Of a stretch of 41,741 nt of DNA, positions 1 through 41,741 are shown piece after piece. The stretch covers positions 1 through 41,741 of the forward strand of contig CAJXLV010000033.1 of NCBI GenBank assembly GCA_913056185.1, given 5' to 3'. Below the pieces are notes generated by a model that did no database searches, was not told the DNA's origin, and saw only the letters and a list, made by a program, of their open reading frames with translations. Each line of letters starts with the position of its first letter. Position 1 is the first letter of the stretch. Made by a program: the position numbers and the translations under genes. This stretch comes from an uncultured Bacteroidota bacterium. Its GTDB lineage: Bacteria; Bacteroidota; Rhodothermia; Rhodothermales; Salinibacteraceae.

Positions 1-3000
1 CGCTGCACCTCAAAGCGGGCGTTGCCGGTCTCCGCGGCGGTCTGCCACCGCAGCCGGACCGCCTGGTCGGTGGGCTCGGCCTCGAAGGTGGCCAGTTCCA
101 CCGGCAGCGGTGTGGCCTCCGCCGCCAGGCGGGCGTTGGTGAAGGTGGTGGCGCGCTGGTCGTTGACCACCGCCAGTGCCCCGCCACTGAGGGCGAGGGC
201 CGCCTCGGAGGCGAGGGCCGCCTCGACCGTGCCCCCGGCCTCGGGGTTCAGGTCTGCCAGCACGAACAGGTAGGTGCCCTCGATCGGGATCGGCACGCCG
301 AGCCCTTCGAACGTCACCAGCGTGTCCGGTTGGGAGAGCCCCAGCGGCTGGGCCGTCCCCGCCACGAAGGTTGGATCCGGGGAGACCCACAGCTCCAGGT
401 TCGCGAGGTCCGTCGCCGCGTCGGCCCCGCCGACGGTCACAGCCACCGAGTCGAGCGTAGCGCCCGCCACGTCGGCGGTCAGCACAAAGCGCCCGATCGG
501 GTTGTCCGAGGTGCCGGGCTGGGCCGGGGGCGGGACGTAGTCGGTTCCGCCGTTGGCGTCGTCGCGCCCGTCGGTCAGGGCAATCTCCGGGGTGGGCACC
601 GCAGAGAGCCAGGCGTCGGCAAAGGCGTCGGTCGCATTGCCGTTGACCGAGACCAGCGGACCGCCCTCCAGGGCCAGGGCCGCCTCACTCCCGATCTGCG
701 CCTGCAGGGCGCGGCGCGGGCCGGGGTTGACATCTGCGACGACGAACAGGTAGGTGCTATCGGTGGGCACCGCGTGGCCGAGCCCGTCGAACGCAACCAC
801 CGAGTCCGGCAGGGCCAGGTCGAGGGGCGCGTCCGTCTGCGGCGTAAAGTCCGGATCCGCAGAGGCCCACAGCTCCACGTTGGCCAGCTCCAGGTCCTCG
901 AGCGTGGGGGTCCCGGCCACCGAGAGGCGGACCGCCACGGAGTCGAGCGTGGCGCCGGCATCATCAGCACTTAGCACAAAGCGCCCGATCGGGGTGTCCG
1001 AGGTGCCGGGCAGCGGGCTGCTCGCGGCGTAGGGCGCGCCGGCGCGCCCGTCGGCAAAGGCGACGTCCGGCACCGGGCCCACCGTCACGTCAATGGTAAG
1101 CGTGTCGGGCTGCTCCGGGGTCGGGTCGTCGGCGATGACGTAGAACGCAGTGGTGCCGTTCTGGTCCGGCGCCGGGGTGAGATCGATCTCGAGAGTGCTA
1201 TCGGCGGCGGGGCCGCTCAGGTCGATGCCCTCGGGCGGAAGCAGCGTCGAGTCCTGCGCCACCGCGCGGATGGCGAGGGAGTCGATCGGGGTGTCCGGAT
1301 CGCTCACCGAGACCGTGATCGGGTCGAGCGTGGTGTCCTCCGGGCCGGAGACACTGCTGGGGCCGGAAAGGGCCGGCGGCTCGGTTGGGGTGACGGTGAT
1401 CGCCACCGTGGCGGTGTCGCTCACGGCATTGGGCGTCGGGACGCCATCCCGGGCGACGTAGGTGAAGGTGTCGGTGCCGTTGTAGTTGGCATCGGGAGTG
1501 TACACAAAGCCGCCATTGGCGTTGAACGCGACCGAGCCATGCGTCGGCTCGCCCACGAGGGCAGCGGTGAGCGTGTCGCCATCCACGTCGGCGTCATTGG
1601 CCAGGACCGTCGCCTCCGGCGCATACGTGACGGCGAGGCTGTCGGCAAGGTCCGTCAGCGGGTAGCTCGCCTCCAGGGGCGGCACCCCGTTGGTCTCGAT
1701 GCCGACGACTTGGCCGGGTGACACCAGGCCGAGGTCCAGGTACTGGTACGTGATGCGGCCGCTTGCGTCCAGGAGCACCTGCATGGTGTGGGTTCCCGGG
1801 CGGTCTTCGAACTGCAGGTTGGTGAACTGCACCACAAACTGGTCGCCGAGGGTCTGCGTGTAGACCCCGTCCACCGTCACATCCTGCGCAACGCTGGGAC
1901 CGAAAGGGAGCAAAAAGATGGGGCGACCCTCCGGCCCACCAAACAAAAGCCCGGTGCGCTGGATGAAGGCGCTCTGCTGCAGCGCGCCGCCGATGGGCAC
2001 CTCAAACGGCAGGTCCACTTGCGGCGCTGGAACCGCCACCTCCGTGCCGCTCTCGGAAATGTCCGTCCAGTCGAAGGCCGGGCCGTCTGCGGAGCGGCTG
2101 TTGGTCCACCGGTAGCCCACCGGCGCGGGACTGAAGAGCGGCTCCGGCGAGGGCGCGTCGGTCGTCGGCGCAGTAGAGGCCGACGTCGCGGCCCCAAACA
2201 GGCCCGCAGGCGCTTCGGCGGCTGCGAGTGGCCCGCCGAATTCGGGCGCGGACACCGTCACGTTAACGATCGTGTCCGCGCGAAGCGGGGTGCTCTCCTG
2301 CACGAAGAACGAGTCCGCAACGGCGCGCGGAGCCTCGTTGACCGGCTCGAGGTCCACATACACGTAGGCGGTGTCCAGCCCGCCGCCGTCGCTTACCACG
2401 TAGGAGAAGACGTCGGTGCCGCTCCCGTCAAGGTCCTCCGGGCCGAAGGCGGTCCCGGGCCCCGTGATCCCCAGCGAGTCGAGCGGGGCGTAGACCAGGC
2501 CCGTGCCGGCCGAGTCGATCGAGACGGTGCCAAAGACCGGCGTGCGGGCCAGGGCGGTCACCTGCAGGGAGTTGTCCTCCGGGTCGCTGTCGTTTCCGAG
2601 CAGGTCCGCGGCGCCGATCGAGAGCGCCTGCCGCTCGATGCCCTGCACAGTGTCGGCCACGGCAACAGGCGGATCGTTGGGCCCGCCGTCGTTGACCGTC
2701 CAGCCGTAGGTGTCGGTCAGGACGTCGCGGTCGGCCTGGCGGGTGGTGGTGTACGTGGTGGCGCCCACATCGAAGGTCACGTCGTTTTGCAGCGTCAGCT
2801 GGCTCCAACCGGCCAGGAGTACGTTGTAGTTGGCGCGCGAAAGGCTGCCGCTAAACATGTCGGACATGTCGGTGACGCTGGAGACGTCCCAGCCGCTTAG
2901 GTCCTGATCAAAGCTGTTTGCGCCGTTAAACATGTCAGACATGCGAGTGACGTTGGAGACGTTCCAGTCGCCAATGTCCTGGTTGAAGCTTTCGGCACCG

Positions 3001-6000
3001 CTGAACATGCGGAACATGTCGGTGGCGTTGGAGACGTTCCAGTCGCCAATGTCCTGGTTAAAGCTTTCGGCGCCGAAGAACATCCCCGACATGAAGGTGG
3101 CACTGGAGACATCCCACCCGCTGATGTCTCCGTTGAAAGCGTCGTTGACGTAGAACATATTGTCTATGTAGAGAACACTGGAGACGTCCCAGGTGCTAAT
3201 GTCTCCGTTGAAGTCGGTAAAGCCAAACATCGACGACATGCGGGTGACGTTGGAGACATCCCAGTCGCCGAGGTCCTGGTTGAAGGCACTGGCACCGTTG
3301 AACATGCGCGTCATGCTGGTGACGCTGGAGACGTCCCATCCGCCGATGTCTTGGTTGAAGCTTTCGGCACCGCTGAACATGCGCGCCATGCTGGTGACGC
3401 TGGAGACGTCCCAGCCGCCGATGTCCTGGTTGAAGCTTTCGGCACCGCTGAACATGTATTCCATGCTGGTGACGCTGGAAACATTCCAGTCGCCAATGTC
3501 CTGGTTGAAGGCACTGGCACCCTTGAACATGCGGAACATGGTAGTGACGTTGGAGACATCCCAGTCGCCAATGTCCTGGTTGAAGGCGCTGGCACCGCTG
3601 AACATGCGCGTCATGCTGGTGACGCTGGAGACGTCCCAGCCGCCGATGTCTTGGTTGAAGCTTTCGGCACCGGCAAACATGCGGTACATGTTCGTGACGC
3701 TGGAGACATTCCATGTGCTAAGGTCTCCGTTGAAGCTGCTTGCGCCATAGAACAGTTGTCTCATTTGGTCGATGCCGGAGACGTCCCAGTTGCTGAGGTC
3801 GCCGGTGAAGGCTGCCGCGTTCTGGAACATCCCCTCAAGCCCCGCGACCCCTGAGAGGTCGGGCGCGTCGGTCGCCGCGTAGGTCATGTTTTCAGCTCCG
3901 GCGAAGGCGTACTCCATCTCGTCCCATGCGATGGTGCCCCACTGCTCGATCGACGCAAGCTTCTTGGCATTGGCCTCGTCGCCCTCGCCTATCACATGCG
4001 CGTCCAGATAGATTCTCGGGAAGGTGCCGGTAATCTCCACCGTGTAGGTGCCGGCGGAGGCGTAGGTGTGAGAGGGGTCCGGGTCGTCGCCGCTGATGGC
4101 TTCCACTGTGCCGTCGCCCCAGTCGATCGTGAAGTCGTAGTCCGTGCGGGTAATGGGTACAGAAGGGTCGCCCTCTCCATCTCCGCGTGTGGGAATGAAG
4201 ACCGACGGGTCGTCCGCCGTTACCGTCCACGTGGTGATGAAGGGAGCCGGCGGGGGGTTGTCTTCGAGATAGGGGTACCCGGCATTGACTGGAGAGCCGA
4301 GGGACCACACGTCCTCCGATCCGTTGGCCGTCTCGCCAAGGAAATCCCAGCCCGCATCCGTAAAGGTGGACTCGGTCTTCATCTCGGCTGTGGTTTTGGC
4401 TGTCGCACCGGCCCCGGTGTTCTGGTTGGAGGCCTCGCTGTCGAAGAAGTTGTTGGAATAGGTCGGCTCGGATTCGTACCCCACAAATCCGTTGTTGTCG
4501 TATATGTCGTTCTCATCCCGATCGTAGACGTTGGCTACGGCATACGAGTTTTCGATCGTCGCATTCTGGTTGGCCCCCGAGAATGCCCCCGCATTGCTGG
4601 AGCCGAGCAGCACCGTTCCACGGAAGTACGTGTCAGAGACTGTGCCATTTTCCTTCAGGTATCCCACAACCCCGCCAGAGAATGTATCGCCCCGCATGGT
4701 TCCGGTGACGAAGCACCGACGGATGGTCGCGGCTCCGTTGTCATTCCTAGTTTCGCCCACCAGAGCGCCCGAGTAGTTCGCGGCGCTGACATCGGCATCG
4801 AGGAGGCCGAGGTCCGAAATAGTCGCTCCGTCGATGGTGCCAAACAGGCCTTGGTAAGCGTTCGTGCCCTCGTCGATAAAGAGGTTCTTGATCTTGTGCC
4901 CGTCTCCGTCGTAGGAGCCGGAAAAGAAGAGGTCGCTCCCTTCGTCTTGATCATTTCCAGTCCCGGCATAGAACCCAATCGGGTTGAGGCCCGTGGCGTC
5001 CGAGCCATCCCCCACCGTTCCGCTGCCGTCCCAGTCCACGGCCGTCTCGTCCGCATCAAAGGCAATGTCCGCCGTCTGGATGAAGTGCTTGTCCCAGTCG
5101 TCGCTGCTCTGTGAGAGAGTGATCAGGTCCTGCGCAGTTGCAATCTGGTACGGATCGCTTTCCGTACCGGAGCCGCCCGCGTACAACGACACAATGTAGC
5201 CTTGCATACTGCCACCGCTCTGCGCGGCGAGGAAGCTCCCATTCGCATCTGTAGCGACTGTTACGCCTTGGTAGGGGGTATAGCCCGACGAAATCGAGGT
5301 AAAGGACGTCCCTTGGAGAGTGTATGCGCCGCTGGGTGACAAAAGGAGCATGTTGCCTCCAGGAATCTGCCCAAAGTTGAAGGCCTCCTCGCCGACACTA
5401 GACGCTTCAAAAATCCGCGTCCACTCCCCAAATCCGCTGGTCGCAGTCCACAGCTCGGATTCATTCGAATCCGCATTATCCGTATAGTAAAAATACAGCC
5501 GATCGTTGTCGGTAATCCCGATCTGGTGGCCGAACGACACAGTCTGGTCGAACGCTGCCGAGTCGGACTGGTCCGTCCACGATCCGCTTTCGTACGTCAA
5601 CACCACAGGGCGTTGCACAGCCCCTGTGTTTCTAAACCCGAAGCTAACCACAGGCACACCGGTCGAAAAAACATCGATGTCAATCTGGCTGGTCCAGGCG
5701 TCGGTGCCAGAAATATCGAAGGCGACCCCGTCTACCGGATTGCCCAGATCCGTGACGGAAGAACCATCCCAGCGGATCACAAAGGGCTGGTAGGCTCCAT
5801 TTGGCGAACTGTACGCCACGTTGGCGATCAGCACGTCCCCGGTCGTCGGGTCGAGCGCCATGTTCGCAGCTTGGTACGTACCCGAGACGTTGTACGTGCT
5901 GTTGGTGGTGCCGGAGATCACATCGTTCCAACCGGACGAGGCCGCGTCATACTCCGAAACGAACTGGGTATTGTCCTCGGTCCAGGCGACCAGGAAGTCG

Positions 6001-6383
6001 TCCCCCTGTTTGATGAGATCGACGCGCCTGTTGATGTTACCGGTCACCTCCGGTCCACCGGACGCCTCGACGGACCAGTCCAGCGCGCTGGGCGACCATT
6101 TGAGGACTTCAATTTCGTCGGTGTCCTCGTTTACCCCTGTGGCGTACACCGTGCCGTCGGCCTGGCGCTCAATGGAGGTGTATGAATAGCCGGACAGCGT
6201 TGTGGAGAGGGCCTCCCACGAGCCGTCCTGCGCCCAGGCCCCGGGCACAAGTACGAGGGCCGCAAGCACAACACTCAGTGCAGCGGCAAGGGGAGAAAAG
6301 AATGATCGCGCGGGCGAGCCTGCAGGGCCCTGGCCACGGGAGGAAGGAGAGGAGTCTTGGGGAACTGGAAGCGGTGTCGTCAT
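1..6383 (-). CDS. Giant secreted multidomain surface protein (3' end beyond window)
   Basis: One uninterrupted reading frame runs from ATG at 6383 off the left edge, giving at least 2,127 residues. Residues ~29-47 form a hydrophobic signal segment ending AWA-Q, after an unusually long polar n-region. Residues ~60-390 resemble a propeller-like repeat region. Residues ~390-690 carry GLUG-like repeats ending in the typical [11 protein letters not shown] context. Residues ~748-787 are a PKD fold (IDWGDGT ... [16 protein letters not shown]). Residues ~845-1185 hold 13 BspA/DUF285 repeats ([14 protein letters not shown]). After these come cadherin-like blocks ([27 protein letters not shown]) and a two-copy module with GTSDxPIGRFVL. 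The last visible residues ([12 protein letters not shown] ... [18 protein letters not shown]) match a module that usually lies ~100-200 residues before a type IX sorting domain, so little is probably missing. Likely an outer-surface adhesin or structural protein. The ligand is unknown. Confidence 0.85.
2840..3850 (-). repeat. 13 tandem 25-residue BspA/DUF285 repeat units inside the giant gene
   Basis: The marker tggagac (one unit has cggagac) recurs at 2879, 2954, 3029, 3104, 3179, 3251, 3326, 3401, 3476, 3551, 3626, 3701 and 3776. Eleven spacings are 75 bp and one is 72 bp. Every unit encodes a variant of MFxGAxSFNQDIGxWDVSSVTxM. Units at ~3301 and ~3601 are nearly identical over the full 75 bp although four units apart, which suggests recent duplication or gene conversion. 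A degenerate fourteenth unit precedes them at ~3851. The frame is never broken. Confidence 0.9.
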
Positions 6384-6540
6384 GGGACGGTAAGAACCCG
6401 TTGTCGAAGGGATGGTGGCTGTATATTGCGGACCTGCGCGCGGAAGCCTGCGGGGCGGGTCGCGCCTGATAAGTGTCTTGCCCAAGTTGTGAGTTGTGTG
6501 TCGCTCCACACCCCGATGCTGCGCTGGGAGTGAAGCGACC

Positions 6541-6570
6541 GAGTGCTACAGGAGTGAGTGCTACAGGAAT
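6541..6570. repeat. 15-bp tandem duplication (2 copies)
   Basis: gagtgctacaggagt at 6541-6555 is followed directly by gagtgctacaggaat at 6556-6570, with one mismatch. Confidence 0.9.
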
Positions 6571-6660
6571 GGCTCCTCCTTGAACAGGCAGGTTAGCTCA
6601 CAGAGATTCTGGATCAAGTTCAGAAGGCCCGTCTTCCGGGTCGGCCACAACTTGGGTTGT

Positions 6661-6688
6661 CTTGCTGTAAGGGTCTTGCTGTAAGGGT
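6661..6688. repeat. 14-bp tandem duplication (2 copies plus partial third)
   Basis: cttgctgtaagggt occurs at 6661-6674 and 6675-6688, followed by a partial copy (cttgc). Confidence 0.9.
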
Positions 6689-6856
6689 CTTGCTTGGCGG
6701 ATTGCGTCGTGTGGGGCAACTCGGGGGAACGAATCGCGCCGCTCTCCCGGGAAGCACCCGTCATGATGAAGCCAGCCTGCCGTCGCGAGTCAATATTTGT
6801 ATCAGTATTGGCTCACTGGGCTGCACAGCATACGGCACGACCCTGCCAAACATTTG

Positions 6857-6898
6857 TCACAGCGTCCCAAATCCTTTTCACAGCGTCCCAAATCCTTG
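6857..6898. repeat. 21-bp tandem duplication (2 copies)
   Basis: tcacagcgtcccaaatcctt begins at 6857 and again at 6878. A degenerate third copy (tcatatcgttccacac) may follow at ~6899. Confidence 0.85.
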
Positions 6899-6935
6899 TC
6901 ATATCGTTCCACACGTGTCCCATTTTGCCTTTTTC

Positions 6936-6971
6936 CAGGGGTTGAGGGAGACCCCCTCTTTTTGTTTTTAA
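6936..6971 (+). terminator. Terminator-like hairpin with T-tract, no upstream gene
   Basis: GAGGG-AGACC-CCCTC (or AGGGG/CCCCT) is followed by TTTTTGTTTTTAACG on the plus strand, the layout of an intrinsic terminator. No plus-strand gene is recognisable upstream; see findings. The stem is short (5-6 bp), so confidence is limited. Confidence 0.4.
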
Positions 6972-7274
6972 CGTTTTTATATTTTAAAATGAAATGGAGA
7001 TAAGAGAGTCCACCGCCGTCCTGTGGTTGCCAAAGGGAGGCCCTTGAAGGGGAACTTGGGGGGCGAGAAGAGAACGGGAAGGGGAGAGATGTTCACAGTC
7101 TCTCCTCTTGCGGCCTCCTCCTGCGGCCATCGTCCCTGTCCCCAGGCGTCCGCGTCGCAGGCAGGCCCCAGCCGCAGGAGCAGGGCGTTCCCAACAGCCG
7201 GCGGGGGTACTCAGGGAGGCGGGCGGCCGTGGAGTGCGGGTCGCGTGTCCCCGGACTGATTGCCCACAGCGCAG

Positions 7275-7652
7275 TCACGGAGACACCGGCTCCGCCCCGT
7301 GCGTGAGGGCATTCTCCAGCATCTCGCGCACGTGGTCGTCGGCCAGGCAGTAGTAGACGTGCCGCCCGTCGCGCCGATGCGACACGAGGCGGGCATCGCG
7401 CAGCACCCGCAGCTGGTGGCTTACAGCGGACTGGCTCATGTCGAGCGCCTCCACAATGTCGTGCACACACACCTCTTGGTCGCGGAGGAGGCACAGGATG
7501 CGCAGGCGGGTGTGGTCCGCAAAGCCTTTGAGGAGACGAACAGTCTCGTCGGTGACCCCAGCTGACGGAAGGGCCTCCGAGAGCGGCGCGTTCGTCCCGC
7601 AGGTTGCGTCGGCCGTGTCGGAAGAATTGTCGGGGGCCGCATGGGCGGGCAT
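7275..7652 (-). CDS. ArsR/SmtB-family metal-responsive repressor
   Basis: A 125-residue winged-helix repressor. The HTH spans ~65-87 (IVEALDMSQSAVSHQLRVL). The C-terminal helix has D105, H107, H118 and E121 with exactly the spacing of the SmtB/CzrA alpha-5 zinc site (DxH-10-HxxE). C62 in EVCVHD sits at the alpha-3 site position and C18 at the N-terminus could be another thiol ligand, as in ZiaR-type sensors. Metal binding would release DNA. The gene lies 89 bp downstream of a P1B ATPase on the same strand, so the two are probably co-transcribed and autoregulated through the palindrome at 9759-9778. Zinc or cobalt is the likeliest effector by family. The metal is inferred. Confidence 0.9.
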   Translation of the reverse strand: MPAHAAPDNSSDTADATCGTNAPLSEALPSAGVTDETVRLLKGFADHTRLRILCLLRDQEVCVHDIVEALDMSQSAVSHQLRVLRDARLVSHRRDGRHVYYCLADDHVREMLENALTHGAEPVSP

Positions 7653-7741
7653 GGTGGAAGCGGGGAGCCGAGAAAGAGACGAGAGTGGAGAGGAAAGCCT
7701 CTATAGGGCGGGTCGTCTCCAGTTCCCCCGCGCCGGGCCTG

Positions 7742-9691
7742 CTACGGCGCGTACCCGAGCAGTCGGAGCGCATTGGCCACCACGACGAGCGTTGACCCCT
7801 CGTGCAGCACCACGGCGGGGCCAATGTGGAGCCCGAGAAGGGTGGCGGGAACAAGCACCGCGACCATGCCGAGGGCGATCCACAGGTTTTGGGTGATGAT
7901 GCGGCGCGTCTGTCGGCTGAGGCCCACGGCGAAGGGGAGCTGCGAGAGATCGTCGGCCATGAGGGCCACGTCGGCCGTCTCCAGGGCGGCATCCGATCCC
8001 GCGGCCCCCATCGCGATGCCCACGGTAGCGGTGGCCATGGCGGGCGCGTCGTTCACCCCGTCGCCCACCATCGCCACGTCTTCGTCTTCGCGGAGCGCCC
8101 GCACCGCGGCGACCTTGTCGTCGGGCAGGAGGTCGCCGCGCGCCTCGTCGAGGCCGAGCCGCCGGGCCACCGCGTCCACCACGCGCTGATTGTCGCCCGA
8201 GATCATGATCATGCGCCGGACGCCAACGCGACGGAGGTGCGCAAGCACGTCGGCGGCGCCTGGGCGGGGCGTGTCTGCGAGGCCGAGGACGCCCAGGTAG
8301 GTGCCGTTGCGCCGGACCGCCATCGTGGTGCGCCCCTCCGCCTCCAGCGCCTCGGCTGCGTCGCGGAGGGCGTCGGGAAGCGGCGTGCCGTCGCGCTCGT
8401 CGAAGAGGGCGGCCGTGCCGACGCACACCGGATCGTTGCCGACGGTGGCCCGGAGCCCGCGGCCCGGAATGTTCTTCAGGGCGTGGGCCTCCGCGAGCGG
8501 CTCTCCGTTGAGGCGCGCCCGAGCAGCGCGGACGACGGCCTCGGCGAGCGGGTGGTCGCTGTGCTGCTCCACCGCTGCGGCCACGCGCAGGACCTGCGCC
8601 TCTGGGGTGTCGCCGTGGGGACGCACGTCCGTCACGCGAGGCTCGCCCTCCGTGAGGGTGCCCGTCTTGTCGAACGCCACCGCCCCCAGCCGCCCGAGCC
8701 GTTCGAGCGGGCCGCCGCCCTTCACGAGCACGCCGCCGCGCCCGGCGCGGGCCAGGGCGCTGAGGACGGCGCTCGGGGTGGCGATGGCGAGCGCACACGG
8801 GCTGGCGGCCACGAGCACCGCCATCGCGCGGTAGAAGCTGTCGGCAAACGTCTCGTCGAGGGGCACCCACGCAAATAGCAGGAGCACGACCAGCCCCAGG
8901 ACGGCCGGGACGAAGTAGCGCTCGAAGCGATTGGTGAAGCGCTCGGTGGGGGCTTTTTCGGCGTCTGCCTCCGTGATCGTCTGTACGACCTGCGAGATCG
9001 TCGTCTCGTCGGCCCGCCGCGTCACGCGCATTTCCAGCGCACCGCTGCCGTTGATCGTGCCCGCAAACAGGCGGTGGACGGGGCCGAGGTCGTCGGGCGC
9101 CTGCAGGGCCGCCTCGGGGTTGTCCACCGGCGCCTTGTCGACAGGCACGCTCTCGCCCGTCACTGGGGCCTGGTCGACGGCGCTCTCGCCCTTCGTCACG
9201 ACCCCGTCGGCGGGGATGCGCGCGTTCGGGGGAACGACGACCGTCGCGCCCACCGCGAGTTCGTCGACGGGCACCTCCTGCTCCGTGCCGTCGCGGCGGA
9301 CGCGGGCGGTGTCGGGCGCCAGGTCGGCGAGCGACTCGATGGCGTGGCGCGCCCGGTGCAGGGCGTAGTGCTCCAGCGCATGACCCAGCGAGAAGAGAAA
9401 CAGCAGAAACGCCCCCTCCAGCCACTTCCCGAGCGCCGCCGCCCCTGCCGCCGCGACGAGCATCAGAAAATCGACCTCGAACCCGCCCGCCTGGATTGTC
9501 TCGATGGCCTCCCGCACGGTGTAGGCGCCGCCAAAGACGTAGCCCCCGACGTACAGACCCAGCGAGACGTCCCCCGGCACCGCCCCCACGAAGGAGAGGC
9601 CCCACCCGGCAGCCACACACACGCCGGCCAGAAGGGCAAAAATCAGTTCCGTCTTGTCTCCGAACTCCCCGCCGTGGCTGTGGTCGGACAT
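7742..9691 (-). CDS. P1B-4-type heavy-metal-translocating P-type ATPase
   Basis: Membrane pump that exports a transition metal from the cytoplasm using ATP. It shows the actuator TGES at ~179-182, the transmembrane metal site SPC at ~297-299, the phosphorylation motif DKTGT at ~341-345, an N-domain HSDHPLAEA motif, the hinge GDGVNDAPA, and HEGST at ~630-634 in the last helix. SPC plus HEG(G/S)T marks the P1B-4 (CoaT/PfeT-like) subgroup, linked to Co, Zn or Fe. There is no N-terminal HMA domain, only a short His-containing start (MSDHSHGG). I chose ATG at 9691 (649 aa) over ATG at 9754 because the longer form would start only about 5 bp from the operator and adds an unlikely Arg-rich leader. 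The ArsR gene follows directly. Confidence 0.9.
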   Translation of the reverse strand: MSDHSHGGEFGDKTELIFALLAGVCVAAGWGLSFVGAVPGDVSLGLYVGGYVFGGAYTVREAIETIQAGGFEVDFLMLVAAAGAAALGKWLEGAFLLFLFSLGHALEHYALHRARHAIESLADLAPDTARVRRDGTEQEVPVDELAVGATVVVPPNARIPADGVVTKGESAVDQAPVTGESVPVDKAPVDNPEAALQAPDDLGPVHRLFAGTINGSGALEMRVTRRADETTISQVVQTITEADAEKAPTERFTNRFERYFVPAVLGLVVLLLFAWVPLDETFADSFYRAMAVLVAASPCALAIATPSAVLSALARAGRGGVLVKGGGPLERLGRLGAVAFDKTGTLTEGEPRVTDVRPHGDTPEAQVLRVAAAVEQHSDHPLAEAVVRAARARLNGEPLAEAHALKNIPGRGLRATVGNDPVCVGTAALFDERDGTPLPDALRDAAEALEAEGRTTMAVRRNGTYLGVLGLADTPRPGAADVLAHLRRVGVRRMIMISGDNQRVVDAVARRLGLDEARGDLLPDDKVAAVRALREDEDVAMVGDGVNDAPAMATATVGIAMGAAGSDAALETADVALMADDLSQLPFAVGLSRQTRRIITQNLWIALGMVAVLVPATLLGLHIGPAVVLHEGSTLVVVANALRLLGYAP

Positions 9692-9758
9692 ACGAGCGTC
9701 AGAGAGGCACCGCGCGCCGCAGGACGTGCGCCGTGCGGGCCGATATTCATTCATGAGT

Positions 9759-9778
9759 ACATGAGCAAGTGCTCATAT
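9759..9778. promoter_or_regulatory. Candidate ArsR/SmtB operator
   Basis: acatgagca-ag-tgctcatat: the inner arms TGAGCA/TGCTCA are a perfect 6-2-6 inverted repeat, and the extended arms match at 8 of 9 positions. The form resembles the known SmtB/CzrA/ZiaR operator class (TGAACA-N2-TGTTCA). It lies 68 bp upstream of the chosen ATPase start and upstream of the ATPase-arsR pair, where an autorepressor would bind. Confidence 0.7.
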
Positions 9779-9849
9779 GAGTCCGACAGAACTCGGGTTC
9801 CGTCTGTGTGCAACAGGAAGCAGCGGCGGCCCGCCTCCGCCGTGGGGCG

Positions 9850-10743
9850 TTAGGCAGGCCCTGCCACCTGCTCAACGGCCTGCAGGACGTCCTCGGGCGC
9901 CCAGTCGTTGCCCCGCCAGAAACGCCGCACGCGCCCCTCCGGCCCGATCAAAGCCGTGGTGAGGTTGTGGGTGATTTCGTCGCTGCCGGCCTGCTGCGTA
10001 TAGACGCCGAACAGCTCCGTGGCGCGCTGCACCTGCGTCGAGTCGCCCGTTGCGAACGTCCAGGTGTCGAGGCGATCGGTGTAGCGCGCAGCGTACTCTC
10101 GGAGGACCTTGGGGGTGTCGTAGGCGGGATCGAAGCTAATTGACAGCAGCTGCACGTCTTGCCCATACCGCTCGCGAAGGTCCGGCTGCAGCGCCGCGAA
10201 ATGCTTCGACATCAGCGGGCAGTAGGTAGGCAGCGGGCAGCGGGTGTAGATGAACGTGAGGACGAGGGGCTGTCCGCGGTAGTCGCCGATTCGGACCGCG
10301 GCCCCGGCCTGATTCGTGAGCGTGAGGTCGGCGGGCACCCGATCGCCGCGCTGCAGCAGTGGAGCGCCGCCCCCGTCCGCCGATTGGATCGGGGTGGTGG
10401 TCCGGGCGGGGTGGCGGGCCACCGCCGTATCGGGCAGTTCGCGGAGCGCGATAATGCTGACGCTGTCGTCGGAGACAGCCATGCGGAACTGAATCGCGTC
10501 GTCCGGGGCCAGCGTCGTCGTCATGCTGGAGTCCGCCACCGGCAGGGGCATAATCATCGGCGGCATGTAGCCCGGAATCTTCTCGTGCTCCACCACGAGG
10601 GTGCGCCCCCCGTCCTGGATGCCGGCCACGCGTCCGTTGACCGTGTACGTCTGCGTGCCGAAGAGGTAGAGGAGCAGGGCGCCGGCGGCGAGGAGGAACG
10701 CGAGGAAGCCCCCGCCGAGGACAGCGAGTCGGTGGTTGCGCAT
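9850..10743 (-). CDS. CusF-like/SCO1-SenC fusion copper protein
   Basis: Membrane-anchored periplasmic copper protein of 297 residues. One N-terminal helix (~6-29) is followed by a CusF-like domain with H53, M60, M63 and M65 (HEKIPGYMPPMIM). Then comes a thioredoxin-fold SCO domain (~135-295). Its cysteines are C169 and C175 in CPLPTYCP, a CX5C spacing instead of the classical CX3C, and the conserved histidine is H259 (EITHNL). SCO proteins deliver copper to the CuA centre of cytochrome oxidase or act as thiol reductases. I used ATG at 10743; the longer frame would begin with TTG. The gene begins 18 bp after htpX and is probably co-transcribed with it. The metal ATPase lies downstream, but the operator between them suggests separate control. 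Confidence 0.9.
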   Translation of the reverse strand: MRNHRLAVLGGGFLAFLLAAGALLLYLFGTQTYTVNGRVAGIQDGGRTLVVEHEKIPGYMPPMIMPLPVADSSMTTTLAPDDAIQFRMAVSDDSVSIIALRELPDTAVARHPARTTTPIQSADGGGAPLLQRGDRVPADLTLTNQAGAAVRIGDYRGQPLVLTFIYTRCPLPTYCPLMSKHFAALQPDLRERYGQDVQLLSISFDPAYDTPKVLREYAARYTDRLDTWTFATGDSTQVQRATELFGVYTQQAGSDEITHNLTTALIGPEGRVRRFWRGNDWAPEDVLQAVEQVAGPA

Positions 10744-10761
10744 GGGAGGCGAAAGCAATGA

Positions 10762-11586
10762 TTAGGCGCGGCCGGCCATGTCTTCGAGGCGGGCGATGCG
10801 CTCCTCCGTGGGCGGATGGGTGGAGAAGAGCCGCTTCAGTCCGCTCAGGCCACCACTAAACGGGTTCACAATGAACATGTGGGAAGTGGCCTGGTTCGCA
10901 GGCATGGACTGGTGTTGGGCGGCGCGCTCCATGCTGCGGAGGGCGCTGGCGAGGCCCAGCGGATTCTTCGCAATCTCCGCCCCGTCGCGGTCCGCGGCGT
11001 ACTCGCGGCTGCGCGAGATGGCCATCTGAATGAGCATGGCCGCCATGGGGGCGAGGATCATCATGAGGAGCGACGTGACGAAGCCCTGGTCGCGGTCGAA
11101 GAAGATGCCGAACCGGGCCAGCAGCGTAATCGCCGCCGCCAGCGTGGCCGCCACGGTGGACGTGAGCATGTCGCGGTTTTTGATGTGCGCCAGTTCGTGG
11201 GCGATGACGCCCGCCAGCTCGTCCCGGTCCAGCGCCCGCATGATGCCCTCCGTCACCGCCACCACGGCATTGTCGGGGTTGCGGCCGGTGGCAAAGGCGT
11301 TGGGCTGGTCCTGCGGGATGATGCAGACCTCCGGCATCGGCAGGTCGGCCCGTTGGCGCAGGCGATCGACGAGGTCGTAGAGCTCCGGCGCTTCGGCACG
11401 GCTGACCTCTTCGGCCCCGTACATGCGCAGCACGATGGAGCTGCTGTACCAGTAGCTGACGCCGTTCATCCCCACGGCGATGAGGAAGGCGAGCATCATG
11501 CCGCCCGTGCCCCCGAGCGCCTGCCCGATGAGGGCAAAGAGCACGAGCATGACCGCCATGAGCGCGGTGGTGCGAAAGGTGTTCAT
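10762..11586 (-). CDS. htpX: HtpX-like M48 zinc metalloprotease
   Basis: Inner-membrane protease for quality control of membrane proteins, 274 residues. Two N-terminal helices (~7-22 and ~28-45) precede the catalytic domain. The zinc site is HELAH at 130-134, with E195 in SREYAADRDG as third ligand, and two further hydrophobic segments (~143-160, ~172-190) interrupt it as in HtpX. ATG at 11586 gives the usual MNTFRT-type start directly before the first helix; the in-frame extension to 11763 is non-coding in character. The size matches the family (~280-290 aa). Confidence 0.95.
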   Translation of the reverse strand: MNTFRTTALMAVMLVLFALIGQALGGTGGMMLAFLIAVGMNGVSYWYSSSIVLRMYGAEEVSRAEAPELYDLVDRLRQRADLPMPEVCIIPQDQPNAFATGRNPDNAVVAVTEGIMRALDRDELAGVIAHELAHIKNRDMLTSTVAATLAAAITLLARFGIFFDRDQGFVTSLLMMILAPMAAMLIQMAISRSREYAADRDGAEIAKNPLGLASALRSMERAAQHQSMPANQATSHMFIVNPFSGGLSGLKRLFSTHPPTEERIARLEDMAGRA

Positions 11587-11713
11587 GGGTGGAATCGGGT
11601 GTCGGACCGTGGAATGCGAACCAAAATTCGTAGCGTCATACGTGCAAGAGATGTGCCGCGGTCCCTCCGCCTGACGGGGTGTCAGACTTTTTCCAAAGTG
11701 ATGCGGGGGGACT

Positions 11714-11785
11714 GATGCGTGATTCGTGAACCGTGAGGACCCCGCGCAAGAGAGGCGCCTCACGCACTACGATTCACGTTCCACG
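11714..11785. repeat. Heptad inverted-repeat locus 1
   Basis: Forward 7-bp-period units gatgcgt, gattcgt, gaaccgt (11714-11734) are followed after a short loop by reverse units cctcacg, cactacg, attcacg, ttccacg (11758-11785). The arms are partly complementary, giving a hairpin in the spacer between the CPBP and htpX genes. Confidence 0.8.
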
Positions 11786-11834
11786 AGCGGATTGGCTACA
11801 CGTTGGGGGCTCTCCCTCGTTCTGGAACGTCCCG

Positions 11835-12563
11835 CTACCCAAACATCCCCGTCACCACCATCACGTCGTAGAGCGCGTGCGTCCACGCGGCGACCCCAAA
11901 GCCACGCCCCAGGAAGAGCGCGTTGAGGGCGAGGCCGAAGAGGAAGCGGAAGGTAAACGAGGGGAGCGCAAACGGATCGCCGAGCGGCCCCACGTAATGC
12001 GCGCCGCTAAACAGCACCGCCCCCGCCAGCGCAGCGAGGAGATACGCCTGCGTGGGGGACGTCATCAGCCCCCGGAACAGAAGCGCCAGCCCGCCCACGA
12101 GCAGCACGCGGAAGACCAGTTCCTCGTAGAGCCCGGCCCCGATGGACAGGGCGAGCTGCGTCCACAGCGCCCCCTCGGGCGGCGGCACCGCGGCAAACAG
12201 CAGCCCCACGGCCGACGAAACAAGAATGGCCACGCCCACGGCGTACACGGCACTCTCCCCCACGAGGCCTACGAAGTAACGACTTCGCAGCGGAATGCTA
12301 CGGTGCCGATCCAGCAGGTATGCGGCGAGTCCCCCGCCCGCCACGAGGAGTGCGAGGCCGATCCCGCCGGACGCCCCCGTCATTGTCAGCAGGTCCTTGA
12401 TCCACACCCCCGCGCCCACCCGCACCGGCCGCGTGGCATCGAGGTTGACGAGCACGATCATCGTCTCGTACAGCACGAAAAGCGGCAGGGCGCTCCAGAA
12501 GCCGTAGGTCGCCGAGCGCGTGGCCCGGTGGTAGGCGTGCCAGCCGGTTTCGGGACGAGGCAT
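11835..12563 (-). CDS. CPBP-family (CAAX-like) intramembrane metalloprotease
   Basis: Predicted 242-residue polytopic membrane protein. It has the three ABI/CPBP motifs: E147-E148-x3-R152 (YEELVFR), H189 in FSGAHY, and H229 in WTHALYD, all in hydrophobic surroundings. About seven transmembrane segments can be drawn. Family members include prenyl-protein proteases and bacteriocin-immunity proteins; the substrate here is unknown. Start chosen at ATG 12563 (MPRPETGWHAYHRA) instead of the upstream GTG at 12608, which adds a Ser-rich stretch without family resemblance. No bacteriocin gene is nearby. Confidence 0.85.
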   Translation of the reverse strand: MPRPETGWHAYHRATRSATYGFWSALPLFVLYETMIVLVNLDATRPVRVGAGVWIKDLLTMTGASGGIGLALLVAGGGLAAYLLDRHRSIPLRSRYFVGLVGESAVYAVGVAILVSSAVGLLFAAVPPPEGALWTQLALSIGAGLYEELVFRVLLVGGLALLFRGLMTSPTQAYLLAALAGAVLFSGAHYVGPLGDPFALPSFTFRFLFGLALNALFLGRGFGVAAWTHALYDVMVVTGMFG

Positions 12564-12613
12564 GGACGACAGGGGAGACGAGAAAGATAGGCCGAGGTCG
12601 CGAGGCACAACGC

Positions 12614-12726
12614 GTGATGCGTGAAGAGTGATGCGTAACTTGGTCCCTCACGCCGCGGATCACGCCTCACGTGTCACGCCTCACGTGTCACTCCTCACAA
12701 GTCGCACCTCACGTGTCACGCCTCAT
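12614..12726. repeat. Heptad inverted-repeat locus 2 (largest)
   Basis: Three forward heptads (gtgatgc, gtgaaga, gtgatgc; 12614-12634) are followed by ten reverse heptads at 12657-12726 (ggatcac, gcctcac, gtgtcac, gcctcac, gtgtcac, tcctcac, aagtcgc, acctcac, gtgtcac, gcctcat). The last heptad contains the stop codon (TGA on the minus strand, 12723-12725) of the LysM/RlpA-like gene. Confidence 0.9.
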
Positions 12727-13769
12727 TCCGGCCGTCCCTCCAGCCAAACGAGTCGCAGCGCCACCGTCGGCGTCGTGTCGGGGTCGATGCCAAGTTGCTC
12801 GGCCACGGCCGCCGACACGTCCAGCAGCACGCCCTCGTCGAGCGGGCCGCGGTCGATGACGCGGGCGAAGGTGTGGCGGTCGGCGTCGGGGCGCGAGAGA
12901 AGCAGGACGGTGCCGTAGGGGAGCGACGGGTGACTCACCACGAGGGCCTCGGGGTCGTACGGCGCGCCGCTCGTCGTGAGACGGCCCGCAAAGGCGTCGG
13001 GATAGACGGCCACGGCGCCGGTCGAGTCCGGTGCGGCCCAGTCGCCGGGCGGGGGCACGGTGGGGGCCTCTCGGCCCGGGAGGCGGAGGCGCTGGCCCGG
13101 CTGCACCGTGGTCGTGTCGAGGGCATTGGCAGCGCGCAGCGCCCGCACGCTCACGCCGTACTGCCCCGCGATGCTGTAGAGGGTTTCGTCGGGCTGCACG
13201 GTGTGGCCCGGCGGGGCAAAGCGCCGGGGCAGGCGGAGGGTCTGCCCGGGCGAGACCGAGGGGATGCTGTCGTTCAGGGCGTAGAGCGTATCGGCGGGGG
13301 TGCCGAGGCGCAGGGCGAGGTGTACAAACGAGTCGCCCGCCTCTGCCGTGTATCGGCCGTAGAGGGGCGGCGGGCCGGTGGGAACCGGGGGAGTCGTGGC
13401 GGTATCTGCCGTGGCGGGGGCATCTGTTGCGGCGGGCTCCATCGTGGTGGTGTCCGCCGTTGTCGTGTCTGTCGAGACAGTGTCTGGCGCGGCAGCGGTG
13501 GCGTCGTCCGCCTCGCCTGCGGCGTCCGCCGGGCGCTCTGCCTGCGGCGGGCGCACCCGAAGCGCCTGCCCCCTCTGAATGGCCGTTCCCTCCAGATCAT
13601 TCCACCGCTGCAGGGCCGTCACCGACACCCCAAACCGCTGCGCGATGCTGTACAGCGTGTCGCCGGACTGCACCGTGTACACGGAGTCGGCGGGCGCCTG
13701 CTGGGCCGCGCTGGGGCGCGGAAGGGCGGCCGTCGCGAGCACGACGAAAAGGAAGATCGCGGTGCGCAT
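12723..13769 (-). CDS. Secreted triple-LysM protein with RlpA-like double-psi beta-barrel
   Basis: 348-residue exported cell-wall protein. The signal peptide is MRTAIFLFVVLATAAL... with a probable cut near SAAQ. Three LysM modules recognise peptidoglycan glycans: YTVQSGDTLYSIAQRFGVS, YTAEAGDSFVHLALRLG and HTVQPDETLYSIAGQYGVS. A Thr/Asp/Ala-rich linker separates the first from the second. The last ~100 residues (AGRLTTSGAPYDP ... YGTVLLLSR ... RVIDRGP ... LDVSAAVAEQLG) match an RlpA-type double-psi barrel, which in some proteins cleaves denuded glycan strands. ATG 13769 is preferred; a GTG at 13805 would overlap the upstream TPR gene by 4 nt. The stop codon lies inside the heptad repeat. Confidence 0.88.
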   Translation of the reverse strand: MRTAIFLFVVLATAALPRPSAAQQAPADSVYTVQSGDTLYSIAQRFGVSVTALQRWNDLEGTAIQRGQALRVRPPQAERPADAAGEADDATAAAPDTVSTDTTTADTTTMEPAATDAPATADTATTPPVPTGPPPLYGRYTAEAGDSFVHLALRLGTPADTLYALNDSIPSVSPGQTLRLPRRFAPPGHTVQPDETLYSIAGQYGVSVRALRAANALDTTTVQPGQRLRLPGREAPTVPPPGDWAAPDSTGAVAVYPDAFAGRLTTSGAPYDPEALVVSHPSLPYGTVLLLSRPDADRHTFARVIDRGPLDEGVLLDVSAAVAEQLGIDPDTTPTVALRLVWLEGRPE

Positions 13770-13801
13770 GGCGCCATCGGAACGATCACGAAACTCCACG
13801 A

Positions 13802-14131
13802 TCACGAAAATCCAACACCTTCGGCCTTCAGCTTCGCGTCCTGGAGCTCCGAGAGCGCCTTCTGCTCTCGCTGCTCCCGGGCCACGTCAATGCCCTGGGC
13901 GTACGTCTCGATTGCAGCGTCGGTGCGATCGAGCCGCTCGTAGAGCTTGCCGAGGTGGTAGTACGTGCCCACATAGTCGGGATCTGTTTCCACCAGCTCC
14001 TCAAACAGCGCCAGCGCCCGGTCCGTGTGGTCGTGCTTCAGGTGCTCCTGCGCGAGGGCGTACCGCGTAAATGCATCGTCCGGGTCGTCCGCATAGAAGG
14101 ATTTGAGCTGCTCCAGTCGGTCGGTGCTCAT
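13802..14131 (-). CDS. Small TPR protein
   Basis: 109-residue, strongly acidic, soluble protein made almost entirely of tetratricopeptide repeats. Units are visible at ~18-51 (DAFTRYALAQEHLKHDHTDR...) and ~52-85 (YVGTYYHLGKLYERLDRTDAAIETYAQ), with a helical tail. TPRs mediate protein-protein contacts; the partner is not visible. It sits 32 bp upstream of the LysM/RlpA-like gene and is probably co-transcribed with it. Confidence 0.85.
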   Translation of the reverse strand: MSTDRLEQLKSFYADDPDDAFTRYALAQEHLKHDHTDRALALFEELVETDPDYVGTYYHLGKLYERLDRTDAAIETYAQGIDVAREQREQKALSELQDAKLKAEGVGFS

Positions 14132-14200
14132 GGGTCAAGACGGTCAGATTGAGTGTGCCCGATGTCGGATCCTCTATTGAAGTGCGGCAAGAAAGACGAC

Positions 14201-14283
14201 GTGATGCGTGAACACGTGATGCGCGAGAGGTGTCTCTGACGAGTCCATGTGCTGCGTTTCACGGATCACGCCTCATTTCTCAC
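14201..14283. repeat. Heptad inverted-repeat locus 3
   Basis: Forward heptads gtgatgc, gtgaaca and a 1-bp-shifted gtgatgc (14201-14222) are followed by reverse heptads gtttcac, ggatcac, gcctcat, ttctcac ending at 14283. The final heptad contains the TPM gene's TGA stop (14280-14282). Confidence 0.85.
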
Positions 14284-15137
14284 CACGACCCGCCGGCTCC
14301 GCCCCCGCCAAAGCTGCCGCCGCCAAAGCCGCCGAAGCCTCCACCGCCCATTCCCCCGCCGCCCCCGACTCCGCCCGATCCTCCACCCCCACCGCCCCAG
14401 ATGATGATCGGGAGGTCGCCGTGCTGCCGCTTCGTCTTTTTGCTGCCCGTCTTCGGGCCCTGGCCCCGCCTCCAGAACGCACTGCCCACGAAGTACAACA
14501 GAATCAGAACGATGTAGATGAGGGTGGTGGAGATGCCATCGTCGGACGAGGCGGCCGGGGCCTCCTCCGCGGCCGTGTACTCTCCCAGGGTGGCCTGGAT
14601 GATGGCGTCGGTGCCGCGGTCGAGTCCGGCATAGAACTGCCCCTGCCGGAAGGCGGGCGTCATGACACGCTCCACGATGCGGTTGGCGATGGCGTCAGGG
14701 AGGGCGCCCTCCACGCCGTACCCCGTGGCGATGAACATCTTGCGGTCGTCCCGCGAAACGAGCACCACCACGCCGTTGTCCTTGCCCTCCTGTCCCACGC
14801 CCCAGGCCCGCCCCAGCGAGATGGCGTAGTCGTCGACCGGGGCGCCGCCGAGAGACCGGAGCGTGACCACCACGACGGCGGTCGAGGAGGTGTCTTCGTA
14901 GGCGGCCAGCTTGCGGGCCAGCGCGCGCTCCTCCCCGCCCGAGAGCAGGTCGCCCTGGTCAAGCACCGGGCCGCTCGGCTTCGGCGGAAACTCGTAGCGC
15001 TGCCCCACGGCCGACGACGCCCAGACGGACACACAAAGCCCGACCGCGGCGAGAAGAAGCAGAATGAAGCGGGGACGAAACGGCACGGGCCGACGCAGAC
15101 CGGAAAAGAGAGTGCGAATGGAGGAAGACGGCAACAC
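14280..15137 (-). CDS. TPM-domain (YgcG/Psb32-like) membrane protein
   Basis: An exported protein with an N-terminal signal, a TPM domain and a C-terminal anchor. The TPM core runs ~55-190 (VLDQGDLLSGGEE ... TAVVVVTLRSL ... GVGQEGKDNGVVVLVS ... FIATGYGVEGALPD). A helix at ~205-222 (STTLIYIVLILLYFVGSAF) is followed by a basic stretch and a Gly-rich tail ending GGGGAGGSW, as is typical of YgcG. The function is not settled; such proteins are usually encoded beside LemA, as here. The start is uncertain: GTG 15137 gives 285 aa, but GTG 15086 (MPFRPRFILLLLAAVG) would make a cleaner signal peptide. Confidence 0.85.
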   Translation of the reverse strand: MLPSSSIRTLFSGLRRPVPFRPRFILLLLAAVGLCVSVWASSAVGQRYEFPPKPSGPVLDQGDLLSGGEERALARKLAAYEDTSSTAVVVVTLRSLGGAPVDDYAISLGRAWGVGQEGKDNGVVVLVSRDDRKMFIATGYGVEGALPDAIANRIVERVMTPAFRQGQFYAGLDRGTDAIIQATLGEYTAAEEAPAASSDDGISTTLIYIVLILLYFVGSAFWRRGQGPKTGSKKTKRQHGDLPIIIWGGGGGGSGGVGGGGGMGGGGFGGFGGGSFGGGGAGGSW

Positions 15138-15188
15138 GACACGACGGAATGCATGACTCAGCTGTCGACCCTCCTCCTGCGCCCTTAC

Positions 15189-15230
15189 GCTTCACGCATC
15201 ACGCTTCACGCACTACGCTTCACGCATCAC
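15189..15230. repeat. Heptad repeat locus 4 (single arm, six units)
   Basis: Six clean 7-bp units: gcttcac, gcatcac, gcttcac, gcactac, gcttcac, gcatcac. No forward arm is seen. The array supplies the TGA stop of lemA (15227-15229), and its continuation (tcactgc) encodes the last Ser-Glu of LemA. Confidence 0.9.
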
Positions 15231-15832
15231 TCACTGCCAAAGTTCACATCGGGGGCCTGCTCGGCTCCCTGCTCCGCCTCGAACGACGCCTTCTGGTCAA
15301 AGCCCATGAGGCTGGCAAAGAGCACCGTGGGAAACGAGCGCACCTGGGTGTTGTACTGGCGCACGGCGTTGTTGTAGTCGCGCCGCGCCACCGTAATGCG
15401 GTTTTCGGTGCCCTCCAGCTGTGCCTGTAGGTCGCTAAACGACTGCGTCGCCTGCAGTTGCGGATAGTTCTCGGAGACAGCCAGCAGCCGCCCCAGCGAC
15501 TGGCCGAGGGCCGACTGCGCCTGCTGGTATTGCTGCAGCTGCTGGGGATTTTCGAGGCCCTCGGGGGTAACCTGAATGGACGTCGCCTTGGCCCGCGCCT
15601 CCGTGACGGCCGTGAGGGTCTCCTGCTCAAAATCGGCGGCCCCCTTCACCGTCTCTACGAGGTTCGGGATGAGGTCGGCCCGCCGCTGGTACGTGGCCTG
15701 CACATTGGCCCAGGCCTGCTGCACCTGCTCGTCGCCCTGAACGAGGCTGTTGTACGAACTCGTGGCTCCGCAGCCAACGACGCCCAGGACGAGCGCAAGA
15801 ACGACGAGGGTGATGGCACCTTTGCTTCGCAT
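15227..15832 (-). CDS. lemA: LemA-family lipoprotein
   Basis: 201-residue LemA protein. N-terminal signal MRSKGAITLVVLALVLG leads to a lipobox VVGCG, so it is probably lipid-anchored, whereas many LemA proteins have a plain transmembrane helix. The coiled-coil-rich core includes QVQQAWANVQATYQRRADLIPNLV and AVRQYNTQVRSFPTVLFASL, both strongly conserved in the family. LemA is a helical membrane-associated protein of unknown biochemical role. It lies upstream of the TPM gene on the same strand. ATG 15832 is chosen because it places the signal peptide at the N-terminus. Confidence 0.93.
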   Translation of the reverse strand: MRSKGAITLVVLALVLGVVGCGATSSYNSLVQGDEQVQQAWANVQATYQRRADLIPNLVETVKGAADFEQETLTAVTEARAKATSIQVTPEGLENPQQLQQYQQAQSALGQSLGRLLAVSENYPQLQATQSFSDLQAQLEGTENRITVARRDYNNAVRQYNTQVRSFPTVLFASLMGFDQKASFEAEQGAEQAPDVNFGSE

Positions 15833-15939
15833 GAGCGCAGAGTCGGGGTTGGGAGGGTCGGACGTCGAATGCCTTGAGGGGCAGTCTCGGTTCGCCCTAC
15901 GGCTGAGGCCTTCGGGAGTTGCGGGGAGGGGTCTCGCTC

Positions 15940-15971
15940 GGGAAGCGTGGAGACACGGAGGCGTAGAGGCT
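15940..15971. repeat. 8-bp-period repeat upstream of lemA
   Basis: Four octads: gggaagcg, tggagaca, cggaggcg, tagaggct. The pattern resembles the octads between zwf and gnd at 31338-31430. Only one arm is present. Confidence 0.6.
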
Positions 15972-16012
15972 CTCACGTTGCCCTCCTCGGTGGCGGCGCA
16001 GGACTTGAGGTC

Positions 16013-16516
16013 TCACTCGAATTCGACGATGAGGTGCACGTGCTCCTCGGCCCAGTCCACGTGGCTCTGTTTGTGAAGGGCGAGCACTACCACGCCGTCG
16101 TACGCCAGCACGCGGTCGAAGAAATACTCGGCCGTCGTGGGCAAGGCGCGCGCGTCCTCGTCGGGCGTGTCGGGGTGGGTATGGGCAAAGACCGCGTCCG
16201 CGGCGTCGAAGTAGAGCAGGGCCGACTCCTCCGCGGCGTGGTCGAAGGCTTTTCGCAGGGCATTTTGGGTTCGCATGCGTCGCTCGGCCAGCAGCGACGG
16301 CACCTGAAACTGGTGGACGTTGGCGGTGGTGTGGCGGGTGAGCGTGGCCAGGGCGTGCTGCCGGGCCGCACGGGTGCCGCCGTGGAACACAAGACACGGC
16401 CCCTCCGCCGGGGCCGCATCCGCCAGTCGTGTACGGAGCGCCGCTCGGAAGGCAGTCGTGCCGTACTGTACCGAGGAGGCCCCACCCGCCTCGAAAGATG
16501 AAGAGGAATCGGCCAT
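16013..16516 (-). CDS. Degenerate AAA-ATPase-like protein (pseudo-ATPase)
   Basis: 167-residue, acidic, soluble protein. The order of elements matches the C-terminal AAA module of the CDC48-like family in which the sequence ...FGKRSEVRD...YLLQRMEAYRGLAILATN...LRRLRFVVEF is typical. Here the Walker A position reads GGTRAARQ (no GKT/S), Walker B reads LLYFDAADAVF (no catalytic Glu), the line AEYFFDRVLAYDGVVVLALH replaces sensor 1, and HVHLIVEFE closes without the arginines. All nucleotide-handling residues therefore look lost while the fold-determining hydrophobic pattern remains. A regulatory or structural role is inferred. ATG 16516 is used; the extension to 16534 adds only six residues. Confidence 0.6.
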   Translation of the reverse strand: MADSSSSFEAGGASSVQYGTTAFRAALRTRLADAAPAEGPCLVFHGGTRAARQHALATLTRHTTANVHQFQVPSLLAERRMRTQNALRKAFDHAAEESALLYFDAADAVFAHTHPDTPDEDARALPTTAEYFFDRVLAYDGVVVLALHKQSHVDWAEEHVHLIVEFE

Positions 16517-16625
16517 GGCACTGACGGGCGACACACAAAAGAGTTGGGCCGCTCTTAACGTATTGAGTCGGGAACGACGACAAACCGACAGGGCCTGCTT
16601 CCCGTCGGCTGGAGCTGTGGCTTCC

Positions 16626-16655
16626 CCCTCACCTCTCGTGCCCTCACCTCTCGTG
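16626..16655. repeat. 15-bp tandem duplication (2 exact copies)
   Basis: ccctcacctctcgtg at 16626-16640 is repeated exactly at 16641-16655. Confidence 0.9.
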
Positions 16656-16716
16656 TAGCTCGCGGAGCAGACAGAAGACCAACAGCCCGACAGATCCAGG
16701 GCAGTCTGTGAGAACG

Positions 16717-16754
16717 CGAAACATCTTTCGGCTTCAGCCGGGGGAAGAAGTCAA
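16717..16754 (+). mobile_element. Solo IS200/IS605-like right-end relic (plus orientation)
   Basis: A CGGCT-TC-AGCCG stem (16729-16740) is followed by ggggaagaagtcaa. The end (gccgggggaagaagtcaa) matches, with one extra A, the sequences at 35745-35761 and 41643-41659 on the other strand. A hairpin followed by a GTCAA-type edge is the usual form of IS200/IS605 tnpB-side ends. No transposase is adjacent. Family assignment is inferred from form. Confidence 0.4.
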
Positions 16755-16909
16755 GTATTCCGAGAAATATTTGTTTCCCGGTCGAAGCGTATGGTTGGGG
16801 ACGCGAATCGGGAGCGAGGGAGAGCCGCGGTCTCCCCCGTCGCTGCGCCCTTTGGCCCTGCCCGTGTGCCCCTGTGCGCCGGCCGCCCTGCCGGCTGTCC
16901 CTTCCCGAG

Positions 16910-19777
16910 CTACCCCGTGCTTTGCATGGCGGCGGCCACGCCGTTGATGCTGAGGAAGAGAGCCTCGCGGAGGGTTTCCTGCTCTCCTTCATCCGTGCTG
17001 GATCGGTACCGTTTCAGGAGCTCAATCTGGAGCAGGTTCAGCACGTCGGTGTACGGATTGCGCAGCTCGATCGACTTCTTGAGAACCGGGTTGCTGTTGA
17101 AAAGCGCCTTCTGATCAGTGATCTCGAGGATGGCGTCCTCGGCCTGCTCGTAGTCCTCCACAATGCGTGGGTGGAACGAGGTCTCCACGTCGGCGAGGGC
17201 ATCGTACCGCTCAGCGATGGGGAGGCGCGCGCGGGCCATCTCGCGCTGGGCGCTGTCCAGCACGGCCTGGAAGAAGGGCCAATGTTGGTACAGGTCGCGG
17301 AGGGTCTGTCGGGCGTCGGGGGACTCGTCCAGAAGCGTATGGAGGGCCTGCCCGGTGCCGTACCACCCCGGCACGATGTAGCGCGTCTGGGTCCAGGCAA
17401 AGACCCAGGGAATGGCGCGCAGGTTTTCGAACTGCACCTCCTCGCCTTCGGAGGCGCGCGACACGGGCCGGGAAGCGATGGGCAGGCGGCTGATGTGCTC
17501 GATGGGGGTGGCGGCGGTGTACCACTGCCAGCCGTCGGGGTCGTCGATGAACGCGCGGTAGGCCGACATCCCCTCCTCCGCCAGGCGGTCCATGAGATCC
17601 ACCACGCGCGACTCCATCGACACCTTGTCGGCGAGCAGCGGGTTCTCGTCGGACGGTCCGTCCTGCGCAGTGGCCGTGAGGGTGGCACTCACAATTTGCT
17701 CTACGTGGCGGCGCGCAATGTCGGGCAGGGCGTAGCGAAAGGAGATGATCTCCCCCTGCTCGGTCATGCGGATGCGGCCGTTGTGCACGACCGGAGGGAG
17801 GGCCCGGATGGCCTTGGAGGTGTGGCCGCCCCCGCGCCCGACCGTGCCGCCGCGGCCGTGGAAGAGGCGCAGGTCCACATCGTGCTCGTCGCACACCACC
17901 CCGAGCGCGTGGGTGGCCTTGTGCAGGGCCCAGTTGGCCATCCAGTAGCCGCCGTCCTTGTTGCTGTCGGAGTAGCCCAGCATAATTTCCTGAAAACCGT
18001 CGCGCCCGTCCAGGTGAGTGGCGTAGACCGGGTGCGTGAAAAGCGTCTCCATCCGGTCGTCCGCCGAATCGAGGTCGTCAATTGTCTCGAAGAGAGGCAC
18101 CACGTCGAGCGGGCACTGGTAGCCGCCCTCCTCCACCGCGCCGAGGCCCGCCTCTTTCGCCAGCAGCATCGGCTCCAGCAGGTCGCTCACGCTGTGGGTC
18201 ATGCTCACCACATAGCTGCCCACCCCATTCGGGTCGACTTCGTGCATCGCCCGAATCACGCCGAAGACCTCCATCAGCTCCGCCGCGTCGGGGGGAAGGT
18301 CTGCGTGGCGGCTCACCAGTGGGCGCGGGGTCTGGAGCTCGTCGGAGAGCACCGCCAGTTTTTCGTCTTCGGAGAGGGCGGCGTAGTTTTCCGTCACGCC
18401 GCCGGCGTCGAGCAGAGCGGCCACCGTGTCCTCGTGGACCCCGCTGTGCTGGCGCACGTCGAGCGCGGCAAGGTGAAAGCCGAACGTCTTCACCAGCGAG
18501 CGCAGGCGGTGCAGCTGGCCGCTCCGGGCCGCCTCCTCGAAGCCGTGGTCGTGAAGGCTCTCAGCAATCAGGTCGAGGTCGGCGAGCAGGTCGTCGGCGG
18601 TGTATCCGCCCGCCATCTTCTCGATGTCGGTGTCGTCCACCGCGTCGATGAGGGTGCGGAGCCGTTCCTCGATGTAGCACAACTTGAGTCGGTAGGGCTC
18701 GTGCCGGTGCTGCTGCCGCAGGGCCTCGGGCAGGTCGATGCTGGACGCATCCGCCTCTATCGACGCCTGCAGGGCGTCCGAGACGGTCAGCTGGCGCGTG
18801 GAGATGCTGAGGTCGTCGCGCAGCTCGTCGATCTCGTCGAGGTAGTGCTCCAGCGTGGTGCGGCGCTGGCGGGCAAAGGTCCAGCGCGTCACGTCGGCCG
18901 TCACGTTGGGATTGCCGTCGCGGTCGCTCCCGATCCAGGAGCGGTACTGCAGGAAGGCGGGCAGCTCGGCGGTGGCGTCGTAGTGGCGGCGCAGCGCCTG
19001 CTGCACGTCGCGGTGGAGGGTGGGGATGGTGTCCCAGATGGAGCCGTGCAGGAAGTAGTGGCCCTGCTCCACCTCCTCCCGCACCGTGGGCCGCTCGGCC
19101 CGCACCTCGTCGGTGCCCAAGAGGAACGCGATCTGGCTGTAGAGACGGTCCAGCGTCTCGGCCCGCTCGTCGGGCGTGGCGTCGGGGCGGCGCAGCGTGG
19201 AGAGCAGGTCGGCAATGTGTTGCTCCTTGCGCAGCACCGAGCGGCGGCGCGCCTCCGTGGGGTGGGCCGTGAGGGTGGGCTGGATGTCGAGCTGCTCGAA
19301 GACCGCCACCACCTCGTCGAGCGAGTACCCCTCGTCGTTGAGGGACGCCACCGCCGCGTCGATCGACTGCGGGCGCGGCTCCGCGTCGGAGGCGCCGTTC
19401 TCGGTGCCCGGCCCCAGCGGCCACTCGGACGGGCCGGAAGCACGGGCGCGCTCGCGATTGATGCGGATGATTTCCTGCTGCTCCGCCTGATTGACGAGGT
19501 GGAAGAATGTGGTGTAGACGTGCAGCAGCCGCTCCAGCGTATCTTGATCGAGCTCCGCGATGCGTCGCGCCGCTTCTTCGCGCTGCTCCGGTGCCCCTTC
19601 CTGCTCCGCATCCTTGCAGAGCGCCCGCAGTCCCTCCACGTGCTCAAAGAGGGCCGTGCCGCCCTGCTCTTCGGCAACGCGCCCCAGCATGCTGCCCACC
19701 AGGTTGACCTGGCGGCTGAGGGGGCGCGAGATGCCGGTGCCTTCCGTGTCGAGGTCGAGGGTGTCCCAGCGGGGCAT
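16910..19777 (-). CDS. ppc: Phosphoenolpyruvate carboxylase
   Basis: Cytosolic anaplerotic enzyme converting phosphoenolpyruvate and bicarbonate to oxaloacetate. At 955 residues it has normal family length. Signatures in order: TAHPTEARRRSVL (~167, catalytic His), GSDRDGNPNVTADVT (~281), GYSDSNKDGGYWMANWAL (~599) and FHGRGGTVGRGGG (~638, catalytic Arg-Gly loop). The C-terminus SINGVAAAMQSTG corresponds to the conserved family end (INGIAAGLRNTG type), although the position usually held by Asn-Thr-Gly here reads Ser-Thr-Gly. The start is ATG 19777 (MPRWDTLDLD); the in-frame extension to 19999 is Arg-rich and overlaps the end of the sigma gene, so it is rejected. Confidence 0.97.
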   Translation of the reverse strand: MPRWDTLDLDTEGTGISRPLSRQVNLVGSMLGRVAEEQGGTALFEHVEGLRALCKDAEQEGAPEQREEAARRIAELDQDTLERLLHVYTTFFHLVNQAEQQEIIRINRERARASGPSEWPLGPGTENGASDAEPRPQSIDAAVASLNDEGYSLDEVVAVFEQLDIQPTLTAHPTEARRRSVLRKEQHIADLLSTLRRPDATPDERAETLDRLYSQIAFLLGTDEVRAERPTVREEVEQGHYFLHGSIWDTIPTLHRDVQQALRRHYDATAELPAFLQYRSWIGSDRDGNPNVTADVTRWTFARQRRTTLEHYLDEIDELRDDLSISTRQLTVSDALQASIEADASSIDLPEALRQQHRHEPYRLKLCYIEERLRTLIDAVDDTDIEKMAGGYTADDLLADLDLIAESLHDHGFEEAARSGQLHRLRSLVKTFGFHLAALDVRQHSGVHEDTVAALLDAGGVTENYAALSEDEKLAVLSDELQTPRPLVSRHADLPPDAAELMEVFGVIRAMHEVDPNGVGSYVVSMTHSVSDLLEPMLLAKEAGLGAVEEGGYQCPLDVVPLFETIDDLDSADDRMETLFTHPVYATHLDGRDGFQEIMLGYSDSNKDGGYWMANWALHKATHALGVVCDEHDVDLRLFHGRGGTVGRGGGHTSKAIRALPPVVHNGRIRMTEQGEIISFRYALPDIARRHVEQIVSATLTATAQDGPSDENPLLADKVSMESRVVDLMDRLAEEGMSAYRAFIDDPDGWQWYTAATPIEHISRLPIASRPVSRASEGEEVQFENLRAIPWVFAWTQTRYIVPGWYGTGQALHTLLDESPDARQTLRDLYQHWPFFQAVLDSAQREMARARLPIAERYDALADVETSFHPRIVEDYEQAEDAILEITDQKALFNSNPVLKKSIELRNPYTDVLNLLQIELLKRYRSSTDEGEQETLREALFLSINGVAAAMQSTG

Positions 19778-19989
19778 AGGGGCGAGTGGGGCGCGTGTCA
19801 AGGTTTTGTGAGAGCACCGTAAACGTACGGCGCATCCGGCACGGCTCCAAACGCGAGGACCTGCCCAGGCAGGCTCTTCAGTCAATTGTAACACCCGCGG
19901 CCCCGCCCTTGCTTTTGGAAGCGCTTTTGAAGATCCCCTCCTTCTCGCAAAGCGGATGTTCTGGAGGCCCCCCTCGCCGCGCCGGCGCG

Positions 19990-20658
19990 TCAGGCCCACG
20001 TATGGGGCGCGTCGAACCGAGCAGTGAGCACCTCTCGCAGGGCCTTGCGGGCGCGGTGGAGCCGAACCCGCACGTTCACCGGCGTGAGGCCCAGTTCGTC
20101 CGCCGCTTCCTGGGTCGATTGTTCTTCCAGGTCCCGCAGGCGGATGATTTCGCGGTAGGAGTCGGAGAGTTCGCCCATCGCGGCGTAGAGGGCACTCGTT
20201 TCCTGCGCCCGGACTGCCCCCGTTGCGGGATCAGGGTAGGGGGGCGGGGCCGTCATCGCGGCAGTGGAGGTGGCGCGCACGTGCTCCAGCATCTCTTCCT
20301 CGAGGGGCTGCTGTCGCTTGTCCGTGCGGTAGCGCGCCAGCGCCACATTTTTGGCGATGCTATGGAGCCAGGTGGTGACCTTCGACTCTCCGCGGAAGGT
20401 CGGGAGGCTGCGCAGGGCCTGAAAGAACGTTTCCTGTAGCAGATCGCGGGCCACCTCGGCGTCGGCAGAGTAGCGGCGGAGCACCGCCTCGATGTAGTCG
20501 CGGCGCTCGTAGATGAGGCGCCGGACCGCTTCCGGGTCGCGGTTGCGCAGGGCCTGCAGGTCGTCGTCGCTGAGGGGCGGCGTGGGAGCGTCGGGGCGGT
20601 CGGGGGCGGCTGACGGCATGGGAGCGGGAGCAGCTGAACGGGAGAGACGCGTGGGCAT
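19990..20658 (-). CDS. ECF-type RNA polymerase sigma factor
   Basis: 222-residue sigma-70 family protein with regions 2 and 4 only. Region 2 (~40-112) contains ARDLLQETFFQALRSLPTFRGESKVTTWLHSIAKN, recognising the -10 and core polymerase. Region 4 (~160-212) contains YREIIRLRDLEEQSTQEAADELGLTPVNVRVRLHRARKAL, a helix-turn-helix for the -35. The N-terminal ~30 residues are Pro/Ala-rich and not conserved. No anti-sigma gene follows; ppc lies 212 bp downstream. Two TGTCGACA palindromes lie ~155-180 bp upstream. The stimulus is unknown. Confidence 0.93.
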   Translation of the reverse strand: MPTRLSRSAAPAPMPSAAPDRPDAPTPPLSDDDLQALRNRDPEAVRRLIYERRDYIEAVLRRYSADAEVARDLLQETFFQALRSLPTFRGESKVTTWLHSIAKNVALARYRTDKRQQPLEEEMLEHVRATSTAAMTAPPPYPDPATGAVRAQETSALYAAMGELSDSYREIIRLRDLEEQSTQEAADELGLTPVNVRVRLHRARKALREVLTARFDAPHTWA

Positions 20659-20811
20659 GGGGGCCGAGACGGCGTCGCTCGGCGTTCTTCAACACTCCCC
20701 AAGACTGTGCCAGCCCCTCTTCTTCTCGCCTTTCTTCCTTCGTATTCCCGTGCAAGACATACACATAAGGGAAGACCGACCTCCCCAGGCCCACGCCCCA
20801 AACTGACGACA

Positions 20812-20838
20812 TGTCGACACTGCGTTGATATGTCGACA
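20812..20838. promoter_or_regulatory. Pair of TGTCGACA palindromes 19 bp apart
   Basis: TGTCGACA at 20812-20819 and again at 20831-20838, each a perfect 8-bp palindrome embedded in a longer direct repeat (gacatgtcgacac / gatatgtcgacac). The 19-bp spacing is about two helical turns. The pair lies upstream of the ECF sigma gene and suggests a dimer-of-dimers operator. Regulator unknown. Confidence 0.45.
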
Positions 20839-20923
20839 CGCTCACGCCGCCTCCCTCGTGCGCTCCGCCCCCATGCTCCGCGCGACGCAGGCACGGAGCA
20901 CGGGGGGACCGGTGGAGGACGGC

Positions 20924-21270
20924 TTACCGCACAATCGACACGTTCTCCGTTCGGGTGAAGCTGCGACCCGTAATCCGGAGGAAGTACTTCCCGCTGGCAA
21001 GATCCGCGGTGGGAATGCGGAGCGTCGTCACGGCCCCGGGCGTCGACCATCCGTCGCGGAGGGTGCGCACGCGCTGGCCGAGCACGTTGTAGAGCTCCAC
21101 CTGCACCGGCTCACGGTCCCGAACGGCGTACTGCAGCGTTGCCGTTGCCCCCCGACGAATCGGGTTGGCGGTCGTCTGGACGCCCGTGAAGGCGTCTTCG
21201 AGGCTCCCTCCAGCGTTTGCGGGGTCAGAAGCGCAGTGGACCCGTCCAGGTCCACCTGGTGGAGCACTAC
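20924..21270 (-). pseudogene. C-terminal remnant of a secreted protein with type IX-like sorting domain
   Basis: The last ~80 codons encode a typical Por/type IX C-terminal sorting domain (ANPIRRGATATLQYAV, VQVELYNVLGQRVRTL, IPTADLASGKYFLRI, ending VSIVR-stop). Just upstream, at ~21205, the frame changes: VDLDGSTALLTPQTLEG is readable in another frame, and inserting one base in gcctcg would join it to ALEDAFTGVQTTANP. Homologous proteins carry exactly such a VDLDGS...-sorting-domain order. No signal peptide or other domain remains; the divergent flavoprotein gene starts at 21408. This is therefore a truncated, frameshifted relic. Confidence 0.75.
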
Positions 21271-21407
21271 GCAGCGGATTCGCGGCATTTCGTAACGTCG
21301 ACGCGAAGCCTGTGACCCTTCCGTGGCAGGCTTCGTACACCAAAGCACAGCGCGAATCCTGAGCCGCTCGTCGTGCCGCCCTTATTCTCAGCCCCCCGCT
21401 CGCCCCC

Positions 21408-23711
21408 ATGTCCTCTCCTCTCGCCCGCTACGCCGACTGGCTGCACCTGCAGTGGCCCGCCGGAACGCCCGACAAACTGCCCAAGGTCGACGACCACTTC
21501 CGCACCAATGTCGACGGCGTCTACGTGGTGGGCGACCTGGCGGGCGTGCCCCTGCTCAAGTTTTCGGTCGACGGCGGCGCGCGGGCCGTGCAGGACATCG
21601 TGACGCAGGGCATCGATTCCGTGGAGCCGGAGAATGAACGCGGCCCCTACGATGTGGTCATCATCGGGGCGGGGGCGAGCGGGATGGCCGCCGCCCGCAA
21701 GGCGGAGACGAACGGCCTCTCCTACTGCGTCCTGGAGTCGCAGCGCCGCTTTGCCACCATCAAGGACTTTCAGGTCGGCAAGCCGATCTACACCTACCCG
21801 AAGGAGATGACGCCGGAGAGCGACATCGAGGTGACGGCACAGGTGAAGGAGGCCCTGGTCGATGAGCTGGAGGCGCAGACCCGCGACCTCCCGGTGCGGC
21901 ACGCGGAGGCCGAACGCGTGGAGCGGGACGGCGACGGGCACGCGGTGGTGACGGCGGACGGCACGCGGATTCGGGGGCAGCGCGTGATTGTGGCGATCGG
22001 GCGGAGCGGCAACTTTCGGAGTCTTGATGTGCCGGGGGAGGAGAAGGGGCATGTGCACCATCGCTTGCACGATCCGGGGCACCACGGCGGCGATGCCTCC
22101 GTGGTGGTGGGGGGCGGCGACTCGGCGGCGGAGGCGGCCATTGCGCTGGTGGAGGCGGGGGCGGACGTGACCCTCTCGTACCGACGCGACGCGTTCGTGC
22201 GGCCGAAGGAGGAGAACGTGGAGCGGCTCTACGAGCGGGCCACCTACGCGGAGGGCGACGGGTCGCTCACGCTCAAAATGGAAACCGAGGTTGAGGAAAT
22301 CCGGGACGACGAGGTGGTGCTGTCCCATGCGGACGGCACCACGGAGACGGTGCCGGCCCAGCACGTCTTCGCTATGATCGGGCGGGAGGCGCCGCTCGAC
22401 TTCTTCCGCCGCTCCGGCATCGAGCTCCGCAACGACTGGGGCGACGTGCCCGACTCGCTGAACGAGGCGCTCTCGGGGCTCGCCTGGCTCAAAGACCTGC
22501 GCTGGGACCGCATCGCGGCGTTTGCGGCCTTCTTTTTCTTCATGGTGGCCGTCTACAGCTGGAAGGACGGCGGCTGGGTGGGGCAGTGGGCGCAGGCGAC
22601 CGGGGGCTTCCCCTTCGGCTGGTCGCCGGACACGAGCGGCACAGGCGCGCTCGATATTCTGCTGACCTCGATGCAGAAGCCGGGCTTCTACTACACCTTC
22701 GCCTATTCGGCGCTCGTGACCATTTTTGGGGTCAAGCGCATCCGGCGGCGGAAAACGCCCTACATCAAGGTGCAGACGCTCACCCTGATGGGGATTCAGG
22801 TCTTGCCGCTCTTCATCCTGCCGGAATTCGTGCTCCCGTACCTCGGCGCCAACGGCCTGCTGCCCACCGGCCTCCTCGACGCCCTCTTCCCCACCAGCGA
22901 GTACGCGGTGCACGGGCGCCAGTACTGGCGGGCGTACGGCTTTATCCTGGCCTGGCCCCTCTTCATCTGGAACGTCTTCACGTCGGATCCCCTCTGGTGG
23001 TGGCTCGCCATCTGCTTCGTGCAGACGTTCGTGCTCATCCCGGGCATGATCTACTTCTGGGGCAAGGGCGCGTACTGCGGCTGGATCTGCACCTGCGGCG
23101 CCCTCGCCGAGACGCTGGGCGACCAGCACCGCGAGAAGATGCCGCACGGCCCGGGGTGGAACAAGCTCAACCTGGCCGGGCAGGTCATTATGGGCGTGGC
23201 GTTTGCGCTGCTGCTCCTGCGCATCGGGGGGTGGGTCTGGCCCGGCAGCTGGGCCGCGGAGGCGTACCGGGCGGGGCTGTACGGCGGCGGCCTCGGCCTC
23301 GGCTACAGCTGGGTGGTGGACATCCTGCTGGCCGGGATGGTGGGCTTTGGGGTGTATTTCTGGCTGAGCGGGCGCTTCTGGTGCCGCTTCTTCTGCCCGC
23401 TGGCGGCGATTATGCACATCTACCACCGCTTCAGCCGCTTCCGCATCCTGGCCGACAAGAAGAAGTGCATCTCCTGCAACGAGTGCACGAGCGTCTGCCA
23501 CCAGGGCATCGACGTGATGGCCTACGCGCAGAAGGGCGCGCCGATGGACGACCCTGAGTGCGTGCGCTGCTCGGCCTGCGTGGAGACGTGCCCCACCGGG
23601 GTGCTGGAGTTTGGGCAGGTGCAGCCCAATACGGGCGAGGTCATTCACCGCGATGCGCTGGAGGCGTCGCTCACCCGCATCCAGGAGCACGAAAACGGCA
23701 CCGCGGCGTAG
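21408..23711 (+). CDS. Flavin reductase / NapH-NosR-type 4Fe-4S membrane electron-transfer fusion
   Basis: 767-residue fusion. Residues 1-65 look like the C-terminal FAD-contact segment of a thioredoxin-reductase-like protein (TNVDGVYVVGDLAGVPLLKFSVDGGARAV). Residues 80-345 are a two-Rossmann flavin dehydrogenase (GAGASG at 87-92; VVVGGGDSAAEAA at 232-244) with no CxxC disulfide. About five to six membrane helices follow (~368-660), with C557, C561, C563 and C659, C663 in CGWICTCG and CRFFCP, as in NapH/NosR/CcoG. The tail has two 4Fe-4S clusters: C687/690/693/697 and C718/721/724/728. Electrons would pass from NAD(P)H through FAD and the iron-sulfur centres to or from a membrane carrier; direction and partner are unknown. 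No operon partner is present. Confidence 0.88.
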   Translation: MSSPLARYADWLHLQWPAGTPDKLPKVDDHFRTNVDGVYVVGDLAGVPLLKFSVDGGARAVQDIVTQGIDSVEPENERGPYDVVIIGAGASGMAAARKAETNGLSYCVLESQRRFATIKDFQVGKPIYTYPKEMTPESDIEVTAQVKEALVDELEAQTRDLPVRHAEAERVERDGDGHAVVTADGTRIRGQRVIVAIGRSGNFRSLDVPGEEKGHVHHRLHDPGHHGGDASVVVGGGDSAAEAAIALVEAGADVTLSYRRDAFVRPKEENVERLYERATYAEGDGSLTLKMETEVEEIRDDEVVLSHADGTTETVPAQHVFAMIGREAPLDFFRRSGIELRNDWGDVPDSLNEALSGLAWLKDLRWDRIAAFAAFFFFMVAVYSWKDGGWVGQWAQATGGFPFGWSPDTSGTGALDILLTSMQKPGFYYTFAYSALVTIFGVKRIRRRKTPYIKVQTLTLMGIQVLPLFILPEFVLPYLGANGLLPTGLLDALFPTSEYAVHGRQYWRAYGFILAWPLFIWNVFTSDPLWWWLAICFVQTFVLIPGMIYFWGKGAYCGWICTCGALAETLGDQHREKMPHGPGWNKLNLAGQVIMGVAFALLLLRIGGWVWPGSWAAEAYRAGLYGGGLGLGYSWVVDILLAGMVGFGVYFWLSGRFWCRFFCPLAAIMHIYHRFSRFRILADKKKCISCNECTSVCHQGIDVMAYAQKGAPMDDPECVRCSACVETCPTGVLEFGQVQPNTGEVIHRDALEASLTRIQEHENGTAA

Positions 23712-24039
23712 GGTTCGTTTTTGGGTTGAGCGTTGAAATGTCGCACGTTACAGGCTGGGGAGGGAGGCTGAAGAAGGGACACGGACCTCAGGAAGTCGCC
23801 CTATACACCGAACTCCCTCTTCCCCTTTCGTCCACTCTCTCTTTCGCCTCACCGACACCGCCCGTAACAGATCGGGGCGCCGGGCCACACAGGGCCACTC
23901 GAGTCCCGTTCCCTCCCTTCCTCTGTGCCTTCTCGTCTCTTTGGCAGCGATGTGGCGGTTTTGTGGATCTTGTCGGAAGACAGCCGTTTCCCTAAAGGCC
24001 ACTGCCGGACCACACATCCAGACCGCAGAGCGGGCTGAC
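23712..24039 (+). other. Intergenic interval, nothing recognised
   Basis: About 330 bp of pyrimidine-rich sequence after the flavin/Fe-S fusion gene. I see no coding signal, repeat or terminator that I can support. Confidence 0.5.
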
Positions 24040-24329
24040 ATGAGCACGCCAAAAGATGCGCACAGAGGCGCGGAGCGCGACACTGCCGCCGCGATTCCGC
24101 TCGGGATCGGTGGGGGCGTCGCTGCCGTGGGCGCCCACATCGCCCACTTCTTTCGGGGCGACTGGCGGCTCCTCGCGCTGCGTCAGCTCGACCGTACCGT
24201 TTTCGAGAGCGACGTCATTATGGACGCGCCCGGACCCACCCGTCTTGCGTCGTGCGCGATGTCGTGGTGCCCAACCCGTTTCACAAGCCTCCGGAGACGG
24301 TGCGGGCAGAATTGACCGCAGACGAGTGA
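24040..24329 (+). pseudogene. Small unknown ORF with probable frameshift
   Basis: From ATG 24040 the frame encodes MSTPKDAHRGAERDT, then PLGIGGGVAAVGAHIAHFF, LLALRQLDRTVFESD and VIMDAPGPT. It then turns Cys/Arg-rich after ~24240. In the neighbouring frame from 24249 a sensible protein continues: VVRDVVVPNPFHKPPETVR, ending AELTADE-stop at 24327-24329. A one-base indel near 24240-24250 would join both halves into a ~95-residue protein. No family is recognised. It lies 44 bp upstream of the sigma-54 activator on the same strand. Confidence 0.4.
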
Positions 24330-24373
24330 GGCACAACGGCCACTCCCCCGTCCACTGAGCGCACCCCTCTTCG

Positions 24374-27300
24374 ATGATGGAGCTTTCTCACCACACCTCG
24401 GACCTGGACCCGTCGTCGGTTCTGGGCTTCGGGTCGGCCCTGGCGCTTCTGAACGCGCCGGAAGAGGTGGCCCGTCTGCTCACCGGAGCCCTGCGCTCCA
24501 TGGGCCTTGCGGACCTGCAGGCCGTGGTGCTCGACGACGCCGTGGAGGGCGGGCCCCGTGTGTTGGGGAGCGCGGGGGTACGCTCGTTGCCTGAGCCCGT
24601 TGCGGATGAGCTGCAGCAGTGGACCGCCGACGCGTCCGGCCAAGCGGGGGAAGACGCTGCCCCCCCGTCCCACCGCCAGCTGGACGTGCCCGAAGAGAGC
24701 GCCGTTGCCGAGCAGGGCATCGACCGCCTCGTCGTGACGCGGCTGGGCACCCTCGAGCGCGACTTTGGCGTGGCCGTGGCGGGGTTGGATGCGGGCACGA
24801 CCCACACGTCTCTCCAGGTCTCTTCGCTGCAGATGCTGGCCGCGCAGGCCTCAATGGCACTGCACCGGATCGAGCTGGACCGGGAGCAGGCGGCTCAAGA
24901 GACGGCCCCGCGCGAGAGTGAGGCCCGCTACCGGGAGCTCTACGAAAACGGGCCGGTAGCCTCCCTGTCCGTCACCGCGGAGGGCGAGATTCGCATGGCC
25001 AACCGGCGCGCCACGGAGCTCTTCGACGTGTCGGAGGCAACGCTCGTCGGGCGTTCGATTCTCGACTTCTGTGCAGGGCCCCTCGGGGGCCAAGAGGCCG
25101 CCCAGCGACTGGCACAGTGCCTCCGGGACGGAGAGCCAGTGCGCGACGACGAGGTGGCCCTGTGCCCCCCCGACGGAGACCAACTCTGGGTGCGCCTCAC
25201 CATGCGTCCGGTTGAGGGGGACGATGCGCCCCGCGAGCGCCTCGTCATGATGGTGGACGTGACCGAGCGGCGCCGCATGGACGCAGCCCTGCGCGACGCC
25301 CGCGATGAATTGGAGGACCGCGTGGCGGCCCGCACCGCGGAGCTGCGGAAGGCCAACGATCGCCTTTCTCAGCACACCCGCCGCCTGGAGGCGCTCCACG
25401 AGATCGACCAGGCCATCCTGGCCGCAGAGTCGCCCCGCGAGATTGCCACCGAGACGCTCCGGTGCGCCTGTCAGCTTATTCCCTTCCATCGTGCCAGCGT
25501 TTCGGTTCTCGACCACGACGCCGGCGTGGCCCGCGTGCTCGCTACCCGCCAGGAGGATACGCTCCTGGACCGCGGCACCACCATCCCACTTGACGACTTT
25601 CACCTGCCCGAGGGCGTGCGGGCGGGGGAGGCCGTGGTGATCCCCGACCTGTCCGCGCGCACCCACTCCCCCATTGCCGCCCAGGTGCGCGCCGCCGGCG
25701 TCCACTCCGTCCTCTGCCTCCCGATGCTCGCGGACGGCACCCTCTACGGCCTGCTCCAAATTGGGCGCACCCACCCCGACGCCTTTTCCGAAGAGGACCG
25801 GGCGGTAGGCACCCAGCTGGCCGACCATCTGGTCATCGCCCTCCGGCAGAGCCGGCTGCTGAGGACCGTGCAGGCCCAGCGCGAGCGCCTCGAAGCACGC
25901 GTGCAGGCCCGCACCCGAGAGCTAAAAGAGGCCAACGATGCACTCACCGAGGAAGTCGATGAACGCAAGCAGGCCGAGCGCGCCCTTCGTCGCAGCCGCG
26001 AGCGCCTCACCCGCATTATCGACTCCGCGATCGATGCCATCATCAGCATCGACCCGTCGCTGAACATCCACCTCTTCAACACCGCGGCGGAGGAGATCTT
26101 CCGCTGCAGCGCCCCCGACGCAACGTGCACCTCGCTCGACGCCTTTCTGTCGGAGCCGTTTGAGGCCCTCGTGCGCCGCCATATCGAGGCGCACCAGGCG
26201 GCTCAGCGGGCAGGCGACGGGGCGGCCCCAAACGGGCACTACCTCTCCGCCCCCGACGGCCTGCGGGCGCGCCGCGCCGACGGCACCTTCTTCCCCGTCG
26301 AGGCCACGCTCTGCCCCATTCAGCTGCCGGGCCGCCCGCGCTACCTCATCATCCTGCGCGATATGGACGAGCTGGTGCAGGCGGAGGAAGAAGTCGCTCA
26401 GCTCGAGTCAGAGCGCTCGTACCTGCAGGAGGAGCTCAAAAACGAGTACAACTTCGACGAGATTGTGGGCACCTCTCCGCCCATGCAGGCCGTCTTCGAC
26501 GCGATTGACCGGGTCGCCGCCACAGAAACGACGGTCCTCGTCTGCGGCGAAACGGGCACGGGCAAAGAGCTGGTGGCCCGTGCCCTGCACGACCGCAGCG
26601 CCCGGGCCGACCAGGTGCTCGTCAAGGTGAACTGCGCGGCCCTGTCCAACGACCTGATCGAGAGCGAGCTCTTTGGGCACGAGAAGGGCGCCTTTACCGG
26701 GGCTACGGAGCAGCGCGAGGGCCGGTTTGAGCTGGCGGACGGCGGCACGCTGTTCCTGGATGAGGTCGGCGAGCTGCCGCTCGATACGCAGGCAAAGCTG
26801 CTGCGCGTGCTGCAGCACCAGACGTTTGAGCGCGTGGGGGGCAGCCGCACGCTGGAGGTGGACACGCGCATTCTCGCCGCCACCAACCGCGACCTGGAGG
26901 CCGCGGTGGAGGCGGGGGCGTTCCGCTCGGACTTGTACTACCGCCTCCACATTTTCCCGATTGAGGTGCCCCCGCTTCGGGAGCGCACGGGCGACATTCC
27001 CCGGCTCGCGGAGCATTTCTGCGAGATGTATGCCTCTCGTACAGGGACGACGGTGGAGGGGCTCACCCCGGAGGCCCTCACCGTCCTGCGTCGCTACGAC
27101 TGGCCCGGCAATGTGCGCGAGCTGGCCAACATCATCGAGCGCGCGATTCTCCTCACGCGCGACGGCGTCCTCCGGCCCAAGCACCTCTCCATTCGCGAGG
27201 CGGTGGAGAACGAGCGCCCCGCCTCTTTTCCTACGCTGGAGGCGGTGCAGCGGCGCCATATCGAGCGCGCCCTGGAACGAACCGGCGGCGTGGTGGGGGG

Positions 27301-27397
27301 CGATGCGGGCGCGGCGCAGCTGCTCGACCTCAAGCGCACGACACTGCTCTCCCGCATGGACCGCCTGGGCATCGACGCGGACGCCTTCCGCTCCTGA
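24374..27397 (+). CDS. Sigma-54-dependent transcriptional activator with GAF/PAS sensors
   Basis: 1,007-residue bacterial enhancer-binding protein. An N-terminal GAF-like segment (~20-175) is followed by PAS (~180-300, [20 protein letters not shown]), a coiled coil, a second GAF (~345-500), another coiled coil and a second PAS (~545-670). The AAA+ domain has the sigma-54 contact loop GAFTGA (~769), Walker A GETGTGKE (~724) and Walker B FLDEVGE. A Fis-type helix-turn-helix ends the protein ([18 protein letters not shown]). The FhlA-like layout has no receiver domain, so it should sense small ligands or redox state directly. It implies an RpoN in this organism. Its stop lies 21 bp from the convergent reductase stop. 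Targets are not visible. Confidence 0.93.
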
Positions 27398-27418
27398 GGC
27401 CTTCCGCTCGCAAGAACG

Positions 27419-28831
27419 TCACGCGGCCGCTGACGCCCTCAGGTCGAGGTCGGCGAAGAGGTTGTTGAGCGACTCGGCAAGCGTGGGGTGTGCGTACGGT
27501 GCCTGCTGGAGGCGCGTTACCGGCACCTCTCCCATCATGGCGGTGTGCAGGATGGACATCACCTCCCCGCCCTCGATGCCCAGAATGGCCGCGCCCAGGA
27601 GCTGGTGCGTCTCCGCGTCGACCACCGCTTTCATGAGGCCGCGCGGCTCATCCACCTCCAGCGCCCGGGCCACATGCGCCATCGGCATTCGGGCCACCGC
27701 CACGTCGCGGCCCTGGTCGCGCGCCTGCTCTTCGCTGAGGCCCACGCGCCCAAGCTGCGGATCGGTAAAGAGGGTGTAGGCCAGGATGCGGTCGTCGGTG
27801 GTGGCAGGCGCTCCGGCAAGCAGGCGGTCGCGCAGGACGCGGTAGTCGTCGTAGGAGACATGCGTGAAAGCCGGGCCACCCGTCACGTCCCCGATGGCGT
27901 AGACGCCGTCGACCTCCGTCTCGAGGCGCTCGTTGACCGGCACAAAGCCGCGGCGGTCCGTCTCGAGGCCCGCTGCCTCCAGGCTCAGCGCGTCGGTGTT
28001 GGGGCGGCGGCCCACTGCCAGGAGCAGGTGCGACGCGTCCAGGTGGTCGGGGGCGCCGTCGCCGTTCAGGTGCGCCGTAATCGTCCCGTCGGCGGCCTGT
28101 TCGACGGCCGTCATGCCGGTTTCGTTGAGGATGCGGAGGCCGTCCTCGCGCAGGATGTCCCCGAGCGTTTCCGCCACGTCGGCATCCTCACGCCCCAGGA
28201 TGTGCTCGCCCCGGTCAACGATTGTGACCTCGGCCCCAAACCGCCGAAACATCTGCCCGAACTCCAGCCCGATGTAGCCGCCGCCAAGGATGAGGAGGTG
28301 CTCGGGCACTGTGCCAAGCTCCATGATGGAGGTAGACGTCAGGGCGTCGACTGCGTCCAGGCCGTCGATGGGGGGACGCACGGGCCGTGCCCCCGTATTG
28401 ATGACGATGTGGGGAGCGGTGAGGGTGCGCGTGCCGCCGTCGTTGAGATCTACCGCCAGGGCGTGGGCGTCGACAAAGCGGCCCGCGCCCTCAATCAGGT
28501 CGAGGCCGTCGGTGTCCTCCACGCTACGGCGGCTTCCGGCCCGGAACGTCTCCACGATGTCGCGCTTGCGTTGGCGCACCGCCGCCAGGTCCACCGTCAC
28601 ATCACCGATGTGAACGCCGTAGTCCTCGGCGCGGCGGGCGAGGTGGGCCACGCGGGCGCTGGCGATCATGGTCTTGGTGGGGGTACAGCCTTCATTCACG
28701 CAGGTGCCCCCCACGTGGGCCCGTTCGACGAGCGCGACGGAGTGGCCGTGGTCGGCGGCACTGCCGGCAAGAGGGCCGCCGCCCTGCCCGGCACCGAGGA
28801 CGATGAGGTCGTAGGAGGTGGGGTCTGCCAT
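27419..28831 (-). CDS. FAD-dependent pyridine-nucleotide-disulfide oxidoreductase (Lpd/MerA-like)
   Basis: 470-residue class I disulfide reductase. FAD-binding GAGQGG (13-18), redox-active C44 and C49 in GGTCVNEGCTPTK, NAD(P)-binding GGGYIGLEFG, FAD motif VYAIGDVTGGP, and a dimer-domain PYAHPTLAESL supplying the conserved His-Glu pair. It is neither clearly a lipoamide dehydrogenase (no 2-oxoacid dehydrogenase genes nearby) nor a mercuric reductase (no HMA domain, no C-terminal Cys pair). The substrate is unknown. It is the last gene of the pentose-phosphate cluster, 92 bp after pgl, so an NADPH-dependent role is a reasonable guess. Confidence 0.9.
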   Translation of the reverse strand: MADPTSYDLIVLGAGQGGGPLAGSAADHGHSVALVERAHVGGTCVNEGCTPTKTMIASARVAHLARRAEDYGVHIGDVTVDLAAVRQRKRDIVETFRAGSRRSVEDTDGLDLIEGAGRFVDAHALAVDLNDGGTRTLTAPHIVINTGARPVRPPIDGLDAVDALTSTSIMELGTVPEHLLILGGGYIGLEFGQMFRRFGAEVTIVDRGEHILGREDADVAETLGDILREDGLRILNETGMTAVEQAADGTITAHLNGDGAPDHLDASHLLLAVGRRPNTDALSLEAAGLETDRRGFVPVNERLETEVDGVYAIGDVTGGPAFTHVSYDDYRVLRDRLLAGAPATTDDRILAYTLFTDPQLGRVGLSEEQARDQGRDVAVARMPMAHVARALEVDEPRGLMKAVVDAETHQLLGAAILGIEGGEVMSILHTAMMGEVPVTRLQQAPYAHPTLAESLNNLFADLDLRASAAA

Positions 28832-28923
28832 TGGGGACTGCGAGGGGGAGATGTGGAGGCACAGCGGGATGTGTGCATCGGTGACGCGGGAGGCGTGGGC
28901 GTTACACGATTGGCGCGGGGCCG

Positions 28924-29643
28924 CTACGCCGTGGGGCGGGCCGCGTGGTCAACATACCAGTCGGCGCGGGTGCGGGGGGCGATGTGGGTGCCGGGGCACG
29001 AGGGATCCTGGTCGTCGAGCACGGCGCGGAGGGCCTCGCGTTTGTGTGCCCCTGCGACCAGCACGAGGGCCCGGCGTGCGCCATTGAGCACCGGCAGCGC
29101 GCACGTAATTCGTGGAGACACCTCGTGGCGGGGGGGGGCCTCCACGACGCGGACCCAGTCGTCTGATTGGCCCAGCGCCGGGGTTTCGGGAAAGAGCGAG
29201 GCAGTGTGGGCGTCGGCGCCGAGGCCCAGGAGGACGGTGTCGAACGTGGCGCCACGGTCCGCAAAGAACCGGCGCAGCGTGTGCTCGTACGCCGCGGCCG
29301 CCGCCGCAGGTGGGGTGCGGTCTGTGGGGATGGGGTGTACGTGTGCCGCTGGGCAGGGCGCGTCGGAGAGCAGAGTGCGCTGCACCAGGCGGTGATTGCT
29401 GCGGGGGTCCGTGGGCGGCACGTAGCGCTCATCCCCCCAGAACAGATGGAGCTGCTCCCACGGCAGCGGGCCTTCGGCCTCCGTGGCGAGGAGCTCATAG
29501 AGCCGCTGCGGGGTGCCCCCACCCGCCAGGGCGAGGGTGTATCGGTCCTGCACGGCGAGGCGCGATTGCATATCCTCGAGGAGGGCACGGGCCGCCGCAC
29601 GGCTCAGGGGCTCCAGGTCCGCAAATCGGTGAATGCGCGTCAT
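28924..29643 (-). CDS. pgl: 6-phosphogluconolactonase
   Basis: 239-residue DevB/Pgl-type enzyme that hydrolyses 6-phosphoglucono-1,5-lactone to 6-phosphogluconate, the second step of the oxidative pentose-phosphate pathway. Conserved segments: LALAGGGTPQRLYELL (~38), LHLFWGDERYVPPTDPRSNH (~65-84) and VLLGLGADAHTASLFPET (~137-154). The usual GDGHTASLFP reads GADAHTASLFP. Length is normal. It lies downstream of zwf, which makes its substrate. Confidence 0.93.
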   Translation of the reverse strand: MTRIHRFADLEPLSRAAARALLEDMQSRLAVQDRYTLALAGGGTPQRLYELLATEAEGPLPWEQLHLFWGDERYVPPTDPRSNHRLVQRTLLSDAPCPAAHVHPIPTDRTPPAAAAAAYEHTLRRFFADRGATFDTVLLGLGADAHTASLFPETPALGQSDDWVRVVEAPPRHEVSPRITCALPVLNGARRALVLVAGAHKREALRAVLDDQDPSCPGTHIAPRTRADWYVDHAARPTA

Positions 29644-29720
29644 AGCAGAAGAAAATCAGGCCCCGCAGGCGCAGAGGCGGGGCGGCCGTGAAACGGTCTC
29701 GACAGTCGTTGCGGGGCGTG

Positions 29721-29762
29721 GCCCGTCCACACGAGCCCGTCCACACGAGCCCGTCCACACGA
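29721..29762. repeat. 14-bp tandem repeat (3 exact copies) between zwf and pgl
   Basis: gcccgtccacacga repeats at 29721-29734, 29735-29748 and 29749-29762, followed by gcccgcc. Confidence 0.92.
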
Positions 29763-29785
29763 GCCCGCCCGGAGCGGAAGGTGCG

Positions 29786-31279
<1,494 letters not shown>

Positions 31280-31337
31280 TTCGGGTTGAGTGTTGGTGCG
31301 TTGTGGGTTGGGCGCTCATGGCTGCAACCGAGCAGAC

Positions 31338-31430
31338 TGGAGGCTGTGGAAGCATGGACGCTTCGGATGCTGCGGACGCGTGGAGGCACCAGCGTTCCTG
31401 CCTCCATGCGTCCAGACTTCCACGCCTCCA
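31338..31430. repeat. 8-bp-period inverted repeat between gnd and zwf
   Basis: The forward arm at 31338-31361 (tggaggct, gtggaagca, tggacgc) and the reverse arm at 31408-31430 (gcgtccagacttccacgcctcca) are complementary with few mismatches. Read on the minus strand, the reverse arm is TGGAGGCG-TGGAAGTC-TGGACGCA-TGGAGGCA, a TGGA-led octad series. This is distinct from the 7-bp heptad family. Confidence 0.8.
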
Positions 31431-31492
31431 CGCTTTCTCCCCATCGAGGCAGATCCAGTCGAGTGGATCAGTTGCGTTTGAGGAGAAACTGC

Positions 31493-32404
31493 CTACTCCT
31501 CGGACTCCTTAACATCGTGGCCGCCAAACTGATTGCGCATGGCGGCGAGGAGCTTGTGGGTGTAGGAATCCTCCACGCGCGAGTCGAGGCGCGAGATGAG
31601 AGCGTCGGTGATGACGGGGGCGGGCACGTCGAGGTCGATCGCCTCCTTCACCGTCCAGCGCCCCTCGCCCGAGTCGTCGACCCAGGGCTCGATGCCGGAC
31701 AGGTCCTGGTCCTCGTCCAGCGCGCGGGCCGTGAGGTCGAGCAGCCAGGAGCGCACGACGCTTCCGAACCGCCACGTCTCAGCCACCTGCTGCAGGTCGA
31801 GGTCGAACTCGTCCTTGGCCTGCATGATGTCGAAGCCCTCGGCGTAGGCCTGCATGACGCCGTACTCGATGCCGTTGTGCACCATCTTGACGAAGTGGCC
31901 GGAGCCAACGTCGCCCATGTGCCCCCAGCCCTTGTCCGGCCCCGGCGCGAGCGTCGTGAGGGCGGGGCGCAGCTGGTCGACGGCCTCCTCGGCGCCGCCC
32001 ACCATCATGCTGTAGCCCTCGTCCAGCCCCCACACGCCGCCGGAGGTGCCGACGTCGACGTAGTGGAGGCCGTGCTCCTGCAGGCGCTCGGCGCGGCGGA
32101 GGGTGTCCTTGTAGTTCGAGTTGCCGCCGTCCACGACGATATCGCCCTCGCCCAAGAGCGGCAACAGGTCGTCGAGTGTGGCGTCGACGGCGTCGCCCGC
32201 CGGCACCATCATCCAGCAGACGCGGGGCGGGGCCAGTTCGTCGACGAGGGCATCGAGGGCCGGGGCGCCGGTCGCACCGTCCTCCGCAAGGGCCTGCACG
32301 GCGCTTTCGTCGAGGTCGAAGCCCACGACCTCGTGGCCGTCGCGCAGGAGGCGCCGGCTCATGTTCGCGCCCATCTTGCCGAGCCCGATCATTCCGAGTG
32401 TCAT
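31493..32404 (-). CDS. gnd: 6-phosphogluconate dehydrogenase, short (YqeC/GndA) type
   Basis: 303-residue oxidative decarboxylase making ribulose-5-phosphate from 6-phosphogluconate. The N-terminal Rossmann motif is MTLGMIGLGKMGANMSRRL, then VVDGGNSNYKDTLRRAE, DVGTSGGVWGLDEGYSMMVGG (substrate site) and GSGHFVKMVHNGIEYGVMQAYAEG (catalytic Lys, His-Asn). The ~300-residue length identifies the short, often NAD-preferring type instead of the 470-residue NADP type. The cofactor cannot be settled from the sequence alone. It sits between tal-pgi and zwf. Confidence 0.95.
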   Translation of the reverse strand: MTLGMIGLGKMGANMSRRLLRDGHEVVGFDLDESAVQALAEDGATGAPALDALVDELAPPRVCWMMVPAGDAVDATLDDLLPLLGEGDIVVDGGNSNYKDTLRRAERLQEHGLHYVDVGTSGGVWGLDEGYSMMVGGAEEAVDQLRPALTTLAPGPDKGWGHMGDVGSGHFVKMVHNGIEYGVMQAYAEGFDIMQAKDEFDLDLQQVAETWRFGSVVRSWLLDLTARALDEDQDLSGIEPWVDDSGEGRWTVKEAIDLDVPAPVITDALISRLDSRVEDSYTHKLLAAMRNQFGGHDVKESEE

Positions 32405-32480
32405 CGCAGAGGGGAATCTTGTTCGTATAAAAGAGCAGTGTGGAGCGTCGGGGGGCGTCCGTTTCGGTGGAGAGGGGTGC

Positions 32481-32550
32481 GTGAGGAGTGATGCGTGAAG
32501 CCCCCAGAACAGGCGATCACGGATCCCGTCCTCACGCTTTGCGCATCATG
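32481..32550. repeat. Heptad inverted-repeat locus 5
   Basis: Forward heptads gtgagga, gtgatgc, gtgaagc (32481-32501) are followed by degenerate reverse units (cgatcac, ggatccc, gtcctcac, gctttgc, gcatcat). The last contains the TGA stop (32546-32548) of the tal-pgi fusion. Confidence 0.8.
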
Positions 32551-35314
32551 TGCCCCGCACTTCGATCGCGTCGGCGACGCGACCGAGCTTCGAGGCATCC
32601 ACCCGCACCCGAAGCACCGTCCGATCCGCTTCCTGGAGCGCCTGGTAGTCGCCCGTCGCCTGGGCGGCGATGAGCTCCCTGAACGTATAGTCCGTTTCCG
32701 GCACGGGCGCGTCGTTACGCGGCGCATCGACGAGCTGCAGGAAGAGGCCGTTGGGCGGGCCGCCCTTGTGCAGCTGGCCGGTGGAGTGCAGGAAGCGCGG
32801 GCCGTAGCCGAGCGTGGTGGCACAGCCGGTGCGGGCGCGCAGCGCGGTGACGAGGTCGTTCAGCGCCGCCGTCGTCTCGTTGGAGGGCGCGAGGTAGGCC
32901 TGCACGCCGAGGTAGCTCGTGTCGTCGGCGTTGCCGAGCCAATCGGCAAGCGCCTTCTCCAGCGTGCCCACATCATTCGCGGCGATGGTGCGCGTCTCGC
33001 CGTCGGTCCCATCGTCGGACTGCATCGCCTGCCGGGCGAGGCGTTTGGCGGCCTCCACGTTGGGCTGGTTGAAGGGGTGGATGCCCAGCACGGCGCCGGC
33101 CGCGGCGACGCCCATCTCCCACCGGTACATCTCGCGGGCGAGGTCGTAGCGGTCGTTGAGCCGCACGCTAATGACGGGGTGCCCGGCCTCGTCGAGGGCG
33201 TCGAGGGTCCCGATCGTGTCGCGGTCCTGCTCGCCGTCGAGGTAGAAGTAGACGAAGGCGCGGTCGTCGCCGTAGTGGTCCGGGTCGTCCAGCGGCTCGT
33301 CGGCGACGGGGACGATGCCGGTGTCGTCCTTGCCCGTGCTCTCGGCGATGAGTTGCTCCTGCCACGCGGGAAAGCTGTCCAGGGTCGGCGAGGTGACGAA
33401 CGTGACCTTGTCGCGCCCGGCCTCAGCCAGCTCGCCGAGCGCCGCGCCCAGCTCCAGGCCGGAGTTGTTCGGCGCCTCCACGCAGAAGTCGGAGCCCGCC
33501 TCGGCGGACCATGCCCGGTCGAGTAATTCTTTGATGTCGACGCCCATCAGGGCCGCCGGGACGAGGCCGAAGGGCGTGAGGGCGGAGTAGCGGCCGCCCA
33601 CGTCGGGGGGCGCGAGGAAGACGGCGCGGAAGTCGCGCTCCTCGCCCAGCTCCTCCAGGTTGGAGCCCGGATCCGTGTTCGCCACGAAGTGATCGCCCGG
33701 CGTGTCGGTGACGCCCGAGACCCGATCCCAAAAGTAGCGGAAGAAGGAGAGCGTCTCGGTAGTGGTGCCCGATTTGCTGGCGACGACAAAGAGCGTGCGC
33801 TCCAGGTTCAAGTCGTCGGTGAGGGCCGTGACGGCGTCCGGGTGCGTGCTGTCGAGCACGGTGAGCTCGGGGTAGCCGTCCGCCGCGTCGAACACCGTGC
33901 CAAAGACGTCCGGGGCGAGGCTGGAGCCGCCCATCCCAAGCACCACCACGTCGTCAACGTCGGCGTGCACCTCGTCGGCGAAGGCCGTGATCTCCTCGGC
34001 CTGCTCCTGCATCGAGTCGGGGAGGTCGAGCCAGCCGAGCCGGTTCGTGATCTCCGGCGTGTCCTCGTCGGCCCAGAGCGTGGGGTCGTGGCGCCACAGT
34101 CGGCACGCAAAGTCGGTCTCGCGCCAGGTGTCCAGCCGCTCCGCCACGCGGTCCGCGACGTCGTGGAGGTGGAACGAAATCGGGGCGGGCTTCTGGCCGA
34201 GAATCTCCTCGCGCTTCTCTTCGAGCGTCTCCATCAGGTCGTCGAACGGATTGGCAAACTTCTCCACGCCGCGCGTCTGCAGCGTTTCCGTGACGTCATC
34301 GAGGTCGATGCCGACGTCGTCGAGCTTCGCCAGCACTGCCTCGGCGCGGTCGAGATTCTCGGTCACCGTCTGGCCCGCCACGGTGCCGTGGTCGCGGAAG
34401 GCGTCGAGCGTGTGGGGCGGAAGAGTGTTGACCGTCTCCGTGCCGATCAGCGAGTCGACGTAGAGCACGTCTGAGCGGGACGGGTCCTTGGTGCTGGTGG
34501 AGGCCCAGAGCGGCCGCTGCACGAAGGCGCCCTGCTCGCGGAGGTCGGCAAACGCGTCGCCGTGGAAGATCTCCTGGAAGCGGCGGTAGGCCCTCTTGGC
34601 GTTGGCGATGGCCACGTCGCTCCCGTCAACGTCGACCTCGTCGGTGAGGCCGCGCGCCTCCAGCCGGTGGTCGACCTCCCGCGCCACACGGCTCACGAAG
34701 AAGGAGGCCACCGAAACGATGCCGCTCGGGTCGTCGGCCCGGCGGAGGCCGTCGAGGTACGCGTGGGCCACCTTCTCGTAGTGGTCGAGCGAAAACATGA
34801 GGGTGACGTTGACATTGATCCCCTCGCTCAGCAGCTGCGAGATGGCGGGGATCCCCTCGTCGGTGGCCGGCACCTTGATCATGAGGTTGGGCCGGCTGAC
34901 GGCCTGCCAGAGGCGCCGCGCCTCCTCGATGGTGCCCTCGGTGTCGTGCGCGAGATGGGGAGAGACCTCCAGGCTCACGACGCCGTCGTAACCCGTTTCG
35001 TCGTAAACGGGGCGCAGGATGTCGGCGGCGCGCCGGATGTCCTCGATCGCCAGCCGCTCGTAGATGTCATTGGCCTCCATCGTCGGGTCTTCTTCCAGGA
35101 AGGCCGCGATGGCGTCGTCGTACTCGTCGCTTCCGCCGATGGCCTTCTGGAAGATGGCGGGATTGGAGGTGAGGCCGCGCAGGGCGTCTTCGTCGACGAG
35201 TCGCTGAAGTTCGCCGCTCTCCATGAGGCTGCGGCGGATGTAGTCGAGCCAGAGGGACTGGCCCTGGGCACGGGCGGCGAGGGGCGGCGAGGCGGGGGCA
35301 TCGGTGTGGGGCAT
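32546..35314 (-). CDS. tal-pgi: Bifunctional transaldolase / glucose-6-phosphate isomerase
   Basis: 922-residue fusion. Residues ~1-375 are a transaldolase (SLWLDYIRRSLMESGELQRLV, LTSNPAIFQKAI, PNLMIKVPATDEG with the Schiff-base Lys at ~146, VASFFVSRVAREVD). Residues ~400-920 are a phosphoglucose isomerase (VVLGMGGSSLAPDV, DSTHPDA, VASKSGTTTETLSFF for the phosphate site, GGRYSALTPFGLVPAALMG, and a C-terminal GYGPRFLHSTGQLHKGGP). This links the non-oxidative pentose-phosphate pathway to glycolysis in one chain. Such fusions are known. ATG 35314 is chosen; the upstream extension is Pro/Ser-rich. First gene of the cluster tal-pgi, gnd, zwf, pgl. Confidence 0.96.
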   Translation of the reverse strand: MPHTDAPASPPLAARAQGQSLWLDYIRRSLMESGELQRLVDEDALRGLTSNPAIFQKAIGGSDEYDDAIAAFLEEDPTMEANDIYERLAIEDIRRAADILRPVYDETGYDGVVSLEVSPHLAHDTEGTIEEARRLWQAVSRPNLMIKVPATDEGIPAISQLLSEGINVNVTLMFSLDHYEKVAHAYLDGLRRADDPSGIVSVASFFVSRVAREVDHRLEARGLTDEVDVDGSDVAIANAKRAYRRFQEIFHGDAFADLREQGAFVQRPLWASTSTKDPSRSDVLYVDSLIGTETVNTLPPHTLDAFRDHGTVAGQTVTENLDRAEAVLAKLDDVGIDLDDVTETLQTRGVEKFANPFDDLMETLEEKREEILGQKPAPISFHLHDVADRVAERLDTWRETDFACRLWRHDPTLWADEDTPEITNRLGWLDLPDSMQEQAEEITAFADEVHADVDDVVVLGMGGSSLAPDVFGTVFDAADGYPELTVLDSTHPDAVTALTDDLNLERTLFVVASKSGTTTETLSFFRYFWDRVSGVTDTPGDHFVANTDPGSNLEELGEERDFRAVFLAPPDVGGRYSALTPFGLVPAALMGVDIKELLDRAWSAEAGSDFCVEAPNNSGLELGAALGELAEAGRDKVTFVTSPTLDSFPAWQEQLIAESTGKDDTGIVPVADEPLDDPDHYGDDRAFVYFYLDGEQDRDTIGTLDALDEAGHPVISVRLNDRYDLAREMYRWEMGVAAAGAVLGIHPFNQPNVEAAKRLARQAMQSDDGTDGETRTIAANDVGTLEKALADWLGNADDTSYLGVQAYLAPSNETTAALNDLVTALRARTGCATTLGYGPRFLHSTGQLHKGGPPNGLFLQLVDAPRNDAPVPETDYTFRELIAAQATGDYQALQEADRTVLRVRVDASKLGRVADAIEVRGT

Positions 35315-35799
35315 GGAGGCGCTTGGGGCGACGGGGGAGGGAACGAGAACGGCGAAAGACGGAGGCGGGCGCCCTGAAGGCAGTGGGGGCTTGTTGCTGA
35401 CCCTGTTGCTGACCTTTCGAGCGCAGAATCTCATGCGTCAAACCAACGGCCCGCGTGCGATCGGGGTTCATAAGGACGGGCCTGCGGTCTGCGTTGCAGC
35501 CCACGCTTTCAGCACCTGCGCCACGGACTTGCGCCGGGGGGCCGCGGGGTCAACGACGCATCGACCAAAGCTGGGGGCTTGTGGCTGTCCCCCACCGCGA
35601 CCATTGTCGCACGCCGCCCATCGGACTCATGCCTGTCCTTCTTCCGAGAGGTCCCCCCCGAGAGCACTCACTACGCAGCGCCTCGACTCCGCTTCGCTCC
35701 GAAGGGCGATGTTCAACGCTGTTTTGCCGGGCTCCTGAGTTGCATTGACTTCTCCCCCGGCGTTGCCCCGAAGGGGGCCTCCGAGCAGCCAGGAAGGTG
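35315..35799. other. Intergenic interval with mobile-element debris
   Basis: No intact gene. It contains a 12-bp tandem duplication (tgttgctgaccc / tgttgctgacct, 35392-35415) and a solo IS200/IS605-like end. On the minus strand an open stretch reads AGGEVNATQEPG then KTALNIALRSEAESRR, which may be leftover transposase coding, but I cannot assign it. Confidence 0.5.
35745..35790 (-). mobile_element. Solo IS200/IS605-like right-end relic
   Basis: Read on the minus strand it is a C5/G5 hairpin ending GCCGGGGGAGAAGTCAA. The 17-bp terminus is identical to that at 41643-41659. The translated neighbourhood also matches (GPLRGNAGGEV here, [10 protein letters not shown] there), so both are copies of one element. 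No transposase is adjacent. Confidence 0.45.
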
Positions 35800-36489
35800 T
35801 CAACGTCCCTGCGTCTGTGCCTGCACCCGCTCGCGATACTCCTCGTTCGCGTAGATGGCCACCTCTACCCGTCGGTTCTTCTGGCGGCCGGCCTCCGTCT
35901 CGTTGGTCGCCACCGGCTCCGTCTCTCCCCGCCCCACCGACACGATGCGGTCCGCCGCCACGCCCTGTTCCATCAGAAACGCAGCCGCCGCATCTGCGCG
36001 GCGCTCTGAAAGGTCCCGGTTGTAGTCCGCCGCCCCCTTCGCGTCGGTATGCCCCACCACCAGAATCCGGGTGTCCTCAAAGTCTTGCATGCGAGTGGCA
36101 AACTCACGGAGATTGGTGCGTGCCCTGTCCCGAAGCGCCGCCGAGTCGAAGTCGAAAAGGAGGCCGCCGTCGAATGTAATCTTGATGCCCTCTCCCACAC
36201 GCTCCACCTCCGCGTTCTCGAGCTCTTTGTCCAACTCTTCTGCCTTCTTGTCCATTTGGTTGCCGATGATGGCGCCGGCGGCCCCGCCCACGGCCGCCCC
36301 GATGATGGCCCCTTCAGCAGTGCCCCCTGCGGCCTTCCCAATAATGGCCCCGCCCGCGGCCCCGGCCCCCGCCCCAATGACGGCGCCCTTCTGCGTGTCA
36401 CTGAGCGAGGCGCAGCCGCCCACGAGCAAGGCCGCCGCTACCAGGAGGATGGACAAAAGCGATCGTGTGTGCAGTCGTACGAACACCAT
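35800..36489 (-). CDS. OmpA-family lipoprotein with glycine-zipper domain
   Basis: 229-residue outer-membrane-associated lipoprotein. The signal ends in a lipobox with C26 (LLVGGCASL). A glycine-zipper region (~36-85: GAVIGAGAGAAGGAIIG, GAIIGAAVGGAAGAIIG) may insert in or line the membrane. The C-terminal OmpA domain (~110-220) binds peptidoglycan; GHTDAKGAADYNRDLSERRA has the conserved Asp and Arg for diaminopimelate. This is the YiaD/Pal-like arrangement. ATG 36489 is used; the TTG at 36513 is less likely. It is divergent from glgP. Confidence 0.93.
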   Translation of the reverse strand: MVFVRLHTRSLLSILLVAAALLVGGCASLSDTQKGAVIGAGAGAAGGAIIGKAAGGTAEGAIIGAAVGGAAGAIIGNQMDKKAEELDKELENAEVERVGEGIKITFDGGLLFDFDSAALRDRARTNLREFATRMQDFEDTRILVVGHTDAKGAADYNRDLSERRADAAAAFLMEQGVAADRIVSVGRGETEPVATNETEAGRQKNRRVEVAIYANEEYRERVQAQTQGR

Positions 36490-36911
36490 GACAACGCGGA
36501 GAGCTAAGTGCAACGTGCGTGACGAACGTCCGGCCCGAGGCGTCGGCCCACGCCGAGCGGAACGCGGCGACGAGGCTGAGCAAGAGACCCCGTTTGTTTT
36601 GCCGAATTTGTTTTACCAACAGGCAGGCCCCATTGCTCCGTCTCTGCTTTCATTTCCTCATCTCCTTCGACGCGCCAAAGGCACCGGGTGGGGAAACCCA
36701 AAGGCGGCCCCGATAGGGGTCATTGGATTTTCACGCCATCCACTTGGCAAACCCCGCCCAAATCGCGACTCTTGTACCAGCACATGTCCGGGTTTTGACC
36801 GTTGCCCCCAAAGTGCCGCCGCCGGCGGTGCCCCTGCCCGGAGTCGCAGTAGGGCGCTGTGCCTCTCTTCTTCCCCCTCCTCTGTCTTCTTCTCTTTTTG
36901 CCACCGCGACT
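36490..36911. other. Divergent promoter region between ompA-like gene and glgP
   Basis: No gene is seen. It holds T-rich patches (gtttgttttgccgaatttgttttacc at ~36588-36613, written here as position only for reference) that could be Bacteroidota-type promoter elements, but I cannot place a -33/-7 pair with confidence. Confidence 0.4.
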
Positions 36912-38972
36912 ATGTCTCCCAACGGACTGACGCCGCGCGACAAGCTTGAATCGATCGCCATCAACCTGTGGTGGACCTGGGACCCCGAGGCACGAGCGCT
37001 CTTCCGGCGCCTCAATCCGGAGTTCTTCCGGGCGGCCGACAACAACCCCCAGGCGGCCCTGGCGACGGCCAAGGACGATGTGCTCAACGATTCGGCCTTT
37101 CAGGACGCGGTGGACGCCGTCTACGCCCGCTACCGGGACTACATGGAGCGGGACCCGCAGGTCGAGGAAGCGCCGGATATTGGGTACTTCTGCATGGAGT
37201 ACGGCCTCCACGAAAGCCTCTCGCTGTATTCCGGCGGCCTGGGGGTGCTGGCGGGCGACCATGCCAAGGCGGCCTCCGACCTCCATCTTCCCTTCACCGC
37301 CGTCGGTCTCTTCTTGAGCGAGGGATACTTCCGGCAGTCGTTCGATGCCAACGGGTGGCAAGAGGCAACCCATCCCGTCCTCGACTCTGCCAAGCATCCG
37401 CTGTCGCTCGTTCTGGCGCCCGGGGGCGATCCCCTAACCGTGCCCGTCCACGTGGGCACCCGTACGCTCCAGGTGCGCGCCTGGAAGCTGGCGCTGGGGC
37501 ACACCGACCTGTACCTGCTCGATACGGATTTCGACGCCAATCCGGAGGAGTACCGCCCCCTCACGCGCCGGCTCTACCAGGGCGGCGACCACGAGCGCAT
37601 CCGGCAGGAGCTTGTCCTCGGCATCGGTGGCCTGCGCCTGCTGCGTGCCCTCGATGTAGAGCCGGACGTCTACCACGCCAACGAGGGGCACTGCGCCTTC
37701 CTCATGCTCGAGCTCATGCGCGAGCGCCTGGACGCAGGCCTCGACCAGGCGGCCGCCGAGCAGTGGGTCCGCGATCGCTGCGTCTTTACCACCCACACGC
37801 CGGTCATGGCCGGGCACGATCACTTTCACCCCGATCTCTTCTCCGAGGCCATCGCGGGCTTCCGGGATCAGATTCATCTCAGCACGCACGACCTCCTCAG
37901 CTACGGCCGCGTGCACCCCGACGACCCCGACGAGACGTTTACCATGACTGTGCTCGGGCTCAAGCTGTCCCGTGCGGCCAATGGGGTCTCGGAACTGAAT
38001 GGGCATGTGGCGCGCCAACAGTGGCAGGACCTCTACCCCGATCGCTCGCTCGACGAGGTGCCCATTGATTCCATCACCAACGGGGTCCATCTGCCCACCT
38101 GGACCGCCGGGCCGGCGCGCGACTTTCTGGACACGCACATTCAGGTGGATCTCACCGAGCGCCAGGACGCGGACGACTGGGCACGGCTGGCAGACCTTTC
38201 CGACGAGGTCCTTTGGCGCTACCGCTCGCAGCTCCGCACGCGCCTTGTAACGTACGTGGAGGCGAAGGTGCAGGCCCAGAGCCTTCCCATGCACCCGGCC
38301 CTCGACCCCGATGCCCTCACCATCGGGTTTGCCCGCCGCTTCGCAACGTACAAGCGTGCGCCCCTGATTTTCCGCGACCGTGAGCGCGCCCGCGCTCTCT
38401 TTGCCGACCCCGAGCGCCCCATCCAGCTCCTGTATGCAGGCAAGGCGCACCCGGACGACGACGCCGGCAAGCGCTTCATTCAGCGCATTTACGAGATTAG
38501 CCGGGAGCCCGGCTTCGAGGGCAAGGTCATTTTCCTGGAGGGCTACGACATGGAAATTGGGCGCATGCTGACCTCCGGCTGCGACATTTGGCTCAACAAC
38601 CCCCGCCGCCCGCTCGAAGCCTCTGGCACCAGCGGCCAAAAGGTGGCGGCCCACGGCGGGCTCAATCTCAGCGTGCTCGACGGCTGGTGGCCCGAGGGCT
38701 ACACGGGCAACAATGGGTGGGCCATCGGCCCCGAGCCCACCGGCGACTACGGCACCGCCGACCCCGAGGTGCAGGACGAGCAGGATGCCGCCTCGCTCTA
38801 TACACAGCTCGAAGAGAGCGTCATCCCGACCTTTTACGACCGCAACGCGGACGGCCTTCCCGAGGACTGGATTGATCGCATGCGCGCGGCGATGGCGGAG
38901 CTGCCTCCTGCCTTCAGTGCCAAGCGCATGGTGCTCGATTACGTCAATGAGATGTACCGCACGGACGGGTGA
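36912..38972 (+). CDS. glgP: Alpha-glucan (glycogen/maltodextrin) phosphorylase, short type
   Basis: 686-residue GT35 enzyme that releases glucose-1-phosphate from glycogen or maltodextrins. Signatures: FCMEYGLHESLSLYSGGLGVLAGDHAKAASDL (~91), TTHTPVMAGHDHF (~296), GFARRFATYKRAPLIF (~472), and the pyridoxal-phosphate site EASGTSGQKVAAHGGLNLSVLDGWW with Lys ~578. The N-terminus begins directly with a DUF3417-like segment (LESIAINLWWTWDPEARALFRRLNPEFF). Start ATG 36912; the in-frame extension to 36723 has no family resemblance. Its product feeds the adjacent pentose-phosphate enzymes after phosphoglucomutase, which is not in this window. Confidence 0.94.
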   Translation: MSPNGLTPRDKLESIAINLWWTWDPEARALFRRLNPEFFRAADNNPQAALATAKDDVLNDSAFQDAVDAVYARYRDYMERDPQVEEAPDIGYFCMEYGLHESLSLYSGGLGVLAGDHAKAASDLHLPFTAVGLFLSEGYFRQSFDANGWQEATHPVLDSAKHPLSLVLAPGGDPLTVPVHVGTRTLQVRAWKLALGHTDLYLLDTDFDANPEEYRPLTRRLYQGGDHERIRQELVLGIGGLRLLRALDVEPDVYHANEGHCAFLMLELMRERLDAGLDQAAAEQWVRDRCVFTTHTPVMAGHDHFHPDLFSEAIAGFRDQIHLSTHDLLSYGRVHPDDPDETFTMTVLGLKLSRAANGVSELNGHVARQQWQDLYPDRSLDEVPIDSITNGVHLPTWTAGPARDFLDTHIQVDLTERQDADDWARLADLSDEVLWRYRSQLRTRLVTYVEAKVQAQSLPMHPALDPDALTIGFARRFATYKRAPLIFRDRERARALFADPERPIQLLYAGKAHPDDDAGKRFIQRIYEISREPGFEGKVIFLEGYDMEIGRMLTSGCDIWLNNPRRPLEASGTSGQKVAAHGGLNLSVLDGWWPEGYTGNNGWAIGPEPTGDYGTADPEVQDEQDAASLYTQLEESVIPTFYDRNADGLPEDWIDRMRAAMAELPPAFSAKRMVLDYVNEMYRTDG

Positions 38973-39049
38973 CGTCTCCCCGACAGCCGGCAGCAGCGCG
39001 TGCGTCTTCGAGCGCCCTCGGGGCTGCCGCCCCCATCGCCTGCTCTCAT

Positions 39050-39080
39050 AAAAAATGCCCCGCCCGACGTCGGGCGGGGC
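39050..39080 (-). terminator. Rho-independent terminator of katG
   Basis: On the minus strand, GCCCCGCCCGA-CG-TCGGGCGGGGC forms a perfect 11-bp stem (39057-39080) followed by ATTTTTTATG. It lies 81 bp after the katG stop. On the plus strand it lacks a T-tract, so it serves katG mainly. Confidence 0.92.
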
Positions 39081-39160
39081 AAAGCCTGGGGATCGACCGT
39101 AGTGGCGGAAGCGCCCGGGGCGTACAGCAGGCCGTACGCTGCCGCCCCGCATGCTCTCCG

Positions 39161-41741
<2,581 letters not shown>

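What the first reader, a model, noticed from the sequence alone, without database searches (positions are those of the whole stretch)
11714..32550. Heptad (7-bp period) repeat family that supplies stop codons in co-directional gene spacers
At 11714-11785, 12614-12726, 14201-14283, 15189-15230 and 32481-32550 the spacers consist of 7-bp units GTGAnnn, and in four of the five the inverted nnnTCAC units follow, so the transcript could fold into long hairpins. In four of five loci (LysM/RlpA, TPM, lemA, tal-pgi) the TGA stop codon of the upstream gene is itself part of a heptad, and in lemA the last Ser-Glu codons also fit the repeat. This looks like a repeat family that grows from or targets TGA stops, and could act as mRNA 3'-end stabiliser or attenuator. 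Heptanucleotide STRR repeats of cyanobacteria are a formal analogue; this form is not one I know as described.
Basis: partly seen in the sequence, partly recalled or inferred. Interest (0 to 1): 0.75.

Follow-up and report, generated by a model that had tools for sequence, protein, structure and literature searches.

The report
Paired GTGA-N3 repeats after bacterial genes
Spacers behind many genes of this bacterium, and of bacteria from many other phyla, carry two inward-facing rows of the letters GTGA spaced every seven bases; the four letters and the spacing are kept while the bases between them drift, so they look like DNA docking sites for an unknown factor, with the stop codons they supply mainly a side effect.

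Summary
In the window, runs of three or more GTGA heptads number 6 against 0.02 in shuffles, all in the named spacers; the genome has 119 three-unit hits against 0 reversed. Elements read (GTGANNN)n-core-(NNNTCAC)m, in this order in 70 of 70 two-armed elements examined in the genus, and occur in many phyla.

New points: (1) They are not ordinary heptanucleotide repeats: GTGA is kept (95%) while NNN is nearly free (38%). (2) Position is inherited more than motif: orthologous spacers of two close species often carry a second heptad family, CGTANNN, instead (6 of 11 against 1 of 57). (3) Arm mismatches show no G-U excess on the sense strand, against a selected RNA hairpin; yet one Pyrinomonadaceae genome has complementary arms and T-rich tails. 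(4) About half of facing gene stops lie in the array (41 of 81), but arrays also follow TAA and TAG.

Best reading: DNA docking arrays at gene 3' ends, reader unknown; the nearest precedent is plasmid pSM19035 parS (WATCACW heptads). The stop-codon link is mainly a by-product.

The parts
11712..11739 (+). GTGA arm, 3 exact units (CTGATGC GTGATTC GTGAACC GTGAGGA), spacer CPBP -> M48 peptidase (genes on -)
11757..11784 (-). second arm, degenerate (on -: GTGGAAC GTGAATC GTAGTGC GTGAGGC)
12614..12641 (+). GTGA arm, 3 exact units, spacer LysM/DPBB gene -> CPBP
12657..12726 (-). GTGA arm, 8 exact units in 10; holds the TGA stop (12723-12725, unit ATGAGGC) of the LysM/DPBB gene
14201..14214 (+). GTGA arm, 2 exact units, spacer TPM -> TPR gene
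14256..14283 (-). GTGA arm, 3 exact units in 4; holds the TGA stop of TPM (14280-14282, unit GTGAGAA)
15182..15230 (-). single-polarity array, 5 exact units in two runs with GTAGTGC between; holds the TGA stop of lemA (15227-15229)
32481..32501 (+). GTGA arm, 3 exact units, spacer tal-pgi -> 6-phosphogluconate dehydrogenase-like gene
32529..32549 (-). second arm, degenerate (on -: ATGATGC GCAAAGC GTGAGGA); holds the TGA stop of tal-pgi (32546-32548)

Best explanation
Each element is a double row of docking sites in DNA. The unit read is GTGA at a fixed 7-bp pitch; the three bases between are mostly free. Two rows face inward around an unrelated core and sit directly behind gene stops, mostly between co-directional genes. 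I infer that an oligomerising protein of unknown identity coats such rows (as the ribbon-helix-helix protein omega coats contiguous WATCACW heptads) and marks or insulates gene 3' ends. Shown: the code, pitch, arm order, place, inheritance of the place with change of motif, spread over phyla. The stop codons are mainly a by-product of TGA inside a 7-bp unit.
For: GTGA kept, NNN free: where the two outer units agree, the middle agrees at 372 of 392 GTGA positions but 69 of 184 NNN positions in G000; 199 of 208 v 34 of 89 in G010; 70 of 72 v 16 of 27 in G003; 573 of 588 v 215 of 309 in G041; 2083 of 2124 v 769 of 1069 in 119 stretches of other genomes. Between species GTGA positions differ less than NNN: 11 of 167 v 25 of 125, or 43 of 248 v 53 of 188 counting units seen in one species only, p = 0.007 (array detection biases this towards GTGA). 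GTGA at period 7 tops all 256 tetramers and periods 5-12 in four genomes (their stretches were partly chosen for GTGA). Arm order fixed, 70 of 70 in the genus (9 of 9 in the unselected C1, C2 and window) and 32 of 33 in viral contigs chosen by one arm only. Cores unrelated between elements: 2 of 30 (G000) and 0 of 26 (G010) above the shuffled 99th percentile. Place conserved: 15 of 20 spacers with GTGA arrays in G010 have a GTGA or CGTA array in G003, against 2 of 58 others. No sense-strand G-U excess: G-U/A-C 21/26, 20/14, 6/4, 32/48, 44/35. Precedent for a protein reading TCAC at 7-bp pitch: PMC9499535 (introduction and passages).
Against: No reader found: Omega_Repress (PF07764) has no match over its cut-off in 41 relatives, and the stronger of two weak ones (G004, G014) is in G004, the genus genome poorest in arrays. 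The motif-switching family CGTANNN shows that GTGA itself is not indispensable at a site. In G041 the NNN of the arms are complementary (0.846 v 0.715 swapped, 0 of 500 swaps as high) and elements are followed by T-rich sequence (TTTT in 10 of 37 v 3 of 37), which fits an RNA hairpin there. In G041 cores are related (34 of 43), which fits a dispersed repeat. Known omega sites lie over promoters, these do not.
Confidence: 0.4

Rival explanations
1. RNA 3'-end hairpin: the transcript folds into GUGA/UCAC helices that stop exonucleases, RNA polymerase or antitermination behind the stop codon.
For: Arms inverted; elements directly behind stops; in G041 NNN covary and T-rich tails follow (TTTT 10 of 37 v 3 of 37, T per 15 nt 6.00 v 3.03).
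Against: No G-U over A-C excess on the sense strand in five sets. In Salinibacter-type genomes arms fold no better, or worse, than swapped arms (G000 NNN identity 0.527 v 0.582, 497 of 500 swaps at least as high; MFE weaker than in 40 of 40 swaps; G010 and G003 alike in MFE). No T tail: TTTT 0 of 27 in G000, 3 of 23 in G010, against 1 and 4 in the next 15 nt. Neither of 2 terminator-like sites in 11600-15900 lies in an element, and shuffles give 1.8.
Confidence: 0.25
2. Selfish or neutral dispersed palindromic repeat (REP/MITE-like, or made by slippage and template switching) that piles up where it does least harm, behind stops.
For: Related cores and nested elements in G041; rapid gain and loss between close species (5 of 20 G010 spacers with GTGA arrays have neither family in G003); avoidance of divergent spacers (3 of 48 placed elements, background 88 of 520).
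Against: Slippage copies whole heptads, but only GTGA is kept. In Salinibacter-type genomes cores are unrelated, so elements are not copies of one another. Y1 transposase (PF01797) is missing from array-rich G005, G010, G011 and G023. Same-site replacement by another motif needs strong hot spots.
Confidence: 0.25
3. Stop-codon cassette: selection for TGA in all frames facing ribosomes from both flanks, as a back-up translation stop.
For: Stops used in arrays; arm order puts TGA outward on both sides.
Against: Does not explain G before TGA, nor why arms are inverted between co-directional genes; many elements stand behind a gene's own stop; most CGTANNN units listed (CGTATTG, CGTATTT) hold no stop.
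Confidence: 0.06

Closest known systems
Omega (ParB) - parS heptads of plasmid pSM19035
   Same: Contiguous 7-bp non-palindromic repeats with TCAC (WATCACW), in direct and inverted order, read in duplex DNA by one dimer per heptad; four or more contiguous repeats needed for full activation of ParA (PMC9499535, passages and introduction)
   Different: Ours have free NNN instead of W-A..W, a spacer core, outward GTGA order, lie behind genes and not over promoters, occur by the dozen per chromosome, and no Omega_Repress protein reaches the cut-off
GGGNATC heptads of Xanthomonas and Nostoc
   Same: Heptads, intergenic, within 0-50 bp of stop codons on the coding strand and on the non-coding strand upstream of the next ORF (PMC4692102, abstract and two sections)
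   Different: Whole heptad repeated, G-quadruplex forming, other sequence
TAACTGA direct repeats of Beggiatoaceae
   Same: Heptads, intergenic, hold stop codons, patchy over phyla including Bacteroidetes (PMC4679880, abstract and introduction)
   Different: Whole heptad repeated, one indirect repeat only, upstream of start codons
GTGATTA heptanucleotide of Helicobacter pylori
   Same: A GTGANNN unit; reported as one example by van Belkum, as cited in PMC4692102; original not seen
   Different: No characterisation, arms or positions known to me
REP/BIME palindromes and MITEs
   Same: Short intergenic inverted repeats dispersed in a genome (recalled; mentioned in PMC4692102)
   Different: No heptad code; RAYT link not found here
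Paired tandem octa- and heptanucleotide sites of Geobacter metallireducens
   Same: Tandem sites mostly in pairs on opposite strands, one class of five heptads MTYCTGA (PMC2700814, passages)
   Different: Other sequence; predicted regulator sites

Membership tests
Heptanucleotide simple sequence repeat (STRR-like) | 7-bp period | tested here: met
Heptanucleotide simple sequence repeat (STRR-like) | whole unit repeated | tested here: not met
   NNN agrees at 69 of 184 positions v GTGA 372 of 392
Omega-parS | contiguous 7-bp units with TCAC core | tested here: met
Omega-parS | WATCACW consensus at the other positions | tested here: not met
   unit position 5 is T in 153 of 393 units; position 7 is C in 281 of 393
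Omega-parS | omega protein encoded | tested here: not met
   0 of 41 genomes over the Pfam cut-off, 2 weak matches
Omega-parS | protein binding | not testable with these tools
   needs binding assay
REP/BIME with RAYT | genome holds a Y1 transposase | tested here: not met
   absent from G005, G010, G011, G023 though they hold 61, 91, 226 and 143 three-unit hits; present in G000 and G003
Intrinsic terminator | hairpin followed by T run | tested here: inconclusive
   not in G000 or G010, but T-rich in G041
Known structured RNA family | Rfam match | tested here: not met
   0 matches at gathering score in the window

The most novel reading that the evidence does not exclude
A chromosomal DNA element class spread over bacterial phyla, written in a gapped code (GTGA every 7 bp, linkers free) with two inward-facing rows, marks gene 3' ends for a still unknown DNA-coating factor; lineages keep the site and swap the code word (GTGANNN to CGTANNN), as if readers or dialects were exchanged.
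Probability: 0.3. Interest if true: 0.87.

Novelty: new variant of a known kind. Interest (0 to 1): 0.7.

Why it matters
Heptanucleotide repeats are the commonest long-unit simple repeats in many bacterial genomes (said in PMC4679880 of Mrazek 2007) and have no agreed cause. Here the repeat is not copied whole: a tetranucleotide and a pitch are kept, which points to recognition and not to slippage, and the site outlives the motif. Both are directly testable in a culturable non-pathogen, and the element is common enough that a reader protein should be found by pull-down.

Tried and rejected
Plasmid search with one spacer: no match. RAYT as driver: rejected on absence from array-rich genomes. 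Omega homologue: none over cut-off in 41 relatives. Unit-level mixing of the two families: degenerate middle units in GTGA arrays are mostly one-mismatch (30 of 34; 3 of GTANNNC type), so no clear exchange. Rfam: nothing. Context of elements in the 119 stretches was not used for gene-order claims because ORFs of 450 nt or more include spurious antisense ORFs. Gene models are from a simple codon-bias finder of my own, not Prodigal; start codons are rough. Literature searches for a description of GTGA heptads (held open-access library only) found only the analogues named; one search searched six literal repeat strings and its 17 listed titles have no bearing on bacterial intergenic repeats (listing seen only).
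Full report
Where it is. The window is contig C33 of a 3.27-Mb genome, G000. Its genus is probably Salinibacter: the congener G003 has a contig of 3,551,823 bases, the length I recall for the S. ruber DSM 13855 chromosome; no tool named it. Genes around the arrays by Pfam: M48 peptidase, CPBP (Rce1-like), LysM + DPBB, TPR, TPM, LemA, 6-phosphogluconate dehydrogenase-like, and a transaldolase-phosphoglucose isomerase fusion.

Observation. Five spacers hold GTGANNN units in register. Three-unit runs number 6 against 0.02 in shuffles. Genome-wide, 119 three-unit hits against 0 reversed, and 41 hits of the two-armed pattern (each seen on both strands) against 0 reversed. In G000 stretches I counted 50 elements with three or more exact units, 30 two-armed; 41 lie between co-directional genes, 4 convergent, 3 divergent, 2 at contig ends; spacers of 30 bp or more in the same stretches are 366, 66 and 88. 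The stretches outside C1, C2 and the window were chosen because they hold hits.

The unit. 393 units: position 5 T 153, G 106, A 90, C 44; position 7 C 281. Within arrays GTGA is kept and NNN is not, even at positions where the two neighbours agree: 372 of 392 against 69 of 184 in G000, and the same in four further sets. A repeat spread by slippage would keep or lose all seven positions alike. This is the main reason to think of recognition.

Arms. Order is GTGA first, TCAC second in 70 of 70 two-armed elements of five genus genomes and 43 of 43 in G041 (stretches of G003, G010 and G041 were partly chosen with the two-armed pattern, but the 9 in C1, C2 and the window were not), and in 32 of 33 in viral contigs chosen by one arm, the other being +-+. 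In G041 (Pyrinomonadaceae) arms match at NNN beyond swapped arms (0.846 v 0.715, 0 of 500), in G000 they match less than swapped arms (0.527 v 0.582), in G010 equally (0.576 v 0.574). If RNA pairing were selected, G-U should beat A-C on the sense strand; counts are 21/26, 20/14, 6/4, 32/48 and 44/35 in 46 elements of other genomes. None differs significantly from even.

Stops. Of gene ends facing a GTGA arm the TGA stop lies in an exact unit in 30 of 81 in three genus genomes and 18 of 44 in G041; 11 more in the genus are in register. In 119 stretches of other genomes it is 63 of 173, spread 25/23/15 over the first three units, as three reading frames would give; of the remaining 110, 61 have their own stop 0-11 bp before the array. 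The genus and G041 favour the first unit (17/11/1/1 and 12/3/3), so a preference for starting at a stop remains possible.

Orthologous spacers. At the five window spacers: CPBP->M48 has GTGA arrays in G000 and G005, CGTA arrays in G010 and G003, none in G004, G009, G001; tal-pgi->6PGD has GTGA in G000, G005, G010, G006, G011, CGTA in G003 and G001, none in G004; LysM->CPBP has GTGA in G000, G005, G010, CGTA in G003, none in G004, G002, G009, G001, G013; TPM->TPR has GTGA in G000, G005 (plus two CGTA units), G010, G003, none in G004, G002, G001, G015, G013 (G009 not readable there); lemA->TPM has GTGA in G000, G010, G006, G009, none in G005, G004, G003, G002, G007, G012, G001, G013. In 78 orthologous spacer pairs of G010 and G003, 20 have GTGA arrays in G010; G003 has GTGA in 8 of these and CGTA in 8 (one has both, 5 neither), against 0 and 2 of 58 without. 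Leaving out pairs with CGTA in G010 or GTGA in G003, CGTA stands in 6 of 11 against 1 of 57, p = 2.8e-5 (stretches were chosen around G010 and G003 elements). The CGTANNN family is in 12 of 13 genus genomes and 22 of 41 relatives.

Cores. Unrelated between elements in G000 (2 of 30 above shuffled) and G010 (0 of 26), related in G041 (34 of 43). In G041 some elements are nested in the core of another.

Spread. GTGA three-unit arrays: 29 of 41 relatives, 13 of 13 in the genus, few in G004 (2). The 3+3 paired pattern: 119 stretches before the scan stopped, 80 listed, with titles from Chloroflexi, Acidobacteria, Bacteroidetes, Verrucomicrobia, Nitrospira, Oscillatoria, Betaproteobacteria, Gemmatimonadaceae, Armatimonadetes and others; 15 of 395 genomes of the own phylum; viral contigs too, by the four-unit pattern. 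Linkers differ by genome (GTGACAA/GTGACGA in G041, GTGATGC in G042).

Reading. Kept tetramer, fixed pitch, fixed inward order, unrelated cores, no RNA pairing signature and same-site motif change together fit a DNA site array better than an RNA hairpin or a slippage repeat. The precedent is omega of pSM19035: contiguous WATCACW heptads, one dimer per heptad, high affinity for two direct or inverted repeats, four or more contiguous repeats for full activity (PMC9499535, passages and introduction; PMC4498918, passages). No omega family protein passes the cut-off in 41 relatives, so the resemblance is of code and pitch only. Against my reading stand the complementary arms, related cores and T-rich tails of G041 and the lack of a reader.

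Novelty. Searches (open-access library only) found analogues but no description of GTGANNN paired arrays; one GTGATTA heptanucleotide in H. pylori is mentioned in PMC4692102.

Noticed in passing
G003, G010, G001, G019, G035: A second inverted heptad family, CGTANNN (CGTATTG, CGTATTT, CGTAGTG), uses the same spacers as GTGANNN.
   Followed up: partly
L458 15879-16017 and 18541-18681, L450 3962-4100 (G041): GTGAATC-type elements nested inside the core of GTGACNA elements.
   Followed up: no
G004: A congener almost without arrays (2 three-unit hits); its orthologous spacers hold none and in part decayed units.
   Followed up: no
G042 (Chloroflexi CFX4): 351 forward hits of the paired pattern (3 in the reversed control); a core CCAGAGAGACA recurs in several listed elements.
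   Followed up: no
window 2848-3737: About 12 copies of a 75-bp tandem repeat inside a long minus-strand open frame (3-6269).
   Followed up: no
window 32546-35314: Transaldolase and phosphoglucose isomerase domains fused in one open frame.
   Followed up: no
window 29721-29767: Perfect 14-bp tandem repeat, 3.4 copies (GCCCGTCCACACGA) just before a gene model at 29786.
   Followed up: no
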